Below are positions 1 to 64,000 of a DNA stretch of 64,000 nt, one piece after another (within the stretch, counting starts at the first letter, position 1; the number at the start of each line of letters is the position of its first letter). The notes beneath the pieces are model-generated. The model ran no database searches and was not told the DNA's origin. It worked only from the letters and a program-made list of their open reading frames with translations. The stretch comes from Agromyces archimandritae. Lineage in GTDB: Bacteria > Actinomycetota > Actinomycetes > Actinomycetales > Microbacteriaceae. The translations under genes and the position numbers were made by a program. The stretch is taken from positions 1,984,001 to 2,048,000 of the forward strand of contig NZ_CP071696.1 in assembly GCF_018024495.1 (NCBI RefSeq), written 5' to 3'.

Positions 1-1197
1 GCCTGCCGCACCCGGATGGCGGCGCTCGGGGCGGTCGCCGAGGCCCACATCGCCGCCGGCGATGCGGTGCGCGCGATGCGGTTCGCGGAGGCGATCATCT
101 CGTATACGACCGTGGCGCCCGAATCCGATGCTCTCCAGGCCGCCAGGTGGCGGTATCGGGGCCTCGGCCTGCAGGCCGCCTCGTATGCGCTGAACGGTCG
201 GCAGATGGAAGCCGATGCCATCCTCGACGAAATGGCCGGCCTCGCCGAAGCGCAGGGGTGGGATCCGGATCGTGCGGAGTTCATGGCCGCCATCGCCGAG
301 GGCACGATCGCGTTCATGCGCCTGGATGCCGATCGCGCATCGAGGCTGTCGTCGCGGATACGCCGCCTGACCGTGTCCGAGCCGACCGCGCGCATGCTCG
401 CCGATCTCCTGGAGGCGGTGGCGCTGGTGCTGAACGGCGACCCGTACCGGGCGTCGAAGCTCGCGGTTCTCGTCGCCCAAGGGGTGTCGCAGCCGACCGG
501 ATCGAGCCTGATCCGTTCGTACGGCCGCATGCTGGTGTCGTACATCTTCCTGTACGAGGGGCAGCCGGTGCGGGCACTGGCGCAGCTGGCCGACATGGAG
601 CCGTCGGAACGGCACTGCGTCGACCCGAACGCGCCACGTGCGGCGGCCTACCTGAGCATGGCGGACTATCGTCAGGTGCTCACCGTGACCGCCGAGTGCG
701 TGCGGATGCGCAGCCGGCACAACCTGTGGCTGTTCCCCCTCATCCTGATGTGCCGTTCGATCGCGCACCTCCGGCTCGGGCATCAGGTGATCGCTCTCCG
801 CGAGGTAGGCGAGGCGATGGCGTATGCGCAGCGCGCGAATCTTTCGGCGGTGTTCTCGATGATCCCGGACGACGAGATCGAGCACATGCGGCAGTTCGTC
901 GAACACCGGGCGCCGAGGTTCGCCGGCGATCTGCAACGGTATCGCGTCGCGGTCGCCGAGGCCGAGCAGCGCATGGGCGCGCGCGGCACGGTCTCCGAGA
1001 AGCTGCCGAAGATGTCGGAACGCGAGTCGGTCGTCGCGTCGATGCTGGGCGGGCCGATGACATTCGCGGCGATGGCCGCCGAGCTGCACGTCTCGACGGG
1101 GACGGTGAAGCGGCAGGCGGCCGCTGTGTACCACAAGCTCGGTGTGAAGACGCGCGAGGAGGCAGTGCTGCGCCTCGAGGAGCTCGGCTACCTCTGA
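1..1197 (+). CDS. LuxR-family transcriptional regulator, C-terminal part (5' end outside window)
   Basis: The reading frame is open from base 1, so the gene starts upstream of the window; the first in-frame ATG here is at 16. The product is a long helical, TPR-like region followed by a C-terminal LuxR/GerE helix-turn-helix of about 60 residues. That domain contains 'LPKMSERE', 'MAAELHVSTGTVKRQAAAVYHKLGV' split by a turn, and ends at 'RLEELGYL'. Known architecture: large LuxR (LAL-type) regulators often carry an N-terminal ATPase and TPR-like repeats, so the missing part may hold an NTPase domain. The stop is 18 bp from the convergent eda stop. The target genes cannot be inferred. Confidence 0.85.
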   Translation, partial: ACRTRMAALGAVAEAHIAAGDAVRAMRFAEAIISYTTVAPESDALQAARWRYRGLGLQAASYALNGRQMEADAILDEMAGLAEAQGWDPDRAEFMAAIAEGTIAFMRLDADRASRLSSRIRRLTVSEPTARMLADLLEAVALVLNGDPYRASKLAVLVAQGVSQPTGSSLIRSYGRMLVSYIFLYEGQPVRALAQLADMEPSERHCVDPNAPRAAAYLSMADYRQVLTVTAECVRMRSRHNLWLFPLILMCRSIAHLRLGHQVIALREVGEAMAYAQRANLSAVFSMIPDDEIEHMRQFVEHRAPRFAGDLQRYRVAVAEAEQRMGARGTVSEKLPKMSERESVVASMLGGPMTFAAMAAELHVSTGTVKRQAAAVYHKLGVKTREEAVLRLEELGYL

Positions 1198-1215
1198 GGG
1201 CGCCGAGCGGATGCC

Positions 1216-1854
1216 TCAGCCGCGCACCGCGGCGAGCGCCGCCGCGAAGAGCCGCGCCTTCCGTTCGACCTCGTCGTATCGGCCCGCCGCGAGGTCGGCG
1301 CCCGAGACGAGGTCGCCGCCGGCGCCGACCGCGACCGACCCGGCGGCGAACCACTCGGAGAGGTTTCCGGGGGTGACGCCGCCGGTCGGCATGAGGGGGG
1401 CGTCGGGGAAGGGGCCGCGCAGCGCCTTCAGGTAGCCGGGTCCGCCGAGGGAGGCGGGGAAGATCTTCACGACGTGCACGCCGAGTTCGGTCGCTTCCAT
1501 GACCTCGCTCGGGGTGAGGGCGCCCGTCATCGTCGTGAGCCCGGTCGCGAGCATGGCGCGTGCGAGGTCGGGGCGCGTGCCGGGGGAGACGAGGAAGCGC
1601 GCCCCGGCTTCGGCAGCAGCCTCGGCCTGCGCGGGGGTGGTGACGGTGCCGGCGCCGATGTATGCGGCGTCGCCGAATCGGGCCGTGAGCTCGGCGATCA
1701 CGGTCGGCGCGTCCGGCGTCGAATAGGTGATCTCGAGGCCGGTGACACCGCCGGCGACGAGCGCCTCGGACGCGCGCACGGCGGCCTCCGCGCTCGCCGC
1801 GCGCAGCACGGCGATCACCCCGGTGCGGCGGGCGGGAGCGAGCTGGTCGGTCAT
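1216..1854 (-). CDS. eda: KDPG/KHG aldolase (2-dehydro-3-deoxy-phosphogluconate aldolase)
   Basis: 212 aa, the usual length for class I KDPG/KHG aldolases, which cleave 2-keto-3-deoxy-6-phosphogluconate to pyruvate and glyceraldehyde-3-phosphate in the cytosol. The Schiff-base lysine lies in 'VVKIFPA' (K130) and the catalytic glutamate in 'GLEITYSTPDAP' (E41). The phosphate-binding 'PTGGV' follows. The ATG at 1854 was chosen because GGAGG precedes it by about 5 nt; upstream codons lack family similarity. The gene stands alone, convergent with the LuxR gene. Nearby sugar operons could feed it: keto-deoxy acids come from hexuronate or gluconate breakdown. No operator was recognised. Confidence 0.93.
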   Translation of the reverse strand: MTDQLAPARRTGVIAVLRAASAEAAVRASEALVAGGVTGLEITYSTPDAPTVIAELTARFGDAAYIGAGTVTTPAQAEAAAEAGARFLVSPGTRPDLARAMLATGLTTMTGALTPSEVMEATELGVHVVKIFPASLGGPGYLKALRGPFPDAPLMPTGGVTPGNLSEWFAAGSVAVGAGGDLVSGADLAAGRYDEVERKARLFAAALAAVRG

Positions 1855-2081
1855 GGGGCCTCCGTGTGCATTTCGGGTGCGGATGCCGGAGCGCGGCCCG
1901 CCCGGCTCGCCGGCGGATGCCGTGGGGCGCCGCCGCGCATCCATTCTGCCGGGCATCCGCACCCCATTCCGCAGACGCCGCTGGACCCGCTACGATCACG
2001 ATCGTGCGGGCGCGGCTTTCCGGTCGCGCGGGGGGCCGTGTTCCCCGGCGCACTCCCAACCCGAACCCTCCTGGAGAGACC

Positions 2082-2456
2082 GTGTCCGAAACGACTGGCC
2101 AGCTCAACCCGCCGCCCTCCTACTCCCAGCCGCCGACGCCGCCCGCCGCGCCGGCGACGTTCCCCGGCAAGGGCCTCGGCATCGGCGGCCTCGTCGCCGC
2201 CGTTTTCGCCCCGCTCGTCGGCCTGATCCTCAGCATCATCGCCTTCGTGCAGTCGAAGAACGCCGGCTACAAGAACACGCCCGCCTTCATCGGCATCATC
2301 CTGTCGATCGTGCTCGGGATCGTCTACACCGTGGTGATCGTGCTCCTCTTCGTCCTCGCGTTCAGCCTCGGCAACGCCGCGATCGAAGAAGCCTGCGCCC
2401 AGCTCGGCACCGGCGTGTGGAACCTCGAGGACGGCACGACGCTCACCTGCGACTGA
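2082..2456 (+). CDS. small proline-rich membrane protein (DUF4190-like)
   Basis: 124 aa from a GTG start preceded by GGAGAG. The N-terminal ~35 residues are Pro/Ser/Thr-rich ('NPPPSYSQPPTPP'). Two hydrophobic segments follow: 'GIGGLVAAVFAPLVGLILSI' and one around 'FIGIILSIVLGIVYTVVIVL'. The soluble tail contains two cysteines ('EACAQL', 'LTCD'). This is the layout of small actinobacterial DUF4190/DUF4352-neighbourhood membrane proteins. Function is unknown; the tail is probably extracytoplasmic. It lies divergent to eda and is followed at once by a strong bidirectional hairpin. Confidence 0.75.
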   Translation: MSETTGQLNPPPSYSQPPTPPAAPATFPGKGLGIGGLVAAVFAPLVGLILSIIAFVQSKNAGYKNTPAFIGIILSIVLGIVYTVVIVLLFVLAFSLGNAAIEEACAQLGTGVWNLEDGTTLTCD

Positions 2457-2464
2457 GCCGCCCC

Positions 2465-2492
2465 GCGGGGCGGCCGGTTCCGGCCGCCCCGC
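2465..2492. terminator. bidirectional hairpin terminator between the membrane protein and rbsK
   Basis: Perfect inverted repeat: GCGGGGCGGCCGG, TT, CCGGCCGCCCCGC. It fills the whole space between two convergent stop codons (2456 and 2493). There is no U-tract, as is common in high-GC actinobacteria. Confidence 0.7.
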
Positions 2493-3443
2493 TCAGCCGT
2501 GCGCCGCGAGCAGTGCATCGACCTCGGCGGATGCCGGCAGGCTCGGCGAGGCGCCGCGCTTCGTGACGGTCAGGGCGCCGGCCGCGCTCGCGCGACGCAC
2601 GGCATCCGCTCGGGCAAGGCCCTGCGCGAGCCCGGCGGCGAGATACCCGGCGAACGCATCGCCCGCAGCCGTCGTATCGACCGCGTCGACCGGCAGCGCC
2701 GGGAAGTCCTGGACGCCGCCGGCATCCACCAGCACGGCCCCCGCACCCGCGAGGGTGATGAGGGCCGCACCGGCCCCCTTGCCGAGGAACCAGCGGCCGG
2801 CCTCGACCGCGCTGCCCCGATCGGCGACGCGGATGCCCGAGAGCAGCGCCGCCTCCGTCTCGTTCGGCGTGACGATGTCGACGAGCGGCCAGATCGCGTC
2901 GTCGAGCTCATGCGCCGGAGCCGGATCGAGCACGACCGTCATACCCGCATCGTGCGCGCGGCGAATCGCATGGCCGGTGACCGCGAACGGGATCTCCAAC
3001 TGCGTGAGCAGCACGGCGCTGCGTTCGGCGAGCTCGGCGAACGCCCGGTCGATCTGCGCCTCATCGAGCGCCGCGTTCGCGAGCGGCACCACGACGATGT
3101 CGTTCTCGCCCGACTCATCCACCCGGATATGGGCGATACCCGTCGGCCCCGGCACCCGGCGCACCTGGGAGACGTCGACACCGGCATCCCGGAGCCCATC
3201 GGTCACGAGCCCCCGGAACAGGTCGCTGCCGACGCACCCCACCATGCGCGCCGGCGCCCCGGCGAGGCTCGCGGCGATCGCCTGATTGGCGCCCTTGCCG
3301 CCGAGCACGAGCGTGAAGCCGTCGCCGAGGATCGTCTCGCCGGGCGCCGGAAGCCGCCCCGCGAACGCCGTGAGGTCGGCCGAGATGCTGCCGACGACGA
3401 GCACGCCGTCGCGAGCGGATGCCCCGCCCGGCCTCTCCCGCAT
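2493..3443 (-). CDS. rbsK: ribokinase (PfkB-family carbohydrate kinase)
   Basis: 316 aa. PfkB fold, phosphorylating ribose or a related sugar with ATP. Signature 1 is 'GGKGANQAIA' (residues 48-57); signature 2 with the catalytic aspartate is 'DTTAAGDAFAG'. The N-terminal 'VVGSISADLTAFAGRLPAPGET' is typical of ribokinases. The ATG at 3443 is preferred over an ATG 7 codons upstream because GGAGGAGG lies just before it. No ribose transporter is adjacent, so the substrate (ribose, deoxyribose or another pentose) is inferred from family only. Confidence 0.85.
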   Translation of the reverse strand: MRERPGGASARDGVLVVGSISADLTAFAGRLPAPGETILGDGFTLVLGGKGANQAIAASLAGAPARMVGCVGSDLFRGLVTDGLRDAGVDVSQVRRVPGPTGIAHIRVDESGENDIVVVPLANAALDEAQIDRAFAELAERSAVLLTQLEIPFAVTGHAIRRAHDAGMTVVLDPAPAHELDDAIWPLVDIVTPNETEAALLSGIRVADRGSAVEAGRWFLGKGAGAALITLAGAGAVLVDAGGVQDFPALPVDAVDTTAAGDAFAGYLAAGLAQGLARADAVRRASAAGALTVTKRGASPSLPASAEVDALLAAHG

Positions 3444-3578
3444 CGGCCCTCCTCCGCCTTGCATCCGGTCGCCCGTCGCACGTCCTCGCCGCGCACGGAG
3501 TTCCGCAACACAACCTAGCGGGGCCGGGCACCGGCATCCACCGCCTCACCACCACCTGCCTCGGGGCAGCACCACGGC

Positions 3579-3632
3579 GAGGTGACGCGATCTGCCCTTC
3601 GGGCGCGCTCGGAAGGAAGCTTCGCGTCACTT
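3579..3632. repeat. family B palindromic element, copy B1
   Basis: 54-bp imperfect palindrome beginning GAGGTGACGCGA and ending TTCGCGTCACTT. It lies in the spacer between rbsK and the divergent DUF559 gene. Same family as 4795-4849, 4879-4932 and 42062-42116. Confidence 0.75.
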
Positions 3633-3763
3633 GGCGGGCGCCGGCGGCGAGCCGAGGCGGGTATCGCGTCGACGAGTCCTCCACAGGGGAACGTGGCGGG
3701 CACCCCATCCACGGAATCGCCGGATGGCGCCGCCGGCCGCCGCGACCGCGGCACACTGCTGGA

Positions 3764-4690
3764 ATGCCCGGCCCTCGCATCCCGCTCCCCGTCGAACTCG
3801 CCGGTCGCCCGTTCTCGGTCGCCGTCGCAACGGCCGCCGGCATCGGCGCCGGGCGGCTCCGCGGCGCCGACCTGGTGCGTCCGTTCCACGGGGTGCGGAT
3901 GCCGGCATCCACACCCCGTGAACTCGGGGAGCTCTGCCGCGCGAAGCTCGTCACCATGCGCCCTGGCGATGTCTTCAGCCATGTGACGGCGTGCCGGCTG
4001 TACGGGATCCCGGTGCCGCGCAGATGGAACGACCGCGAGCCGATCGACGTGGCCGCGTTCGTGCCCGCCGGAATCCCGCGGGGCGCCGGCGTGCGCGGTC
4101 ACCGGCTCTCACCCGGGCGGGTGCTCGTGACGGGCCGATCGGGGCTGCCGTTGGTGTCGCCGGAGGACGCCTGGGCGCAGTTGGCGGCATCGGTCGGCGA
4201 ACGCGACCTCGTCATCGCAGCGGATGCGCTCGTGCGCCGGAAGCATCCGCTTGCGACGCCCGAGCGTGTCGCGGACGCCGTCGACCGGCACGCCGGCGGG
4301 CGAGGCTGTCGCCTGCTCGCGGCGGCGCTCGAGGCGATGCGCCCCGGAACCGACTCGGCCCCCGAGAGCGAGGTGCGCCTCGACCTGGTCGCATACGGGC
4401 TGCCGGAACCCGAGGTCAACGGCGAAATCCGGGATTCGAACGGCCGGCTGGTCGCGATCGGCGACCTCGTGTACCGCGCGCAGCGGACGCTCGTCGAGTA
4501 CGACGGGGACCAGCATCGCACCAGCCCGGCGCAGTATGCCCGGGACGTCGACCGGCTCGACGACCTCGCGCGGCTCGGGTGGCGGGTCATCCGCATCAAC
4601 CGTTCGCACACGGGGACGCGCCGCATCGAGCGACTCGAGCGGGTCCGGGAAGCGTTGCTCGCGGCGGGGTGGCGGCCGTCCGACGCCTGA
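3764..4690 (+). CDS. DUF559-domain protein (Vsr-like endonuclease fold)
   Basis: 308 aa. The N-terminal two thirds resemble the AbiEi-antitoxin-like/DUF559 proteins common in Actinobacteria. The C-terminal ~110 residues carry the DUF559 core: 'ESEVRLDLVAYGLPEPEVNGEI', then 'LVEYDGDQHR', then 'YARDVDRLDDLARLGWRVIRI'. The spaced acidic residues, Gln and His match the very-short-patch-repair/restriction endonuclease-like fold. Cellular role is not established for this family. The ATG at 3764 closely follows a -10-like CACACTG, suggesting a short or absent leader. No partner toxin gene is adjacent. It is isolated between family B repeats. Confidence 0.75.
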   Translation: MPGPRIPLPVELAGRPFSVAVATAAGIGAGRLRGADLVRPFHGVRMPASTPRELGELCRAKLVTMRPGDVFSHVTACRLYGIPVPRRWNDREPIDVAAFVPAGIPRGAGVRGHRLSPGRVLVTGRSGLPLVSPEDAWAQLAASVGERDLVIAADALVRRKHPLATPERVADAVDRHAGGRGCRLLAAALEAMRPGTDSAPESEVRLDLVAYGLPEPEVNGEIRDSNGRLVAIGDLVYRAQRTLVEYDGDQHRTSPAQYARDVDRLDDLARLGWRVIRINRSHTGTRRIERLERVREALLAAGWRPSDA

Positions 4691-4696
4691 ATCGGC

Positions 4697-4733
4697 GGTG
4701 GATGCCCCGGCGCACTGCCCTCCGGCATCCACC
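4697..4733. terminator. GGTGGATGCC/GGCATCCACC hairpin after the DUF559 gene
   Basis: Arms GGTGGATGCC (4697-4706) and GGCATCCACC (4724-4733), 6 bp after the stop codon. The same arm pair recurs through the window; here it could end transcription. Confidence 0.55.
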
Positions 4734-4794
4734 CTGCGCCGTCGCGCCCCACAGCTCCGGCCGTCGTCGGCCGATCGCCGTGCGATCCGTCATC

Positions 4795-4849
4795 GAGGTG
4801 ACGCGAATCGCGCTGGACACCGCCTGGCAGCGACCGTTTGCGTCACCTC
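4795..4849. repeat. family B palindromic element, copy B2
   Basis: 55 bp with ends GAGGTGACGCGAA and TTTGCGTCACCTC, in the convergent gap between the DUF559 gene and the MHS transporter. Confidence 0.8.
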
Positions 4850-4878
4850 GGCAGTGGGGGAGTGGATGCCGCAGCGGT

Positions 4879-4932
4879 GAGGTGACGCGAATGGCGGTGC
4901 CGGCGGTGGATGAGGGACGGGTTGCGTCACTT
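4879..4932. repeat. family B palindromic element, copy B3
   Basis: 54 bp with ends GAGGTGACGCGAA and TTGCGTCACTT, 29 bp after copy B2. Apart from the hairpin at 4697-4733 and copies B2 and B3, the 4691-5020 gap shows nothing recognisable. Confidence 0.75.
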
Positions 4933-5020
4933 CGATGGGTGAGGCGGCGGAGGGCGACGGGGCGGCGGCGGGGACGACAGCGGGGCGGCGCCGCAGCACC
5001 GCCCCCGCATGATCGCGCGG

Positions 5021-6322
5021 TCAGCCGCGGTGGGCGACCTTCTTGATGAAGAAGGAGGCGATGATCGACAGTGCCGCGCAGAACACGACGTAGAGGGCGA
5101 TCGGCCACCACTGGCCGCCCGAGATCTCCAGCAGCCAGGCTGCGATGATCGGGGCGGTGCCGCCGAAGATCGCCGCGCCGAGCTGGTAGCCGAGGGTGGC
5201 GCCGGTGTAGCGGATCTCGGGCGGGAAGTTCTCGGCGATGAGGGTGCCGAGGATGGCGTTCACGGAGCCCCACAGCAGGCCGAAGCCGACGATGGTGCCG
5301 ACGAAGAGCGCCCAGGTCTCGCCGGTGTTGATGAGCCAGTAGTAGGGGACGATGAGCACGACGGTGGCGATCGCCGACCAGCGGTAGAGCACGGCCCGGC
5401 CGACGGAGTCGGAGATGCGGCCGAACACCGGCATCCACACCGTGGCGACGACGGCCGCCGCCGCGACGGCGAGCAGGACGACGTTGTCGCGGGCCCCGAG
5501 GATGTTCGTGGCGTAGGCGATGATGTAGGTGCCGAAGATGTAGAAGGGGCCGGTCTCGGCGGCCTTCGCGCCGATGGAGACGAGCACGGCGCCCCAGTGC
5601 TTGGTGACGACCTCCTTGATGGGGAGCTTGTGCTGGGCTCCGGATGCCTGGACGCGCTTGAACTCGGGGGTCTCGTCGAGGCCGTTGCGGATCCAGAGGC
5701 CGATGAAGACGAGCACGATGCTCGCGATGAACGGGATGCGCCAGCCCCAGGCGAGGAACTGGTCGTCGGGCAGCGTGGTCAGCAGCGCGATGAGGCCGGA
5801 TGCCAGCAGCATGCCGAGGCTGATGCCCATCTGCGGCACGGCGCCGTAGAGGCCGCGGCGGTTCTTCGGCGCGTACTCGTAGGAGAGCAGGAGCGCGCCG
5901 CCCCATTCGCCGCCGATGCCGAGGCCCTGCAGGATGCGGAACAGCAGGAGCAGCAGCGGTGCGGCGATGCCGATGGCGTTGTAGTCGGGCAGGAGGCCGA
6001 TGGCGACGGTGCCGCCGCCCATGAGGGAGAGGGTGATGAAGAGGGTCTTCTTGCGGCCGATGCGGTCGCCGATGTGGCTGAAGATGATGCCGCCGATGGG
6101 GCGGAAGAAGAAGGTCAGCGAGAACGACACGTAGGCGAGGATCGTCGACAGGAACGCGTCGCCGGTGGGGAAGTAGATCTTGTTGAAGACGAGGGCGGCG
6201 ACGGTTCCGTAGACGAGGAAGTCGAACCATTCGATGACGCTGCCGCTCAGGCTGCCGAGCAGCACGCGGTAGTTGAGTTTTTCTGCAGGTGGTGCCGCGT
6301 GCGGGGTCGTGGTCTGTGCCAA
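5021..6322 (-). CDS. MHS-family major facilitator (metabolite:H+ symporter)
   Basis: 433 aa with about 12 membrane segments. MHS hallmarks are 'GSVIEWFDFLVYG' in TM1, 'FRPIGGIIFSHIGDRIGRKKTL' between TM2 and TM3, and 'QGLGIGGEWGGALLLSYEYAP' in TM4-5. This family (ShiA, KgtP, ProP, citrate carriers) imports organic acids or osmolytes with protons; the substrate here is unknown. The start is a TTG at 6322 with AAAGGAG four nt or so upstream; a longer frame reaches into the operator and is not credible. The upstream 31-bp palindrome and the neighbouring GntR gene indicate GntR control. It could take up a rhamnose-pathway product such as lactate, but that is only inference. Confidence 0.88.
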   Translation of the reverse strand: MAQTTTPHAAPPAEKLNYRVLLGSLSGSVIEWFDFLVYGTVAALVFNKIYFPTGDAFLSTILAYVSFSLTFFFRPIGGIIFSHIGDRIGRKKTLFITLSLMGGGTVAIGLLPDYNAIGIAAPLLLLLFRILQGLGIGGEWGGALLLSYEYAPKNRRGLYGAVPQMGISLGMLLASGLIALLTTLPDDQFLAWGWRIPFIASIVLVFIGLWIRNGLDETPEFKRVQASGAQHKLPIKEVVTKHWGAVLVSIGAKAAETGPFYIFGTYIIAYATNILGARDNVVLLAVAAAAVVATVWMPVFGRISDSVGRAVLYRWSAIATVVLIVPYYWLINTGETWALFVGTIVGFGLLWGSVNAILGTLIAENFPPEIRYTGATLGYQLGAAIFGGTAPIIAAWLLEISGGQWWPIALYVVFCAALSIIASFFIKKVAHRG

Positions 6323-6373
6323 GGCTCGCTCCTTTGAGATCCGTGGTGGTGCGGGGGCTGATCGGGACGGGTT

Positions 6374-6404
6374 CTGTGGTCCTACCACTGTGGTAGGACC
6401 ACAG
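6374..6404. promoter_or_regulatory. 31-bp perfect palindrome, predicted GntR (FadR-type) double operator
   Basis: CTGTGGTCCTACCAC, one central T, then the exact inverse. It contains two TGGT-N3-ACCA FadR-type sites (6377-6387 and 6391-6401) in inverted array, 52 bp before the MHS transporter start. The GntR gene ends 129 bp away. Confidence 0.75.
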
Positions 6405-6532
6405 GGCATCGTAAGCGCCCGGCGGCGGTGCCGCAACTTCGGGGGTGGATGCCGGGCCGCGCCGCCGCGGCGGAACGCGCCGAGCGGGGTGTGGATGCCG
6501 GACCCGCGCCCTGCGGCATCCGCACCCGAAGC

Positions 6533-7213
6533 TCAGGCCTGCGTCTCCAGGTAGTACCCGCGGATGTGCCGCTCCAGCAGGATCGCCGCCTCTTCGGCGT
6601 CGCCGGCGCGGAGCGCCTCGTAGACCGCCCGGTGCTCGGCGCGCAGCCGCTCCGAGGTCGCCGACCAGTCGGGCAGCGCCTTCGCCCGGCTCACGGTGTG
6701 GTCGAAGATCGACAGGCGCAGCGCCTCCATGAGGGTGCTGATCAGGGGGTTCGCCGCCGACCGCGACGCGGTGACGTGGAACTCGGCGTCGAGCTGCAGG
6801 AAGTCCTCGAGCGAGAGCGCCGGGTCGTCCATGCGCTCCAGCAGGTGGCCGGCCTGCTCCCAGTCGCCGAGCTCGGGGTCGGAGTGCGCGGCGGCCCAGG
6901 TCTCCAGCAGCAGCCGCACCTCGTAGATGTGGTCGTGGCCGACGTGGCTCGTCGCCAGTTGCAGATTCAGGGCGAGGGTCAGCGCCTGCTCGGGATCGGC
7001 GGTGATCATCGTGCCCGACTGCGGCCCCGACCCGGTCGAGGTGCGGATCGTGCCGAGCGCCTCGAGCACCCTGAGGGCCTCGCGCAGCGAGTTGCGCGAG
7101 ACCTGCAGCGTCTCGGCGAGCTGGCGCTCACCGGGCAGGCGGTCGCCGATGTGCAGTCTGCCGCTGGTGAGTTCGTCGGTCACCCATTTCATGACCGCTT
7201 CGTGCGCCTTCAT
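6533..7213 (-). CDS. GntR-family regulator, FadR subfamily (FCD domain)
   Basis: 226 aa. An N-terminal winged helix ('RLPGERQLAETLQVSRNSLREALRVLEALG', residues ~23-55) is followed by an all-helical FCD ligand-binding domain. The FCD metal-site residues appear in 'DAEFHVTASRSAANPLI', 'EHRAVYEAL' and 'LERHIRGYY'. The ATG at 7213 overlaps the rhaB stop as ATGA, so it is translated from the rha mRNA. The palindrome 129 bp downstream, in front of the MHS transporter, fits FadR-type sites (TGGT-N3-ACCA), so that transporter is the likely target. FCD regulators usually respond to organic acids such as lactate, a product of this pathway. Confidence 0.9.
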   Translation of the reverse strand: MKAHEAVMKWVTDELTSGRLHIGDRLPGERQLAETLQVSRNSLREALRVLEALGTIRTSTGSGPQSGTMITADPEQALTLALNLQLATSHVGHDHIYEVRLLLETWAAAHSDPELGDWEQAGHLLERMDDPALSLEDFLQLDAEFHVTASRSAANPLISTLMEALRLSIFDHTVSRAKALPDWSATSERLRAEHRAVYEALRAGDAEEAAILLERHIRGYYLETQA

Positions 7214-8706
7214 CGCGGACCAGTATCGCAAAGCGCGCCTGCGCGCCCGCCCGGCTCGTATCGGACGGGGGGCATGATGCGGGCGACGAGGGCGCGCAGG
7301 GTTTCGAGATCGCCGGCGAGGAAACCGGCCGCGCGGGCCTGCACGAGCACATTGCCGATCGCGGTCGCCTCGACGGGGCCGGCGAGCACCGGCATCCCGA
7401 GCCGATCGGCGACGGCCCGGCAGAGCAGGGCGTTCTGCGACCCGCCGCCGACGAGGTGGACGGTTCGCACCTCGGTGCCGGAGAGTTCGGCGGCCGCCCG
7501 CACGGTGCCGGCGAAGGCCTCGGCGAGGCTCTCGACGATCGAGCGGGCCAGTTCGGCGCGGGAGGCCGGCACCGGCACGCCGTGCTCGCGGTACCATTCG
7601 GCGATGCGGGCGGGCATGTCGCCGGGCGGCATGAAGCGGGCGTCGTCGACGTCGAAGACCGCCGGGCTCGTCGTGACGGCCTCGGCGGCGGCGAGGAGAG
7701 CCGGCAGGTCGACGGGGGATCCGTCCTCCCGCTCCCACTGCCGCACGGTCTCGCTCAGGATCCACAACCCCATCACGTTGCGCAGGAACCTGATGCGCCC
7801 GTCGACGCCGCCCTCGTTCGTGAAGTTCGCCTCGCGCGCCGCATCGCTCGTGACGGGCGCGTCGAGTTCGACGCCGACGAGCCCCCAGGTGCCGCACGAG
7901 ATGTAGGCCGCGCCGGGCGACATGGGCACGCCGACGACGGCCGAGGCGGTGTCGTGCGAGCCGACCGCGACGACGCGGGTGGATGCCGTGGCGCCCAGCT
8001 CCGCCGCGAGCCCGGCCCGCAGCGGCCCGATCTCGGCACCCGGGTCGACGAGCTCGGGCATGAGGCCGCGGTGGATGCCGAGGCGCGCAATGAGCTCCTC
8101 GTCCCAGGCACCGGTGCGCACGCCGAGCAGCCCCGTCGTCGAGGCGTTCGTGCGTTCGGCGACGCGCGCCCCGGTCAGCTGGAACGCGATGAGATCGGGG
8201 ATCAGCAGGGCGGTATCGGCCGCCTCCAGCAGCGCGGTCGGCTCGGCGGCGAGCTGGTACAGGGTGTTGAACGGCAGGAACTGCAGACCGTTGCGGCGGT
8301 ACAGCTCGGCGAAGGGAACCCGTGCGTGCACGGCATCCACCCCCGCCTGCGTGCGCTCGTCGCGGTAGTGGAACGGCAGCCCGAGCATCCGCTCGCCGCG
8401 CATGAGCGCATAGTCGACCGCCCAGGAGTCGATGCCGATGCTCGCGACCGGCCCCGCCGCGAACGCGGCCCGCAAGCCCCCGAGCACGCCCCGGTACAGG
8501 CCCGGAAGATCCCAGTGCAGGCCGTCGGCCAGACGCACCGGATCGTTCGGGAAACGCGCGAGCTGCCGCATCGACAGTTCGTTCGACGAGACGCGGGCGG
8601 CGATGACGCGCCCGCTCGTCGCGCCGAGATCGACGGCGGCGACGGTGCCGGCACGCGCGGCGTGCGGGCGGCCGTGCGCCCCGGCATCCACCCCCGCCGT
8701 GCTCAT
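7210..8706 (-). CDS. rhaB: L-rhamnulokinase (FGGY kinase)
   Basis: 498 aa. It phosphorylates L-rhamnulose at C1 with ATP. The N-terminal phosphate-1 motif is 'VDLGATSGRVI' (residues ~25-35). 'IGIDSWAVDYAL' is characteristic of rhamnulokinases, as is the 'CGTWGLVGVE' segment. 'VGGGSQNALLCRAVADRLG' is the C-terminal adenosine-binding motif. The ATG at 8706 overlaps the preceding aldolase stop (ATGA), and its own stop overlaps the gntR start, so the three genes are translationally coupled. Residues 1-20 are variable and contain the window-wide GGATGCC word. Confidence 0.94.
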   Translation of the reverse strand: MSTAGVDAGAHGRPHAARAGTVAAVDLGATSGRVIAARVSSNELSMRQLARFPNDPVRLADGLHWDLPGLYRGVLGGLRAAFAAGPVASIGIDSWAVDYALMRGERMLGLPFHYRDERTQAGVDAVHARVPFAELYRRNGLQFLPFNTLYQLAAEPTALLEAADTALLIPDLIAFQLTGARVAERTNASTTGLLGVRTGAWDEELIARLGIHRGLMPELVDPGAEIGPLRAGLAAELGATASTRVVAVGSHDTASAVVGVPMSPGAAYISCGTWGLVGVELDAPVTSDAAREANFTNEGGVDGRIRFLRNVMGLWILSETVRQWEREDGSPVDLPALLAAAEAVTTSPAVFDVDDARFMPPGDMPARIAEWYREHGVPVPASRAELARSIVESLAEAFAGTVRAAAELSGTEVRTVHLVGGGSQNALLCRAVADRLGMPVLAGPVEATAIGNVLVQARAAGFLAGDLETLRALVARIMPPVRYEPGGRAGALCDTGPR

Positions 8707-10736
8707 CGCAGGAACGCCGCCGCCACGCCCGCGTCGACCGGCACGTGCAGGCCCGTCGTGCGGCTGAGCTCGGGCCCGGTGAGCACGATCACCGCGTTCG
8801 CGACATGCTCGGGCAGGACCTCCCGCTTCAGGATCGTGCGCTGCGCGTAGAACTCGCCGAGCTTCTCCTCCGGGATGCCGTAGGTCGCCGCCCGGTTCGC
8901 CCCCCAGCCGCTCGCGAAGATGCCGGAGCCCCGCACAACCCCGTCGGGGTTGATGCCGTTCACCCGGATGCCGTACTCGCCGAGCTCGACCGCCAGCAGG
9001 CGCACCTGGTGAGCCTGATCGGCCTTCGTCGCCGAATAGGCGATGTTGTTCGGGCCGGCGAACACCGAGTTCTTCGAGGAGATGTAGACGATGTCGCCGC
9101 CGAGGCCCTGGTCGATGAGCACCCGCGCGGCCGCCTTCGACACGAGGAAGGAACCCTTCGCCATGACGTCGTGCTGCAGATCCCAGTCGGCCTCCGTGGT
9201 CTCCAGCAGCGGCTTCGAGAGGGAGAGGCCCGCGTTGTTCACGACGAGGTCGAGGCCGCCGAAGGCGAGCACCGCCTCGTCGATCGCGCCCTGCACCGCC
9301 TGCGCGTCGGTGACGTTCGCCGCCACGCCGATCGCGACATCCGCGGTACCCAGCTCGGCCGCGGCCGCCTGCGCCTTCTCGAGATCGAGATCGGCGATCA
9401 CGACGCACGCGCCCTCGGCCGCGAGCCGCTTCGCCGTCGCCAGGCCGATGCCGCTGGCCGCGCCCGTCACGAGCGCGATGCGCGTCGCATGCGGCTTCGG
9501 CTTCGGCATGCGCTGCAGCTTCGCCTCCTCGAGCGCCCAGTACTCGATGCGGAACTTCTCCGCCTCGTCGATCGGCGCATACGTCGACAGGGCCTCCGCG
9601 CCGCGCATCACGTTGATCGCGTTCACGTAGAACTCGCCGGCGACCCTGGCGGTCTGCTTGTCCTTGCCGAAGCTGAACATGCCGACGCCCGGCACGAGCA
9701 CGATCGCCGGGTCGGCGCCGCGCATCGCGGGGGAGTCGGGGGTCGCGTGCCGCTCGTAGTAGGCGGCGTAGTCGGCCCGGTACGCCTCGTGCAGCTCCCG
9801 GAGGCGTGCCGCCGACTCCTCGATGGATGCGCCGGCGGGCAGGTCGAGCACCATCGGCTTCACCTTGGTGCGGAGGAAGTGGTCGGGGCAGCTCGTGCCG
9901 AGGGCGGCGAGCTCCGGCATCCGCTCGCGGGAGAGGAACTCGAGCACGACGTCGCTGTCGGTGAAGTGGCCGACGGTCGGCTTGTCGAAGCTCGCGAGGC
10001 CGCGGATCACCGGGGCCAGCGCCGCCGCCTTCGCGCGGCGCTCGGCCGGCTCGAGGGGCTCGAAGCCGGGCCGCACCGGGCCGAACGGCTCGGCCGCGCC
10101 GTGCTCGGCGATGTACGCGGCGGCCGTGTCGATGATCCACAGCGAGTTGCGCTCGCTCTCCTCCGACGTGTCGCCCCACGCCGTGATGCCGTGGCCGCCG
10201 AGGATGCAGCCGATCGCCTGCGGGTTCGCCCGCTTGATCTCGGCGATGTCGAGGCCCAGCTGGAAGCCCGGTCGCCGCCACGGCACCCACACGACCTCGT
10301 CGCCGAAGATCTTCGCCGTCAGCTCCTCGCCGTCGGCGGCCGTCGCGATCGCGATCCCCGAATCCGGGTGCAGATGGTCGACGTGCTTCGCATCCACGAG
10401 ACCGTGCATGGCGGTGTCGATCGACGGGGCCGCCCCGCCCTTGCCGTGCAGGGCGTAATCGAACGCGGCCACCATCTCGTCTTCGCGATCCACACCCGGG
10501 TACACGTTCACGAGCGCACGCATGCGGTCCAGGCGCAGCACCGCGAGCCCCGACTCGGTCAGGGTGCCGAGGTCGCCGCCGGAGCCCTTCACCCAGAGCA
10601 GTTCGACCGGCTCGCCCGTGACCGGGTCGATGTCGGTGCCCTTCGCGGAGGTGTTGCCGCCCGCGTAGTTCGTGTTCTTCGGATCGGCGCCGAGTCGGTT
10701 CGACCGGGCGATGAGTTCGGCTGCGGTCTCGTTCAT
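8703..10736 (-). CDS. rhaD: bifunctional rhamnulose-1-phosphate aldolase / L-lactaldehyde dehydrogenase
   Basis: 677 aa, the fused form found in Bacillus (rhaEW) and actinobacteria. Residues 1 to ~400 form a class II aldolase with zinc ligands in 'HVDHLHPDSG' (~119) and 'GGHGITAWG' (~182). Residues ~415-677 form a short-chain dehydrogenase with the NAD motif 'TGAASGIG' (~422) and the catalytic 'YSATK' (~565). Together they convert rhamnulose-1-phosphate to dihydroxyacetone phosphate and lactaldehyde, then oxidise the latter to lactate. The start has GAAGGA about 8 nt upstream. It lies 219 bp downstream of rhaI with family D hairpins in between, and its stop overlaps rhaB. Confidence 0.93.
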   Translation of the reverse strand: MNETAAELIARSNRLGADPKNTNYAGGNTSAKGTDIDPVTGEPVELLWVKGSGGDLGTLTESGLAVLRLDRMRALVNVYPGVDREDEMVAAFDYALHGKGGAAPSIDTAMHGLVDAKHVDHLHPDSGIAIATAADGEELTAKIFGDEVVWVPWRRPGFQLGLDIAEIKRANPQAIGCILGGHGITAWGDTSEESERNSLWIIDTAAAYIAEHGAAEPFGPVRPGFEPLEPAERRAKAAALAPVIRGLASFDKPTVGHFTDSDVVLEFLSRERMPELAALGTSCPDHFLRTKVKPMVLDLPAGASIEESAARLRELHEAYRADYAAYYERHATPDSPAMRGADPAIVLVPGVGMFSFGKDKQTARVAGEFYVNAINVMRGAEALSTYAPIDEAEKFRIEYWALEEAKLQRMPKPKPHATRIALVTGAASGIGLATAKRLAAEGACVVIADLDLEKAQAAAAELGTADVAIGVAANVTDAQAVQGAIDEAVLAFGGLDLVVNNAGLSLSKPLLETTEADWDLQHDVMAKGSFLVSKAAARVLIDQGLGGDIVYISSKNSVFAGPNNIAYSATKADQAHQVRLLAVELGEYGIRVNGINPDGVVRGSGIFASGWGANRAATYGIPEEKLGEFYAQRTILKREVLPEHVANAVIVLTGPELSRTTGLHVPVDAGVAAAFLR

Positions 10737-10770
10737 GGGAGTGGGTCCTTCATTCGATGGATGCTGGTAC

Positions 10771-10942
10771 GGGTCTCGATACGGCGCTGCGCGCCTACTC
10801 GACCGGCGGTTGAGGAGGCGCCGCAGGCGCCGTATCGAAACCCCGGGCGGTGTCGGCGCTGGTTGAGGAGGCGCCGCAGGCGCCGTATCGAAACCCGGTG
10901 ACGGGGTCTCGATACGGCGCTGCGCGCCTACTCGACCGGCGG
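10771..10942. repeat. family D Microbacteriaceae-type repeat cluster between rhaI and rhaD
   Basis: Two copies of GGGTCTCGATACGGCGC...CTACTCGACCGGCGG (10771-10809 and 10904-10942) surround two inverted counterparts ending GCGCCGTATCGAAACCC (10810-10845, 10861-10896). They can fold into long hairpins within the polycistronic rha transcript. A further copy is at 33361-33399. Confidence 0.85.
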
Positions 10943-10955
10943 CGGGGCATGGGCT

Positions 10956-12122
10956 TCACGCCCCCCAGGAGGCCTGGACGCCGCCGACCCGCTCGTCGGC
11001 GATCCGCTCGAAGTAGCCGGAATCGAGGTAGGCGCGCATCGGGTCCGCCGGCAGACCGCGCGACTCGCGCCACTCGGCCAGCGCCGGCCGCACATCCGTC
11101 TGGAACGCATCCATGAAGACGCGGTTCGCCTCGAGCACATCGTGCGAGAGCTGCGCCGCGCGCAGCGCCTCGTGGTCGACGAGGAGCGCCCGCGCCGTCA
11201 TCTCCTGCACGTTCAGCACCGAGCGGATCTGGCCCGGGATCTTGTCCTCGACGTTGTGGCACTGGTCGAGCATGAACGCCACATCGGGGTTGTTCAGGCC
11301 GCCGCCGCGGATCACCTCGAACACGATGCGGAACAGCTGGTACGGGTCGGCGGCGCCCACGATGAGGTCGTCGTCGGCGTAGAACCGCGAGTTGAAATCG
11401 AACGAGCCGAGCTTGCCGAGGCGCAGCAGCTGCATGACGATGAACTCGATGTTCGTGCCGGGCGCGTGGTGGCCCGTGTCGAGGCACACCATCGCCTTCT
11501 CGCCGAGCGCCGCGGTCTGCGCGTAGCTCGTGCCCCAGTCCGGCACGTCCGTGTGGTAGAACGCGGGCTCGAAGAACTTGTACTCGAGCACGAGGCGCTG
11601 CTCGTCGCCGAGGCGCGCGTAGATCTCCTGCAGCGACTCGTGCAGGCGATCCTGCCGGCCGCGGATATCGGCCTGGCCGGGGTAGTTGGATCCGTCGGCG
11701 AGCCAGATCTTCAGATCCCGCGAGCCCGTCTCGTCCATGATGTCGATGCACTCGAGGTGGTGGTCGATCGCCTGCCGGCGCACCTTCGGGTCCTCGTGGG
11801 TGAGGGAGCCGAACTTGTACGCGTCCTCCTGGAACGTGTTCGAGTTGATCGTGCCGAGCTTCACTCCGAGCGACTCCGCGTGGCGGCGGAGGTCGGCGTA
11901 GTCGGGCACCTTGTCCCACGGGATGTGCAGGGCCACGGTCGGCGCGAGGGCCGTGTACCGGTTCACCTGGGCGGCGTCGGCGATCTTCTCGTACGGGTCG
12001 CGCGGGGTGCCGGCGGTGCCGAACACCTTGAAGCGCGTGCCGGAGTTGCCGAACGCCCAGCTGGGCAGCTCGATGGCCTGGGCCTCGAGTTCGGCGAGGA
12101 CGTCATCGCGGAGGATGCTCAT
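10956..12122 (-). CDS. rhaI: L-rhamnose isomerase (rhaI type)
   Basis: 388 aa, xylose-isomerase-like TIM barrel of the actinobacterial/rhizobial L-rhamnose isomerase family; interconverts L-rhamnose and L-rhamnulose with a divalent metal. Visible metal/substrate segments are 'KIWLADGSNYPGQ', 'LEYKFFEPAFYHTD', 'CLDTGHHAPGTNIE' and 'GSFDFNSRFYADDD'. The start is ATG 12122; 15 codons further upstream show no similarity. The ribosome-binding site is weak (AGAAAG). It sits between rhaM and rhaD in the rha operon. Confidence 0.93.
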   Translation of the reverse strand: MSILRDDVLAELEAQAIELPSWAFGNSGTRFKVFGTAGTPRDPYEKIADAAQVNRYTALAPTVALHIPWDKVPDYADLRRHAESLGVKLGTINSNTFQEDAYKFGSLTHEDPKVRRQAIDHHLECIDIMDETGSRDLKIWLADGSNYPGQADIRGRQDRLHESLQEIYARLGDEQRLVLEYKFFEPAFYHTDVPDWGTSYAQTAALGEKAMVCLDTGHHAPGTNIEFIVMQLLRLGKLGSFDFNSRFYADDDLIVGAADPYQLFRIVFEVIRGGGLNNPDVAFMLDQCHNVEDKIPGQIRSVLNVQEMTARALLVDHEALRAAQLSHDVLEANRVFMDAFQTDVRPALAEWRESRGLPADPMRAYLDSGYFERIADERVGGVQASWGA

Positions 12123-12159
12123 CGGTTTCAGCTTTCTGTGCGTGGATCGGTTCGCGAGT

Positions 12160-12207
12160 GGACGCAAATGCAGGGTGCGGGATGCCGCGGACCCTGCATT
12201 TGCGTCC
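12160..12207. repeat. perfect 17-bp-arm hairpin between rhaM and rhaI
   Basis: Arms GGACGCAAATGCAGGGT (12160-12176) and its exact inverse (12191-12207), loop 14 nt. It begins just after the rhaM stop. It could be an attenuator or mRNA-stabilising hairpin inside the operon. The A/T-containing arm core resembles, but is not, family A. Confidence 0.8.
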
Positions 12208-12209
12208 AG

Positions 12210-12563
12210 TCACGGGGTATCGGGGTCGAGGGCGGCGAGCTGGTCCTCGAGGCGGAAGACCTCGGGCAGGTGCGGGGCGGACTGGTCGGCGCGTTCGCCG
12301 GGCAGGGCGACGAAGAAGCCGGCCATGTCGGCCTCCCAAGCGGCCGTGCGGGGGTCGGCGTCGAGCGCGGCCTGCGAGGCCGCATCGTCATCGGTGTCGT
12401 ACACGCCGATGAGCAGCCCGTCCTCGCCGAGGAACAGCGAATAGTCGCGCCGCCCGCTCGCCTCGATCGCGCGCAGCATGTCCGGCCACACGGCCGCGTG
12501 CCGCTCGCGGTACTCGCCCAGCCTGGCCGGGTCGACCTGCAGCCGGAAGCAGATGCGTGCCAT
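12210..12563 (-). CDS. rhaM: L-rhamnose mutarotase
   Basis: 117 aa, slightly longer than the ~104 aa typical of RhaM. It catalyses the alpha/beta anomer exchange of L-rhamnose before isomerisation. Family signature: N-terminal 'FRLQVDPARLGEYRERHAAVWPDM' with the catalytic His, then 'YSLFLGEDGLLIGVYD' and 'AWEADMAGFF'. The ATG at 12563 has AAAGGCG about 6 nt upstream. It lies in the rha operon between rhaS and rhaI, with hairpins on both sides. Confidence 0.92.
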   Translation of the reverse strand: MARICFRLQVDPARLGEYRERHAAVWPDMLRAIEASGRRDYSLFLGEDGLLIGVYDTDDDAASQAALDADPRTAAWEADMAGFFVALPGERADQSAPHLPEVFRLEDQLAALDPDTP

Positions 12564-12632
12564 GGTGCGCCTTTCGCGGAGTTCGGGGGTGGATGCCGGG
12601 TCGCAGTGGATGCGCGGCATGGATGCCGGGTC

Positions 12633-12672
12633 GCAGTGGATGCCGGGGGCGCCGCCCCTCGGCATCCACTGC
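12633..12672. repeat. GCAGTGGATGCCG hairpin between rhaS and rhaM
   Basis: Perfect 13-bp arms (12633-12645 and 12660-12672) with a 14-nt loop. Preceded by two more partial GGATGC copies (12590-12632). It sits 37 bp after the rhaS stop and could reduce read-through so that transporter mRNA exceeds enzyme mRNA. Confidence 0.7.
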
Positions 12673-12708
12673 GGGGAAGGGGCCCGGCCGCAGCCGGGCC
12701 CCCGCGAC

Positions 12709-13731
12709 TCAGAAGTCGAAGTCGCCGATGTTGTCCGCGTCGAACACGAACGGGTCGCCGAGGAGGACGACGCCGTCGGCGCCGACCTCGTACTCGCCGA
12801 GCTTGCCGGCCTCGAAGGTGTCGCCCTCGGCGCCGGTGATGTCGCCCTCGATGAGCGCCTTCGCCGCGAACGCGGCGAGGTAGCCGAGGTCGGCCGGGTT
12901 CCACAGCGCGAACGCGGTGACCGTGCCGTCTTCGACGTACTCGCGCATCTGGTTCGGGGTGCCGAGGCCGGTGACGGCCACCTTGCCCTGGTATTCGGAG
13001 GTCGACAGGTAGCGGGCGGCCGCGGCGATGCCGACGGTCGTCGGCGAGACGATGCCCTTCAGGTTCGGGTGGGTCTGCAGCAGCGCCGCCGTCTTGTCGA
13101 AGGAGGTCTGGTCGTCGTCGTCGCCGTAGACGGTCTCGACGAGCGTGATCTCCGGGTAGTCGGAGGCCAGGTACTCCTCCATGAGCTCGATCCACGCGTT
13201 CTGGTTCGTCGCGTTCGCCGCGGCGGAGAGGATCGCGATCTCGCCCGCGCCGCCGATCTGCTCGGCGATGAGGTCGATCTGCGTCTTCGCGATGCCCTCG
13301 GCATCCGCCTGGTTCACGAAGATGTCGCGGCAGTCGGTGTTCGTGTCGGAGTCGAAGGTGACGACCTTCACGCCCGCGTCGCGCGCCTCGTTCAGGGCGT
13401 CGCAGATGGCCTTCGGGTCGTTCGCCGACACGGCGATCGCGCCGACGCCCTGCTGGGTGAGGGTGTTGATGTAGCTCACCTGGCCGTCGGGGGTCGCCTC
13501 GGCCGGGCCGACCTCGTTGTAGCTGCCGCCGAATTCCTCGATGGCCTCCTCGCCGCCCGCGTTCGAGGTGTCGAAGTACGGGTTGCCGAGGTTCTTCGGC
13601 AGGAAGGTGATCGACAGATCGCCCGATCCGTCGCCGCCGTCGCCGCCGGCTGCGCAGCCGGTCGCGACCAGCGCGACGCTCACCGCGAGTGCGGCGAGGG
13701 CCCCTGCGCGGGTCTTCTTCTGAAACAACAT
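12709..13731 (-). CDS. rhaS: rhamnose ABC transporter substrate-binding lipoprotein
   Basis: 340 aa. Signal peptide with lipobox 'LVATGC' (Cys26), so anchored on the outer face of the membrane. The mature part is a type I periplasmic-binding (RbsB-like) fold: 'ITFLPKNLGNPYFDTSNAGGEEA', 'AISVSANDP'-like 'AIAVSANDPKAI', 'VVTFDSDTN' and 'VTGLGTPNQMREYV'. Similar to RhaS of the CUT2 rhamnose importers. The start has AAGGGAG about 7 nt upstream. It is 62 bp downstream of the second permease gene. Confidence 0.92.
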   Translation of the reverse strand: MLFQKKTRAGALAALAVSVALVATGCAAGGDGGDGSGDLSITFLPKNLGNPYFDTSNAGGEEAIEEFGGSYNEVGPAEATPDGQVSYINTLTQQGVGAIAVSANDPKAICDALNEARDAGVKVVTFDSDTNTDCRDIFVNQADAEGIAKTQIDLIAEQIGGAGEIAILSAAANATNQNAWIELMEEYLASDYPEITLVETVYGDDDDQTSFDKTAALLQTHPNLKGIVSPTTVGIAAAARYLSTSEYQGKVAVTGLGTPNQMREYVEDGTVTAFALWNPADLGYLAAFAAKALIEGDITGAEGDTFEAGKLGEYEVGADGVVLLGDPFVFDADNIGDFDF

Positions 13732-13793
13732 CGTTGTTCTCCCTTGTCGTGTGGATGCCGGAAGCGGTGCGCCCCGGCGGTCGCGCGGTCTGG

Positions 13794-14846
13794 TTACCCT
13801 GCTGTGGAGACCGAGTCGCGCTGGGGTCCCCCGGCCGACCGGCGCTTGCGCGCCAGCCAGGCGAGGAGGCTGGACGACACCACCGAGATCACGAGCAGTG
13901 CCCCGGTGATGATGTTGATGACGTCGCTCGTGACGTTCGCCAGGCGCAGGGCGCTGGCGAGCACGCCGATGAGCAGCACGCCGGCGACGACGCCGTGCAG
14001 CGCGCCGCGGCCGCCGAAGACGCTCACGCCGCCGAGCACGACCGCTGCGATGACCTGCAGCTCCATGCCGGTCGCGTTGTCGCCGCGAGCGCTGCCGAAG
14101 CGCAGCGTGTAGTAGATGCCGGCGAGCGCCGAGACGAGGCCGGTGAGGACGAAGAGGATGAACTTCGTGCGCTCGACCTTGACGCCCGAGAAGTGGGCCG
14201 CCTCTTTGGCGAGGCCGATCGCGTAGATGCCGCGACCGAAGGGCGTGTAGTGCAGCACGATCGCGAAGACCGCGAGCAGCACGAGGAACGGGATGACGAT
14301 GACCGGGATGCCGGTCTCGCCGATCTTCGCCTTCGCGAGGTCGGTCCAGAACTCCGGGAACTCGGTGACGGCCGTCGTGCCGAGCAGGCCGACCGCGAGG
14401 CCGCGGAAGAGCGCCAGCGTGCCGATCGTGACCGCGAGCGAGGGCAGCCCGACGACGGTGACGAGGAATCCGTTGAAGGCCCCGCCGAGGCCGCCGACGA
14501 GGAGCGCGATGAGCGCGGCGAGCTCGAACGGCATCCCGGACTGCGTGAGCACGCCGGTCGTGACGCTCGCCAGGCCCACCATGCTGCCGACCGACAGGTC
14601 GATCTCGCCGGTGATCATGACGAGCGTCATGGGCAGGGCGATGAGCAGGATCGGTGCGACGTCCAGCAGCAGGTAGGTCATCGTGATCGGCTGGCCGAAG
14701 CCGCGCACGGTCGCGCTCGCGACGATGACGACGATCACGAGCAGGGCGATGATCGCCATCTCGCGGGTCAGGAGGACGCGCTTCCACAGCGGCCTGGCGT
14801 ATGCGGGGTAGCTGCGCGCGGGCGCGCCGGTCGTGATGCTCGTCAT
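13794..14846 (-). CDS. rhaQ: rhamnose ABC transporter permease (second)
   Basis: 350 aa, 8-10 membrane segments, BPD_transp_2 (RbsC-like) family. The conserved 'TGEIDLSVGSMVGL' and 'VTIGTLALFRGLA' segments are present, with the EAA-like loop 'IYAIGLAKEAAHFSGVKVERTK' for ATPase contact. Start ATG 14846 shares its A with the stop of the other permease (TGATG), so the two are translationally coupled. Confidence 0.92.
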   Translation of the reverse strand: MTSITTGAPARSYPAYARPLWKRVLLTREMAIIALLVIVVIVASATVRGFGQPITMTYLLLDVAPILLIALPMTLVMITGEIDLSVGSMVGLASVTTGVLTQSGMPFELAALIALLVGGLGGAFNGFLVTVVGLPSLAVTIGTLALFRGLAVGLLGTTAVTEFPEFWTDLAKAKIGETGIPVIVIPFLVLLAVFAIVLHYTPFGRGIYAIGLAKEAAHFSGVKVERTKFILFVLTGLVSALAGIYYTLRFGSARGDNATGMELQVIAAVVLGGVSVFGGRGALHGVVAGVLLIGVLASALRLANVTSDVINIITGALLVISVVSSSLLAWLARKRRSAGGPQRDSVSTAG

Positions 14847-15883
14847 CAGCTGTCGTCCCTTGCCTCGAGGAGCTTTCGTTTCTGGCGCAGCGCGAGCACC
14901 CGGTCGAGCACGATCGCGCCGATGATGAGCACGCCGACGACGGCGCGTTGCCAGAAGTCGGGGATGCCGAGGATCGGCAGCGCCCGGTTGATCGTGAGCA
15001 GCAGCACGGCGCCGATCGCGGCCCCCCACACGCTGCCGACGCCGCCGACGATCGCGACGCCGCCGATGACGGCAGCGCCCACGGCATCCAGCTCCCAGCC
15101 CGAGCCGGCCTGCGAGTTGATCGTGCCGTAGCGGGCGGCGTACAGCACGCCGGCCAGACCCGACAGAGCGCCCGAGGCGACGAAGGCGGTGAGCAGGCGG
15201 CGGGTGACCCGCAGGCCGTAGAGTTCGGCGGCGGCCGGATCGGATCCGATCGCGTAGAACTCGCGACCGCTGCGCATGTTCTTCATCACCCAGGCGGCGA
15301 CGATCAGCACGACGACGGCGATGATCGTGAGGATCGGGATGTACAGGATCTGCCCCGTGCCGAGGGCGAGGAACTCGCGCGGCAGGTCGGAGGCGTTCAC
15401 CCGGTCGCTGCCCGTCCAGAGCACGTTGATGCCGCGGTAGGCGTACAGGGTGCCGAGGGTGATGACCATCGCTGGAACCTTCGCGAAGGCGACGAGGGCG
15501 CCGTTGACGAGGCCGAGGAGGCCGCCGAAGACGATGCCGATGAGGAAGACGGCGATGATCGGGATGCCCGGGATGTCGATGAACAGCCGGCCGGTGAGGT
15601 AGGCGGTGAGACCGAGGACCGACCCGACCGACAGGTCGACGTTCTTCGTGATGAGCACGATCGCCTGCCCGACGGCGACGAGCACGAGGATCGACGGCGT
15701 CAGCAGCAGGTCGCGGAACCCGTCGGAGGAGAACAGGAAGTTCGGGTTCGCGACCGTGGCCGCGACGACGACGATGACGAGCGCGAGGAGGATGCCGAGC
15801 TCGCGGGCCGCGCCGATGCGGTTCAGGCGCTTGGTGACGTCGGTCTTCGCGGGGGTCGGCGGCTGGGCGGTTGCGGCGGTCAT
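14846..15883 (-). CDS. rhaP: rhamnose ABC transporter permease (first)
   Basis: 345 aa, RbsC-like permease with '[14 protein letters not shown]', '[13 protein letters not shown]' and the ATPase-contact loop '[21 protein letters not shown]'. The second permease of the heterodimer follows with a TGATG overlap, and this gene overlaps the ATPase gene by ATGA. The N-terminus (~30 aa) is cytoplasmic. Confidence 0.92.
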
Positions 15884-17442
15884 GAGCGGTCTCCGGATGC
15901 GTGGGGCGCGGGGGTCGGGGCGCCGGGCGTGCCGTCTTCGGCGGCGTGCGTGGCGGCGAACATGACGTTCTCGCTCGTCGCCTGCTCGCGGTCGATCTCG
16001 GCGGTGATGCGGCCCTCGCGCATGACGAGGACGCGGTCGGCCATGCCGAGCACCTCGGGCAGCTCGGACGAGATCATGAGGATGCCCATGCCCTGCCCGG
16101 CGAGCTCGGAGAGCAGGCGGTGCACCTCGGACTTCGTTCCGACGTCGATGCCGCGGGTCGGCTCGTCGATGATGAGCACGTCCGGCTTCGTGGCGAGCCA
16201 CTTGCCGAGCACGACCTTCTGCTGGTTGCCGCCCGAGAGCGTCCCGGCGATCGTGTCGAGCGCGTTGGCCTTGACCTCCAGCCGGCTCGCCCACAGCTGG
16301 GCGGCGGTGTTCTCGAAGCCGTTCGTGATGATGCCGGCCTTGGCGAGCTGGCCGCGGATCGCGAGGGTGATGTTGTGCGCGACCGAGGACTCGAGCACGA
16401 GGCCCTGCTTGCGGCGATCCTCGGGCACGAGCGCGATGCCCTGCCGCATCGCCGCCGACGGGTTCTTCGCGGGCACGGTCCTGCCGCGCATCCGCACCCG
16501 GCCGGTGTCGTAGCCGTCGACGCCGAACACGGCGCGGGCGACCTCGGAGCGGCCGGCGCCGACGAGTCCGGCGAGGCCGACGATCTCGCCGGCGTGCACG
16601 GTGAAGCGGATGTCGTGGAAGACCCCGGCGCTCGTGAGCCCGTCGACCTCGAGCAGCGGCTGCCCGATCTCGGCCTCCTGCTTGGGGAACAGCTCGGTGA
16701 CCTCGCGGCCGACCATCTGCCGCACGATCTCGTCGACGCTCGTGTCGGCGATCGGGCTCGTCGCGATGTACGCGCCGTCGCGCATGACGGTGACGGTGTC
16801 GCAGAGTGCGAAGACCTCGTCGAAGCGATGCGAGATGAACACGAGCGCGCGGCCCTCGTCGCGCAGGCTCCGGGCGATGGCGAAGAGCCGGTCGACTTCG
16901 ACGCCCGAGAGCGCGGCGGTCGGCTCGTCCATGATGAGCACCTTCGCGTCGAGCGAGACGGCCTTGGCGATTTCGATCACCTGCTGGTCGGCGATCGAGA
17001 GGCCCTCGGCGGGTCGTTCGGGGTCGATGCGCACGCCGAGTCGGGCGAACAGGGCATCCACTTCGCGGCGCATCGCCTTGCGGTCGATGCGGCCGAAGCG
17101 GCCCGTGGGCTGGCGGCCCATGAAGACGTTCTCGGTGACCGTGAGGTCGGGGAAGAGCGTCGGCTCCTGGTAGATGACGGCGACGCCGGCGGCCTTCGAT
17201 TCCGCGGTGGATCCGAAATCGACCTCGCGGCCCTCGAGCCGGAACTCGCCCGAGTCTCGGCGGTAGAGGCCGGCGACGATCTTCACCAGGGTGGACTTGC
17301 CGGCGCCGTTCTCGCCGACGAGCGCGTGGATCGAGCCGGGCCGGACTTCGAGGGTGCCCGCGCGCAACGCGACGACGGAACCGAACGTCTTCCTGACGTC
17401 GCGCAGTTCCAGCGCCGGGGCGGGCTGTGGGGTGGTCGTCAT
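15880..17442 (-). CDS. rhaT: rhamnose ABC transporter ATPase (two ABC domains)
   Basis: 520 aa, RbsA/MglA-type tandem ATPase. Domain 1 has Walker A 'GENGAGKST' (43-51), a signature-like 'LSIADQQ' and Walker B '[11 protein letters not shown]'. Domain 2 has the usual degenerate Walker A 'GLVGAGRSE', signature 'LSGGNQQK' and '[12 protein letters not shown]'. It powers the RhaPQ pore with RhaS as receptor. It is the first gene of the rha operon; ATG 17442 has AGGAT just upstream, and about 120 nt of leader separate it from the predicted promoter. The C-terminal tail is Ala/Pro-rich. Confidence 0.93.
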
Positions 17443-17547
17443 TGATCCTGCTTACTTCTCGGATGGATGCCGGTGCCGTCGATTCCCGCGCGCCGCCCGT
17501 TCCGGCCGCGCTGCTCGCGCAGCCCGCCGGCGGCCTCGCCGTGTCGA

Positions 17548-17559
17548 TGAATCGTTTCA
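17548..17559. promoter_or_regulatory. LacI-type operator in the rha promoter
   Basis: TGAATCGTTTCA, an 11/12 match to the LacI-family consensus palindrome TGAAACGTTTCA. It begins just after the predicted transcription start of the rha operon, where a bound repressor would block initiation. The divergent LacI gene at 18054 is the natural regulator. Confidence 0.7.
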
Positions 17560-17572
17560 AGACATCGTCGTC

Positions 17573-17601
17573 ACTCTAATCACGCCCCCGCAGCGCGTCA
17601 A
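17573..17601 (-). promoter_or_regulatory. rha operon promoter
   Basis: Minus strand: -35 TTGACG (17601-17596), 17-nt spacer, -10 TAGAGT (17578-17573). Transcription should start near 17565 and run into rhaT. Confidence 0.75.
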
Positions 17602-17629
17602 GTCCGCGGCGGGGCGCCCCGCCGCGGGC

Positions 17630-17718
17630 CCCTCCCTGCGCGCCCGCGCCCTGCACCCCGGCGCCCCGCCGGGGCCCTCCCTGCGCGCCCGCGCCCTGCA
17701 CCCCGGCGCCCCGCGCCT
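17630..17718. repeat. 45-bp tandem duplication
   Basis: A C-rich unit starting CCCTCCCTGCGCGCCCGCG occurs twice, at 17630 and 17675, in the rhaT/LacI divergent spacer, just upstream of the family C elements. Confidence 0.75.
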
Positions 17719-17736
17719 TGCGTACCCCTTCTCGCT

Positions 17737-17804
17737 TCCGGGGGTCATATCCCGCCACATTCGGGGGCGGAACGCAGTTCAGGTGGCAGGATTTGACCCC
17801 CGGA
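17737..17804. repeat. family C palindromic element, copy C1
   Basis: Arms TCCGGGGGTCATATCCCGCC(A) and the inverse of TGGCAGGATTTGACCCCCGG(A), two mismatches in 21 bp. The interior contains ATTCGGGGGCGGAACGC. Same element as 17887-17954. Confidence 0.8.
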
Positions 17805-17886
17805 ACGGATGGGAACGGAACGGAACGGGGGGGGGCACCGCGCGCTGCGCCCCGGCATCCACTCGTCTTGCGCACCTCTTCTCGCT

Positions 17887-17954
17887 TGCGGGGGTCGTAT
17901 CCCGCCATATTCGGGGGCGGAACGCGATCCGGATGGCGGGATTCGACCCCCGGA
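17887..17954. repeat. family C palindromic element, copy C2
   Basis: Second copy, same orientation, with GCGGGGGTCGTATCCCGCCA, interior ATTCGGGGGCGGAACGC and right arm ending GACCCCCGG. Both copies lie between the rha promoter and the LacI gene. Confidence 0.8.
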
Positions 17955-18053
17955 GCGGAGGGGCGTTCTGCACGCGGGCGATCGGTGCGGGGGTGGCGTG
18001 AAGCGGACCGGCGCGCCGCGGTGTGATTGGATCGGCGTCGAAGGAGGCGAGCA

Positions 18054-19061
18054 ATGGCAGCGAGCGTGCGCGACGTCGCGGCACGGGCATCCGTATCGGT
18101 CGGCACCGTCTCGAACGTGCTGAACCGCCCCGAGAAGGTCGCCCCGGCGACCGTGGCCCGGGTGATGGATGCCATCGAGGCGCTCGGCTTCGTGCGCAAC
18201 GATGCCGCGCGACAGCTGCGTGCCGGCCGCAGCAGATCCATCGGCCTCGTCGTGCTCGACGTGCGCAACCCCTTCTTCACCGACATCGCCCGCGGCGCCG
18301 AAGACCGGGCGGCGGGCGACGAACTCGCGGTGCTTCTCGGCAACAGCGACGAAGACGTCGGGCGCGAGGGTGCCTACCTCGATCTCTTCGAGGAGCAGCG
18401 CGTGCACGGGCTGCTCATCTCGCCGCTCGCCGACGACCTGCCGCGTCTCGAACGCCTGCGCTCGCGCGGCACGCCCGTCGTGCTCGTCGACCGGGAGGCC
18501 GGCGACCGCTCGTTCTCCTCGGTCGCCGTCGACGACCTCGTCGGCGGCGAGCTCGCCGTGCGTCACCTCATCGAGACCGGGCGCCGCCGCATCGCCTACG
18601 TCGGCGGACCCGACTCGATCCGCCAGGTCACCGACCGACTCGCCGGCGCCCGCCGCGCCGCCGAGGGCACGGCGGCGGCGATCGAGGTCATCCCGACGGC
18701 CTCGCTGACCGTCGCCGAAGGTCACCGGGCGGGCGCGGCGATCCGGTCACGGCCGCGCGGCGAACGCCCGGACGCCGTGTTCGCGGCGAACGACCTGCTC
18801 GCGATCGGCGTGCTGCAGGGGCTGCTCGCCGACCGCGACGTGCGTGTTCCCGACGAGATCGCCCTCATCGGATACGACGACATCGACTTCGCCGCCGCCG
18901 GCGTGGTGCCGCTCTCGTCGATCCGGCAGCCGGCGCAGCTCATCGGCAGCACCGCCGTCGACCTGCTGCTGCGCGAGGCCGCCGCCGGCCCGGGATTCGT
19001 GCGCGAGCAGATCGTCTTCCAGCCGGAGCTCGTCGTGCGGGAGTCGACCCGCGGGCGCTGA
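18054..19061 (+). CDS. LacI-family repressor, likely of the rhamnose operon
   Basis: 335 aa. N-terminal HTH and hinge: 'SVRDVAARASVSVGTVSNVLNRPEKV' plus 'RNDAARQLRAGRS'. It continues with a periplasmic-binding-like effector domain ('IGLVVLDVRNPFFTDIARGAED', 'VFAANDLLAIGVLQGL', 'LIGYDDIDFAAAGVVPLSSI'). ATG 18054 has AAGGAGG 6 nt upstream; a frame 9 codons longer is rejected. It is divergent from rhaT with a LacI operator in between. Rhamnose or rhamnulose is the expected inducer, by context only. Confidence 0.88.
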   Translation: MAASVRDVAARASVSVGTVSNVLNRPEKVAPATVARVMDAIEALGFVRNDAARQLRAGRSRSIGLVVLDVRNPFFTDIARGAEDRAAGDELAVLLGNSDEDVGREGAYLDLFEEQRVHGLLISPLADDLPRLERLRSRGTPVVLVDREAGDRSFSSVAVDDLVGGELAVRHLIETGRRRIAYVGGPDSIRQVTDRLAGARRAAEGTAAAIEVIPTASLTVAEGHRAGAAIRSRPRGERPDAVFAANDLLAIGVLQGLLADRDVRVPDEIALIGYDDIDFAAAGVVPLSSIRQPAQLIGSTAVDLLLREAAAGPGFVREQIVFQPELVVRESTRGR

Positions 19062-19144
19062 TCGCCGTGCGGGCCTGCGGGCGCTGACCATCCGGTGGGC
19101 CGCGCCCTGCGTGCGGCGTTGCTTCCGAGGCGCGGGGCCTTCTT

Positions 19145-19232
19145 CTGCGCAATGCAGGAACGGAATCGTGTCGCGGGCGGTTCTGCCGCATGGGGCGGTA
19201 CGACACGCCGTGCGCGCTCCTGCATTGCGGAG
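19145..19232. repeat. family A palindromic element, copy A1 (forward)
   Basis: 88 bp. Outer arms CTGCGCAATGCAGGA / TCCTGCATTGCGGAG; inner GTGTCGCG and CGACAC half-arms around a CCGCATG core. Lies in the convergent gap between the LacI gene and the ATP-grasp gene. Confidence 0.9.
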
Positions 19233-19346
19233 GAGCGGACGCGCGAGGAAGCGCTGTGCCTCGGGCGGTGCGGCGGTGGGTGCGCGGGCGACCCGGGCGG
19301 TGCGGGCGGTGGATGCGCGGGCGACTCGGGCGGTGCAGCGCTTTTT

Positions 19347-19434
19347 CTGCGCAATGCAGGAACGGAATCGTGTCGCGGGCGGTTCTGCCGCATGGGGCGG
19401 TACGACACGCCGTGCGCACTCCTGCATTGCGCAG
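19347..19434. repeat. family A palindromic element, copy A2 (forward)
   Basis: 88 bp with perfect 15-bp outer arms CTGCGCAATGCAGGA / TCCTGCATTGCGCAG; nearly identical to A1 and A3. Confidence 0.9.
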
Positions 19435-19515
19435 GAGAGGGCGCGCGAGAGAGAGTGCTGTGCCTCGGGGGTGGGCGGTGGATGCGCGGGCGACCCGGGC
19501 GGCGCAGTGCTTTTT

Positions 19516-19603
19516 CTGCGCAATGCAGGAACGGAATCGTGTCGCGGGCGGTTCTGCCGCATGGGGCGGTGCGACACGCCGTGCGCACTCCTGCATTGCG
19601 GAG
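19516..19603. repeat. family A palindromic element, copy A3 (forward)
   Basis: 88 bp, third copy in the same convergent gap; the right arm ends TGCATTGCGGAG like A1. Spacers between the three copies are variants of GCGGGCGACCCGGGCGG-type sequence. Confidence 0.9.
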
Positions 19604-19640
19604 GAGCGGACGCGCGAGGAAGCGCTGTGCCTCGGGCGGT

Positions 19641-19813
19641 GCGGGCGGTGGGTGTGCGTGCGGCGCGGGTGGATGTGCGGGCGGTGGGTGTGCGTGCGGC
19701 GCGGGTGGATGCGCGGGCGGTGGGTGTGCGTGGATGCGCGGGCGACTCGGGCGGCGCGGGCGGTGGGTGTGCGTGGGGCGCGGGTGGATGCGCGGGCGGT
19801 GGGTGCGCGGCGA
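19641..19813. repeat. imperfect 36-bp tandem repeat
   Basis: Unit beginning GCGGGCGGTGGGTGTGCGTG recurs with a period near 36 bp and runs up to the stop codon of the ATP-grasp gene. Strongly G-rich on the plus strand. Together with A1-A3 it fills the 750-bp gap. Confidence 0.65.
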
Positions 19814-19814
19814 C

Positions 19815-20753
19815 TCAGGCGGCGCGGGCGGTGGATGCGCGGGCGAGGCCGCCGAGGAAGCGTGCGATCGCGGTCGCGGCGGGCAGCGCGACGGAGGCTT
19901 CGACGTCGGGGCTGTAGTTCGTGTTCGTGTTCACGTCGTACGGCACGGTGCGGCCGTCGACGGTTTCGAAGAACTCGACGCCGGCGATCTCGGCGCCCTG
20001 TGCGGCCAGGAACGTCTCGAGGCGGCGGATCAGCGGGTGCTCGGCCGTGATCTCCGGCCGCACCCGGAACAGCGGTTCGGCCGGCCCGTCGCCGGGCACC
20101 GCGCATGCCTCTGCGGGGCACAGTTCGAAGCCGGTCGACGTGTCCACGCGCACCGCGTAATGGAAGCGGCCGCCGATGAACTCGGCGCGGGTGACGAAGG
20201 GTTCGGGTGCGATGAGGAGTTCCTGCAGCAGCGTGATTCCGTCGAGCGGATGCTCGAGCAGTCCGGCATCCACTGCGGCGGCCAGCTCGTCGGCGCTCTC
20301 GAAACGCCGCACGCCGAGGCCCTTGCCGCCGCGGTTGTGCTTCGTGATGAAGGGGCCGTCGAAGGCGCGAGCCGCCTCGGCGAGCCCCGCGGTGCCGGCG
20401 ACCGCGATCGTGCGGGGCACGTCGAATCCGGCTGCGGCGAGCCGCGCGTACTGGCGCACCTTGCTGACCTCGAGTGCGGCGACCGGGCTGCCGTTCACCA
20501 CGCGCCGGCCCGCAGCCTCGGCCCAGGCGAGCACCGCCGAGGCCGTATCGAAGGCGTGCGGAACGCCGCGCGTGTGCGCCGAGGCGCTGAGCCGCGACCA
20601 GAACACGGCGTCGGCCGGGGCTTCGCCGAGCGGGATCGTGCGCTCGCCGAGATGCCACGGCTCGAGGCGTACGCCCTCGGCGGCGAAGGCGCGCTCGAAC
20701 GGCGGCAGCCAGTCGGCGTTGTCGTGCAGGACGATGACGGCGGGTTCGGTCAT
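19815..20753 (-). CDS. ATP-grasp enzyme of the RimK/glutathione-synthetase type, function unknown
   Basis: 312 aa. An N-terminal pre-ATP-grasp domain ('VIVLHDNADWLPPFERAFAAEGV', 'VFWSRLSASAHTRG') precedes an ATP-grasp fold. ATP-binding lysines lie in 'GPFITKHNRGGKGLGV', and Mg2+ ligands in 'GVEFFETVDGRTVPYDVNTNTNYS'. Such enzymes ligate a carboxylate to an amine or thiol through an acyl-phosphate. Substrates cannot be deduced and no carrier-peptide or peptidase gene is adjacent. ATG 20753 has AAAGAGG 6 nt upstream. The last codons fall in the G-rich tandem repeat, so the C-terminus ('LARASTARAA') may be recently altered. Confidence 0.8.
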   Translation of the reverse strand: MTEPAVIVLHDNADWLPPFERAFAAEGVRLEPWHLGERTIPLGEAPADAVFWSRLSASAHTRGVPHAFDTASAVLAWAEAAGRRVVNGSPVAALEVSKVRQYARLAAAGFDVPRTIAVAGTAGLAEAARAFDGPFITKHNRGGKGLGVRRFESADELAAAVDAGLLEHPLDGITLLQELLIAPEPFVTRAEFIGGRFHYAVRVDTSTGFELCPAEACAVPGDGPAEPLFRVRPEITAEHPLIRRLETFLAAQGAEIAGVEFFETVDGRTVPYDVNTNTNYSPDVEASVALPAATAIARFLGGLARASTARAA

Positions 20754-20894
20754 GCGGGCCTCTTTCTCGTGCGCTTCCAGCCTGCCCGCGCCGCCGGGGT
20801 GCGCTGCGGGATGTGACGAAGCGTGACCATGCTCGCACGGGCGCCTGGGCGAATGGATGCCGGCAGGGCGCCGTTGCGCGGGCATCGCCGCGGC

Positions 20895-21899
20895 CTACGC
20901 GCGCGGCGCCGCCGTCGACTCGCGCAGTTCGAGCCGCGGCTGGAACATGAGGTTGTGCCCGGGCGTCTCGCCCTCGATGAGGGCGTGCAGGCGTCGCCAG
21001 GATTCCGTGCCGAGTTCGCCGTGCGGGACGGATGCGGTCGTGAGCGACGGGGCGGTGAAGCGCGAGAAGGGGATGTCGTCGAATCCGGTCACGGAGATGT
21101 CGCCCGGCACGTTCGTGCCGGCTTCGGCCAGTCCGTTGACGAGCCCGATGGCGACGAGGTCGTTGAAGGCGAGGGCGGCGGTGGCACCGGTGTCGAGCAC
21201 GGCGCGGGCCGCGGCGAGGCCGTCTTCGGCGTGGACGCCTCCCGGCATCCGCTCGAGGCGCACATCGCCGGCTTCGCGTTCGAACTCGGCGAGGCCGGCG
21301 AGGCGGTGGGCGTTCGAGGCGCTGCCCGGCGGGCCTTCGAGGTAGGCGAGGTGCCGGTGGCCGAGGCCGTGCAGTTGCCGGGCGAGGGCCTGGATGCCGG
21401 AGCGGTAGTCGATGGAGAGCAGCGGCGCGTCGATGGGGGCGGTGGGGCGGTTGATGACGACGAGCGGGTGCAGCGAGGGCGCGAGGGCGGCGAGTTCGTC
21501 GTCGGGCATGCGCGGTGCGCAGAGCACGATCGAGTCGCAGCGGCGGCGTACTTCGGCGGCGAGTCCGGCTTCGTCGCCGGGGGATTCGGCGGAGTCGGCG
21601 ACGAGCACCCGGTATCCGTCGTGCGCGGCGGCTTTCGTGAGGCCGGCGAGCACGGCCTGGAAGGCGGGGTTCGCGAGGTCGGGCACGACGAAGGCGATGG
21701 TGCGGGTGCGGCCGAGCGCGAGGCTTCTGGCCAGGGGGCTGGGCACGTAGCCGAGTTCGGCGGCGGATGCCCTGACGCGCTCGGCGACGGCGGGCTCGCC
21801 CACGAATCGGCCGTTCATGACGCGCGAGACGGTCGCCTGCGAGACGCCGGCGTGCTCGGCGACCTCCGCGATCGTGGTGGAGGCTGATCGTCTGCCCAC
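20895..21899 (-). CDS. LacI-family repressor of the divergent Gfo/Idh gene
   Basis: 334 aa from GTG 21899, with AAGGGGA about 6 nt upstream. HTH: 'TTIAEVAEHAGVSQATVSRVMNGRFV'; hinge 'SPLARSLALGRT'. Effector domain segments: 'IAFVVPDLANPAFQAVLAGLTKAA', 'LAFNDLVAIGLVNGLAEAG', 'VTGFDDIPFSRFTAPSLTTASVP'. It is divergent from the oxidoreductase gene at 22083, and a perfect LacI-type palindrome lies in the shared 183-bp spacer. Ligand unknown, probably a sugar or inositol derivative. Confidence 0.88.
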   Translation of the reverse strand: MGRRSASTTIAEVAEHAGVSQATVSRVMNGRFVGEPAVAERVRASAAELGYVPSPLARSLALGRTRTIAFVVPDLANPAFQAVLAGLTKAAAHDGYRVLVADSAESPGDEAGLAAEVRRRCDSIVLCAPRMPDDELAALAPSLHPLVVINRPTAPIDAPLLSIDYRSGIQALARQLHGLGHRHLAYLEGPPGSASNAHRLAGLAEFEREAGDVRLERMPGGVHAEDGLAAARAVLDTGATAALAFNDLVAIGLVNGLAEAGTNVPGDISVTGFDDIPFSRFTAPSLTTASVPHGELGTESWRRLHALIEGETPGHNLMFQPRLELRESTAAPRA

Positions 21900-21951
21900 G
21901 GCGTTCCCCTTCTGCTCGGTCCACGGTACCGGCCGGATGCCGTCCGGGTCG

Positions 21952-21980
21952 TTGACGGAGCCGGTGCGCATCGCCATAAT
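21952..21980 (+). promoter_or_regulatory. promoter of the 22083 oxidoreductase gene
   Basis: -35 TTGACG (21952-21957), 17-nt spacer, -10 CATAAT (21975-21980). The expected start of transcription is near 21987. Confidence 0.8.
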
Positions 21981-21989
21981 CGGAATCGA

Positions 21990-22001
21990 GAAAGCGCTTT
22001 C
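21990..22001. promoter_or_regulatory. LacI-type operator GAAAGCGCTTTC
   Basis: Perfect 12-bp palindrome immediately after the predicted transcription start, the same geometry as in the rha promoter. Divergent LacI gene at 21899. Confidence 0.85.
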
Positions 22002-22082
22002 CCATGCACTGCGGGCACGGCACGGCACGGCACGCGGCGCACGCACCGCACCCGATCCGCCCGATCCACCCGAAGGAGCCGC

Positions 22083-23423
22083 ATGACCACCCGATACGCC
22101 CTCGTCGGCGCCGGACACCGAGCCCGCATGTACCTCGACGCCATCGCCGGCCCGCACGCCGACGTCGCCGAACTCGTCGCCTGGGCCGACCCGAACCCCG
22201 GCCGGCTCGACTGGTCCGAGGCGGCCCTGGGCGGCCGGCGCCCGCCGGCCCGCTTCGCCCCCGAAGCCCTCGCCGACGCCGTCCGGCGGCACCGCATCGA
22301 CCGCGTCATCGTCACCGCCCCCGACCACGCCCACGCCGGCCTCGTCGCCGCCGCCCTCGACGCCGGCGCCGACGCGATCGTCGAGAAGCCCCTCACCACG
22401 AGCGAGGCCGGCGTGCGCGAGATCGCGGACGCCGCCGAACGCACCGGCCGCGACGTCGTCGTCACCTTCAACTACCGGTACTCGCCCCGCAACTCTGCGC
22501 TGAAGCGCGTCATCGCCTCCGGAGAGATCGGCGAGGTCACCTCGGTGCACTTCGAATGGGTGCTCGACACTGCGCACGGCGCCGACTACTTCCGCCGCTG
22601 GCACCGTGAGAAGCAGAACTCCGGCGGCCTCCTGATCCACAAGTCGTCGCACCATTTCGACCTCGTCAACTGGTGGCTGGGCGACACGCCCGCGCGGGTC
22701 TTCGCGAGCGGCGGGCTGCGCTTCTACGGCGCCGACAACGCCCGCCGCCGCGGCCTCGGCGCCCGGCCGGAACGCGGATCCGTCGACTCGCCGCTGCGCG
22801 ACGCCTTCAGCCTCGACCTGCGCGAGGACCCGCAGCTGCGCGGCCTCTACTACGAGCAGGAGCACCACGACGGATACCTGCGCGATCGCGACGTCTTCGA
22901 CGAGGGCATCACGATCGAAGACAACCTCGCGCTCATCGTCGACTACGGGCGCGGCGCGAGCATGTCGTACTCCCTGAACGCGCATGCCCCGTGGGAGGGC
23001 TATACCGTCGCCGTCAACGGCACCGCCGGCCGCGCCGAGCTCTCGGTCGTCGAACGCGGGGCGGTCGCCGCGCGCGGGCCCGCCGTCGACCCGAGCGCGA
23101 AGCCCGAGGCGCGAGCGGATGCCGGCGGCGCCGTGCGACCGGCCGGCACCCGCCTCGTCGTGCAGCGCCACTTCGAGGAGGCCTGGCTCGTGCCGATCCC
23201 GACGGGTTCCGGCGCGCACGGCGGCGGGGATGCGGTCATGCTGCGCGAGCTCTTCGTCGGCGCCGGCGACGACCCGCTCGGCCGTGCCGCCGGCTGGCGC
23301 GACGGCGTGCGCTCGGTCGCGGTCGGCCTCGCCGGCAACCGTTCGCTCGAGACCGGCCGGGCGGTGGCCGTCGCCGACTTGGATCTCGGCACGGCGGTGC
23401 CGAGCGCCCGGCGCGCGGGCTGA
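22083..23423 (+). CDS. Gfo/Idh/MocA-family NAD(P)-dependent oxidoreductase
   Basis: 446 aa. N-terminal Rossmann fold 'YALVGAGHRARMYLDAI' with 'VIVTAPDHAHAGLVAAAL'. The EKP motif 'IVEKPLTTSEAG' carries the catalytic lysine, followed by the family's 'TFNYRYSPRNSALKRVI' and 'GGLLIHKSSHHFDLVNWWLG' (catalytic His). Members oxidise or reduce sugars, inositols or 3-keto-glycosides. ATG 22083 has GAAGGAG 6 nt upstream. An insertion around residues 335-360 contains Ala/Asp-rich GGATGCC-coded sequence. It is a single-gene unit under LacI control. Confidence 0.9.
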   Translation: MTTRYALVGAGHRARMYLDAIAGPHADVAELVAWADPNPGRLDWSEAALGGRRPPARFAPEALADAVRRHRIDRVIVTAPDHAHAGLVAAALDAGADAIVEKPLTTSEAGVREIADAAERTGRDVVVTFNYRYSPRNSALKRVIASGEIGEVTSVHFEWVLDTAHGADYFRRWHREKQNSGGLLIHKSSHHFDLVNWWLGDTPARVFASGGLRFYGADNARRRGLGARPERGSVDSPLRDAFSLDLREDPQLRGLYYEQEHHDGYLRDRDVFDEGITIEDNLALIVDYGRGASMSYSLNAHAPWEGYTVAVNGTAGRAELSVVERGAVAARGPAVDPSAKPEARADAGGAVRPAGTRLVVQRHFEEAWLVPIPTGSGAHGGGDAVMLRELFVGAGDDPLGRAAGWRDGVRSVAVGLAGNRSLETGRAVAVADLDLGTAVPSARRAG

Positions 23424-23477
23424 ACCCGCGCGCGGGCTGAACCCGGGAGCGCGGGCCGAGCCCGGCGCGCCCGGCGT
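23424..23477. terminator. GC hairpins between two convergent genes
   Basis: The 54-bp gap consists of CGCGCGGGCTGAACCCG (repeating the last bases of the preceding gene) and GCGGGCCGAGCCCGGCGC-type inverted repeats. Likely a bidirectional terminator. Confidence 0.45.
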
Positions 23478-24353
23478 TCAGCCCACAGCCGCCGCGAGCC
23501 GCGGCGCGACCGACGCCTCGAAGGCCTCGGCGGTGCGGCGTGCGACCTCGGACCAGGGCGAAGCCCAGACCGCCTCGTTGAAGATCTCGACCTCGATGTC
23601 GCCGGAGTATCCGGCATCCACCGCGGCCGTCGTCAGCGCCCCGATGTCGATCACGCCGTCGCCCGGGTAGTGGCGGCCGAGCAGCACGTCCGCCGGCAGC
23701 GGGGTGGCCCAGTCGCACACCTGGAAACTCGCGATGCGGCCCTCGCGACCGGCGCGTGCGATCTGCGCCCGCGCCTCCGGGTCCCACCAGATGTGGAAGG
23801 TGTCGACCGTGACGCCGACGACGTCTGCCGGGAACGGCGCGGCCAGGTCGAGCGCCTGCGCGAGCGTCGAGACGACGGCACGGTCGGAGGCGTACATCGG
23901 GTGCAGCGGTTCGACGGCGAGCGTGACCCCGGCGCCGGCCGCGTGCGGGGCGAGCTCGGCGAGGGCGTCCGCGACGCGGGCGCGGGCCCCGGGCAGGTCG
24001 CGGGATCCGCCGGGCAGGCCGCCGGCGACGAGCACGAGCACGGCGCGGGATCCGTCTGCGCCGGCGGCAGCGAGCGTGGCCGTTTCGTCGATGGCGCGCC
24101 GGTTCTCGTCGATGGATGCGCGGCGTTCGGGGCTCTCGGGCATCGTGAAGAAGCCCTGCCGGCAGAGGGTCGACAGGCGCAGCCCGGAGTCGGCGAAGCG
24201 TGCGGCGGCCTCGGCGAGGCCGATCGCGGCGACGGGTTCGCGCCACAGGCCGGCCGCCTCGTAGCCGGCGCCGGTCATGACGGCCAGCGATTCGGCGAAC
24301 GGTGCGTGACGAAGGGTGGCGACGTTCATCGACAGGCGCGGGTGGGTGCTCAT
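23478..24353 (-). CDS. sugar phosphate isomerase/epimerase-type TIM-barrel protein
   Basis: 291 aa, xylose isomerase-like (AP endonuclease 2) barrel. Metal-site segments: 'VTLAVEPLHPMYASDRAVV', 'VGVTVDTFHIWWDPE', 'FQVCDWATPLPADVLLGRHYPGDGVIDI' and 'GDIEVEIFNEAVW'. Start ATG overlaps the stop of the DUF993 gene (ATGA). As the third gene of a Gfo/Idh-DUF993-isomerase operon it probably isomerises or epimerises an oxidised sugar; the exact substrate is unknown. Confidence 0.88.
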   Translation of the reverse strand: MSTHPRLSMNVATLRHAPFAESLAVMTGAGYEAAGLWREPVAAIGLAEAAARFADSGLRLSTLCRQGFFTMPESPERRASIDENRRAIDETATLAAAGADGSRAVLVLVAGGLPGGSRDLPGARARVADALAELAPHAAGAGVTLAVEPLHPMYASDRAVVSTLAQALDLAAPFPADVVGVTVDTFHIWWDPEARAQIARAGREGRIASFQVCDWATPLPADVLLGRHYPGDGVIDIGALTTAAVDAGYSGDIEVEIFNEAVWASPWSEVARRTAEAFEASVAPRLAAAVG

Positions 24354-25645
24354 GCTCGGGCCTCCTCGGGTGCGGCCGCGGGCTGCGGGTCGGGTTCGGC
24401 GGCGGATGCTGCGGGCCGCGGTTCGGGCCGTGCGGCGGATGCCGCGGGGCGCCCGGGCGCGGCGGGCGCCGCACCGGCATCCACTCGCGCCTCGATGCCG
24501 TTCACCGCGAGCAGGGCATGCCAGCGGGCCGCGGCCAGTTCGGGTCGTTCGAGGGCGCCGGCCCCGTTCGCGAGCTCCACGATGCGCGACAGATGCGGCA
24601 GGCTGCGTGCCGTATGGAGCCCGCCGACGAGCTGGAACGCCGGCTGGTGCCCGTTCAGCCAGGCGAGGAAGGCGATGCCCGTCTTGTAGTGGAACGTCGG
24701 CGCGGCGAACACGTGCTGCGAGAGGGCCTCGGTGGGCCCGAGCACGGCCCGGAAGCCGGCTTCGTCGCCCGCGTCGAGGGCCCGGATCGCCGCCGAGGCG
24801 TTCGGCGCGAGGGCCGCGAAGGCGCCGAGCAGGGCGTCCGAATGCCCGTGCCCGTCGCCGGCGATGAGATCGACGTAGTGGAAGTCGTCGCCCGTGAACA
24901 TGCGGGAGGGCCCCGGCATCCGCCGCCGCACCGAGACCTCGGCGTCGGCGTCGAGCAGGCTCATCTTGACGCCCGCGACCCGCTCCGGCCGGCCGGCGAT
25001 GATGCCGAGCAGGGTGCCCGCGGCCTCGGCGGTGTCGGCCGATCCGAAGTATCCGGCGAGCTCGGGGTCGAACGCCGGCCCCAGCCAGTGCAGGATGACG
25101 GGCGCCGAGGCGCGGGCCAGCACGGCGTCGTAGACGCGGCGGTAGTCGTCGGCGGATGCCGCGGCGCGCGCGAGATGCCGGCTCGCCATGAGCACGACGC
25201 CGGCCCCGGCGTCTTCGGCGTGGTGCAGCTGCTCGGTGTAGGCGTCGACGATCGTGTCGAGGCCGGGGCGCTGCTCGTCGAGGTGGTCGGTGTTGACGCC
25301 GACGACGAGGCGGCCGCCGGCGGATGCGGCCTCGGCGGCGCTGCGCGCGATGAGCTCGCGGGTGGCGGCGGGGTCGAGGCCCATATTGCGCTGGGCGGTG
25401 TCCATGGCGTCGGCGACGCCGAGGCCCCACGACCAGATGTGGTGGCGGAACGCGAGCGTCGCGTCCCAGTCGATGTCGGCCGGCCGGCCGGGCGTGTTGT
25501 CGGCGTGCGCCTTCGGCACGACGTGGGCGGCGGCGAACGCCGTGCGGCTCGTGAGCGGATGCCGCGGGCGGGCGAACACGGGTGCTTCGCGAAGCTCCGC
25601 CGTACGACGGGCGCCGTCGGCGTCGAGCAGGGTGAGCGCGGTCAT
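24350..25645 (-). CDS. DUF993 protein (dihydrodipicolinate synthase-like aldolase family)
   Basis: 431 aa. It resembles the DUF993 family, predicted TIM-barrel aldolases related to DapA ('IDWDATLAFRHHIWSWGLGVADAMDTAQRNMGL', 'VVGVNTDHL', 'VILHWLGPAFDPEL', 'VAGVKMSLLDADAE' with a candidate Schiff-base lysine). The ATG overlaps the upstream oxidoreductase stop. The last ~45 residues are an Ala/Pro/Arg-rich tail coded by GGATGCC-like words and look expendable. Inferred role: cleaving an oxidised sugar acid made by the neighbouring enzymes. Confidence 0.82.
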   Translation of the reverse strand: MTALTLLDADGARRTAELREAPVFARPRHPLTSRTAFAAAHVVPKAHADNTPGRPADIDWDATLAFRHHIWSWGLGVADAMDTAQRNMGLDPAATRELIARSAAEAASAGGRLVVGVNTDHLDEQRPGLDTIVDAYTEQLHHAEDAGAGVVLMASRHLARAAASADDYRRVYDAVLARASAPVILHWLGPAFDPELAGYFGSADTAEAAGTLLGIIAGRPERVAGVKMSLLDADAEVSVRRRMPGPSRMFTGDDFHYVDLIAGDGHGHSDALLGAFAALAPNASAAIRALDAGDEAGFRAVLGPTEALSQHVFAAPTFHYKTGIAFLAWLNGHQPAFQLVGGLHTARSLPHLSRIVELANGAGALERPELAAARWHALLAVNGIEARVDAGAAPAAPGRPAASAARPEPRPAASAAEPDPQPAAAPEEARA

Positions 25646-26916
25646 CGGGCGCCCTCGGGTGCGGGGGCGGATGCGCCGGTGGATGCCGTGGCTCGGCCGG
25701 TCGGGTGCGCCCGGGCATCCACCGGCGCCGCGGCATCCACCGAGGTGTGCGTCGCGGCATCCGCACCCGTGACGAGCGGCAGCTCGACCCGCCGGCCCTC
25801 GGCCGAGGAACGCAGCCCCGCCTCGGCGAGCAGCACCCCGCGCGCGCCGGCGAGGAAGTCGTAGCGGTGCGGGGCGTCTTCGACGACGTGGCGGATGAAC
25901 TCCTCCCACTGCGTCTTGAACCCGTTTGCGAAGTCGTCGTTGCCGGGGGATTCGATCCAGTCGGCGGCATAGTCGTGCGCGTCGGCGAGGTCGGGGTTCC
26001 ACACGGGTTTCGGGGTGGCGTTGCGCGGCTGGATCCTGCAGCCGTGCAGGCCGACGACGGCCGAACCGTGCGTGCCGTCGACCTGGAACTCGACGAGCTC
26101 GTCGCGGTTCACCCGCGTCGTCCAGCTCGAATTGAGCTGCGCGGTGATGCCGCCGGCCAGCTCGAAGACCGCGTAGGCGGCGTCGTCGGCCGTCGCCGCA
26201 TACGGCCGGCCGGCCTCGTCGACGCGCTCGGGGATCTCGGTCACGGCGCGGGCGTAGACCGACTCGACGCGGCCGAAGAGGTTCTCGAGCACGTAGTTCC
26301 AGTGCGGGAACATGTCGACGACGATGCCGCCGCCGTCTTCGGCGCGGTAGTTCCAGCTGGGCCGCTGGGCCCGCTGCCAGTCGCCCTCGAACACCCAGTA
26401 GCCGAACTCGCCGCGCACGCTCAGGATCCGCCCGAAGAACCCGCTGTCGATCAGTCGGCGCAGCTTCAGCAGCCCCGGGAGGTACAGCTTGTCGTGCACG
26501 ACGCCGTTCTTCACCCCGGCGTCGCGGGCGAGGCGGGCGAGCTCGAGCGACTCGTCGAACGACTCGGCGATCGGCTTCTCGGTGTAGATCGCCTTGCCGG
26601 CGGCGATCGCCCGGCGGATCGCGCCGGCCCGCGCCCGCGTGACCTGGAAGTCTGCGTAGATCGCCCACCGCTCGTCGGAGAGGGCCGCGTCGAGGTCGCT
26701 CGTGTAGTGCTCGAGCCCGTGCCGTGCGGCGATGTCGGCGAGCTTGGCTTCGCTGCGGCCGACGAGCAGCGGTTCGAGCTGCACGCGGGTCTCGCCGTCG
26801 CCGAGGAGCACGCCGCCCTGCTCGCGGATCGCGAGGATCGAGCGCACGAGGTGCTGCCGGTAGCCCATGCGCCCGGAGACGCCGTTCATGATGATGCCGA
26901 GGGTCTGCTCTGCCAC
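25642..26916 (-). CDS. Gfo/Idh/MocA-family oxidoreductase (first gene of operon)
   Basis: 424 aa from GTG 26916, with AGAGGA about 6 nt upstream. N-terminal 'TLGIIMNGVSGRMGYRQHLVRSI' is the atypical Rossmann start of this subgroup. Catalytic 'YTEKPIAESFDESL' and 'NGVVHDKLYLPGLLKLRRL' follow, then 'GGGIVVDMFPHWNYVLENLFG' with the catalytic His. The last ~40 residues are a GGATGCC-coded Ala/Ser/Thr/Asp tail. It is coupled by ATGA to the DUF993 gene. A LacI-type palindrome lies 44 bp upstream. Confidence 0.9.
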   Translation of the reverse strand: MAEQTLGIIMNGVSGRMGYRQHLVRSILAIREQGGVLLGDGETRVQLEPLLVGRSEAKLADIAARHGLEHYTSDLDAALSDERWAIYADFQVTRARAGAIRRAIAAGKAIYTEKPIAESFDESLELARLARDAGVKNGVVHDKLYLPGLLKLRRLIDSGFFGRILSVRGEFGYWVFEGDWQRAQRPSWNYRAEDGGGIVVDMFPHWNYVLENLFGRVESVYARAVTEIPERVDEAGRPYAATADDAAYAVFELAGGITAQLNSSWTTRVNRDELVEFQVDGTHGSAVVGLHGCRIQPRNATPKPVWNPDLADAHDYAADWIESPGNDDFANGFKTQWEEFIRHVVEDAPHRYDFLAGARGVLLAEAGLRSSAEGRRVELPLVTGADAATHTSVDAAAPVDARAHPTGRATASTGASAPAPEGAR

Positions 26917-26959
26917 GGGGGTCCTCTTCGCTGGGGTGGATGCGGTCGCGCCCGGGTCT

Positions 26960-26975
26960 GGGAAAGCGCTTACCC
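26960..26975. promoter_or_regulatory. LacI-type operator GGGAAAGCGCTTACCC
   Basis: 16-bp near-palindrome (one mismatched pair) just upstream of the Gfo/Idh-DUF993-isomerase operon. Same core as the site at 27769, which lies before the divergent LacI gene. Confidence 0.75.
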
Positions 26976-27009
26976 AGGCGTTTCCGAGTGTGCCACGCCG
27001 CTGCACCGC

Positions 27010-27230
27010 CGCGCAAGGGTGCGGCCGGGCGCCGGGGCTGGGGGCCGGCGCCGGGGGCGGGGGCCTGGGGCCGGTGCCGGGTGTCGGGGGCCGGGGCCGG
27101 GTGCCGGGGGACCGCTCGCCGGGTGCCGGGGGCCGGGGCCGGGTGCCGGGGACCGCTCGCCGGGTGCCGGGGGCCGGGGTCCGGGTGCCGGGGGCCGGGT
27201 GCCGGGGACCGCTCGCCGGGCGCCGGGTGT
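27010..27230. repeat. GC-rich minisatellite
   Basis: GGGTGCCGGGGGCCGGGG and GGACCGCTCGCCGGGTGCC blocks alternate with a period near 40 bp. No coding potential seen. Confidence 0.6.
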
Positions 27231-27297
27231 GGATGCCGCCCGGTCACCCGATCCACTCACCGCTCGGCCCTGGCTGTCGGCCTACCTGTCCCGTGTT

Positions 27298-27384
27298 CTG
27301 CGCAATGCAGGAACGCGCCCGGCGTGTCGCGCCCGCCATGCGGGAGAACGCCCCGCGACACGGGTGCGCTCCTGCATTGCGCAG
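27298..27384. repeat. family A palindromic element, copy A4 (reverse)
   Basis: 87 bp; outer arms CTGCGCAATGCAGGA / TCCTGCATTGCGCAG. The inner GTGTCGCG / CGCGACAC pair is perfect here. Internal sequence aligns with the reverse complement of A1-A3. Confidence 0.9.
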
Positions 27385-27482
27385 AACCGAGTGGGGGCTG
27401 GGCGATGCGGCGGATGCCGCGGGTGTGGATGCCGCGGATGTGGATGCCGGCCGATCACCCGATCCACTCGCCGCAGCCTCCC

Positions 27483-27569
27483 CTGCGCAATGCAGGAACG
27501 TACCCGGCGTGTCGCGCCCGCCATGCGGGAGAACGCCCCGCGACACGGGTGCGTTCCTGCATTGCGCAG
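27483..27569. repeat. family A palindromic element, copy A5 (reverse)
   Basis: 87 bp, near-identical to A4 and same orientation. Both are preceded by a GATCACCCGATCCACTC-type segment. Confidence 0.9.
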
Positions 27570-27645
27570 GGAAGCAGCGGCTCGGCGGGCGGGGAGAGCA
27601 GGTGGGGAGAGCGGGTGGGGTGGGGCGAGCGGGTGGGGCGGGGAC

Positions 27646-27760
27646 CGGATGCCGGTGCGAACGGATGCCGGTGCGAACGGATGCCGGTGCGTGTGGATGC
27701 CGGGGCGCGCGGATGCCGGTGCGTGTGGATGCCGGGGCGCGCGGCATCCACACCCGCACG
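27646..27760. repeat. 16-18-bp GGATGCCGGTGCG tandem repeats
   Basis: Six successive units of GGATGCCGGTGCGAAC / GGATGCCGGGGCGCGC type, ending in a GGCATCCACACC inverse copy. It is the densest cluster of the GGATGCC word in the window. Confidence 0.75.
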
Positions 27761-27768
27761 GGGTACTG

Positions 27769-27781
27769 GGAAAGCGTTATC
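27769..27781. promoter_or_regulatory. LacI-type operator before the 27833 regulator
   Basis: GGAAAGCGTTATC, matching one half of the 26960 operator. A -10-like TATCCT lies at 27790-27795, so the site would overlap the -35 region and allow autoregulation. Confidence 0.55.
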
Positions 27782-27832
27782 TGCCTGGATATCCTGGTGG
27801 TCGGCGGGCCGCGCAGCCGGCCTGGAGGACGC

Positions 27833-29080
27833 ATGAGCGAGACGGAACCCGCACGCACCGCCGCCACCCTGCACGACGTCGCCCGCGAGGCCGGCGTGTC
27901 GCTCGCGACCGCATCGCGCTCGCTGAACGGCAGTACTCGCAAGGTCAACGACGAATACCGGCAGCGGGTGCTCGCCGCCGCCGCCCGCCTGAACTACACG
28001 ACGAACCTCTCGGCGCAGGCCGTCGCGCGCGGGGCGACGACGACGGTCGCGCTGCTCGTCGCCGACATCGCCGACCCCTACTTCTCGTCCATCGCCTCGG
28101 GTGTCATCGCCGCCGCCGACGAGGCGAACCTCATCGTCACGATGGCCGCGACCGACCGCGACCCCGACCGCGAACTCGATCTCGTCCGGCAGCTGCGCGG
28201 GCAGCGGCCGCGCGTCATGATCCTCTCCGCCTCCCGGCCGGCCGACGACCCCACCGCCGACGCACTCGTCGCCGAACTGGCGGCATACGAGCGTTCCGGC
28301 GGGCACGTCGTCATCATCAGCCGGAACGAGCTCGGCTTCCGCACGGTTCCGCTCGACAACCGCGGCGGCGCCGAAGCCCTCGCCCGCACCCTCGTCGGCC
28401 TCGGCTACCGTCGGTTCGCCGCCGTCACCGGCGATGAGGGGTTGCGCGGCGCCGACGACCGGCTCGAGGGGTTCCGGGCCGGGCTCGCCGGGGCGGGCGG
28501 CGGGGCGGCGGGCGTGCCGGCGGGTGCGGATGCCTCGGTCGATGCCGGAGCGTCGGCGGGTGCGGATGCCTCGCGCGCGTCGGCGGATGCCGGAGCGGAT
28601 GCCTCGGGTGCGGATGCCGGGGCCGCCCTGCCCGACTCGCGCATCGCGCGGGCCGCGTTCACCCGCGACGGCGGGTACGCCGCGATGCAGGAGCTGCTCG
28701 GGCGGGGGCTCGGCGGCGCCGAGCTCGTCTTCGCCGCGAACGACGTCATGGCGGTCGGTGCGCTCGCCGCGATCCGGGATGCCGGGCTCGCCCCCGGCCG
28801 CGACCTCGCCGTCGCCGGATTCGACGACATCCCCACCGTCCGCGATGTCACCCCGCCGCTCACGACGGTGCGCGTTCCCCTCGAGGAGCTCGGTCGGCGC
28901 GCACTGCGTCTCGCGCTCGGTGAAGACTCCGCCGGCGGCGTAACGGGCGGCGCCGATTCCGCTGGCGGCACAGCGGGCGCCGCCGATTCCGCCCGACCGG
29001 AGCGCGAGGCAGATCCCGGCCCTGCCCTCGAGGTCATCGTCCGCGACAGCACCCCGCCCCTTGCCTCGCCCCGCCCCTGA
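27833..29080 (+). CDS. LacI-family repressor with a low-complexity insertion
   Basis: 415 aa, about 75 longer than usual. HTH 'ATLHDVAREAGVSLATASRSLNG'; effector segments 'VALLVADIADPYFSSIASGVIAAADEA', 'VFAANDVMAVGALAAIRDAG', 'VAGFDDIPTVRDVTPPLTTVRVP'. An insertion of about 45 residues (~215-260) made of Ala, Asp, Ser and Gly is coded by repeated GCGGATGCC/GTGCGGATGCC words, and a second Gly/Ala/Asp tail lies near the C-terminus. ATG 27833 follows GGAGGAC. Divergent from the Gfo/Idh-DUF993-isomerase operon; likely its repressor. Confidence 0.88.
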   Translation: MSETEPARTAATLHDVAREAGVSLATASRSLNGSTRKVNDEYRQRVLAAAARLNYTTNLSAQAVARGATTTVALLVADIADPYFSSIASGVIAAADEANLIVTMAATDRDPDRELDLVRQLRGQRPRVMILSASRPADDPTADALVAELAAYERSGGHVVIISRNELGFRTVPLDNRGGAEALARTLVGLGYRRFAAVTGDEGLRGADDRLEGFRAGLAGAGGGAAGVPAGADASVDAGASAGADASRASADAGADASGADAGAALPDSRIARAAFTRDGGYAAMQELLGRGLGGAELVFAANDVMAVGALAAIRDAGLAPGRDLAVAGFDDIPTVRDVTPPLTTVRVPLEELGRRALRLALGEDSAGGVTGGADSAGGTAGAADSARPEREADPGPALEVIVRDSTPPLASPRP

Positions 29081-29120
29081 CGGCGCCCCGGGCATCCACA
29101 CCCTGATTCCCCGCTCTCAT

Positions 29121-29207
29121 CTGCGCAATGCAGGAGTGCGTTCGTGTCGCGGGGGCTTCTGCCGTGTGGAGGGTGCGACACGCCGTGCGTGTTCCTGCAT
29201 TGCGCAG
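29121..29207. repeat. family A palindromic element, copy A6 (forward)
   Basis: 87 bp with perfect 15-bp outer arms, preceded by GGCATCCACACCCTGATTCC, a lead-in also seen before A7 and A8. Confidence 0.9.
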
Positions 29208-29288
29208 AAAGGACGGGTGGCAGGCGATGCTGCGCCGAGTGGATCGGGTGATCGGCCGGGCATCCACACCTCGATTCCACCCTCTCAT

Positions 29289-29376
29289 CTGCGCAATGCA
29301 GGAGTGCATTCGTGTCGCGGGGGCTTCTGCCGCATGGTGGGGTGCGACACGCCGTGCGTGTTCCTGCATTGCGCAG
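29289..29376. repeat. family A palindromic element, copy A7 (forward)
   Basis: 88 bp, 168 bp after A6. It lies 20 bp before the insertion sequence. Confidence 0.9.
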
Positions 29377-29388
29377 AAGAAGGACGGC

Positions 29389-29396
29389 AGAAAAGG
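29389..29396. repeat. 8-bp target-site duplication, left copy (AGAAAAGG)
   Basis: AGAAAAGG directly precedes the insertion sequence and is repeated exactly at 30855-30862. Eight bp is normal for ISL3-family insertion. Confidence 0.95.
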
Positions 29397-30854
29397 GGCT
29401 CTTCGGACATCCGGTGGGGGTCATGGGGTGAGGCCGCCGGCGGCGAGGAGCATGCGGAGGCGGTAGTTGTGGCGGTTGCGGAAGCCTCTGGCGAGGCGGC
29501 GGTGGAGTTCGATGATGCCGTTCACGGCCTCGGTGCCGCCGTTGGATGAGCGGCCGGTGGTGAAGTAGGCCAGGAACGCGTCGCGCCACCGTCTCAGGGT
29601 GCGGCCCAAGCGGGCGATCTCGGGGATCGGGCAGGTGTGGAACGTGTCGACGACGGTGACGGCGATCCGTCGTCCTTGGGCCAGATCCTTCGCGTGGTAG
29701 GCGGCGCGGAGTTGCTGTGCACACTGCCAGGCGATGAAGACTTCCTCGTGGGCGGGGTCGGCGTTGATCGCGGCGACCAGACGTGCTCGTTGCTTGTCGG
29801 TGAGGTGCTCGGCCCCGGCGCGGAGGATGGTCTGGATCCCGTAGAGCGGGTCGCCCTTCCGGCCGCGATGGCCGAGGGTGTCCTGTTGGACCCGGCGGCG
29901 GACCTCGTCGACGGCGGCGGTAGCGAGCTTCACAACGTGGAACGCGTCCAGCACGGCGATCGCGTCGTGGAGCTTGTCGTCGATGGCGGCCTTGTAGCCG
30001 GCGAAGGGATCCAAGGCGGCCACTTTCACGTTCCGACGGAAGTCCTCGCCGCGTTGGTCCAGCCAGGCCTTGTAGACGCGCCCGGAACGGCCGGGCACGA
30101 GGTCCAGCAGCCTGGCGTGCGTCTTGCCGTGCTCGTCGCGGGTCAGGTCGACCATCCCGGTCAACTCCTTCCGGGCCGCGCATGCGGGATCGACGTGGTG
30201 CCAGATGTGTTCATCGACACCGAGGGTGCTGACCCCGTCGAACCGGGACTCGTCGGCGGCAAGCTGCTCGAGTTCGGGTTCGACGGCCCGCCAGAGCGTC
30301 TTCCACGACGTGTCGAGCTGACGAGCCAAGCCTTGGACGGTGGCGTGTTCGCGACGCAACTGCCCGATCGCCCAGACCACGGCACGGGCCGTGATCGATC
30401 CGCGTGGGGCGACCAACGACGGGAGCTGTTCCATGAACGTCTTCCGGCCGCAGTCGGTGTCCTCGCAGCGGAAGACGCGTTGCCGCCATACCAGGCGCAC
30501 CCGGTCAGCGCCAGGCACGTCCCGCAGCACCCGGCGTCGGCGGCCACGACCGGTCGCGATCACCCCGCACGATGGGCACCCGGCAGGTCCCGGCGGGCTG
30601 GAGACCGTGACCGTCAGCAGGCCGTCACGGCGATCGACATGCTCGACGTGGACCCCGTCCAGGCCCAGCAGCAGGTCACAACGGTCACAGGGATCAGCAG
30701 CCGGACGCGCGTCAACGCGCCCCGAAGTAAGGTGAAGCACGTCGAGGTCCTCGGTCGGAATCAGGTGGTTAGCGCTTCTGATCCTCGGGGACCTCGACCC
30801 CTACACGCCAGTCACGCCCCGGACACCTCACCCCCACCAGATCTCCGAAGAGCC
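29397..30854 (-). mobile_element. ISL3-family insertion sequence, copy 1
   Basis: 1458 bp. Ends are imperfect 25-bp inverted repeats (23 of 25 match): left GGCTCTTCGGACATCCGGTG..., right (inverse) GGCTCTTCGGAGATCTGGTG.... Flanked by a perfect 8-bp duplication. Encodes one transposase on the minus strand. It inserted between family A copies A7 and A8. Confidence 0.95.
29421..30740 (-). CDS. ISL3-family transposase, copy 1
   Basis: 439 aa. N-terminal zinc-finger-like cysteines ('CDRCD', 'CPSCG', 'CEDTDCGRKTF'), an HTH region, then a DDE core with Asp176 in 'LGVDEHIW', Asp244 in 'AALDPFAGY' and the Glu in 'GGTEAVNGIIE'. Residues 186-190 read ACAAR where copy 2 reads RMRGP. The DNA has lost one G (GCGGGA instead of GCGGGGA) and gained one C (CTTCCGGG instead of CTTCGGG) 20 bp away, so a second indel restored the frame. 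Whether the altered loop next to the first catalytic Asp leaves the enzyme active is unknown. Confidence 0.92.
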   Translation of the reverse strand: MLHLTSGRVDARPAADPCDRCDLLLGLDGVHVEHVDRRDGLLTVTVSSPPGPAGCPSCGVIATGRGRRRRVLRDVPGADRVRLVWRQRVFRCEDTDCGRKTFMEQLPSLVAPRGSITARAVVWAIGQLRREHATVQGLARQLDTSWKTLWRAVEPELEQLAADESRFDGVSTLGVDEHIWHHVDPACAARKELTGMVDLTRDEHGKTHARLLDLVPGRSGRVYKAWLDQRGEDFRRNVKVAALDPFAGYKAAIDDKLHDAIAVLDAFHVVKLATAAVDEVRRRVQQDTLGHRGRKGDPLYGIQTILRAGAEHLTDKQRARLVAAINADPAHEEVFIAWQCAQQLRAAYHAKDLAQGRRIAVTVVDTFHTCPIPEIARLGRTLRRWRDAFLAYFTTGRSSNGGTEAVNGIIELHRRLARGFRNRHNYRLRMLLAAGGLTP

Positions 30855-30862
30855 AGAAAAGG
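30855..30862. repeat. 8-bp target-site duplication, right copy (AGAAAAGG)
   Basis: Identical to 29389-29396; marks the right boundary of ISL3 copy 1. Confidence 0.95.
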
Positions 30863-30959
30863 CCGGCGGCGGGATGGAGGGCGCACGGATTCGGGAGCAT
30901 GGCGGTGCGAGCCGGGTAGATGGACCCGCGGCATCTACACCCTGATTCCGCGCTCTCAT

Positions 30960-31047
30960 CTGCGCAATGCAGGAGAGCATTCGTGTCGCGGGGCCTTCTG
31001 CCGCATGGTGGGGTGCGACACGCCGTGCGCGTTCCTGCATTGCGCAA
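30960..31047. repeat. family A palindromic element, copy A8 (forward)
   Basis: 88 bp. Separated from A6 and A7 by the insertion sequence; the right arm ends TGCGCAAA instead of TGCGCAG. It lies 58 bp before the enolase-family stop. Confidence 0.88.
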
Positions 31048-31104
31048 AAAAGGGAGGCGGAAAGGACGGGGCAGGACGGCGAGGCCGCCGGCAGGCGCCG
31101 CCGC

Positions 31105-32190
31105 TCAGAACACCGGAGCGGCGGCATCCACGAGCCGGATGCCGAGTCCGGCCTGCCCGGTGTCGCGCGCCCAACCGTGCTCGACGACGACCGGGGGCAT
31201 TCCGTCGATCACGCCGAGCTCGTCGAACGACGCGCCCTCGGGCGCCTCGACGGGCGTGTCGGCGGTGCGGGCGAGCGCGAGCTGGGCGCTGAGCTCGGTC
31301 AGCAGGTGCGGCGCCACGGTCGCCCCGTGCTCGTCGGCGAGGGCGGCGATCTGCAGGAACGGGGTGATGCCGCCGACCCGCACGACGTTCGGCTGCACGA
31401 CATCGGCGACGCCGGCGTCCAGGAACTCCCCGAATCGGTACCGGGTGTGCAGGTTCTCGCCGACGGCGATCGGCACGTCGATCGCCTCGCGCAGGCGGAT
31501 GTGCCCGGCGAGGTCGTCGGCGCGCAGCGGCTCCTCGACCCAGTTCAGGTCGAACACGGCGAGTTCGTTCACCGCGCGCACGGCGTCGTCGACGCTCCAC
31601 AGCTGGTTCGCGTCGATCATGAGCGCCCGGTCGGGGCCGATGATCTCGCGCACGGCGGCGACGCGGCGGATGTCGTCGGCGAGTTCGGGCAGGCCGACCT
31701 TCATCTTCACGGCGTCGAATCCGGCATCCACCCACCGTTCGGCCTGCGCGACGAGCTCGTCGAAAGAGTAGTGCCGGTTGATGCCGCTTCCGTAGGCGCG
31801 CACGCGCTGATGCGCGCGGCCGAGATGCTCGACCATCGGCCGGCCGGCACGGCCCGCATCGAGATCCCAGAGGGCGAGGTCGAGCCCGGCCATCGCGATG
31901 GTCGTGATGCCGCCGCCGCCGGCTTCGTGCAGGTGTCGCCACAGTGGATGCCAGAGCGCGCCGGCATCCGCCGGCCGCCCGATCGCCCACGCCCTGATGT
32001 CGTGGTCGAGCAGGGCCTGCACCGCCTCGGCGCCGATCGTCGGCGTCCATGACAGGCCGCGGCCGACGGAGCCGGCGTCGTCTTCGACCTCGACCGAGAT
32101 GAACGCGAGCCGGTCGACCCCCGGCCCCCACGGGCGGCCGAGCGGGGCACGGAACAGGCGGGTGTCGAGCCGGCGGATCGGTGCGGTCAT
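31105..32190 (-). CDS. enolase-superfamily (mandelate racemase/muconate-lactonizing) enzyme, probable aldarate dehydratase or aldarolactone cycloisomerase
   Basis: 361 aa. Catalytic KxK in 'AVKMKVGLPEL' (K162, K164); metal ligands in 'MIDANQLW' (D193), 'WVEEPL' (E219) and 'AVGENLHTR' (E245); general-acid His in 'VAPHLL' (~295). The superfamily dehydrates sugar acids or opens aldarolactones via an enolate. Coupled by ATGA to the 5-dehydro-4-deoxyglucarate dehydratase, after a uronate dehydrogenase. The logical step is therefore conversion of galactarate/glucarate or their lactones to the keto-deoxy-aldarate. The exact activity cannot be fixed from sequence. Confidence 0.85.
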   Translation of the reverse strand: MTAPIRRLDTRLFRAPLGRPWGPGVDRLAFISVEVEDDAGSVGRGLSWTPTIGAEAVQALLDHDIRAWAIGRPADAGALWHPLWRHLHEAGGGGITTIAMAGLDLALWDLDAGRAGRPMVEHLGRAHQRVRAYGSGINRHYSFDELVAQAERWVDAGFDAVKMKVGLPELADDIRRVAAVREIIGPDRALMIDANQLWSVDDAVRAVNELAVFDLNWVEEPLRADDLAGHIRLREAIDVPIAVGENLHTRYRFGEFLDAGVADVVQPNVVRVGGITPFLQIAALADEHGATVAPHLLTELSAQLALARTADTPVEAPEGASFDELGVIDGMPPVVVEHGWARDTGQAGLGIRLVDAAAPVF

Positions 32191-33281
32191 CGGCCGACCC
32201 TAGCAGCGGGTGCGGATGCCGTGGGGCGGCCGGCGGCATCCGCACCCGGCCCCGCGGTGCTCGCCGATCCGTCCGCCGCGGCGCCGGCGGCATCCGCACC
32301 CGCGCCCGCCTTCGCGCTCGCGGCGCCCACGGCATCCGCACCCGTCCCCGCCGCCCCGCCCAGCTCGGCGGCGAGTTCCAGCCCGCGTTCCAGGATGCCG
32401 GCGAGGCGCCGTTCCTGCTCGGGCGTGGGGTCGACGAGCGGAGGCCGCACCCCGCCGACGGGCAGCCCTCGCAGCCGCAGGCCGGCCTTCACGAGCGAGA
32501 CGCCGAAGCCGGGCGTCTCGTCGCGCAGTGCGACGAGGGGGCGGTAGAAACCGTCGAGCAGGGCGAGGCGCACGGACTCGTCCCCGTTCGCGCAGGCGCG
32601 ATAGTGCAGCGCCGCGACTTCGGGGATCATCGCGAATGCGGCAGAGGAGTACAGCGGAACGCCGATGCCGCGGTAGGCGCCCTGGGTGAGCTCGGCGGTC
32701 AGGAGCCCGTTGAAGAAAGCGAGGGGCCGCCCGGTGGTGCGGGCGATCTCGCCGGCGGCGAGCACGATCTCCTGCGTGCGGCCGATGTCGCCGGTGCCGT
32801 CTTTGAATCCGGCGACGAGGGGGTGGGCGGCCAGGCGGCGGATCGCGTCGGGCGTGTATCCGGCTGTGCCGCGATGGTAGACGATGACCGGAAGCGCGGC
32901 GGTCTCGGCGATCGTCTCGACCCAGGCGATGAGGCCGTCGGCGGTGCCGGTGACGAGCGCGGGCGGGAGCAGGAGCAGCCCGTCGGCGCCGGCATCGGCG
33001 GCGGATCGGGCGGTCTCGAGGGCGTCGCCGAGGCCGCCGCCGGATCCGGCGATCACCGGCATCCGCCCGCCCACCGTTTCGACGGCGACCGCGACGACCC
33101 GTGCGATCTCGGCCGTCGAAAGCGCATGGAACTCGCCGGTGCCGCACGCGGGGAACACCCCGCCGGGCCCGTACCCGAGCCGGCCGGCGATGTGCTCGCC
33201 GAGCAGGCCCGTGTCGACCCGGCCGGCGGCGTCGAAGGGGGTGACGGGGAAGAAGAGGACGCCGTCGAAGGCGAGGGTCAT
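32187..33281 (-). CDS. kdgD: 5-dehydro-4-deoxyglucarate dehydratase (DapA-like)
   Basis: 364 aa. Converts 5-keto-4-deoxyglucarate to 2-oxoglutarate semialdehyde with loss of CO2 and water. Family signatures: 'LFFPVTPFDAAGRVD', 'PACGTGEFHALS', 'PVIVYHRGT' (catalytic Tyr), 'LVAGFKDGTGDIGR' (Schiff-base Lys) and 'FFNGLLTAELTQGAYRGIGVPLYSSAAF'. The core ends near residue 310 ('VRPPLVDPTPEQ...'). The last ~50 residues are an Ala/Gly/Asp tail coded by GGATGCC words. ATGA overlaps with both neighbours show a tight operon. Confidence 0.9.
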   Translation of the reverse strand: MTLAFDGVLFFPVTPFDAAGRVDTGLLGEHIAGRLGYGPGGVFPACGTGEFHALSTAEIARVVAVAVETVGGRMPVIAGSGGGLGDALETARSAADAGADGLLLLPPALVTGTADGLIAWVETIAETAALPVIVYHRGTAGYTPDAIRRLAAHPLVAGFKDGTGDIGRTQEIVLAAGEIARTTGRPLAFFNGLLTAELTQGAYRGIGVPLYSSAAFAMIPEVAALHYRACANGDESVRLALLDGFYRPLVALRDETPGFGVSLVKAGLRLRGLPVGGVRPPLVDPTPEQERRLAGILERGLELAAELGGAAGTGADAVGAASAKAGAGADAAGAAADGSASTAGPGADAAGRPTASAPAARVGR

Positions 33282-34330
33282 GCGAGGCTCGATTCGGTCG
33301 GAGCGGGTTGGGGTGCGGGGTTCGCGGCGGCGGGTGTGGATGCCGCGGGGGTGCCGGGCAGGGTCTCGATACGGCGCCGCGCGCCTACTCGACCGGCGGG
33401 TGCGGTGGATGCCGGGGGCGGTGCGGCAGGGGGAGCGGTGGATGCCGGGTCGCCCCCGCCGACATGCTCGTCGCGCCAGCTGCGGCGCGGCCGCCATCCG
33501 AGTCGGGCGGCCGCCTTCGCCGGGCTGAACACGGGGGCGGTGCCGGTGAGCGCGTCGGCCGCGGGCCCGAGCTCGGGGGCGAATTCGACTCGGAGCTCGG
33601 CGACCGGCCGCACGGCGAGCGCGTCGGCGGCGCCGACGAAGAAGGTCTCGCCGTCCACGGCGTCCACGGGTGCTGCGACCCAGGCAGCGGCGAAGTCGGC
33701 GGCGTCGCGGGCGTCGACGTAGTTGAAGAGGCTGACGGCTGCGAGCGCGGGGTCGGCGAGGCGTTCGGCGATGGTGTGGCCCTGCTGGGTGGGGGCGCCG
33801 GCCCATTCTTCGGGTGTGATGACGTAGCAGGGGCGGAACACGCCGAACGCGGTGGGGGTGGTGCGCGCGAACATGCGGGCGAGTTCTTCGATCGCGAGTT
33901 TGGAGGCGGCGTAGGCGTTGGCGGGGGCGACGGGGTGGGTTTCGTCGAGGGGGAGGGTGTGCGGATGCCAGTCGGCGATGCCGTAGCCGAGCACGGTGGG
34001 GCTGCTGGCGGCGAGCACCCGTTCGACGCCGGCGGCGGCGGCGGCCTCGAAGACGGTGTGGGCGATGGCGGTGTTGACGGCGAAGATGCGGCGTTCGGGG
34101 GCGCTGAACGGAACGGCGATCGCGGCGAGGTGAACGATCGCCTGGGGCCGGGTTGCGGCGAGCAGTTCGGCGACGGCGGTGTCGTCGGCGAGGTCGGCGA
34201 GGCGTTCGTCGATGCCGGGCAGGCCGGCGGATGCGCGGTCGGCGCCGGTGACCTGGTGGCCGGCTGCGGCGAGGCCGAGCGCCGTGCTGCGGCCGAGGCG
34301 CCCGGCCGATCCGGTGACGAGTATCCGCAT
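33278..34330 (-). CDS. udh: NAD-dependent uronate dehydrogenase (extended SDR)
   Basis: 350 aa; the family is about 265-280 aa, the excess being a C-terminal tail. N-terminal NAD motif 'RILVTGSAGRLGRST'; 'LAAIAVPFSAPERRIFAVNTAIAHTVFEAA'; catalytic 'NAYAASKLAIEELAR' (YxxxK); 'SLFNYVDARDAADFAAAW'. It oxidises D-galacturonate/D-glucuronate to aldarolactones. ATG 34330 was chosen because GAAGGG is ~6 nt upstream; an ATG two codons earlier is too close. The tail beyond about residue 280 includes a family D repeat translated in frame ('AGRVGARRRIETLPGT'). First gene of a three-gene operon behind a LacI-type operator. Confidence 0.88.
   Translation of the reverse strand: MRILVTGSAGRLGRSTALGLAAAGHQVTGADRASAGLPGIDERLADLADDTAVAELLAATRPQAIVHLAAIAVPFSAPERRIFAVNTAIAHTVFEAAAAAGVERVLAASSPTVLGYGIADWHPHTLPLDETHPVAPANAYAASKLAIEELARMFARTTPTAFGVFRPCYVITPEEWAGAPTQQGHTIAERLADPALAAVSLFNYVDARDAADFAAAWVAAPVDAVDGETFFVGAADALAVRPVAELRVEFAPELGPAADALTGTAPVFSPAKAAARLGWRPRRSWRDEHVGGGDPASTAPPAAPPPASTAPAGRVGARRRIETLPGTPAASTPAAANPAPQPAPTESSLA
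33361..33399. repeat. family D repeat inside the 3' end of udh
   Basis: GGGTCTCGATACGGCGC...CTACTCGACCGGCGG, 39 bp, matching the copies at 10771 and 10904, but within the coding sequence tail. Confidence 0.85.
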
Positions 34331-34351
34331 CCGCATCCCTTCGCGCGGTCT

Positions 34352-34367
34352 GAGAAACCGCTTTCTC
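34352..34367. promoter_or_regulatory. LacI-type operator GAGAAACCGCTTTCTC
   Basis: 16-bp palindrome with 6-bp perfect arms, 22 bp before the udh start, directly downstream of the predicted -10. Confidence 0.7.
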
Positions 34368-34372
34368 GAGCG

Positions 34373-34402
34373 AGCCTATCCAGATCGCCGCGCCCTCGGC
34401 AA
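34373..34402 (-). promoter_or_regulatory. hexuronate operon promoter
   Basis: Minus strand: -35 TTGCCG (34402-34397), 18-nt spacer, -10 TAGGCT (34378-34373). Confidence 0.6.
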
Positions 34403-34497
34403 GGGTCGAATGCCCGGGTGCAATGCATCGGCCGGCAGTGGATGCCGGGCCGCGCCCGGCCCGCCGCGGTACGCTGCAGATGGGCGGAAGGGGGAGC

Positions 34498-35196
34498 ATG
34501 CGCGCCGTCATCCTGAGCGGGGCCGGCCGGACGGCCGACCCCTGGCATCCATACCCCGAGACGAGCGCCGCGCTCGCCGACATCGTGCGGGCCGCCGGGT
34601 TCGAACCCGAGATCGCCGACGGACCCCTCGAGGGCCTGGCCGATCTGGCCGGCGGGGCGCACCTCATCGTCGTGAACGCCGGCGACCCCGACGGGCCCAT
34701 GCCGGAGGGTGCGGATGCCCCGCCGCCGTCGCCCGAGCTCGAAGACCGCGCCGCCGACGCGCTCGACGCCGCCCTGGAGCGCGGCGTCGGCGTGCTCGCG
34801 GTGCACTCGGCGGCATCCACGCTGCGCGAACTGCCCGCCTTCGGCGCGGCGCTCGGCGCGCGGTGGATCGACGGCCGTTCCTGGCACCCGCCGATCGGCG
34901 AGGCGCGCGTGCGCATCGTCGGCGACCACGAGATCGCCGACGGCCTCGCCGACTTCACGGTGTTCGACGAGCGCTACAGCGGGATGCCGCTGTCGGGCGT
35001 GATCGAGCCGATCGCCGAGCATGTCGAAGACGGCATCCGGCATCCGCTGATCTGGGCGCGGGAGCTCGCCCCGTCGCGGCTCGTGTACTCGGCGCTCGGC
35101 CACGACGCCCGCGCCTACGAGTCGGACGAGTACCGGGAGCTCCTCGGGCGTGCGCTCGCCTGGCTCGCCGAGGTGCCTGCGGCGACGTTCTTTTAG
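34498..35196 (+). CDS. ThuA-like (class I glutamine amidotransferase-fold) protein
   Basis: 232 aa. 'AVILSGAGRTADPWHPYPETSAAL', 'LIVVNAGDPD', 'GVLAVHSAASTLRELPAF', 'WIDGRSWHPPIGEARVRI' and 'VYSALGHDARAYESDEYRELLGRALAWL' follow the ThuA/trehalose-utilisation layout, including the conserved HP and SALGHD segments. The biochemical role of ThuA proteins is mostly unknown; many sit in sugar catabolic clusters, some beside Gfo/Idh enzymes as here. ATG 34498 has AAGGGGG upstream. Divergent from udh. Confidence 0.85.
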   Translation: MRAVILSGAGRTADPWHPYPETSAALADIVRAAGFEPEIADGPLEGLADLAGGAHLIVVNAGDPDGPMPEGADAPPPSPELEDRAADALDAALERGVGVLAVHSAASTLRELPAFGAALGARWIDGRSWHPPIGEARVRIVGDHEIADGLADFTVFDERYSGMPLSGVIEPIAEHVEDGIRHPLIWARELAPSRLVYSALGHDARAYESDEYRELLGRALAWLAEVPAATFF

Positions 35197-35260
35197 AGGG
35201 AGCGACCGGCGCGCGGCTACGGTTCGGATCGGCGTCCGTTCGGATCAGTGCCGATGCGGG

Positions 35261-35266
35261 TACGCT
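35261..35266 (+). promoter_or_regulatory. -10 box TACGCT before the LCP gene
   Basis: TACGCT, the commonest -10 form in this window; a weak TTCGGA -35 lies 16 nt upstream (35239-35244). Confidence 0.45.
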
Positions 35267-35301
35267 CATGCCACGCGCGCGCCGCGGCATCCACCGCGGG
35301 C

Positions 35302-36678
35302 ATGCGCCCCGCCCGCCCGGCCCCGCCCGATCCGCACTCCGAGGACCTCATCGACCCCGCCGCCCGACACCGCCGCCGCCCGCACGCGCGGGCGCGCGCC
35401 GCCCGTGTGCTCGCACGCGTCGGCGCCGGTGCGGCCTGCCTGCTCATCGCCGGCGTGTCGACGGCGGCCTATTTCGCCTGGGATCTGCTGAACGCGGTGT
35501 CGTCGAACTCGGTCGACATCGGTTCGGGGGATGCGCCGCACATCACCGGCCTCGGCGCCGTCGACGGCGGGTTCGACATGCTCATCGTCGGCACCGACAA
35601 CGACGCCGACCAGGGCGACGCCTACGGCGAACGCGACGCGACCCTGAACGATGTGAACATCTGGCTGCACGTCGCGGCCGATCATTCGCGGGCGGTTGCG
35701 ATGAGTTTTCCGCGCGACCTCGTCATCCCGCATCCCGAATGCACCGACCCCGACACCGGCGAGACGTTCGACGCGATGTCGGCGCAACCGGTGAACGTCG
35801 CCTACGAACGCGGCGGCATCGCCTGCGTGGCGGCGACGCTCGGCACGTTGACGGGGGAGCCGTTCGAGTATGCGGCGGCGGTGTCGTTCGGCGGCGTCGT
35901 CGCGCTCAGCAACGCGGTCGGCGGGGTGGAGATCTGCGTGCAGGAGGCCATCGACGACCCGGATGCCGGCCTCGTGCTGCCGGCCGGCACGAGCGTCGTG
36001 CAGGGCGAGACGGCGCTCGGGTTCCTGCGCACCCGGCACGGCATCGGCGACGGCAGCGACCTGTCGCGCATCTCGAACCAGCAGTCGTTCCTGTCGTCGC
36101 TGATCCGCAAGGCGAAGTCGGACGAGACGCTCGGCGACCCCGGCAAGCTCGTCGCGCTCGGGCAGGTCGCCGCCGACCACATGAAGCTCTCGACGTCGAT
36201 GGCGAACCCGTTGACGATGGCGTCGCTCGCGCTGACGCTGAAGGATGTGCCGCTCGAGAGCATCGTCTTCGTGCAGTACCCGGGTTCGACGGGGTCGGAG
36301 GAGTTCCCGGGCAAGGTCGTGCCGATCGAGTGGCAGGCCGAGGAGCTCATCGCGAAGATCGTCGCCGACGAACCGTTCGGGCTCGGCGAGGACGCCCTCG
36401 GGCCGGGTGTGGCGGAGGACCCGGCGTCGGGTGCGGATGCCGGGGGCGCGGTGGATTCCGGGGCTGCGGTGGATGCCGGTGGCTCCGCCGACGGTGAGCC
36501 CGCCGACGGTGAGCCCGCCGACGGTGAGCCCGCCGACGGTGCGGCCGACGCGGGCGCCGGCGCAGCCGACGGCGCCGATGCCGCGGCGCCCCCGGCATCC
36601 ACCCCGCCCGAGACCCTCGACGGCATCCGCGGCCAGTCGGCCTCGCAGCGCACCTGCGCGGAGGCCTACAGCGGGTAG
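35302..36678 (+). CDS. LytR-CpsA-Psr (LCP) family cell-wall glycopolymer transferase
   Basis: 458 aa. A basic cytoplasmic N-terminus and one membrane segment ('VLARVGAGAACLLIAGVSTAAYF') precede an extracytoplasmic LCP domain. Core motifs: 'GGFDMLIVGTDND', 'ERDATLNDVNIWLHV', 'AVAMSFPRDLVIPHPEC', 'YERGGIACVAATL', 'GGVEICV' and 'ALGFLRTRHGIGDGSDLSRISNQQSFLSSLI' with the phosphate-binding Arg residues. LCP enzymes attach teichoic acid-like or arabinogalactan-like polymers to peptidoglycan. The C-terminal tail contains a GEPAD repeat and Ala/Asp-rich sequence. The start is uncertain: ATG 35302 lacks a clear RBS. Confidence 0.85.
   Translation: MRPARPAPPDPHSEDLIDPAARHRRRPHARARAARVLARVGAGAACLLIAGVSTAAYFAWDLLNAVSSNSVDIGSGDAPHITGLGAVDGGFDMLIVGTDNDADQGDAYGERDATLNDVNIWLHVAADHSRAVAMSFPRDLVIPHPECTDPDTGETFDAMSAQPVNVAYERGGIACVAATLGTLTGEPFEYAAAVSFGGVVALSNAVGGVEICVQEAIDDPDAGLVLPAGTSVVQGETALGFLRTRHGIGDGSDLSRISNQQSFLSSLIRKAKSDETLGDPGKLVALGQVAADHMKLSTSMANPLTMASLALTLKDVPLESIVFVQYPGSTGSEEFPGKVVPIEWQAEELIAKIVADEPFGLGEDALGPGVAEDPASGADAGGAVDSGAAVDAGGSADGEPADGEPADGEPADGAADAGAGAADGADAAAPPASTPPETLDGIRGQSASQRTCAEAYSG
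36490..36537 (+). repeat. 15-bp tandem repeat coding GEPAD x3 in the LCP tail
   Basis: GACGGTGAGCCCGCC repeated three times in frame, giving the peptide GEPADGEPADGEPAD near the C-terminus; a slippage-prone length polymorphism. Confidence 0.85.
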
Positions 36679-36708
36679 GGGTATGCCGGCGGCGCATGCG
36701 CACGCCCC

Positions 36709-36745
36709 GCAAAACGTAGATTCCACGTTAGGCAAAACGTAGATT
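36709..36745. repeat. two GCAAAACGTAGATT direct repeats
   Basis: 14-bp A/T-rich words at 36709 and 36732, period 23 bp, separated by CCACGTTAG. They lie between the LCP and cupin genes and differ in base composition from the surroundings. Possible protein-binding sites. Confidence 0.6.
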
Positions 36746-36835
36746 TCGGACGGATCGCGTGATCTTCAGGTGAGCCGGCGACCCGCGGGAACCCTGCCTC
36801 TCGCGCCTCCTTCGGGCAGCCGCTAGCGTGGCGGC

Positions 36836-37270
36836 ATGACGGCTTACGAAGTGCTCGAGATCGGCGCCCTCGACGAGTGGCGCGACCACCACGGCGGGTT
36901 CCGCCCCGACAGTGCGCGCGACGGGCGACGGGTCGTGGATCACGAACTCGAGTCGCAGTACATCGGCCTCACGGCCAACGCGCTCGAGCCCGGCGAGGAG
37001 GCCGGGTACTGGCACACGCATGCGCGCATCGAAGAGCTGTACGTGTTCCTCGGCGGCCGCGGGCAGATGGGTCTGGACGACGAGGTCGTCGAGGTCGGGC
37101 CGGGCACGGTCGTCCGTGTCGGCCCCGGCGTCGCCCGCACGTGGCGGGCCGCGCCGGGCGGCAGCGAGCAGCTGCGCTGGCTCTGCATCCGCGCCGGCGG
37201 CACCGAGCTGCCGCAGTTCCCCGACGACTCCGAGCGGCATCCTGAGCGGCCGATGCCGTGGACGGCGTGA
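36836..37270 (+). CDS. cupin-domain protein
   Basis: 144 aa, single cupin barrel. Motif 1 is 'GYWHTHARIEELYVFLGGRGQM' (His60, His62, Glu66/67); motif 2 is the region 'VEVGPGTVVRVGPGVARTW', which lacks the usual second His. It probably binds a metal; substrate unknown. A -10-like TAGCGT ends 6 nt before the ATG, indicating leaderless transcription. It precedes the oxidase pseudogene by 13 bp and may once have formed an operon with it. Confidence 0.8.
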   Translation: MTAYEVLEIGALDEWRDHHGGFRPDSARDGRRVVDHELESQYIGLTANALEPGEEAGYWHTHARIEELYVFLGGRGQMGLDDEVVEVGPGTVVRVGPGVARTWRAAPGGSEQLRWLCIRAGGTELPQFPDDSERHPERPMPWTA

Positions 37271-37283
37271 CCGTCGCCGAACC

Positions 37284-37698
37284 GTGACCGTCGAGACCAA
37301 CTGGGCGGGCAACCTCGCATATCGGGGGCGCATCCGGCATCCATCGTCGGTGGATGAGCTGCGCGGCCTCGTCGCGGACGCGCCCGGCCCGATCCGCCCG
37401 CTCGGCACCCGGCACAGCTTCAACACGATCGTCGACACCGACGGAACCCTGATCGCCACCGACCGCCTGCCGACCGGGATCGCGGCCGGCGGCACGGTAC
37501 CCGGACTGGGTGCTCTTCGCCGCTCTCCGCGAACGCCTCGACCCCGGCGGCCGCTTCATGAACCCGTTCCTCGCGGCACCTCACAGGCGAGAGCGGGGCG
37601 AAGGCCCGATGGCGGCACCCGGTACGGACTCGTTGGCGAAGAACCTTTTACGGCGTGCCTGCTTTCTGCGCCCTGGATGCATGATCTTCATGATCTGA
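37284..37698 (+). pseudogene. remnant of an FAD-linked alditol/lactone oxidase gene
   Basis: From GTG 37284 the first ~65 codons match the N-terminus of alditol oxidase/D-arabinono-lactone oxidase-type proteins ('TNWAGNLAYRGRIRHPSSVDELRGLVADAPGPIRPLGTRHSFN', split here by description only: FAD-binding PCMH domain start). After 'LPTGIAAGGTVPG' similarity jumps, in another frame, to the family's C-terminal end ('DWVLFAALRERLDPGGRFMNPFL', bases ~37503-37572). About 900 bp of middle sequence are gone. Beyond that no family sequence continues. The gene cannot encode an active enzyme. Confidence 0.75.
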
Positions 37699-37801
37699 AC
37701 GAATTCAAGCGGTTCGCTTGACGTCTGCTGAAGGCCCCCCCAAGATGAATTGCATCAATACTCCACGTTCGCTGTTCACTGACGAACGGAAGGAACATAC
37801 G

Positions 37802-37921
37802 ATGAAACGCAAGCGTCTGTCAGCCTTGGCTGGTCTGGGAGTCGGCATTGCCGTTGTATTCGGCGGAGGGATGGCCGCCAACGCGACCACCGAGTACGTA
37901 GGGGGTGGGACATGGCGCTAG
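37802..37921 (+). CDS. small secreted peptide resembling the lactococcin 972 bacteriocin family, probably frameshifted
   Basis: 39 aa from ATG 37802 with AAGGAA 7 nt upstream. A signal peptide ('KRKRLSALAGLGVGIAVVFGG', cleavage likely after 'AANA') precedes 'TTEYVGGGTWR', then a TAG. The EYVGGGTW start is characteristic of mature lactococcin 972-like peptides, normally 60-70 residues. In another frame the following bases read 'LDAVVAAGYSGNHFYWWHI' and stop at 37977, 5 bp before the next gene. A one-base indel near the GGGGG run (37901-37905) or the TGG codon would therefore explain the short product. It is upstream of two lipoproteins and an ABC exporter, as bacteriocin precursors often are. 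Confidence 0.55.
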   Translation: MKRKRLSALAGLGVGIAVVFGGGMAANATTEYVGGGTWR

Positions 37922-37981
37922 ACGCTGTTGTGGCCGCCGGCTACAGTGGAAACCATTTCTACTGGTGGCACATCTAGTTCT

Positions 37982-38608
37982 ATGCGCTACACAGTCGCGA
38001 CCAGCACGGCAGCGGCCGTGCTGGTCGTCTTCGCAATGAGCTCGTGCTCTAGTGCACACTCTGCCCCGGCGCAGCGCACAGGCAGCATTGCTGAGATGCC
38101 TTCCTTCGACGGCCCGTACGCATCCGAGTTTCGCGACGCGTGGACGAACTACGGGAACCCGTTCGTGCACGGAGTGATCGCTGATGAGGAGATTTCGGAC
38201 GCGGAGTTCGCTGAGATTCTGGCTCGACTCACGACGTGCGTCGAGGGTGCCGGCATGCTTGTCACGAGCCACGATGCTCACGGCTACCGAGTCGACATGA
38301 ACGGTCGCGGCGAGGATCCTGAGCCCGCGAATGCAGACCTGGACGCATGTGACATGGAATCGGGATGGTTCCCATTGTCGATTATCCGTGCTCAGATGCA
38401 GAGTAATCCGCAGAACGAAGACATGAATGAGATCATGGCAGCATGCATGGTGCAGAACGGCGTTGTCGCGGACGGGTATACGGCGAAGGAATTCGCTCGC
38501 GACAATCCTGAACGTTCGTTCCCGTTCCTCGATCCGAAAACCGGGGATCGTGCATTCACGGAATGTCAGAATGACCCACTCGGACTGCTCTCGGGGGATG
38601 AGAAGTAG
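37982..38608 (+). CDS. lipoprotein, first of a tandem paralogous pair
   Basis: 208 aa. Signal peptide with lipobox 'FAMSSC'; mature protein anchored outside the membrane. Conserved with the next gene: 'FDGPYASEFRDAW', 'ISDAEFAEILARLTTCVEGAGM', 'MNEIMAACMVQNGVVADGYTAKEFARDN' and 'FPFLDPKTGDRAFTECQNDP'. Cysteine pairs suggest disulphides. No known domain recognised. The 37.7-38.6 kb DNA is visibly less GC-rich than the neighbours, suggesting transfer. It lacks a clear RBS, but its start is 5 bp after the alternative-frame end of the bacteriocin-like reading, suggesting coupling. Inferred role: immunity or processing partner of the peptide. Confidence 0.75.
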   Translation: MRYTVATSTAAAVLVVFAMSSCSSAHSAPAQRTGSIAEMPSFDGPYASEFRDAWTNYGNPFVHGVIADEEISDAEFAEILARLTTCVEGAGMLVTSHDAHGYRVDMNGRGEDPEPANADLDACDMESGWFPLSIIRAQMQSNPQNEDMNEIMAACMVQNGVVADGYTAKEFARDNPERSFPFLDPKTGDRAFTECQNDPLGLLSGDEK

Positions 38609-38613
38609 CTGAG

Positions 38614-39234
38614 ATGCCGATGGCGATTCGCGGAAGCCTCAGGATGCTTGTTGCGTCCGTCGTCTTCGTGCTGGCCGGATGCGCGGCACAGGGGGAACTA
38701 CCCGCTCCGGACGCGGCCGATACGGTCGACCCGGCGGCGGCCGCCCCCGCGTTCGAGGGGCCGTTCGCGGCCGAGTACACCACTGCGTGGCAGGAGACGG
38801 AGTCGCAGTTCGTGCGGGATGCGATTCTGGATGAGACGGTGTCCGACGCCGAACTCGCCGAGGCTGTCGAGCGGCTCAAAGCCTGCACTGAGCGACATGG
38901 CATGCACATCACCGAGTACAACGGCGGCAGGTACACGGTGGCTCCGAGCGACGTCGGCGGCGAAGAGGGCAATCAGATCCTCGGGGCGTGCGAGAAGGCC
39001 TCCGGTGAGCACCCGCTCGCGCTTCTGCACCGCAGCGCGATCATCAATCCGGAAAACCGGGACCGGAACGAGCTCAAAGCGGAATGCCTCATACGGAACG
39101 GGGCGGTCGCGACCTCATATACGGCCGAGGAGTTCGCACACGACAACACGACGCTCGACTTTCCGTTCCTCGACCCCGCATCGGGCGAGGCGATCTTCTG
39201 GCGATGCAACGACGACCCGCGCACCGGGCAGTGA
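38614..39234 (+). CDS. lipoprotein, second of a tandem paralogous pair
   Basis: 206 aa. Lipobox 'VLAGC'; an Ala/Asp/Pro linker; then the same domain as the preceding protein: 'FEGPFAAEYTTAW', 'VSDAELAEAVERLKACTERHGM', 'RNELKAECLIRNGAVATSYTAEEFAHDN', 'FPFLDPASGEAIFWRCNDDP'. The pair clearly arose by duplication, but this copy has the genome-typical high GC while the first does not. ATG 38614 lies 5 bp after the preceding stop; ATG 38620 is an alternative. Function unknown. Confidence 0.8.
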   Translation: MPMAIRGSLRMLVASVVFVLAGCAAQGELPAPDAADTVDPAAAAPAFEGPFAAEYTTAWQETESQFVRDAILDETVSDAELAEAVERLKACTERHGMHITEYNGGRYTVAPSDVGGEEGNQILGACEKASGEHPLALLHRSAIINPENRDRNELKAECLIRNGAVATSYTAEEFAHDNTTLDFPFLDPASGEAIFWRCNDDPRTGQ

Positions 39235-39242
39235 GAGGCTGA

Positions 39243-39248
39243 TAGCGT
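39243..39248 (+). promoter_or_regulatory. -10 box TAGCGT, leaderless-type promoter of the exporter operon
   Basis: TAGCGT ends 7 nt before ATG 39256, the spacing of leaderless actinobacterial promoters. Confidence 0.5.
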
Positions 39249-39255
39249 GCCGCAC

Positions 39256-39315
39256 ATGGGCGGGAACACCGGCGAGGCCGGGCGGGCGACGATGCGCAGG
39301 GGACTGCGGCGATGA
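39256..39315 (+). CDS. possible 19-codon leader peptide
   Basis: ATG 39256 opens a 19-codon frame (MGGNTGEAGRATMRRGLRR) whose TGA overlaps the exporter-adaptor ATG as ATGA. The leaderless -10 box and the exact overlap suggest it is translated to couple initiation of the downstream gene, which has no RBS of its own. It could instead be chance. Confidence 0.4.
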   Translation: MGGNTGEAGRATMRRGLRR

Positions 39316-40346
39316 GCCGCCGACCGTCCGCACGGGCCGGGCTCATCGTGCTCGGCGCGCTTCTGGCCGTCGGCGTCGGTGCGGGGGCGACGGCGCTCGC
39401 CCTGCAGCCGATCGTGCCGGCGAGCCTCGCCGAAGCGGATGCCCCGAAGGCGGCGCCGGTGGCGGCGCAGCGTTTCGCCGATGAGCGGGCCGTGCAGCTC
39501 ATCGTCTCCGAACCGCAGCCGCTCGAAGTCGCCGCTCCGGCGGCCGGCACGCTGACGTCGTGGAGCTGTGCGCCGGGGGCCGAGCTCGCCTCGGGTGCCG
39601 GCATCGCCGTGATCGACGATCGACCGGTGATCGCGCTCGCGACGGGCATCCCGCTCTGGCGCGACCTCGCCCCGGGCGACGAGGGCGATGACGTCGCAGC
39701 CCTGCAGACCGAACTCGCGCGACTCGGCTTCGACGTCGCGGCCGACGGCGAACTCGGCGGCGGCACCCTCGACGCCCTCGGCGAACTGTTCGCACGCGCC
39801 GGCGGCGACGATGACGTCGACCGCGTCGAACGTGCACGCACCGTGTGGTCGCCCGCGGCAGCGGTGCCGATCCGCAGCTGCGACGCGACCGTGGGCCGGC
39901 AGCTCGCCCCCGGCGACGCGTTGCTCACCCTGGCATCCACCCCGGCATCCGCTCGCCTCGCCGAGATGCCCGCCGACCTCATCGAGGGCGAACGCGTGCT
40001 CGTGGTCGACGATCGCACCTTCCCGGTGGATGCCGAGGGCGTCGTCGCCTCGGCCGACGCCCGCATCGGCATCACGACCACGATCGCGTTCCGCACCGCA
40101 CAGGCGAACGAGGGCACTCTCATGATCCCGGCGACGCTGGCGCTCGCCGAAGCCGCCGAGGTCTCGTCGGTGCCGCCGCAGTCGGTCTTCGGCATCGAGG
40201 GTGCCGATGGATGCGTGCTCGCCGACGGGGAGGCGCGCCCGGTTCACATCGTCGGTTCGCAGCTCGGGCAGACGTTCGTGACGTTCACCGGCGGCCCACC
40301 GCCGGGCGAGGTCGCCCTCGACCCCGGCGAGCACGCATGCGCGTGA
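39312..40346 (+). CDS. membrane-fusion/adaptor protein with peptidoglycan-binding domain (ABC exporter subunit)
   Basis: 344 aa. One N-terminal membrane segment ('GLIVLGALLAVGVGAGATALAL'). An extracytoplasmic part follows: a lipoyl/barrel-sandwich-like region ('LEVAAPAAGTLTSWSCAPGAELASGAGIAVIDDRPVIAL'), a PG_binding_1 domain ('LAPGDEGDDVAALQTELARLGFDVAADGELGGGTLDALGELF') and a second half of the sandwich ('PVDAEGVVASADARIGITTTIAF'). This is the HlyD/MacA-like adaptor seen with actinobacterial ABC exporters. It overlaps the ATPase gene by 10 bp. Confidence 0.82.
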   Translation: MSRRPSARAGLIVLGALLAVGVGAGATALALQPIVPASLAEADAPKAAPVAAQRFADERAVQLIVSEPQPLEVAAPAAGTLTSWSCAPGAELASGAGIAVIDDRPVIALATGIPLWRDLAPGDEGDDVAALQTELARLGFDVAADGELGGGTLDALGELFARAGGDDDVDRVERARTVWSPAAAVPIRSCDATVGRQLAPGDALLTLASTPASARLAEMPADLIEGERVLVVDDRTFPVDAEGVVASADARIGITTTIAFRTAQANEGTLMIPATLALAEAAEVSSVPPQSVFGIEGADGCVLADGEARPVHIVGSQLGQTFVTFTGGPPPGEVALDPGEHACA

Positions 40347-40981
40347 CGCTCACCGGCCTCGGGCACCGTTTTGCCGGCCAGCCCTGGTTGTTCCGTGGAC
40401 TCGACGCCCTGCTGCGGCCGGGCGAGGTCACCGCCCTCACCGGCCCCTCGGGGTCCGGCAAGTCGACGCTGCTGAATCTCATCGCCGGCTGGGCGGACCC
40501 AGCCGAGGGCATCGTCGTGCGCGAGGGCGTCGATCGCATCGGCTGGGTGTTCCAGAACCCGTTCGGCCCGCCGCGGCGCACCGCGCTCGACCTCGTCGCC
40601 TACCCGCTGCTCGCCCGCGGAACGCCGCGGGCGACGGCCGCCGAAGAAGCGCTCGGCACGCTCGACCGATTCGGTCTCGCCGCGCTCGCCGACCGCGAGT
40701 TCCGCTCCCTCTCCGGCGGGGAGGCGCAACGGCTCATGCTCGCCCGGGCGATCGCCGCGGGCCCCGAACTGCTGCTCATCGACGAACCGACCGCGCAGCT
40801 CGACCCGGTCACCGCCGACACCGTCAACGCGGTCATCGGCCGCCTCGCCGAGCAGCGCACGATCATCGTCATCGCCACGCACGACCCGCGCACACGCGAC
40901 GCGTGCACGGCGCACGTCGACCTCGGCGAACGGGTGGCGGGCGATCGGGCGGAACGGGTGCGGGTCGATGCGCGCCCGTGA
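40337..40981 (+). CDS. ABC transporter ATPase (MacB/LolD type)
   Basis: 214 aa. Walker A 'GPSGSGKST', Q-loop 'VFQNPFG', signature 'LSGGEAQRLMLARAI', Walker B 'LLLIDEPTAQLD', switch His 'VIATHDPRTRD'. Overlaps the adaptor gene by 10 bp and the permease gene by 14 bp, so the three are co-translated. Energises a FtsX/MacB-like permease, exporting or extracting a peptide or lipoprotein. Confidence 0.9.
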   Translation: MRVTLTGLGHRFAGQPWLFRGLDALLRPGEVTALTGPSGSGKSTLLNLIAGWADPAEGIVVREGVDRIGWVFQNPFGPPRRTALDLVAYPLLARGTPRATAAEEALGTLDRFGLAALADREFRSLSGGEAQRLMLARAIAAGPELLLIDEPTAQLDPVTADTVNAVIGRLAEQRTIIVIATHDPRTRDACTAHVDLGERVAGDRAERVRVDARP

Positions 40982-42041
40982 CATCGCCGGCGAGATCCGG
41001 CGCGGCGTCGCGAGCGGCACGGCACGTGTCGTGCTGCTCGCGCTGATGGCCGCCGTGGTGGGCATCGTGGCCGTCGCCGCAGACCTGGCGACCGTGCGGC
41101 AGCTCACCGCCGAGGCCGCCGCGTTCCACGCCGCCGGCGGTTCGACGATGATCATCATCGCGCCGGCCCGCGTCGACGGCGAGGCGTGCGAGCGGCTGAC
41201 CGAGGTTCCCGGGGTCGAGGCAGCGGGGGCGCTGCGGCCGGCATCCACCCTCGCGACCGCCGTGCTGCCGTCCGCCCCGCTGACGGCCTACGACGTCACC
41301 CCCGCGTTCGCGAGGCTGTTCGACCGGGCGGCTGCGGGCGCCGGCACGTTCCTGTCGGCGGATGCCGCGGATGCGCTCGGTGCAGGCCCGGGCGCCGCCG
41401 TGGCGACCGCTGCCGGAGACATGCCCGTCGCGGCCGTGTACGACTACCCCTCCGACGGACGGCGACAGGGGCTCGGGTGGGCGGTCCTGCGCCCGGTGAC
41501 GGCCGACACCGGATTCGACGAATGCTGGGCCCGCGCATGGCCGCCGCAGCCGCAACTGCGCGCCATGCTCGCCGGCACCTTGATGCCGGCGGCCGCCGGC
41601 CCCGACGCCGAGAACCCCGAATACGCCCAGCTGAACGCCGCATTCGGCGCCGAGTTCACCGGCCACGAACGTTTCCTCGCCCGCCCGACGGCGTGGGCGC
41701 CGCTCATGGCGGGCGGCGTCGCAGCGCTCATCGGCTTCGCGGCCGTACGCGCTCGGCGCCTCGAGTTCGCATCGAACCTGCACGTCGGAGCGACACGAGG
41801 CACGATCATGGTCACCGCCCTCGGCGAGGCTGCGGTATGGGCGGCATCCGCGGCGCTGCTCGTGGCATCCGCCGTCGCCGTGCTCGCCGCCGGCTTCGCC
41901 CCCGACGATGTGCCGGCCGTGCTCGGCGAGGGGATGAAGACCCCGATGCTCGTCTTCACCGGGGCATTGCTCGGAACCGCGGCCTCGCTCGCGCTCGTGC
42001 GCGAGCGGCACCTCTTCGCCTACTTCAAGGATCGCGCGTAA
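40968..42041 (+). CDS. ABC transporter permease (FtsX/MacB-like, 4 membrane segments)
   Basis: 357 aa. One N-terminal membrane segment ('VVLLALMAAVVGIVAVAADL'), a ~200-residue extracytoplasmic domain, then three C-terminal segments ('LMAGGVAALIGFAAV', 'AAVWAASAALLVASAVAVLAAGF', 'MLVFTGALLGTAASLALV'). This is the mechanotransmission-type layout of MacB/FtsX. ATG overlaps the ATPase stop by 14 bp. The predicted cargo is the small peptide encoded 3 kb upstream; inference from context. Confidence 0.8.
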   Translation: MRARDIAGEIRRGVASGTARVVLLALMAAVVGIVAVAADLATVRQLTAEAAAFHAAGGSTMIIIAPARVDGEACERLTEVPGVEAAGALRPASTLATAVLPSAPLTAYDVTPAFARLFDRAAAGAGTFLSADAADALGAGPGAAVATAAGDMPVAAVYDYPSDGRRQGLGWAVLRPVTADTGFDECWARAWPPQPQLRAMLAGTLMPAAAGPDAENPEYAQLNAAFGAEFTGHERFLARPTAWAPLMAGGVAALIGFAAVRARRLEFASNLHVGATRGTIMVTALGEAAVWAASAALLVASAVAVLAAGFAPDDVPAVLGEGMKTPMLVFTGALLGTAASLALVRERHLFAYFKDRA

Positions 42042-42061
42042 CCCGCGGAAGCCGCACCGGC

Positions 42062-42116
42062 GAGGTCGCGCAAAGCGTCGCTTCGACCGTCTGCGAAGCG
42101 CAGTTCGCGTCACCTC
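42062..42116. repeat. family B palindromic element, copy B4
   Basis: 55 bp starting GAGGTCGCGCAAAGCG and ending TTCGCGTCACCTC, just after the permease stop. The left arm has diverged (GGTCGCGCAA for GGTGACGCGAA). Confidence 0.7.
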
Positions 42117-42201
42117 GCGGCTGCGGTGGGAATCCGGCTACGACCCCCTGGTGTCGCAGCCCGGATCTTGGCTACGCTGGCATCGAACCGAAGGAGCCGG
42201 T

Positions 42202-42423
42202 ATGGAACCCGTCGTCATCGTCGTCGCAGTGTCGGCGGTCGCGCTGTGGCTGGGGGCGCTGGCATTCGCGCTCACGCAGATCGCGAAGCACGAGGATCTC
42301 AACTCGATCGAGAAAACCGTGTGGGTCGTCGCGGTGCTGATGTTCCCGCTCGGCGGTTCGGTCGTCTGGTACGCCGCCGGCCCGCACCCGTTCGGCCTCC
42401 GCATCCAGGCCGGGCTCCGCTGA
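42202..42423 (+). CDS. small membrane protein, PLDc_N (phospholipase D N-terminal-like) family
   Basis: 73 aa. Two membrane segments: 'VVIVVAVSAVALWLGALAFAL' and 'TVWVVAVLMFPLGGSVVWYAAG', ending 'PHPFG'. The 'WxxxxLxxPxxGxxxWY' pattern is that of PLDc_N proteins, whose role is unknown. AAGGAG lies 5 nt before the ATG; a -10-like TACGCT is at 42172-42177. Confidence 0.8.
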   Translation: MEPVVIVVAVSAVALWLGALAFALTQIAKHEDLNSIEKTVWVVAVLMFPLGGSVVWYAAGPHPFGLRIQAGLR

Positions 42424-42448
42424 GACGGCCTAATGCGGCTGCGGCGCT

Positions 42449-44002
42449 CTACCCCTCCCGCCGGGGCAGCTTCGGGAGGCGGATGGGGGAGGTGAGCGCC
42501 GCCTCATCCGAGAAGTCCTCGGGGAGGACGTCGGCGGCTTCGGCGCGTTCGGTGACCTCGGCGAGCGGCCGACGGGTGATGGGGCCGGTGTCGGCTGTGC
42601 GGCGCGGTGCGGCGGGCTCGGCGCCCGCCGAGCCGGCCCCGGCATCCGCCGCACCGGCCTCACGCACGCGGGCCGCCTCGCCGGCGGGCGCGGCCCGCAC
42701 GATGATCGGCGCCGGCGCCGTCACGGGCACCGCGATCGCGGCGGTGGGCGGTTCGAGGTAGCTGACCGACGGCATCCACTTGCGGGAGGGATGCCGCACC
42801 ACGCGCATACCGCGCGAGAACACGAGCCAGCCGAGCCCGATGATGCAGGCGAGCACGCCGGCGACGGCGGCGATCCCGAGCCCCCATCGCGGGCCCCAGC
42901 CGTCGGCGACGGCGCCGACGATGGGCGCGCCGAGCGGCGTGCCGCCGGAGAGGATCGCCATATACAGCGCCATGACGCGCCCGCGCAGCAGGGGGTCGGT
43001 GGTGGTCTGCACGTACCCGTTCGCCGTGGTCAGCAGGGTGACCGAGCCGAAGCCGATGAGGATGGTGGATGCCGCGAACGTCCAGTACGTGGGCATCACC
43101 GACGACAGCAGTGCGGCGAGCCCGAAGAAGCCGGAGGCGAGGATGATGACGCGCATGCGGGCGCGTTCGCGGCGGGCGGCCATGAGGGCGCCGGCGAGCG
43201 AGCCGATCGCGAGGATCGAGTTCAGGATGCCGTATTCGCCGGCCCCGCGGCCGAACTCGACGGCCATCGTGGACGAGAAGATCGGGAAGTTCATGCCGAA
43301 CGCGCCGATGAGGAAGACGATGACGAAGACGACGAGCAGGTCGGGTCTCGTCCACACGTAGCGGAAGCCGGCGACGAGCTGGCCGGGCTGGCGAGGCGCG
43401 CGGGCGGTGCGTTTCACGCCCTTGCGGAGGGCCATGAGCGCGGCGATGACGGCGATGAAGGTGACGGCGTTGATGACGAACACCCAGCCGGAGCCGACGA
43501 GGACGATGAGGAAGCCGCCGACGGCGGGGCCGATCATGCGGGCGGTGTTGAACGAGGCCGAGTTCAGGGCGACGGCGTTGGACATGTCGGAGCCCGAGAC
43601 GAGGTCGGCGACGAAGGTCTGCCGGGCGGGGTTGTCGACGGCGTTCACGATGCCGAGGAGCAGTGCGAAGACGTAGAGGTGCCAGAGCTGGGCGTGGCCG
43701 AGGATGAGGAGGGCGCCGAGGGCGAGGGCGAGGATGCCGAGGGCGCTCTGCGTCGCGATGAGGATCTTGCGGCGGTCGAAGCGGTCGGCGATGAGGCCGG
43801 TGATGGGCACGAGGATGAACTGCGGGGCGAACTGGAGGGCCATGGTGATGCCGACCGCGAGCGCATCGTTGTCGCTGAGTTCGGTGAGCACGACCCAGTT
43901 CTGGGCGGTGGCCTGCATCCACGCCCCGACGTTGGAGACGAGGGCGCCGACGAACCAGATGCGGTAGTTGCGGTGGGCGAGGGAGCGGAACATGGCACTC
44001 AC
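42449..44002 (-). CDS. MFS exporter (EntS/MFS_3 type) with a long cytoplasmic tail
   Basis: 517 aa. Twelve membrane segments in the first ~415 residues; family features 'MFRSLAHRNYRIWFVGALVSNVGAWMQATAQNW' and 'GLIADRFDRRKILIATQ', and 'FVADLVSGSDMSNAVALNSASFNTARMIGPAVGG'. A ~100-residue Ala/Pro-rich C-terminal tail follows. Such carriers expel drugs or siderophores. GTG 44002 overlaps the MarR stop (GTGA); an ATG three codons later is a plausible alternative. Coupled to and probably repressed by the MarR protein. Confidence 0.88.
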   Translation of the reverse strand: MSAMFRSLAHRNYRIWFVGALVSNVGAWMQATAQNWVVLTELSDNDALAVGITMALQFAPQFILVPITGLIADRFDRRKILIATQSALGILALALGALLILGHAQLWHLYVFALLLGIVNAVDNPARQTFVADLVSGSDMSNAVALNSASFNTARMIGPAVGGFLIVLVGSGWVFVINAVTFIAVIAALMALRKGVKRTARAPRQPGQLVAGFRYVWTRPDLLVVFVIVFLIGAFGMNFPIFSSTMAVEFGRGAGEYGILNSILAIGSLAGALMAARRERARMRVIILASGFFGLAALLSSVMPTYWTFAASTILIGFGSVTLLTTANGYVQTTTDPLLRGRVMALYMAILSGGTPLGAPIVGAVADGWGPRWGLGIAAVAGVLACIIGLGWLVFSRGMRVVRHPSRKWMPSVSYLEPPTAAIAVPVTAPAPIIVRAAPAGEAARVREAGAADAGAGSAGAEPAAPRRTADTGPITRRPLAEVTERAEAADVLPEDFSDEAALTSPIRLPKLPRREG

Positions 44003-44424
44003 TGGGTGGCGATTCCTCCGATCAGTTCGACGGCGCGGGCGATGGTCTCCCGCTCTTCTTTGGACAGCTCCCGCAGGCGCTCGGTGAGCCAGGCGTCGCG
44101 TTTGCGCAGGGTGGCCTTGACGAGAGCGCGCCCGTCGTCGCTCAGCGAGATGTTGGTTTTGCGGCGGTCGGCGGCGTCGGGTTCGCGCACGAGGTAGCCG
44201 GCCTCTTCGAGGCAGTTGACCGTGCGGTTCATCGACGGGGCCGACACCTTCTCGCTCTCGGCGAGCTGGGTGAGCGTCTGCGTGCCGTGTCGGTTCAGGC
44301 CGCCCAGCACCGCGAACTGCGCGTCGGAGAGGGCCTGATCGGCTTTCTGGGCGCGGATGCGCCGGGAGAGCCGGAACACGGCCATGCGCAGTTCGGTGCT
44401 CTGCTCTGCGATCGTCTTGGCCAT
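43999..44424 (-). CDS. MarR-family repressor
   Basis: 141 aa, winged helix 'LSDAQFAVLGGLNRHGTQTLTQLAESEKVSAPSMNRTVNCLEEAGYLVREPDAADRRKTNISLSDDG' with the classic D-x-R-wing motif (described here as one domain, residues ~33-100). ATG 44424 has AAGGA 6 nt upstream. It is the first gene of a two-gene operon with the MFS exporter. Two TTAGTCT-type repeats cover its promoter, so autoregulation is likely, released by a compound the pump exports. Confidence 0.9.
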   Translation of the reverse strand: MAKTIAEQSTELRMAVFRLSRRIRAQKADQALSDAQFAVLGGLNRHGTQTLTQLAESEKVSAPSMNRTVNCLEEAGYLVREPDAADRRKTNISLSDDGRALVKATLRKRDAWLTERLRELSKEERETIARAVELIGGIATQ

Positions 44425-44431
44425 GAATTCC

Positions 44432-44457
44432 TTAGTCTAGCTTATTAGTCTTGCTAA
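44432..44457. promoter_or_regulatory. predicted MarR binding sites
   Basis: Two abutting 13-bp repeats, TTAGTCTAGCTTA and TTAGTCTTGCTAA, each an imperfect palindrome, 8 bp before the MarR start. The only A/T-rich patch in this divergent region. Confidence 0.7.
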
Positions 44458-44468
44458 CAGAAATTCCC

Positions 44469-44520
44469 GAGTGGATGCCGTGGGGCGCCCGCCCCCGGCC
44501 GCGCGCCGGGGCATCCACTC
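44469..44520. repeat. GAGTGGATGCC/GGCATCCACTC hairpin between marR and quiC
   Basis: 11-bp perfect arms (44469-44479, 44510-44520) with a GC-rich 30-nt loop, separating the two divergent promoters. Confidence 0.75.
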
Positions 44521-44522
44521 GA

Positions 44523-44563
44523 TGTACCGACCGGTACACGCGCAATGTACTTCCTGGTACATT
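44523..44563. promoter_or_regulatory. two TetR-type operators before quiC
   Basis: TGTACCGACCGGTACA (44523-44538, 6-bp arms) and AATGTACTTCCTGGTACATT (44544-44563, 7-bp arms). The second ends 7 bp before the quiC ATG. A related site is at 46847-46866. The TetR gene at the end of the cluster is the likely binder. Confidence 0.75.
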
Positions 44564-44570
44564 GACGCGC

Positions 44571-46349
44571 ATGCTGACCTCCATAGCCACCGTCTGCCTC
44601 TCCGGCGGCCTGGTCGAGAAACTCCACGCCTGCGCCGCCGCAGGCTTCGACGGAGTCGAGATCATGGACGCCGACCTCATCGCCGCCTACGAATCGCCCG
44701 AGGAGATCCGCGCCCTCTGCGACCGCCTCGGCCTCACGATCGACATGTTCCAGCCGATGCGCGACATCGAAGGCGTCAGCGACGACGTCTTCGCCGAGAA
44801 CCTGCGCCGCGCCGAGGCCAAGTTCGACATCATGCAGCGCCTCGGCACCGACCTCGTGCTCGTCTGCAGCAACGTCGCCACGGCATCCGTCGACGACGAC
44901 GCCGTCGCCGCCGCCCAACTCGGCCTCCTCGCCGACGCGGCAGCTGCCCGCGGCATCCGCATCGCCTACGAAGCCCTCGCCTGGGGCCGCTACGTCGACG
45001 ACTACCGGCACGCCTGGCGCCTCGTCGAACTCGCCGACCGGCCGAACCTCGGCGTCTGCCTCGACAGCTTCCACATCCTCTCCCGCGGGCACGACCCCGC
45101 CGCCATCGAGGAGATCCCGGCCGAGAAGATCTTCTTCCTGCAACTGGCCGACGCTCCCCGCCTCGACATGGACGTGCTCTCGTGGAGCCGCCACCACCGC
45201 CTCTTCCCGGGCGAAGGCGACTTCGACCTCACCGGCTTCCTCGCCCACGTGCAGCGTGCCGGCTACACCGGGCCGCTCTCGCTCGAGGTCTTCAACGACA
45301 CCTTCCGGCAGACCGACGTCACCCGCACCGCCGCCCACGCCCGCCGCTCGCTCAGCTGGCTCGCCGACCGCACCGCCCGCGAACGCGGCACCTGGGCCGA
45401 CCGGCTGCCCGAACCCCAGCGGGCGCAGGGCATCGACTTCGTCGAGATCGGGGGAGGCGACCTCGACGCCGTGGATCGCCTGCTCGACCGGCTCGGCTTC
45501 GCCTTCCGCGGCAGGCACCGCACGAAGCCCGTCCGGCTCTGGACCGCCGGCGACGCCCGCATCATCCTGAACGAGCAGCTGCGCGCCGAACGCCCCCGCC
45601 TCTCGGCATTCGGGCTCGTCGTCGCCGACGCCGCCTCGGCCGCCGCCCGCGCCGACGCCCTCGGCGCACCGGCCGTCTACCGCCGCAGCTACGCCGGCGA
45701 GCAGGAGCTGCCGGCCGTCGCCTCGCCCGACGGCACCGAGGTGTACTGGAACGACGCCCCCGACGGCTGGCTGGCCGAGTTCGAAGGCGGCCGCGGGGTC
45801 GAATCGTTCGGCGGCCGCGTCGATCACATCAACGTCGCCTACCCCTGGCAGGACTTCGACGAAGCCGTGCTGTTCATGACGAGCGCCGTCGGCCTCGACG
45901 CCGAACCCCCCGCCGACGTGCCCGGCCCGCAAGGCCTCGTCCGCAGCCAGGTCATGCGATCCCGCGACGGCATCGTGCGCCTGCCGATGAACCTCGCCCC
46001 GCCGACCGCGCCCATGCCGAGCCGGCACATCGCGATCCGCACTGGCGACGTCATCGGCGTCGCCCGCGCCGCCCGCGCGCGCGGCCTCGACTTCCTGCCC
46101 GTGCCCGACAACTACTACGACGACCTCGCCGCCCGCTTCGCCCTCGACCCGGAGCTGCTGGCCACGCTCCGCGAGCTCGACCTGCTCTACGACCGCGACG
46201 ACGCCGGCGAATTCATCCACTTCTACACGCCGACGATCGGCGACGTCTTCCTCGAGATCGTCGAACGGCGCGGCGGCTACGACGGGTACGGGGCGCTGAA
46301 CGCGCCGGTGCGGCTCGCCGCGCAGCGCCGGGCGGGGGTCGGCGCATGA
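44571..46349 (+). CDS. quiC: 3-dehydroshikimate dehydratase fused to an HPPD-like domain
   Basis: 592 aa, QuiC-type. Residues 1 to ~280 are a xylose-isomerase-like barrel that dehydrates 3-dehydroshikimate to protocatechuate. Metal-site segments: '[13 protein letters not shown]', '[14 protein letters not shown]', '[30 protein letters not shown]', '[10 protein letters not shown]'. Residues ~300-592 form a vicinal-oxygen-chelate domain like 4-hydroxyphenylpyruvate dioxygenase, retaining likely metal ligands in 'RVDHINVAY', 'SRHIAIRT' and '[13 protein letters not shown]'; its role in such fusions is unclear. No RBS; the ATG follows operator sequence closely. First gene of the quinate/shikimate cluster. 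Confidence 0.9.
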
Positions 46350-46425
46350 GCGGCGGCGGAACGGGCGCGCCCGGCGGGGCGGGGGTGCGGATGCCGCGGC
46401 CCCCGGCATCCACCGGCGCATCCTC

Positions 46426-46848
46426 GTGCTGAACGGCCCCAACCTGAACCTGCTCGGCACGCGCGAACCGGCCCTCTACGGCCGCGAGACCCTCGCCGAT
46501 GCGGTCGCGCTCGCCGAGGCGGCCGCGGCGGGGGAGGGGTTCGCGATCCGTGCCGTGCAGCACAATTCGGAAGGGGCGCTGGTGGATGCCGTGCACGCCG
46601 CCCGCGAGGACTGCGATGCGATCGTCGTGAACGCCGGCGGGTACACGCATACCTCGGTGGCGCTCCGAGATGCGCTGACGGGGGTGGCGCTGCCGTTCGC
46701 CGAGGTGCACGTCACGAACGTGCATGCGCGCGAGCCGTTCCGGCACCACTCCTATCTGTCCGACGTCGCCGCGTGCGTCATCGTGGGTGCCGGCATCCAG
46801 GGCTACGCCTTCGCCGTGCAGCGGCTCGCGGCGGTGTTGCGCGCCTAA
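46426..46848 (+). CDS. aroQ: type II 3-dehydroquinate dehydratase
   Basis: 140 aa from GTG 46426. Converts 3-dehydroquinate to 3-dehydroshikimate. Motifs: '[17 protein letters not shown]' (Arg13, catalytic Tyr18), '[12 protein letters not shown]', '[18 protein letters not shown]', '[20 protein letters not shown]' and '[14 protein letters not shown]'. The family usually has several residues before 'LNGPN'; here the frame upstream has 'RRILV' but no ATG. An ATG at 46346 overlapping the quiC stop is in another frame, so the original start may have been lost to an indel in the GGATGCC hairpin (46389-46412) and GTG 46426 used instead. Second gene of the cluster. Confidence 0.85.
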
Positions 46849-46866
46849 TGTAATACCCGGTACGTT
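46847..46866. promoter_or_regulatory. TetR-type operator before the TRAP genes
   Basis: AATGTAATACCCGGTACGTT, 14 or more positions matching the 44544-44563 site in register. It abuts the aroQ stop, 87 bp before the TRAP small subunit, implying a second regulated promoter. Confidence 0.65.
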
Positions 46867-46952
46867 ACTTATCGCCCCCACCGAGCCGTCGCTCGGAGCG
46901 CACGCCCGAAGCGCTCCGGCCGGCGGGCTCGACCCGACAAAGGAGTCCCGTC

Positions 46953-47495
46953 GTGACCGACGCCCCACCCCCGCGAGCGCGCATCCTGCGCCGCATCGCC
47001 GGCGCCATCGGCGTCGTCGAGATCACCATCGGCGTGATCGCGCTGCTGACGATCCTCGTGCTCGTCTTCATCCAGGCCCTGCAACGCTACCTGCCCGGCG
47101 ACGGCATCGCCTGGTCGGGCGAGATCGCGAAGTTCTCGCTCATCTGGCTGACGTTCTCGGCCGCCGGCCTGCTCATCACCACCCGCGGCCACATCGCCCT
47201 CGAGATCATGGACTCGCTGCCGAACCCCATGGCCGTGCGCATCGTGCAGACCTTCGCCCTCGTCTGCGTCGCCGTCATCGGCTTCGGCCTCACCATGGAG
47301 GCCATCGCCCTCATCGAGACGCAGGGCATCGTGAAGTCGCCCGTGCTGCGCATCCCCATGTCCTGGATCTACATCCCCGTCCTCATCGGCATGGTGAGCA
47401 CCACCATCCGCTCCGCCATCGCCGCCGTCGACATCGCGTGGCACGGCCCCGTGCTCGCCGACGTCGAAGACACCATCGAAGGAGCCTCCGCGTGA
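46953..47495 (+). CDS. TRAP transporter small membrane subunit (DctQ-like)
   Basis: 180 aa, four membrane segments with the DctQ pattern: 'ITIGVIALLTILVLVFIQALQRYL', then 'GIAWSGEIAKFSLIWLTFSAAGLLI', 'GHIALEIMDSLP' and 'PMSWIYIPVLIGMVST'. GTG 46953 has AAAGGAG 7 nt upstream. It overlaps the large subunit gene by GTGA. Together with the large subunit and the binding protein it imports a carboxylate, by context quinate or shikimate. Confidence 0.92.
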   Translation: MTDAPPPRARILRRIAGAIGVVEITIGVIALLTILVLVFIQALQRYLPGDGIAWSGEIAKFSLIWLTFSAAGLLITTRGHIALEIMDSLPNPMAVRIVQTFALVCVAVIGFGLTMEAIALIETQGIVKSPVLRIPMSWIYIPVLIGMVSTTIRSAIAAVDIAWHGPVLADVEDTIEGASA

Positions 47496-48766
47496 GCCTC
47501 GCCCTCCTCGGCATCGCCATCGCGGTGCTGCTCGTCCTCCGCGTGCCCGTCGCCTTCGCCTTCCTCGGGCCCTCCCTGGCCTACATGATCATCGAAGGCC
47601 AGTCGGCCGGCATGGCCCTGCGCTACGTCGGCAACGCCGCCGCCAGCTTCCCGCTGCTGGCCGTGCCGCTCTTCATCCTCCTCGGCGCCCTCGCCAACCA
47701 CGCCGGCATCGCCGACCGCCTGTTCCGCTTCGCGATGGCCGTGCTCGCCAAGGTGCGCGGCAACCTCGGCTACGTCGCCGTCGGCACGAGCGTCGGCTTC
47801 TCGTGGATGAGCGGATCCGCCGTCGCCGACGCCGCAGCCCTCGGCAAGGTGCAGATCCCCGCGATGCTGAAGGCCGGCTACGGGCGCCGCTTCGCGACCG
47901 GCGTCTCGGCCTCCTCCTCCCTCATCGCCCCTGTGATGCCGCCGAGCATCCCCGCCGTCATCTTCTCGGGACTCGCGGCCGTGTCGACCGGGGCGCTGTT
48001 CGCGGCATCCGTCGTGCCCGCCATCCTCATGGCCGCAGGCCTCTGCATCGTCGTCTGGGTGCTCGTCCGGCGAAACCCCGCCATCCAGGCCGGCCGCTTC
48101 GACAAAGCCGAAGTGCTCGCCTCGCTGAAGGGCGTCGTGCTGCCGCTGTTCGCCCCGTTCATCATCCTCGGCGGCATCCTCGGCGGCTTCTTCACCCCCA
48201 CCGAGGCGGCCGCGGTCGGCGTCGTCTACATCCTCCTCGTCGGCATCGTGCAGCGCTCGTTGTCGTTCAAGGGCTTCATCCGCAGCCTCGTCGAGACCGT
48301 GACGACGACCGCCGGCATCATGCTCATCGTCGCCAGCGCCTCGCTCCTCGGCTACATCCTCGCCAAGGAACGCCTGCCGCAGATGCTCACCGAGTTCATG
48401 TTCGGCATCACCTCGAACCCGACCGTGTTCCTCGCCCTCTGCGTCGTGCTCTGCCTCATCCTCGGCACCGTCATCGACGCGACCGCGATCCTCACCCTCA
48501 TCGTGCCGATCCTCATGCCGATCGCGCTGCGCTACGAGGTCGACCCGATCGTGCTCGGCGTCATCATCATCATCTCGCTCATGATCGGCCTGCTCACCCC
48601 GCCCGTCGGCACCGTGCTGTTCGTCACAGCCGCGATCTCGAAAACCAGGATCGGCGAGGTGTTCCGCGGCTGCCTGCCGTTCATCATCCCCTCGCTCGTC
48701 ATCGTGATCCTCGCCGTGCTGTTCCCCGACGCCGTGCTGTGGCTGCCGGAGGTGCTCGGCCTGTGA
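47492..48766 (+). CDS. TRAP transporter large membrane subunit (DctM-like)
   Basis: 424 aa, about 12 membrane segments. DctM landmarks: 'RVPVAFAFLGPSLAYM', 'FPLLAVPLFILLGALANHAGIADRLF', 'SGSAVADAAALGKVQIPAMLKAGY', 'LIAPVMPPSIPAVIF', 'GGFFTPTEAAAVGVVY' and 'GLLTPPVGTVLFV'. GTG 47492 overlaps the small-subunit stop; GAAGGAG precedes. Drives sodium- or proton-coupled uptake of the acid captured by the binding protein at 49701. Confidence 0.93.
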   Translation: MSLALLGIAIAVLLVLRVPVAFAFLGPSLAYMIIEGQSAGMALRYVGNAAASFPLLAVPLFILLGALANHAGIADRLFRFAMAVLAKVRGNLGYVAVGTSVGFSWMSGSAVADAAALGKVQIPAMLKAGYGRRFATGVSASSSLIAPVMPPSIPAVIFSGLAAVSTGALFAASVVPAILMAAGLCIVVWVLVRRNPAIQAGRFDKAEVLASLKGVVLPLFAPFIILGGILGGFFTPTEAAAVGVVYILLVGIVQRSLSFKGFIRSLVETVTTTAGIMLIVASASLLGYILAKERLPQMLTEFMFGITSNPTVFLALCVVLCLILGTVIDATAILTLIVPILMPIALRYEVDPIVLGVIIIISLMIGLLTPPVGTVLFVTAAISKTRIGEVFRGCLPFIIPSLVIVILAVLFPDAVLWLPEVLGL

Positions 48767-49704
48767 GTCTTCGCTCCACCGGCGCCTCGCCCGAGCGTCG
48801 CGCCGTGCTCATCGGCCTGATCGGCGAGGGCGTCACCCCCTCGCTGACCCCGCCCATGCACGAGCGCGAGGGCGCCCGGCACGGCATGCCCTACGTGTAC
48901 CGCACGATCGACCTCGACCCCGCAGAAGCGACGCCCGACGCCGTCGAGGGCCTCCTGGCATCCGCCCAGCGCCTCGGCTTCGACGGGCTGAACATCACCC
49001 ACCCGATCAAGCAGACGATCCTGCCGCTGCTCGACGAGCTCAGCCCCGCCGCCCGCCGCGTCGGCGCCGTGAACACCGTCGTCTTCGACGGCGGCCGCCG
49101 CATCGGCCACAACACCGACGTCACCGGGTTCGGGCAGGCCTTCGACGAGGCCATCGGCGCCGGCCCGCACGGCACGGTCGTGCTCGTCGGCGCGGGCGGC
49201 GCCGGGGCTGCGGTCGCCACGGCGCTCGCCGAACGCGACATCGCCGAGCTCGTCATCGTCGATCTCGACGCCCGGAGGGCCGGCGAGCTGGCATCCGCAG
49301 TGGATGCCGCCTCGCGCCCCAGCGTCCGCGCCGCCGCCCCCGACGCGCTCGCGGCCGAACTCGCCGCGGCCGACGGCGTCGTCAACGCGACGCCCTTCGG
49401 CATGGCCGCCCACCCCGGCACGGCCTTCGATCCGGCCCTGCTGGAGCCGCGCCTCTGGGTCGCCGACATCGTCTACCGGCCCGTCGAGACGGCGCTGCTG
49501 GCCGAGGCGGCCGCACGCGGCTGCCGGGTGATGCCGGGCCTCGGCATGGCGATGGGGCAGGCCGCCGACGCTTTCGAGATCTTCACGGGCGAAACAGCCG
49601 ATCGGCGGGCGATGCTCGCCGATCTCCGAGACCTGGTCGCCGCAGAGGCGGCCGCCGCATCGGCGGACTCCCGCCGGTTGCACCGAAGAGAGGAAGAGCA
49701 ATGA
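48763..49704 (+). CDS. aroE: shikimate/quinate dehydrogenase
   Basis: 313 aa. N-terminal substrate domain 'GLIGEGVTPSLTPPMHEREGARHG'; catalytic Lys83 in 'GLNITHPIKQT'; Asp119 in 'GHNTDVTGFGQAF'; NAD(P) motif 'VVLVGAGGAGAAVATAL' followed by 'IVDLDARRAGELA'. The Asp-containing 'DLD' at the end of the second strand favours NAD over NADP, as in catabolic quinate/shikimate dehydrogenases (QsuD type). GTG 48763 overlaps the TRAP stop. It makes 3-dehydroquinate or 3-dehydroshikimate for the other cluster enzymes. Confidence 0.9.
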   Translation: MSLRSTGASPERRAVLIGLIGEGVTPSLTPPMHEREGARHGMPYVYRTIDLDPAEATPDAVEGLLASAQRLGFDGLNITHPIKQTILPLLDELSPAARRVGAVNTVVFDGGRRIGHNTDVTGFGQAFDEAIGAGPHGTVVLVGAGGAGAAVATALAERDIAELVIVDLDARRAGELASAVDAASRPSVRAAAPDALAAELAAADGVVNATPFGMAAHPGTAFDPALLEPRLWVADIVYRPVETALLAEAAARGCRVMPGLGMAMGQAADAFEIFTGETADRRAMLADLRDLVAAEAAAASADSRRLHRREEEQ

Positions 49705-50723
49705 ACGCACGACGCTCGAAGCGGGCGCTGTGGATCGCGACGGCCGCGATCCCCGCCATGCTCCTGACGGGCTGCTCCGGCGACGACGCCGGGGCCGAAG
49801 GCGGCGACGGCGCCGCCATCGAACTGACCCTCGCCCACAGCTACACCGAAGACCAGCCGCAGCACCGCTGCGGCGCGCAGGTCATCGCCGACGAGGTCGC
49901 CGCGGCCGATGTCGGCCTCGACGTCGAGATCTTCTCGTCGAGCCAGCTCGGCGGCGACGCCGACCGCATCGCCTCGGTCGCATCCGGCGACATCGACATC
50001 GACATCCAGGGCGCTTCGGCGCTCGGTGCGCTGTACGAGCCGATCAGCGTGCTCGACGCCGCCTACGCCTTCGACGACGCCGAGCACCTCGCCGCCTTCA
50101 TGGCGAGCGATGAGGCGAAGCCCGTGCTCGAGGCGTTCGAGGAGCAGACCGGCGTGCACGTCATCGACGCCTGGTCGGCCGGCGCACGCCAGTTCACCGC
50201 GAACAAGGCCATCCGCGAGCCGGCCGACCTCGAGGGCCTCCGCGTCCGCTTCCCGGGCTCGCCGCAGTTCCTCATCAATGCGAAGGCGCTCGGCGCCGCC
50301 GCCACCGAGGTCGCCTACGAGGAGCTGTACCTCGCCCTGCAGCAGGGCACGGCCGACGGCCAGGAGAACCCGATCACCAACATCGACTCGCAGAACCTCG
50401 CCGAGGTGCAGGACTACCTGAGCCTCACCAGCCACCAGCTGAACACCAACCTCCTCATCGTCGGGCCCGTGTGGAACGAGCTGAACGGCGAGCAGCAGGA
50501 TGCGCTGTCGGCCGCCGTCGAGACGGCCGTCGCCGAGGTCACGAGCTGCGTCGAAGAGGACGAAGCCGCCAAGCTCGACGAGTGGCGTGCCGGCGGCGAG
50601 TGGGAGATCGTCGACGACGTGGATGTCGACGCCTTCCGCGAGCAGGCCGTCGCCTACCTCGAGGAGAACCTCGACGACGACTCCCTCGAGGTCTTCCAGG
50701 CGATCCGCACCACCGCGAACTGA
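49701..50723 (+). CDS. TRAP transporter substrate-binding lipoprotein (DctP-like)
   Basis: 340 aa. Signal peptide with lipobox 'LLTGC', so membrane-anchored rather than free, as expected in a Gram-positive. DctP fold: 'IELTLAHSYTEDQPQHRCGAQVIADEV', 'LDVEIFSSSQLGGDADRIASVASG', 'ARQFTANKAIREPADLEGLRVRFPGSPQFL' with the substrate-carboxylate Arg, and 'EVAYEELYLALQQGTADGQENPITNI'. ATG overlaps aroE (ATGA), with AGAGGAAGAG upstream. Confidence 0.93.
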   Translation: MNARRSKRALWIATAAIPAMLLTGCSGDDAGAEGGDGAAIELTLAHSYTEDQPQHRCGAQVIADEVAAADVGLDVEIFSSSQLGGDADRIASVASGDIDIDIQGASALGALYEPISVLDAAYAFDDAEHLAAFMASDEAKPVLEAFEEQTGVHVIDAWSAGARQFTANKAIREPADLEGLRVRFPGSPQFLINAKALGAAATEVAYEELYLALQQGTADGQENPITNIDSQNLAEVQDYLSLTSHQLNTNLLIVGPVWNELNGEQQDALSAAVETAVAEVTSCVEEDEAAKLDEWRAGGEWEIVDDVDVDAFREQAVAYLEENLDDDSLEVFQAIRTTAN

Positions 50724-50725
50724 GG

Positions 50726-51736
50726 ATGATGACGGAACGCACGGTCCCCACCTTCACCGGCGATGCGGCCGGGGCCGACCTCGGCCCCACCCTCCTGCAC
50801 GAGCATGTGTTCGTGCGGGATCCGCAGCTCGACCGCGACCTCCCGCATCCCGAATGGGATGAGGAGGCCGCCGTCGAACGCGCCGTCGCCGGCTTCGAGC
50901 GCCTCTACGGGCTCGGCGTGCGCACCGTCGTCGACCTCACCGTGCCCGGCCTCGGCCGCGACGTCGCCCTCGTGCGGCGCGTGGCCGAGGCCACCCGCAT
51001 CCGCCTGGTCGCCGCGACCGGGTACTACACGGCGGACGTGCTGCCGCCGTCGCTCCGCAGCCACGGACCGGGCCGCCTCGTCGGCGGGGCCGATCCGCTC
51101 GAAGACCTCTTCCTCCGCGACATCCGCGAAGGCATCGCCGGCACCGGCATCCGCGCCGGGATGCTGAAAGTCGTCTCGGAAGGCGAGGAGCTGCCGCCCG
51201 ACGTGCAACGCGTCTTCGCCGCCGCAGCGGCCGCCCACTTCGAAACCGGGGTGCCGATCACAACCCACTCCTCGGGTCGCGGCGGCCTCGTCCAGCAGGC
51301 CTTCCTCGACCGCCACGGCGTCGCACCCGACCGCATCGTCATCGGCCACGCCGGCGACTCGGGCGACCTCGACTACCTGCGGGCGCTCGCCGACGCCGGC
51401 TCCTCCCTCGGCTTCGACCGCTTCGGCATGGCACACATGGGCAGCGACGAGCAACGCATCCGCACCCTGCTCGCCCTCCTCGAGGCCGGCTACCGCGACC
51501 GCATCGTGCTCTCGCACGACGCCTCCTTCTTCAGCCGCGTCACCCCGCCGTCGTGGCGGGCCGCCACCGCCCCCGACTGGCACATGGAGCACCTGCACAC
51601 CGGCATCCTGCCCCGGCTGCGAGCAGCCGGCGCAACCGACGACGACCTCGCCGCGATGCTCGTCGACACCCCGCGCCACCTGCTCGCGGGCGGCTCCGCC
51701 GAACGGACGCCGGCCGCGTCTAGGGTTGACGCGTGA
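50726..51736 (+). CDS. phosphotriesterase-family metallohydrolase (probable lactonase/esterase)
   Basis: 336 aa. Binuclear metal site complete: 'LLHEHVF' (His25, His27), Lys in 'GMLKVVSEGEEL', His in 'PITTHSSGRGG' and 'IVIGHAGDSGDLDYL', Asp in 'IVLSHDASFF'. Related enzymes hydrolyse lactones or organophosphates. In this cluster a substrate related to quinate or shikimate (lactone or ester) is likely, but no such member is known to me. Two tandem ATGs (50726, 50729) lie just after the DctP stop with GAGG overlapping. It is coupled by GTGA to tetR. Confidence 0.85.
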   Translation: MMTERTVPTFTGDAAGADLGPTLLHEHVFVRDPQLDRDLPHPEWDEEAAVERAVAGFERLYGLGVRTVVDLTVPGLGRDVALVRRVAEATRIRLVAATGYYTADVLPPSLRSHGPGRLVGGADPLEDLFLRDIREGIAGTGIRAGMLKVVSEGEELPPDVQRVFAAAAAAHFETGVPITTHSSGRGGLVQQAFLDRHGVAPDRIVIGHAGDSGDLDYLRALADAGSSLGFDRFGMAHMGSDEQRIRTLLALLEAGYRDRIVLSHDASFFSRVTPPSWRAATAPDWHMEHLHTGILPRLRAAGATDDDLAAMLVDTPRHLLAGGSAERTPAASRVDA

Positions 51737-52374
51737 GCGATCCCGTGACGCGCCAACGCGATGCCGAACGCACCAAGGCCGAACTCCTCGACGTCGCCAC
51801 CGAGGTCTTCGCCGACGCCGGCTACTCGGGCGCCCGCGTCGACGAGATCGCCGACCGCACCCGCACCACCAAGCGGATGATCTACTACTACTTCGGCGGC
51901 AAGGAACAGCTCTACCTCGCCGTGCTCGAAAAGGCCTACCGCGGCATCCGCGACGCCGAACGCACCCTCGAGGTCGGCGACCTCGCCCCCGTCGAAGCCG
52001 TGCGCCGCCTCGCCGAACTCACCTACGACCACCACGTGCGCCACAGCGAATTCATCCGCCTCGTCGCCATCGAGAACGTGCACCGCGGCGAGTTCATCCG
52101 CCGCATCGAATCGATCCGCGAACTCAGCCGCCCCGCCGTCGACATCCTCGACGACATCCTCGAACGCGGCCGCGCCGACGGCTCCTTCCGCACCGCCGTC
52201 GACGCCTTCGACGTGCACCTGCTGATCAGCTCCTACTGCGTCTTCCAGGTCGCCAACCAGCACACCTTCGGCTACCTCTTCGACCGCGACCTGCACGAAC
52301 CCGCCCTCGCCGGCCACCTCCGCACCATGATCGGCGACGTCGTCGTCGGCTGGCTGACGTCGCCGGCGCGGTAG
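51733..52374 (+). CDS. TetR-family regulator of the quinate/shikimate cluster
   Basis: 213 aa. HTH 'KAELLDVATEVFADAGYSGARVDEIADRTRTTKRMIYYYFGGKEQLYLAVLEKAY' (residues ~11-65), then an all-helical ligand domain ending 'MIGDVVVGWLTSPAR'. GTG 51733 overlaps the phosphotriesterase stop, and a -10-like TAGGGT ends 6 nt before it, so it may also have its own leaderless promoter. Predicted to bind the palindromes before quiC and before the TRAP genes. Inducer probably a pathway acid. Confidence 0.88.
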   Translation: MSDPVTRQRDAERTKAELLDVATEVFADAGYSGARVDEIADRTRTTKRMIYYYFGGKEQLYLAVLEKAYRGIRDAERTLEVGDLAPVEAVRRLAELTYDHHVRHSEFIRLVAIENVHRGEFIRRIESIRELSRPAVDILDDILERGRADGSFRTAVDAFDVHLLISSYCVFQVANQHTFGYLFDRDLHEPALAGHLRTMIGDVVVGWLTSPAR

Positions 52375-52400
52375 GGGTCGGGGGCCGGGTCGGGCCCAGG

Positions 52401-52430
52401 GGTGGATGCGGGTGCGCACCCGCATCCACC
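52401..52430. terminator. 30-bp perfect palindrome after tetR
   Basis: GGTGGATGCGGGTGC followed by its exact inverse. It ends the quinate/shikimate cluster; a near-identical palindrome lies at 55807-55837 beyond the insertion sequences. Confidence 0.75.
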
Positions 52431-52445
52431 AGGACGTCGGCATGG

Positions 52446-52847
52446 TCGGCATGGACGGGATCGGCGTTCACCACGGCCGTCTATCCGCCCAGCGTGAACG
52501 CCTGGAACTCCACGGACTACGTGGCCGCCCCGGGTGGGTACACCACCTACCTCTCGGTCACCTGCGCCGCCGGGAACAACCCGGTCGGGGCAGGATCGTG
52601 GTGGGAGAGCGCAGGAACCTCCGGGTACGGGGGTGGGTACTACCACACCCCGGCATCGCACGGCGGCTACTGCCAGGGAGCGTGGCGAGGGTCCGGGCTC
52701 GTGGACTCCGCCTGGAGTTGGACACAGGCGGGATTGGTCTGGGTCGAGAACCCCCTGCCTCCGGCGCCTTCGGCTCCGAGTGGGGTGAGCGCCGGTACGG
52801 TGTTCCTTCAGTGCGATTCTCTAACCGGAGTCGCGATCGGCTTCAGT
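52446..52847 (+). pseudogene. fragment of a secreted-protein gene truncated by an insertion sequence
   Basis: An open frame of 134 codons without start codon: 'SAWTGSAFTTAVYPPSVNAWN', 'YLSVTCAAGNNPVGAGSWWES', 'GYYHTPASHGGYCQGAWRGSG', 'GLVWVENPLPPAPSAPSGVSAGT'. The aromatic/Gly/Ser composition, cysteines and a Pro-rich linker leading to a fibronectin-III-like start suggest an exported protein. Both ends are lost: the 5' end near the palindrome at 52430 and the 3' end at the IS boundary 52848. No specific family recognised. Confidence 0.6.
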
Positions 52848-54305
52848 GGCTCTTCGGACATCCGGTGGGGGTCATGGGGTGAGGCCGCCGGCGGCGAGGA
52901 GCATGCGGAGGCGGTAGTTGTGGCGGTTGCGGAAGCCTCTGGCGAGGCGGCGGTGGAGTTCGATGATGCCGTTCACGGCCTCGGTGCCGCCGTTGGATGA
53001 GCGGCCGGTGGTGAAGTAGGCCAGGAACGCGTCGCGCCACCGTCTCAGGGTGCGGCCCAAGCGGGCGATCTCGGGGATCGGGCAGGTGTGGAACGTGTCG
53101 ACGACGGTGACGGCGATCCGTCGTCCTTGGGCCAGATCCTTCGCGTGGTAGGCGGCGCGGAGTTGCTGTGCACACTGCCAGGCGATGAAGACTTCCTCGT
53201 GGGCGGGGTCGGCGTTGATCGCGGCGACCAGACGTGCTCGTTGCTTGTCGGTGAGGTGCTCGGCCCCGGCGCGGAGGATGGTCTGGATCCCGTAGAGCGG
53301 GTCGCCCTTCCGGCCGCGATGGCCGAGGGTGTCCTGTTGGACCCGGCGGCGGACCTCGTCGACGGCGGCGGTAGCGAGCTTCACAACGTGGAACGCGTCC
53401 AGCACGGCGATCGCGTCGTGGAGCTTGTCGTCGATGGCGGCCTTGTAGCCGGCGAAGGGATCCAAGGCGGCCACTTTCACGTTCCGACGGAAGTCCTCGC
53501 CGCGTTGGTCCAGCCAGGCCTTGTAGACGCGCCCGGAACGGCCGGGCACGAGGTCCAGCAGCCTGGCGTGCGTCTTGCCGTGCTCGTCGCGGGTCAGGTC
53601 GACCATCCCGGTCAACTCCTTCGGGCCGCGCATGCGGGGATCGACGTGGTGCCAGATGTGTTCATCGACACCGAGGGTGCTGACCCCGTCGAACCGGGAC
53701 TCGTCGGCGGCAAGCTGCTCGAGTTCGGGTTCGACGGCCCGCCAGAGCGTCTTCCACGACGTGTCGAGCTGACGAGCCAAGCCTTGGACGGTGGCGTGTT
53801 CGCGACGCAACTGCCCGATCGCCCAGACCACGGCACGGGCCGTGATCGATCCGCGTGGGGCGACCAACGACGGGAGCTGTTCCATGAACGTCTTCCGGCC
53901 GCAGTCGGTGTCCTCGCAGCGGAAGACGCGTTGCCGCCATACCAGGCGCACCCGGTCAGCGCCAGGCACGTCCCGCAGCACCCGGCGTCGGCGGCCACGA
54001 CCGGTCGCGATCACCCCGCACGATGGGCACCCGGCAGGTCCCGGCGGGCTGGAGACCGTGACCGTCAGCAGGCCGTCACGGCGATCGACATGCTCGACGT
54101 GGACCCCGTCCAGGCCCAGCAGCAGGTCACAACGGTCACAGGGATCAGCAGCCGGACGCGCGTCAACGCGCCCCGAAGTAAGGTGAAGCACGTCGAGGTC
54201 CTCGGTCGGAATCAGGTGGTTAGCGCTTCTGATCCTCGGGGACCTCGACCCCTACACGCCAGTCACGCCCCGGACACCTCACCCCCACCAGATCTCCGAA
54301 GAGCC
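52848..54305 (-). mobile_element. ISL3-family insertion sequence, copy 2
   Basis: 1458 bp, nearly identical to copy 1, same terminal inverted repeats. Left flank GCTTCAGT has no matching 8-bp duplicate on either right side (54306 or 55768). Followed after only 5 bp (TTAGC) by copy 3 in the same orientation. Confidence 0.93.
52872..54191 (-). CDS. ISL3-family transposase, copy 2 (apparently intact)
   Basis: 439 aa, same domains as copy 1 (zinc-finger cysteines, HTH, DDE core). Around residues 186-190 it reads 'HHVDPRMRGPKELTGMVDLT', which I judge to be the family's normal sequence, coded by GCGGGGA and CTTCGGG. It is therefore the best candidate for an active enzyme and for the ancestral state of the three copies. 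Confidence 0.93.
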   Translation of the reverse strand: MLHLTSGRVDARPAADPCDRCDLLLGLDGVHVEHVDRRDGLLTVTVSSPPGPAGCPSCGVIATGRGRRRRVLRDVPGADRVRLVWRQRVFRCEDTDCGRKTFMEQLPSLVAPRGSITARAVVWAIGQLRREHATVQGLARQLDTSWKTLWRAVEPELEQLAADESRFDGVSTLGVDEHIWHHVDPRMRGPKELTGMVDLTRDEHGKTHARLLDLVPGRSGRVYKAWLDQRGEDFRRNVKVAALDPFAGYKAAIDDKLHDAIAVLDAFHVVKLATAAVDEVRRRVQQDTLGHRGRKGDPLYGIQTILRAGAEHLTDKQRARLVAAINADPAHEEVFIAWQCAQQLRAAYHAKDLAQGRRIAVTVVDTFHTCPIPEIARLGRTLRRWRDAFLAYFTTGRSSNGGTEAVNGIIELHRRLARGFRNRHNYRLRMLLAAGGLTP

Positions 54306-54310
54306 TTAGC

Positions 54311-55767
54311 GGCTCTTCGGACATCCGGTGGGGGTCATGGGGTGAGGCCGCCGGCGGCGAGGAGCATGCGGAGGCGGTAGTTGTGGCGGTTGCGGAAGCC
54401 TCTGGCGAGGCGGCGGTGGAGTTCGATGATGCCGTTCACGGCCTCGGTGCCGCCGTTGGATGAGCGGCCGGTGGTGAAGTAGGCCAGGAACGCGTCGCGC
54501 CACCGTCTCAGGGTGCGGCCCAAGCGGGCGATCTCGGGGATCGGGCAGGTGTGGAACGTGTCGACGACGGTGACGGCGATCCGTCGTCCTTGGGCCAGAT
54601 CCTTCGCGTGGTAGGCGGCGCGGAGTTGCTGTGCACACTGCCAGGCGATGAAGACTTCCTCGTGGGCGGGGTCGGCGTTGATCGCGGCGACCAGACGTGC
54701 TCGTTGCTTGTCGGTGAGGTGCTCGGCCCCGGCGCGGAGGATGGTCTGGATCCCGTAGAGCGGGTCGCCCTTCCGGCCGCGATGGCCGAGGGTGTCCTGT
54801 TGGACCCGGCGGCGGACCTCGTCGACGGCGGCGGTAGCGAGCTTCACAACGTGGAACGCGTCCAGCACGGCGATCGCGTCGTGGAGCTTGTCGTCGATGG
54901 CGGCCTTGTAGCCGGCGAAGGGATCCAAGGCGGCCACTTTCACGTTCCGACGGAAGTCCTCGCCGCGTTGGTCCAGCCAGGCCTTGTAGACGCGCCCGGA
55001 ACGGCCGGGCACGAGGTCCAGCAGCCTGGCGTGCGTCTTGCCGTGCTCGTCGCGGGTCAGGTCGACCATCCCGGTCAACTCCTTCGGGCCGCGCATGCGG
55101 GATCGACGTGGTGCCAGATGTGTTCATCGACACCGAGGGTGCTGACCCCGTCGAACCGGGACTCGTCGGCGGCAAGCTGCTCGAGTTCGGGTTCGACGGC
55201 CCGCCAGAGCGTCTTCCACGACGTGTCGAGCTGACGAGCCAAGCCTTGGACGGTGGCGTGTTCGCGACGCAACTGCCCGATCGCCCAGACCACGGCACGG
55301 GCCGTGATCGATCCGCGTGGGGCGACCAACGACGGGAGCTGTTCCATGAACGTCTTCCGGCCGCAGTCGGTGTCCTCGCAGCGGAAGACGCGTTGCCGCC
55401 ATACCAGGCGCACCCGGTCAGCGCCAGGCACGTCCCGCAGCACCCGGCGTCGGCGGCCACGACCGGTCGCGATCACCCCGCACGATGGGCACCCGGCAGG
55501 TCCCGGCGGGCTGGAGACCGTGACCGTCAGCAGGCCGTCACGGCGATCGACATGCTCGACGTGGACCCCGTCCAGGCCCAGCAGCAGGTCACAACGGTCA
55601 CAGGGATCAGCAGCCGGACGCGCGTCAACGCGCCCCGAAGTAAGGTGAAGCACGTCGAGGTCCTCGGTCGGAATCAGGTGGTTAGCGCTTCTGATCCTCG
55701 GGGACCTCGACCCCTACACGCCAGTCACGCCCCGGACACCTCACCCCCACCAGATCTCCGAAGAGCC
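54311..55767 (-). mobile_element. ISL3-family insertion sequence, copy 3 (defective)
   Basis: 1457 bp, one base shorter than copies 1 and 2. Right flank is CGGTTAGC (55768-55775); the 5 bp before its left end are TTAGC, i.e. the last five of that octamer, suggesting its original duplication was CGGTTAGC and was cut into by the neighbouring copy. Confidence 0.92.
54335..55653 (-). pseudogene. ISL3-family transposase, copy 3, frameshifted
   Basis: Loss of one G (GCGGGA for GCGGGGA, near 55098) splits the gene into an N-terminal 192-aa frame (55653-55075, ending 'DPACAARRS') and a C-terminal 253-aa frame that can restart at ATG 55096 ('MRGPKELTGMVD...'). The break lies 10 residues after the first catalytic Asp. 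Programmed frameshifting is unlikely because the intact copy needs none. Confidence 0.88.
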
Positions 55768-55806
55768 CGGTTAGCGGGCTTTCGACAGTAGAGAAGCAGA
55801 TGCGGC

Positions 55807-55837
55807 GGTGGATGCCGGGTGCGCACCCGCATCCACC
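55807..55837. repeat. GGTGGATGC palindrome, right of the IS block
   Basis: 31 bp, same as the 52401-52430 palindrome plus one base (GGTGGATGCCGGGTGC...GCATCCACC). The two copies bracket the pseudogene and both IS copies. Confidence 0.7.
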
Positions 55838-55854
55838 CCTGCCACACTGTGCTC

Positions 55855-56700
55855 ATGCCGCACTTCACCGACGCGCACGGCGTGCACATCCACTACGAGG
55901 CGCACCGCGTGCCCGAGCCGAGCGCGGTCGTGCAGCTCGCGCACGGCGTCGGCGAGCACATCGGCCGGTATGCGTGGCTCATCGCCGAGCTCAACGCCAC
56001 CGGGTACACGGTGTACGCGAACGACCACCGTGGGCACGGACAGACCGGCTTCGAGCAGCACGGCGGCGACCTCGACCGGATGGGGCGGCTCGGCCCGGGC
56101 GGCCTGCGCGCGGCGATCGACGCGGTGCGCGGCTTCACGGGCGTCATCCGCGACGCCGAACCGGACGTGCCGCTCGTGTTCCTCGGGCATTCCTGGGGTT
56201 CGCTGATGGGCCAGATCATCGTGAACCGGCATCCGCTCGATTATGACGGCGTCGTGTTCACCGGCACCGCCTACCGCACCCTGCGGCATATGGAATCGGG
56301 CGATCTGAACCGACGATTCCGGGCGACCGGCGACACCGGCATGGAGTGGCTGAGCCGCGACGCCGCCGTCGCGCAGGCCTTCATCGACGACCCGTACACG
56401 ACGACCGTGCCCTTGCAGAAGCTCTTCGGCCTGCGCGACGCCGCACGCCTGCTCGGCCGCCCCGCCCGCGGGCTGCCGCCCGAACTGCCCCTCCTCATCC
56501 TCGTCGGCACCGACGACCCGCTCGGCGGCGCCGAGAGCGCCCGGTGCCTCGCCCTCGCCTACGAGCGCCGCGCCGGCCTCGTGGACGTCTCGCTCATCGC
56601 CTACGAGGGCGCCCGCCACGAGCTCTTCCAGGAGACGAACCGCGACGCGGTCATCGCCGACCTCGTGTGCTGGCTCGACGAACGCTTCGCCGTCGACTGA
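55855..56700 (+). CDS. alpha/beta hydrolase (monoglyceride lipase-like)
   Basis: 281 aa. 'LAHGVGEHIGRYAWLIAELNATGYTVYANDHRGHGQT' is the lysophospholipase/monoglyceride lipase N-terminal signature with the oxyanion HG. The nucleophile is Ser113 in 'FLGHSWGSLMGQ', the acid Asp in 'VGTDDPLGG', and the His in 'YEGARHELFQETNRD'. Cytosolic, no signal peptide. The ATG follows a CACACTG -10-like element closely. Substrate probably an acylglycerol or other short ester. Confidence 0.9.
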   Translation: MPHFTDAHGVHIHYEAHRVPEPSAVVQLAHGVGEHIGRYAWLIAELNATGYTVYANDHRGHGQTGFEQHGGDLDRMGRLGPGGLRAAIDAVRGFTGVIRDAEPDVPLVFLGHSWGSLMGQIIVNRHPLDYDGVVFTGTAYRTLRHMESGDLNRRFRATGDTGMEWLSRDAAVAQAFIDDPYTTTVPLQKLFGLRDAARLLGRPARGLPPELPLLILVGTDDPLGGAESARCLALAYERRAGLVDVSLIAYEGARHELFQETNRDAVIADLVCWLDERFAVD

Positions 56701-56925
56701 GGCCTGTGGGTATCGAGACGGTCCTTCACCGGTACCGAGAAGGGGCTGACCTCCCCGCACTCGCCGCTGAAGTCCGCCAGCGAAGGAACACACCGCGCTA
56801 CCCCACATCACGGGACTTGCCCTCCGTGAGGTGGCGGTGCGGTTGATGCGGTGCGCTCTTCCAGGACCGCATGTCGCATCTTTTGGGGGTATGGACCCAC
56901 CAGTGCCCCTCGATACGCTTTCGGC
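56701..56925. other. non-coding gap
   Basis: No gene, repeat or operator recognised, apart from the -10 box TACGCT at 56914-56919, whose end is 6 nt before GTG 56926. Confidence 0.5.
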
Positions 56926-57231
56926 GTGAAGACACGGACCGTTCGAAGCGGCAGCAGCGCCACACGCACGATCGGCCTGTCTTTCGGAGCGACGCGTGCG
57001 CAGGTGGCCTCGAGCCTCAACGTCAGCTCGGCGGCGACGCAGAGCATCAGCGTTTCCTGCGAGTCGCCGGCCCTCTCGGCAGGCCAGTCCTGGCGGGCGA
57101 AGCCGATCGGGACCAAGCATACGTACAAGATCCGTGAGCTCACCTACGTGGACGCGATCATCGTCTCGGATCGCACGAGCGCATCCCTGTCCGCGTTCAA
57201 CCCGACACCGAATTCGATCTATTGCTACTGA
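56926..57231 (+). CDS. small hypothetical protein
   Basis: 101 aa from GTG 56926, supported by a leaderless-type TACGCT 6 nt upstream. Thr/Ser/Ala-rich, predicted beta-rich ('TIGLSFGATRAQVASSLNVSSAATQSISVSCESPALSAGQSW' spans a likely sandwich strand region), with cysteines at 'SVSCES' and the C-terminal 'SIYCY'. No signal peptide visible, although a longer frame to 56851 exists. Overlaps the next gene by 10 bp. No family recognised. Confidence 0.5.
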   Translation: MKTRTVRSGSSATRTIGLSFGATRAQVASSLNVSSAATQSISVSCESPALSAGQSWRAKPIGTKHTYKIRELTYVDAIIVSDRTSASLSAFNPTPNSIYCY

Positions 57232-57599
57232 GAACGCTCGCCGGCGTCAGCCTACCTGTCGCCATGGTCCTCGGTCTCCTCGGGTGTGCGCAGCCCCGGA
57301 CGACAGCGCCGTCGGACCTGGTCGGAGTGACGATGGCCGAAGCCGATCAGTACCTGCCGGAGGACGCGACCTACCTGCTACAGGATGTTTCGGTGCTGTT
57401 CGGCGGCGACAGCGACGATTTCGATTTCACTCGCGGTTCGCCTGAATGGACGGTGCTCGCGGCCTGCTCGGACGCGCCTTGGCTGGAGGACAGCGACACG
57501 ATCGAGATCGCCGCGGCCCCAACGCAAGCCCTCACCGCCGGCACCATCCGGGCCGCCCGTGCAGGCAGGTACCGCGACACGGTCAGCTGCGAGTTCTGA
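57222..57599 (+). CDS. small putative lipoprotein
   Basis: 125 aa from TTG 57222, overlapping the previous gene by 10 bp. Signal peptide 'LRTLAGVSLPVAMVLGLLGC' with lipobox 'LGLLGC'. The mature part begins 'SDLVGVTMAEADQYLPEDATYLLQDVS', resembling a PASTA-like motif ('G.t..eA...L'), and ends 'DTVSCEF' with a second Cys pair partner in 'LAACSDAPW'. Function unknown; translational coupling to the 56926 gene suggests the two work together. Confidence 0.6.
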   Translation: MLLRTLAGVSLPVAMVLGLLGCAQPRTTAPSDLVGVTMAEADQYLPEDATYLLQDVSVLFGGDSDDFDFTRGSPEWTVLAACSDAPWLEDSDTIEIAAAPTQALTAGTIRAARAGRYRDTVSCEF

Positions 57600-57750
57600 A
57601 GGGCATGAGCGGGATCGCGAGCCCGGCGAAGGCTGCGAGTGGCCAGAGACTCGCCGTGGCGATCGAGGTCGCGATGTCGGCGAGGGCCAGGACGATCGCG
57701 GATCCCCATGCGACGAGCCGTGCCGAGTCGGGTCGTGCCGCGTTTCCCAT
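57583..57750 (-). CDS. small two-helix membrane protein
   Basis: 55 aa from ATG 57750. Two hydrophobic segments ('LVAWGSAIVLALADIATSIAT', 'LWPLAAFAGLAIPLMPF'). A -10-like TAGGCT ends 7 nt before the ATG on this strand, the leaderless arrangement. Its 3' end overlaps the convergent lipoprotein gene by 17 bp. Function unknown. Confidence 0.6.
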   Translation of the reverse strand: MGNAARPDSARLVAWGSAIVLALADIATSIATASLWPLAAFAGLAIPLMPFRTRS

Positions 57751-57813
57751 GGCCCGGAGCCTATCGGCGCCGCCCGGGGCGCGGCCGCTTCCACATGCTT
57801 CTCCCAGGCAGTG

Positions 57814-57833
57814 AATACCCCCTCGGGTATTGT
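57814..57833. promoter_or_regulatory. CsoR-like operator overlapping a -10 box
   Basis: AATACCC, CCTC, GGGTATT: perfect 7-bp arms, the TACCC...GGGTA form bound by CsoR/RicR/CstR-type copper or persulfide sensors. TATTGT (57828-57833) inside its right arm can serve as -10 for the gene at 57915. Confidence 0.65.
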
Positions 57834-57914
57834 CGAGGGGTCGCGCATGCGACCGGTGCCCGGCGGCGCGAGCGCGCTCCGGCATCCACACCCGAGAGAA
57901 CGAGGAACCCCACT

Positions 57915-58082
57915 ATGTGCCGAGCCGTCACCTGCAAGACCTGCGGCAAGACCACCTGGGCCGGCTGCGGCCAGCACGTCGCCGACGTCAAGCGCACCGT
58001 TCCGGCCGGGCAGTGGTGCCCCGGCGACCACCCCAAGCAGGCCTCCACGGGCGGATTCTTCTCCCGCATCTTCGGGCGCTGA
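57915..58082 (+). CDS. small cysteine-rich protein
   Basis: 55 aa. 'MCRAVTCKTCGKTTWAGCGQHV' holds four cysteines plus 'WCPGDH'; CxxC and CxxH-like spacing suggests a zinc- or copper-binding knuckle. Similar short proteins are widespread in Microbacteriaceae and relatives but uncharacterised. GAGGA lies 9 nt before the ATG. The upstream palindrome of CsoR type suggests induction by copper or reactive sulfur. Confidence 0.8.
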   Translation: MCRAVTCKTCGKTTWAGCGQHVADVKRTVPAGQWCPGDHPKQASTGGFFSRIFGR

Positions 58083-58172
58083 GCCTCCGCGGCTCCGGGC
58101 GGCGCGGCCCGGGAGCCGGGTCGCCGCCCCGCGCCGCGCCGAGTGTCGGAGGCCGGGCATAGCATGGTCGCC

Positions 58173-59222
58173 ATGCACGGTGAGTACAAGGTTCCCGGCG
58201 GCAAGCTCGTCGTCGTCGACTTCGACGTCGACGATGGGGTGATCAGGAACTTCCGCCTGGCCGGCGACTTCTTCCTCGAACCCGACGAAGCCCTCGGCGA
58301 CATCGACGCCGCCGTGAACGGGCTGCCGGCAGCATCCGACGCGAAATCCATCGCCGCCGCCATCAGCGGCAGCCTGCGTGACGACGCCGTCCTCCTCGGC
58401 TTCTCGGCCGAAGCCGTCGCCGTCGCCGTCCGCCGTGCCCTCACCGACGCTCGCAGTTGGGCGGACTTCGAATGGGAGCTCGTGCACGACGCCGCCGTGC
58501 CGCCGCGCGTGCACCTCGCGCTCGACGAAGTCCTCGCCACCCGCGTCGGCGAAGGCCGCCGCAAACCGACGCTCCGCATCTGGGAATGGGACGAATCGGC
58601 CGTCGTCATCGGCAGCTTCCAGTCCGTCAAGAACGAGGTCGACCCCGACGGCGCCGCGCGCCACGGCTTCGAGGTCGTGCGCCGCATCTCGGGCGGCGGC
58701 GCGATGATGATGGAGAAGGGCAACGTCGTCACCTACTCCCTGTACGTGCCCGCCGAACTCGTGCAGGGCATGAGCTTCGCCGACTCCTACGCGTTCCTCG
58801 ACGACTGGGTGCTGCAGGGCCTCCGTACCCTCGGCATCGACGCCACGTACCAGCCCCTCAACGACATCGCGAGCCCCCTCGGCAAGATCGGCGGCGCCGC
58901 GCAGAAGCGGCTCGGCAACGGCGGCGTGCTCCACCACGTCACCATGTCGTACGACATCGACAACGCCAAACTCCTCGAGGTCCTGCGCATCGGCCGCGAG
59001 AAGCTCAGCGACAAGGGCATCGCCTCGGCCGACAAGCGGGTGGATCCGCTCCGCTCGCAAACCGGTCTCAGCCGCGCGGCCATCATCGAAAGCCTCAAGC
59101 AGACCTTCACCACCCTCTACGGAGCGACCCCCGGCCACGTCACGGACGACGAACTCGCCGAGGCCGAAGCGCTCGTCGCCTCGAAGTTCTCCACCCCGGA
59201 GTGGCTGAACCGGGTGCCCTGA
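58173..59222 (+). CDS. lplA: lipoate-protein ligase A family protein
   Basis: 349 aa. An N-terminal accessory domain ('MHGEYKVPGGKLVVVDFDVDDGVIRNFRLAGDFFLEPDEAL') is the LplA C-terminal-type domain placed first, as in other actinobacteria. The catalytic BPL/LplA domain follows: 'LRIWEWDESAVVIGSFQSVKNEVD', 'VVRRISGGGAMMMEKGNVVTYSLYVP' with the RRxSGGG lipoyl-AMP loop, and 'DIASPLGKIGGAAQKRLGNGGVLHHVTM' with the catalytic Lys. Transfers lipoate (or octanoate) to 2-oxoacid dehydrogenases or GcvH. A -10-like TAGCAT ends 7 nt before ATG 58173, which decides the start. Confidence 0.9.
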   Translation: MHGEYKVPGGKLVVVDFDVDDGVIRNFRLAGDFFLEPDEALGDIDAAVNGLPAASDAKSIAAAISGSLRDDAVLLGFSAEAVAVAVRRALTDARSWADFEWELVHDAAVPPRVHLALDEVLATRVGEGRRKPTLRIWEWDESAVVIGSFQSVKNEVDPDGAARHGFEVVRRISGGGAMMMEKGNVVTYSLYVPAELVQGMSFADSYAFLDDWVLQGLRTLGIDATYQPLNDIASPLGKIGGAAQKRLGNGGVLHHVTMSYDIDNAKLLEVLRIGREKLSDKGIASADKRVDPLRSQTGLSRAAIIESLKQTFTTLYGATPGHVTDDELAEAEALVASKFSTPEWLNRVP

Positions 59223-59302
59223 CGGCGGATCGGCCGTGACGGCGCGCCCCGGCATCCACACCCGGCACGAGGCGTTCGGTCGGCTCGGCTAGACTCGCCC
59301 GC

Positions 59303-59638
59303 GTGAATGGCTGGATCGTGTCGGCGATCATCGCGGGAGCGGTGGTGCTGGGCGCGGTCGCCATCCGGCTCGGCTGGATCGACCTCCGCGACAAACGGCG
59401 CGGAGGGGGAGGCGCCGGCGTCTTCGGCATCGGCGACGAAGTCTTCGCGCCCCGCAAGTACGAGGCGCAGGTCGAACTCGACCGGCAGTCGATGCTGCCC
59501 GCCCCCGCCCCGCTGCCCGGCGACGGCGACAAGGGCATCGCGTTCATCGACGACGAGGACGAACTCGCGGCGCCTCCGCGCAAACGCGGCGAGCGCACCG
59601 CGCCCCGCTACCGCGGTTCCATCCGCCTCGACCTGTAG
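59303..59638 (+). CDS. small single-pass membrane protein
   Basis: 111 aa from GTG 59303; TAGACT at 59290-59295 ends 7 nt upstream (leaderless). One N-terminal membrane segment ('WIVSAIIAGAVVLGAVAIRLG'), then a cytoplasmic acidic/basic region ending in a cluster of basic residues. 'FAPRKYEAQVELDRQSMLPAPAPLPGDGDKGI' recurs in small actinobacterial hypothetical proteins. Function unknown. Confidence 0.7.
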   Translation: MNGWIVSAIIAGAVVLGAVAIRLGWIDLRDKRRGGGGAGVFGIGDEVFAPRKYEAQVELDRQSMLPAPAPLPGDGDKGIAFIDDEDELAAPPRKRGERTAPRYRGSIRLDL

Positions 59639-59683
59639 GCGACGCGGCGTGCCGCGGCGGCGGCGCCCTGGCAGGATTGACGC

Positions 59684-60751
59684 ATGCCCGCCGAATCCGG
59701 CCGCATCATCCATGCGGACTCCCTCGAGGCGCTGCGCGCGCTCGGCGCCGGGTCGGTCACCGTCGCCTACCTGCATCCGCCCGCGAACCCGCGACGCGAC
59801 GCCCCGCTCGCCGCGCCCGCACGCGGGGCGACGGATGCCGTGTCGCGCCTGCGCGGCGGCACCGCCGACGAGGTGCGCGCCGCCCTCGCCCGCTACGACG
59901 ACCGCTTCGACGACTACTGGGGCTTCCTCGAACCCCGCATCGCCGAAGTGTGGCGCCTGCTCGCCGCCGACGGAACCCTCTACCTCCGCCTCGACGCGCG
60001 CGAAGCGCACTACGCGAAGGTCATGCTCGATGCGCTCGTGGGCCGCGACGGCTTCATGAACGAGATCGTCTGGGTCACCGGTTTCGGCGAGCCCGCGACC
60101 GCCGCCTGGCCGCGCCGTCACGACACGATCCTCGTCTACGCGCGCGACCCGAAACGCGTCTGGTTCGACGCGTCGGCCGTCGATCGTGAGCCCTACATGG
60201 CTCCGGGGCTGGTCACGCCCGAAAAAGCTGCGCTCGGAAAGCTGCCTACCGATGTCTGGTGGCACACGATCGTCGGCGGCGACCGCGGGCAGGCCGCCGG
60301 CTCGGCCCGGGGTGCGGATGCTTCGGGTACGGATGCCGCGCGCGGTGCGACCGCGGAGTCGGCCGCGGGCGCGAGTGTCGCCGGTGCCGACGGCGCGAGT
60401 GCCGCCGCTCCCGACCCGGGTGCGGATGCCGCGGGCGGAGCTCCGGCCGCGCACGGCGACCGCACACCCGAGGGGGTCGTGCGCCGCATCCTGCAGGCGT
60501 CCAGCCGCGAAGGCGATCTCGTGCTCGATCCGTTCGCCGGCTCCGGAACGACCGGGGTCGTCGCCGCGACCCTCGGCCGCCGCTTCGTGCTGATCGAGGA
60601 CGACGACGCATCGGTCGCCGTCATGCGCGCACGCTTCGCCGAGCTCGCCGGCGTCGAGTTCGACGACGGGCCGGGGCGCGCTCCGGCATCCACCCCCGAC
60701 CCGGTCGTATCCACCACAGCCGTACCCGCCCCCGAGGAGCCCACCGTATGA
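59684..60751 (+). CDS. DNA methyltransferase homologue with degenerate catalytic motif
   Basis: 355 aa. Similar to N4/N6 (beta-class) DNA methyltransferases: 'RIIHADSLEALRALGAGSVTVAYLHPPANP', 'YWGFLEPRIAEVWRLLAADGTLYLRLDAREAHY', and at the C-terminus 'SSREGDLVLDPFAGSGTTGVVAATLGRRFVLIE', the SAM-binding motif I. The catalytic motif IV, normally DPPY/DPPF, reads HPPA (residues 31-34), so activity is doubtful. A ~55-residue insertion of Ala, Asp, Gly and Ser (~residues 207-260) is coded by GGATGC-type words. No restriction endonuclease is adjacent. ATGA overlap with the next gene. Confidence 0.78.
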   Translation: MPAESGRIIHADSLEALRALGAGSVTVAYLHPPANPRRDAPLAAPARGATDAVSRLRGGTADEVRAALARYDDRFDDYWGFLEPRIAEVWRLLAADGTLYLRLDAREAHYAKVMLDALVGRDGFMNEIVWVTGFGEPATAAWPRRHDTILVYARDPKRVWFDASAVDREPYMAPGLVTPEKAALGKLPTDVWWHTIVGGDRGQAAGSARGADASGTDAARGATAESAAGASVAGADGASAAAPDPGADAAGGAPAAHGDRTPEGVVRRILQASSREGDLVLDPFAGSGTTGVVAATLGRRFVLIEDDDASVAVMRARFAELAGVEFDDGPGRAPASTPDPVVSTTAVPAPEEPTV

Positions 60752-61668
60752 AGTTCCGCATCTTCACCGAACCGCAGCAGGGCGCGAGCTATGCGCAGCA
60801 GCTCGCGATGGCGCGGCGCGCCGAGGCGCTCGGGTTCGACGCGTTCTTCCGCAGCGATCACCTGCTCGCGATGGGCGGCGACGGGATGCCGGGGCCGAGC
60901 GATTCCTGGGTCACGCTCGGCGCGATCGCGCGCGAGACCGAGACGATCCGGCTGGGCACGCTCGTCACGAGTGCGACGTTCCGGCACCCGGGCCTGCTCG
61001 CGGTGCAGGTCGCGCAGGTCGACGAGATGAGCGGCGGCCGCGTCGAGTTCGGCCTCGGCACGGGCTGGTTCGAGGCCGAGCACCGCGCGTACGGCATCCC
61101 GTTCCCGCCCAAGCGGTTCGGGATGCTCGAGGAGCAGCTTGCGGTCGTCACCGGGTTGTGGGGCACGCCGGCCGGCGAGCGGTTCTCGTTCGCCGGCGAG
61201 CACTACCTGCTCGAGGACTCGCCGGCGCTGCCGAAGCCCGTGCAGCAGCCGATCCCGCTGATCGTCGGCGGTGCGGGCAAGCAGCGCACGCCGGCGCTCG
61301 CGGCCCGGTTCGCGAGCGAGTTCAACGTGCCGTTCCGCTCCGACGCCGAGATCGCCGAGCTCTTCGGGCTCGTCCGGCAGGCCGCAGTGGATGCCGGACG
61401 CGACCCCGCATCCCTCGCCTACACGGCCGCGCTGACGACCACCGTCGGCGCGAGCGAGGCCGAGTACGCCCGCCGCGCCGACCGCATCGGCCGCGACGCC
61501 GCGGAACTCCGCCGTACCGGCATCGGCGGCACCCCCGCCGAGGCCGTCGACCGCATCGGCGGCCTCGCCGACATCGGGGTCGAGACCGTCTACCTGCAGG
61601 TGCTCGACTTCGACGACCTCGAATTGCTCGACCTGATCGCCGCCGAGGTCGTGCCGGCGTTCCGGTAG
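60748..61668 (+). CDS. LLM-class F420-dependent oxidoreductase
   Basis: 306 aa, luciferase-like TIM barrel: 'AQQLAMARRAEALGFDAFFRSDHLLAMGG', 'ETIRLGTLVTSATFRHPGLLAVQVAQVDEMSGGRVEFGLGTGWFEAEHRAYG', 'QPIPLIVGGAGKQRTPALAARFASEFN' and 'VYLQVLDFDDLELLDLIAAEVVPAFR' (each a segment of the TIGR03560-like F420 subgroup). Probably uses reduced F420 to reduce or oxidise an unknown small molecule. ATG overlaps the methyltransferase-like gene (ATGA), with GAGGAG upstream. Confidence 0.88.
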   Translation: MKFRIFTEPQQGASYAQQLAMARRAEALGFDAFFRSDHLLAMGGDGMPGPSDSWVTLGAIARETETIRLGTLVTSATFRHPGLLAVQVAQVDEMSGGRVEFGLGTGWFEAEHRAYGIPFPPKRFGMLEEQLAVVTGLWGTPAGERFSFAGEHYLLEDSPALPKPVQQPIPLIVGGAGKQRTPALAARFASEFNVPFRSDAEIAELFGLVRQAAVDAGRDPASLAYTAALTTTVGASEAEYARRADRIGRDAAELRRTGIGGTPAEAVDRIGGLADIGVETVYLQVLDFDDLELLDLIAAEVVPAFR

Positions 61669-61711
61669 CCGCGCGCGGCTCCCGCCCCCGCCGCTCGCTC
61701 CCGCCTCGCGT

Positions 61712-61811
61712 GCTGGCTCGCTCCTGCTCCTCGTGCGCTGGCTCGCTCCCGTTCCTCGCGCGCTGGCTCGCTCCTGTTCCTCGTGCGCTGGCTCGCTCCT
61801 GCTCCTCGCGC
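61712..61811. repeat. 25-bp tandem repeat, four copies
   Basis: GCTGGCTCGCTCCTGCTCCT-type unit with an exact 25-bp period (61712, 61737, 61762, 61787) just after the F420-enzyme stop. No open frame of interest. Confidence 0.85.
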
Positions 61812-61885
61812 GCCCGGCTCCTTGCTCCCTCCTCGCGCTCTCTCCTCACGTTCGTCGCCCCGCCGACTGCTGAGCCACCTGTCCT

Positions 61886-61972
61886 CTGCGCAATGCAGGA
61901 GTGCGCACGGCGTGTCGCGCTGCTCATGCGGCGGAACGCCCCGCGACACGCGCGCGGTCCTGCATTGCGCAG
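61886..61972. repeat. family A palindromic element, copy A9 (reverse)
   Basis: 87 bp, perfect 15-bp outer arms and GTGTCGCG / CGCGACAC inner arms; convergent gap between the F420-enzyme gene and the LacI gene. Confidence 0.9.
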
Positions 61973-62100
61973 GGGGAGGGTGAGCTCTGCGCCGCAGCCA
62001 CGTGGTTCGCGCCCCGGCATCCACTCGGCGCAGCGGGCTGGCCCCGGGCATCCACGCCACCCCGTTCATCGCTCCGCAGACCTCCGACCCGCGTCCTCCT

Positions 62101-62187
62101 CTGCGCAATGCAGGAGTGCGCACGGCGTGTCGCGCTGCTCATGCGGCAGAACGCCCCGCGACACGCGCGCGGTCCTGCATTGCGCAG
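62101..62187. repeat. family A palindromic element, copy A10 (reverse)
   Basis: 87 bp, almost identical to A9 and 215 bp after its start. Confidence 0.9.
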
Positions 62188-62272
62188 GGGGAGGGTGAGA
62201 GTGCCGGCGGTGGGCGGGGTGCGGGGCGGCGGTGGATGCCGTGGGGCGCCCGTGCGGCGGTCGCCCGGCGCC

Positions 62273-62530
62273 AGGAGTGCCGATCTCCTGTGGGAGTGCC
62301 GACTTCCGGGCACTCCGGCGGGAGATCGGCACTCCTGGAGATGCGTTGGCGGGAGATCGGCACTTCCACGGGAGATCGGCACTTCTGACGGGGTTGGGGG
62401 ACGATCGGACGAAGGGGTCGGCGGGGAATCGGCACGCCTGACGGGGTCGGCGGGGAATCGGTACGCCTGACGGGTCGGCGGGGAATCGGCATGCCTGACG
62501 GGGGCGCTGGCGGGAGACCGCGCGCGTTGG
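62273..62530. repeat. degenerate GATCGGCACTCC / AATCGGCACGCC repeats
   Basis: About eight short words: GGGAGATCGGCACTCC, GGGAGATCGGCACTTCC and their inverses (62273-62400), then GGGGTCGGCGGGGAATCGGC-type units with a period of about 30 bp (62415-62500). Fills the gap before the LacI stop with the hairpin arms at 62232 and 62577. Confidence 0.6.
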
Positions 62531-62623
62531 GCGTGCGGAGTGTCGGCATGCGGGGCAGGGGCGGGGTGCCGGCCGGCGGTGGATGCCGTGGGGCGCCCGT
62601 GCGGCGCCCTCAGGCGTGCCGCC

Positions 62624-63835
62624 TCAGCTCGAGGCGCGCACCACGAGGCGGGTGGGCAGCAGGGTGAGGCGGGGCACCTCTTCGCCCTCGATGAGGCGCA
62701 CGAGGATGCGCGCCATCTCGGCGCCCATCTCGACGGAGGGCTGGTGCACCGTCGTGAGCGGCGGCGAGGCGGTCGCCGCCGAGAGGTCGTCGTCGAAGCC
62801 GACGACGGCGATGTCGCCGGGGACGGTGAGCCCGGCATCCCGGATCGCCGTGCACGCCCCGAGCGCCATCTGGTCGTTCGCGGTGAACACGGCGTCGATC
62901 GGCTCGCCGCGCTCGAGCAGGCGGCGCATCGCGGCGGCTCCGGATGCCGGTGAGAAGTCGCCGTATTCGACGAGCACCGCGGCACCGGACATGCCGGCCG
63001 CGCCGGCCGAAGCGGATGCCCCGGCGTCCTCTGCGCCAGCTGCGGCCGACGCCCCGGCGCCCGACGCGGCCCCGGCTCCCGCCCGGAACCCGGCGAGCCG
63101 GTCCACGCCCGGAGGCATGTCCTGCGGCCCGGCGATCGTCGCGAGGTGGCGGCGTCCGCGTGCGATGAGGTGGCGTGCGGCATCCGCCGCGGCCCCGACG
63201 TTGTCGACGTCGACGCTGTACCCCGACTCGGCGGAGGCGTCGAGCGGCCGGCCGCCGAAGACGACCGGCAGACTCCGGTTCAGTTCGGCGAAGGAGTGGT
63301 CGCCGGTGTGGTGCGAGACGACGATCGCGCCGTCGACGTTGCCGCCGGCGAGGTAGCGGCGGGTTTTGCCCGGGTCCTGCTCGGATTCGATGAGCATCGT
63401 CAGCGTGTAGTCGGTGGGCGCGAGGGCGAGCGCGACGCCCTGCACGATCGAGGCGAAGAAGGGGTCGGCGAAGACGCGGGCGACCGATTCGGGCACGACG
63501 AGCGCGATGGCCTGCGTGCGGCGGCTCGCGAGCGAGCGGGCGGCGCGGTTCGGCACGTAGCCGAGTTCGGCGATCGCGGCGTGGACGGCTTCGGCGGCGG
63601 CGGGCTTGACCTTCGGGGAGCCGTTGACGACGCGCGAGACGGTCGCCCGCGACACCCCGGCGAGGGCGGCGACGGCTTCCAGCGTCGGCGCGGCCGAGGG
63701 TTCGGGTGCGGATGCCGCAGCGCCCCCGCCCCCGGCACTACCCCCGCTCCGGGGTCGCCGGCGCTTCCGGCCGCGCTCGCACCCCCGGCGCCGGTCCGCC
63801 GGCGCCCCCGCCCCCGGCACCGCCGCCCGCAGCAT
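62624..63835 (-). CDS. LacI-family repressor (start uncertain)
   Basis: 403 aa in the frame used. HTH 'PTLEAVAALAGVSRATVSRVVNGSPKV', hinge 'NRAARSLASRRT', effector segments 'IALVVPESVARVFADPFFASIVQGVALAL', 'VFTANDQMALGACTAIRDAG', 'VVGFDDDLSAATASPPLTTVHQP'. About 25 Ala/Gly/Ser residues are inserted after 'FRAGAGAASG'. The first ~50 residues are low-complexity. A better start signal (ATG 63884, AGGGGGAA upstream, 26 bp after the GH1 stop) is in another frame that stops near 63738, so a one-base frameshift in the GC-rich N-terminal region is possible. Likely regulates the upstream glycosidase gene. Confidence 0.8.
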   Translation of the reverse strand: MLRAAVPGAGAPADRRRGCERGRKRRRPRSGGSAGGGGAAASAPEPSAAPTLEAVAALAGVSRATVSRVVNGSPKVKPAAAEAVHAAIAELGYVPNRAARSLASRRTQAIALVVPESVARVFADPFFASIVQGVALALAPTDYTLTMLIESEQDPGKTRRYLAGGNVDGAIVVSHHTGDHSFAELNRSLPVVFGGRPLDASAESGYSVDVDNVGAAADAARHLIARGRRHLATIAGPQDMPPGVDRLAGFRAGAGAASGAGASAAAGAEDAGASASAGAAGMSGAAVLVEYGDFSPASGAAAMRRLLERGEPIDAVFTANDQMALGACTAIRDAGLTVPGDIAVVGFDDDLSAATASPPLTTVHQPSVEMGAEMARILVRLIEGEEVPRLTLLPTRLVVRASS

Positions 63836-63909
63836 CCCGCCCGGCGCCCGCGGCGCCCCGCACGGCCCTCTCCTCCTCGGTCATCGTTCCCCCTGGGTGA
63901 GCTGGCGCG

Positions 63910-64000
63910 TCAGGCGGCGGCGCGCGATCCGGCGATGATTCGAGCGTATGCCAGGGCGCTGTCCTTCGGGGTGCGCTGCATGGTCTCGTAGTCGACGCGG
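63910..64000 (-). CDS. C-terminal end of a GH1 beta-glucosidase (continues outside window)
   Basis: Only the last 29 codons are present: 'RVDYETMQRTPKDSALAYARIIAGSRAAA'. The 'VDYETMQRTPKDSA' segment is the conserved end of family 1 glycosidases, which hydrolyse beta-glucosides or related sugars. It is transcribed toward the LacI gene 26-75 bp downstream, so the two probably form one operon. Confidence 0.75.
   Translation of the reverse strand, partial: RVDYETMQRTPKDSALAYARIIAGSRAAA

Follow-up and report, generated by a model that had tools for sequence, protein, structure and literature searches.

The window, a 64,000-nucleotide stretch of the Agromyces archimandritae chromosome, carries ten copies of a nested palindrome of 87-88 bp, which we refer to as family A. 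The initial annotation had reported ten palindromes of about 88 bp at these sites, and all of them were found. Each copy was recovered by arm matches, by scripted pairing and by a covariance model:

19145..19232, plus strand, family A element (array of three)
19347..19434, plus strand, family A element
19516..19603, plus strand, family A element
27298..27384, minus strand, family A element (array of two in a divergent gap)
27483..27569, minus strand, family A element
29121..29207, plus strand, family A element (array of three, subsequently interrupted by an ISL3 element)
29289..29376, plus strand, family A element
29397..30854, minus strand, ISL3-family insertion sequence between two copies of a family A array (25-bp terminal inverted repeats; not part of the system)
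30960..31047, plus strand, family A element
61886..61972, minus strand, family A element (array of two)
62101..62187, minus strand, family A element

Family A is an 88-bp inverted doublet with the outer arm CTGCGCAATGCAGGA and the inner arm CGTGTCGC. Three 3' arms (19218-19232, 19589-19603 and 31033-31047) contain one mismatch each. With up to three mismatches allowed, the arms match at 21 places in the window; 100 shuffles gave 2.3 such matches on average and never more than 7. The ISL3 insertion is bordered by an 8-bp duplication, AGAAAAGG, at 29389-29396 and 30855-30862. No Rfam family matched positions 18900-31500, which hold eight of the ten copies, at the gathering score, and plasmid records held no match to positions 29100-29400.

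Copies are present far beyond the window. In the genome that holds it (G000; the other G-numbers denote the genomes compared) we count 69 complete family A copies, a number on which scripted pairing in fetched stretches and the whole-genome covariance model agree. The first match of the model beyond these copies had an E value of 5.3; the model scored 150 of 10,702 first-look candidates, so that strongly decayed copies could be missed. The arm pattern with at most two mismatches gave 73 forward and 71 reverse matches, compared to 0 and 0 in a reversed control, and the consensus of 51 copies starts with CTGC and ends with GCAG. Copies form head-to-tail arrays of up to five. The shared orientation noted inside the groups of the window holds genome-wide, in 14 of 14 arrays (copies within 600 bp). 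Forty-seven of 48 sites are intergenic, and the 48th overlaps the end of a predicted ORF. Of the 47 intergenic sites 20 lie in convergent gaps, whereas 33 of the 249 remaining gaps of the stretches covered are convergent (Fisher p 1.1e-5); 7 of the 47 are divergent, as is the gap that holds the copies at 27298 and 27483. The convergent excess claimed for the window is thus borne out across the genome; the figure of eight in ten copies given for the window itself is seven by the gene calls and becomes eight once the ISL3 insertion is disregarded.

One gene outside the window is associated with the family:

G000:C1:2290722-2291576, minus strand, family A nuclease gene between two inverted family A copies

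The upstream one of these copies is 186 bp away from the gene, and the second lies downstream. The encoded protein carries AbiEi_4 and DUF559 domains: a DNA-binding region resembling AbiEi antitoxins, with a match to the AbiEi fold, is fused to a C-terminal DUF559 nuclease whose fold is that of Vsr and homing endonucleases. The nuclease has the EDxHD/Vsr-type catalytic fold, as judged among the PDB chains listed by the structure search, and residues E194, D221, E231, D233, H237 and D246 are invariant in 111 homologues.

Among 60 Agromyces genomes an ortholog scored above 500 bits in four (G000, G069, G015 and G005) and at most 169 bits in the others, using a model trained on the four positive genomes. 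The locus is syntenic in all four species that have the gene, and in each an inverted pair of copies encloses the gene. These four genomes are also the richest in element matches (74, 71, 42 and 29, followed by 19, 12 and 10), a correspondence that ignores phylogeny. The other genes found between closely spaced copies in G000 and its relatives are varied (regulators, transporters, an ISL3 transposase), and across species only the nuclease recurs. G002, G004 and G060 have family A repeats too, with no cognate nuclease beside them. Arms were perfect in 7 of 30 cases in G015, which has the gene, and in 6 of 12 in G060, which lacks it; arm wear therefore does not track the nuclease gene cleanly. 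In G002, which has no ortholog, a lone worn element lies right behind the permease gene where the four other genomes have the nuclease unit. No trace of the nuclease was found in that 7-kb stretch, and the element is probably a relic of the unit. Of 93 elements in relatives, 16 have an ortholog on one flank or both in common with a site in G000, and agreement on both flanks is limited to the nuclease locus and a single G002 site (2458198 with G002:1477236); the 93 are those among the matches listed that lie inside fetched stretches, one listed G005 copy being left out and one G004 copy used. The small number of shared sites is no proof of turnover.

The window itself encodes a second, distant nuclease of this type (DUF559 at 21.8 bits, cut-off 20.6), with a different palindrome on its flanks:

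3579..3633, plus strand, second-family palindrome (GAGGTGACGCGA type), left of the gene
3764..4690, plus strand, second, distant DUF559 nuclease gene
4795..4849, plus strand, second-family palindrome, right of the gene
4879..4933, plus strand, second-family palindrome, right of the gene
42062..42116, minus strand, further copy of the second-family palindrome, away from the gene

Matched palindromes flank both sides of 17 of 30 Agromyces nuclease loci and of 7 of 25 loci in other genera. The same arrangement was seen at 8 of 311 control genes, a set in which a few genes with a DUF559 signature were skipped and not subtracted, and in 0 of 90 shuffles; a separate first control with somewhat different scoring comprised 220 of 329 genes, 11 with a score of at most 2. 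By the flanking test, 13 of the 30 loci in the genus and 18 of the 25 in other genera have no matched pair. Nor do L253-L256, four loci from other Microbacteriaceae records. At the A. terreus locus the flanking test misses a pair, and the covariance model detects both flanking copies. Palindrome similarity tracks nuclease similarity over 27 loci (Mantel r 0.67, 0 of 10,000 permutations). For another family, family B, dispersed copies beyond the flanking pair were predicted beforehand and were present in five of six named genomes; G075 has the family B nuclease and the flanking pair only, and G033 and G076 have family B repeats without an adjacent cognate nuclease. In families other than A the relative orientation of the flanking palindromes is often ambiguous. 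The DUF559 nuclease family occurs in 131 of 248 genomes of this actinobacterial order, and the record names among the matches listed are DUF559 or 'very-short-patch-repair endonuclease' only.

The 88-letter palindromes of this soil bacterium thus appear to belong to one DNA-cutting enzyme. We consider it probable, if well short of certain, that family A belongs to a two-part system, its dispersed repeat being the inverted doublet and its other part one gene for an AbiEi-like/DUF559 nuclease, and we infer that the nuclease spreads the repeats. Such a nuclease would recognise the palindrome of its own family by the outer arms, which would be the family-specific signal, and may cut or nick there. 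Repair or recombination could then copy the element into new intergenic sites, comparable to the role supposed for RAYT transposases in the case of REPINs. Copies would persist where they do least harm and would therefore be found in convergent gaps.

The comparison with REPINs was already suggested by the initial annotation. Three reports (PMC2817692, PMC3116915, PMC3733652) describe RAYT genes as flanked by two inverted repeats, the enzyme as not multiplied and each paralog as having its own repeat family. As far as these descriptions go, family A resembles REP/REPIN-RAYT systems (REPtrons) on each count: its dispersed extragenic palindromes are always inverted doublets, as REPINs are, its single enzyme gene lies between two inverted copies, and distinct enzyme paralogs have distinct repeat families. 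The comparison stands as an analogy and fails as membership. In place of a Y1 transposase, family A has a nuclease that combines the Vsr fold with an AbiEi-like region, and a search for the Y1/RAYT transposase (PF01797) had no match in G000 and was positive in 5 of 14 control genomes. The consensus lacks the GTAG tetranucleotide at either end, and the family is actinobacterial with 69 copies, compared to the usual more than 100 for REPs. In our analysis the best reading is a REPIN/RAYT-like system that would be built on an unrelated nuclease. The enzyme also differs from the Vsr endonuclease and from I-Bth0305I, which we take to be a homing endonuclease of the EDxHD family, in its fusion to an AbiEi-like region and in the palindromes on its flanks, and no intron or intein was seen. 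Unlike AbiEi antitoxins the protein is fused to a nuclease, and inspection of the locus by eye recognised no partner toxin gene beside it.

Could the AbiEi-like region instead be a regulator whose operators, at its own gene and at others, are the palindromes, while the nuclease domain acts elsewhere? The AbiEi_4 domain, the AbiEi fold match and the copy upstream of the gene would fit such a regulon, and co-variation of operator and regulator would also be expected. We nevertheless regard this as unlikely, as the paired loci have a second copy downstream of the gene, the 20 convergent sites lie where no promoter is expected and far outnumber the divergent ones, and copies form head-to-tail arrays of up to five.

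The distribution along the chromosome raises another possibility. The origin-proximal half holds 41 of 44 sites in G000, 32 of 39 in G069 and 17 of 23 in G005; this bias stands unexplained and is not predicted by the two-part reading. Together with the near-invariant arms it would suit a chromosome-organising site, at which a nucleoid or segregation protein binds the palindromes and to which the nuclease is linked secondarily. This is improbable: 29 of 60 sister genomes have no family A match at E <= 1, unlike what is expected of an essential site, and the different palindromes around paralogous nucleases are left unexplained. BLAST orientations first hinted at a polar signal that switches at the origin, but counted by site 24 are oriented with replication, 17 against and 3 are mixed, which is not significant.

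We hold it equally improbable that the nuclease is a passenger, a cargo or defence gene between transposon ends, represented by the dispersed palindromes, that is moved by another recombinase. AbiEi-type and DUF559 proteins can serve in defence or repair, and the unit does have transposon-like inverted ends. One Vsr-like case of such a factor has been described (PMC12907096). However, the palindrome follows the nuclease clade, the family A gene has kept a single locus across four species, unlike the dispersed elements, and the ends lack direct repeats.

Bidirectional terminators, spread by recombination and selected as RNA hairpins between convergent genes, are more doubtful still. The convergent excess and the very stable predicted hairpins of the ten window copies (-50 to -67 kcal/mol) would agree with a terminator role, which the initial annotation had also proposed. 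It is nevertheless unsupported because 0 of 138 element ends in G000 have four or more T in the next eight bases and purines predominate in the 3' flank of both strands; many sister species also lack the element. The description of matched arms with variable loops is accurate, but selection on structure is not apparent inside G000, where the outer arms are nearly invariant and the rare arm changes are mostly uncompensated. Compensation is confined to comparisons between species, in which both arms change together and coherently per species.

Insertion into the centre of older hairpins was considered and rejected, as the two outside flanks of one copy pair no better with each other than with the flanks of other copies (of 2000 permutations, 252 in G000, 257 in G005, 1234 in G069, 602 in G015, 987 in G060 and 1545 in G002 reached the observed sum).

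A classic MITE of a DDE transposon is the least credible reading: terminal inverted repeats and dispersion are in its favour, and family A shares short non-coding palindromes in many copies with MITEs and with Rickettsia or TIR-type palindromic repeats, but direct repeats of at least 6 bp were present at 0 of 48, 0 of 41 and 0 of 23 copies in G000, G069 and G005, with 4-bp matches near expectation and no target duplication, nearly all G000 arm matches belong to the 69 doublets with no autonomous element or matching DDE element among them, and the ISL3 element among the copies has unrelated ends.

Returning to the two-part system, the palindromes near one nuclease and the sister enzymes that often have palindromes of their own together suggest a hitherto undescribed type of genome repeat, tethered to an enzyme. 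Judged by title and abstract, no open-access paper among the matches listed connects DUF559 or Vsr-like nucleases with palindromic repeats. A bolder proposal, to which we give rather less than even credence, is that selfish palindromic elements form a large class in Actinobacteria, with every family spread by its own AbiEi-Vsr/EDxHD nuclease. Instead of transposase chemistry, a break at or near the palindrome would lead host repair to copy the element in a form of dispersed homing, and the outer arms would be a rapidly changing address to which the DNA-binding region is matched. With such an address, several nuclease-palindrome pairs could share a genome without interfering with one another.

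Dispersed palindromes are a common feature of bacterial genomes, and those families for which maintenance is best understood are linked to transposases. Here a DUF559 nuclease family, unrelated to transposases, is often paired with its own palindromes, whose sequences differ by nuclease clade. If our reading is true, the REPIN-RAYT arrangement arose a second time with a different chemistry, and poorly understood genes would gain a target sequence accessible to experiment. The many enzyme-target pairs that occur naturally would also make the upkeep of bacterial palindromic repeats a testable question.

The window occupies positions 1,984,001 to 2,048,000 of a single source contig of 3,453,307 bases. 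All ten copies of family A that the initial annotation had placed there were confirmed at their positions, and the whole Agromyces archimandritae genome carries 69. Solitary arms are scarce in this genome, with 73 forward and 71 reverse arm matches (at most 2 mismatches) against 69 doublets carrying both outer arms. Rfam models gave no match in window positions 18900-31500, and plasmid records gave none to window positions 29100-29400.

Family A consensus (87-88 bp), in order: a 15-bp outer arm, a variable linker, the inner arm CGTGTCGC, a core that usually contains CCGCATGG, the inner arm GCGACACG, CCG, a linker and the outer arm
Window 29397-30854: insertion sequence of the ISL3 family, located within the array 29121/29289/30960 and bordered by an 8-bp duplication, AGAAAAGG
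Window 3764-4690: distant DUF559 gene with its own flanking palindrome GAGGTGACGCGA

With gene positions taken from a codon-usage gene caller, 47 of 48 family A sites in A. archimandritae are intergenic. Convergent gaps account for 20 of these 47; for the remaining gaps of the stretches that contain the sites the figure is 33 of 249 (p 1.1e-5), or 12 of 88 once gaps shorter than 120 bp are set aside (p 2.7e-4). Because the ISL3 element divides the array 29121/29289/30960, all three copies belong to one former convergent gap. Each of 14 arrays keeps one orientation. Taking dnaA (1.714 Mb) as the origin, the origin-proximal half holds 41 of 44 sites in A. archimandritae; in the related genomes G069, G005 and G002 it holds 32/39, 17/23 and 4/7, respectively. 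This bias is strong in the first three genomes. Orientation relative to replication showed no significant trend among the A. archimandritae sites (24 with, 17 against, 3 mixed).

Other repeats were seen in the window. Two facing ISL3-type ends at 54281-55096, 5 bp apart and with a 25-bp terminal repeat identical to that at 29397, adjoin a second ISL3 transposase gene (54335-55096) and are possibly two abutting insertion sequences. Directly past the last family A array lies another repeated palindrome of the GGGAGATCGGCACTCC type (62269-62390), and a 62-bp palindrome outside family A, with arms GGACGCAAATGCAGGGT / ACCCTGCATTTGCGTCC, is found at 12153-12214.

Among the A. archimandritae copies, 10 of the 15 base pairs formed by the outer arms are without any variation, the remaining changes are mainly one-sided, and no covariation measure exceeds its shuffles. 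From species to species, the arms differ coherently:

A. archimandritae, typical arm CTGCGCAATGCAGGA
G069, typical arm GTACGCAATTCAGGT
G005, typical arm GTTCGCAATTCAGGT
G002, typical arm CTGCGCAATGCAGGT

In 35 chosen sequences from six genomes, double-change cells, which count sequences rather than events, numbered 60 against 23.7 ± 3.8 in shuffles, and the number of pairs showing double change was not unusual (6 versus 5.1 shuffled). Since copies are alike within a genome and change coherently between species, the constraint is on sequence plus symmetry, common to the copies of one genome. A constraint of this type points to a recogniser acting in trans or to continual replacement, and not to many hairpins kept up independently.

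Outside the window, a gene with an AbiEi-like region and a DUF559 (Vsr-like) domain lies between two inverted family A copies. Its ortholog scores above 500 bits in exactly four of 60 Agromyces genomes and at most 169 bits in all others, using a model trained on those same four. These are also the four genomes richest in family A matches (at least 74, at least 71, 42 and 29, both strands together), followed by G002 (19), G004 (12) and G060 (10); 29 genomes have none. With genomes taken as independent and phylogeny ignored, the two fours would coincide by chance once in 487,635. G002 has a solitary worn copy at the nuclease locus, the gene being absent. Over arm positions 4-15, 135/138 arms are perfect in A. 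archimandritae, 58/82 in G069, 25/46 in G005 and 3/14 in G002, where they are worn. A simple rule of arm wear after gene loss is contradicted by G015, which has the gene (7/30 perfect), and G060, which lacks it (6/12).

The pairing of nuclease and palindrome is conserved and recurs with different sequences. We analyzed the best AbiEi-DUF559 locus per genome in 30 of the 55 Agromyces genomes that have a match, counting arms as matched at a score of at most 2. Palindromes with matching arms on both sides were found at 17 of 30 loci, in about eight arm families, compared with 8 of 311 control genes (Fisher 4e-15); seven of these eight controls are due to dispersed repeats, either family A or another family (CTCGGCGTCA, G005). 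The G015 locus was negative in this test and has two diverged flanking copies by covariance model. Within A. archimandritae, a CGGAGATCGC pair flanks the paralog at 3,399,250, the matched-arm test gave no pair for the paralog at 1,087,317, and the GAGGTGACGCGA palindrome has one further copy at 42062 and no other within the 365 kb examined. AbiEi-DUF559 proteins occur in 131 of 248 genomes of the order. Best-scoring loci, one per genome and besides the source's own (4 Agromyces, 25 other genera), gave matched pairs in 7/29, all among the 25 non-Agromyces loci, with new arm sequences and spread over four tool-defined families (f1, f3, f9, f12); shuffled flanks gave 0/90, and the difference from the 8/311 controls is significant (Fisher 6e-5). 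Across 27 loci, palindrome likeness tracks nuclease likeness (Mantel r 0.67, 0/10,000 permutations), the median relative nuclease score being 0.59 for same-arm pairs and 0.20 for others. A further palindromic family, TCTCGGCGTCA/TGACGCCGAGA, was seen at G005 loci L190 and L199, where its neighbours are a LysR gene and a flavodoxin/MarR pair and no nuclease lies next to it in these stretches.

For family B (GCGGATATACGATC), a palindrome flanking paralogous nucleases, we had predicted before the search that multiple copies would be confined to the six genomes in which it flanks the nuclease. Exact copies are present in all six (25, 10, 8, 7, 5 and 2), one or two per genome being contributed by the flanking pair by construction; beyond that pair, G075 has no dispersed copy and each of the other five has at least three. 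The predicted confinement to these six failed in part, as among the other 54 genomes G062 has 5 copies, G033 4, G076 2, four genomes 1 and 47 none. G062 has a nuclease with an in-frame stop between two family B copies; no nuclease stands beside the G033 and G076 copies among the matches listed. A reversed-pattern control gave 0. Family B is likewise in excess in convergent gaps (16 of 37 intergenic copies versus 28 of 198 gaps, p 1.3e-4), and 4 of 41 copies overlap predicted ORFs. By eye, the interiors of families A and B have a CACGCCG / CGGCGTG-like motif in common and differ in their outer arms, as if the nuclease family had held one common contact and altered the other.

Readings of the repeats as regulon, nucleoid, passenger or terminator sequences each cover some of these features but miss the combination of two-sided palindromes, convergent gaps, presence pattern and paralog series. 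We favour a route in which the AbiEi-like region would recognise the palindrome, the Vsr-like domain would cleave DNA and repair would spread the element. No target duplications were found at family A copies and no Y1 transposase was detected in A. archimandritae; break and repair fits both results and is not proven by them.

Family A works similarly to the closest known system, the REPtron (REP/REPIN repeats plus a RAYT tyrosine transposase gene), but the enzyme and the head motif that define a REPtron are absent here, as tests for both showed, so that the family A system is not a REPtron. Functional work on a DUF559 protein describes a Vsr-like role in Caulobacter (PMC12907096). Neither part of the family A system is homologous to the REP-RAYT parts, and searches of the open-access literature brought up no repeat family that is linked to such a nuclease.
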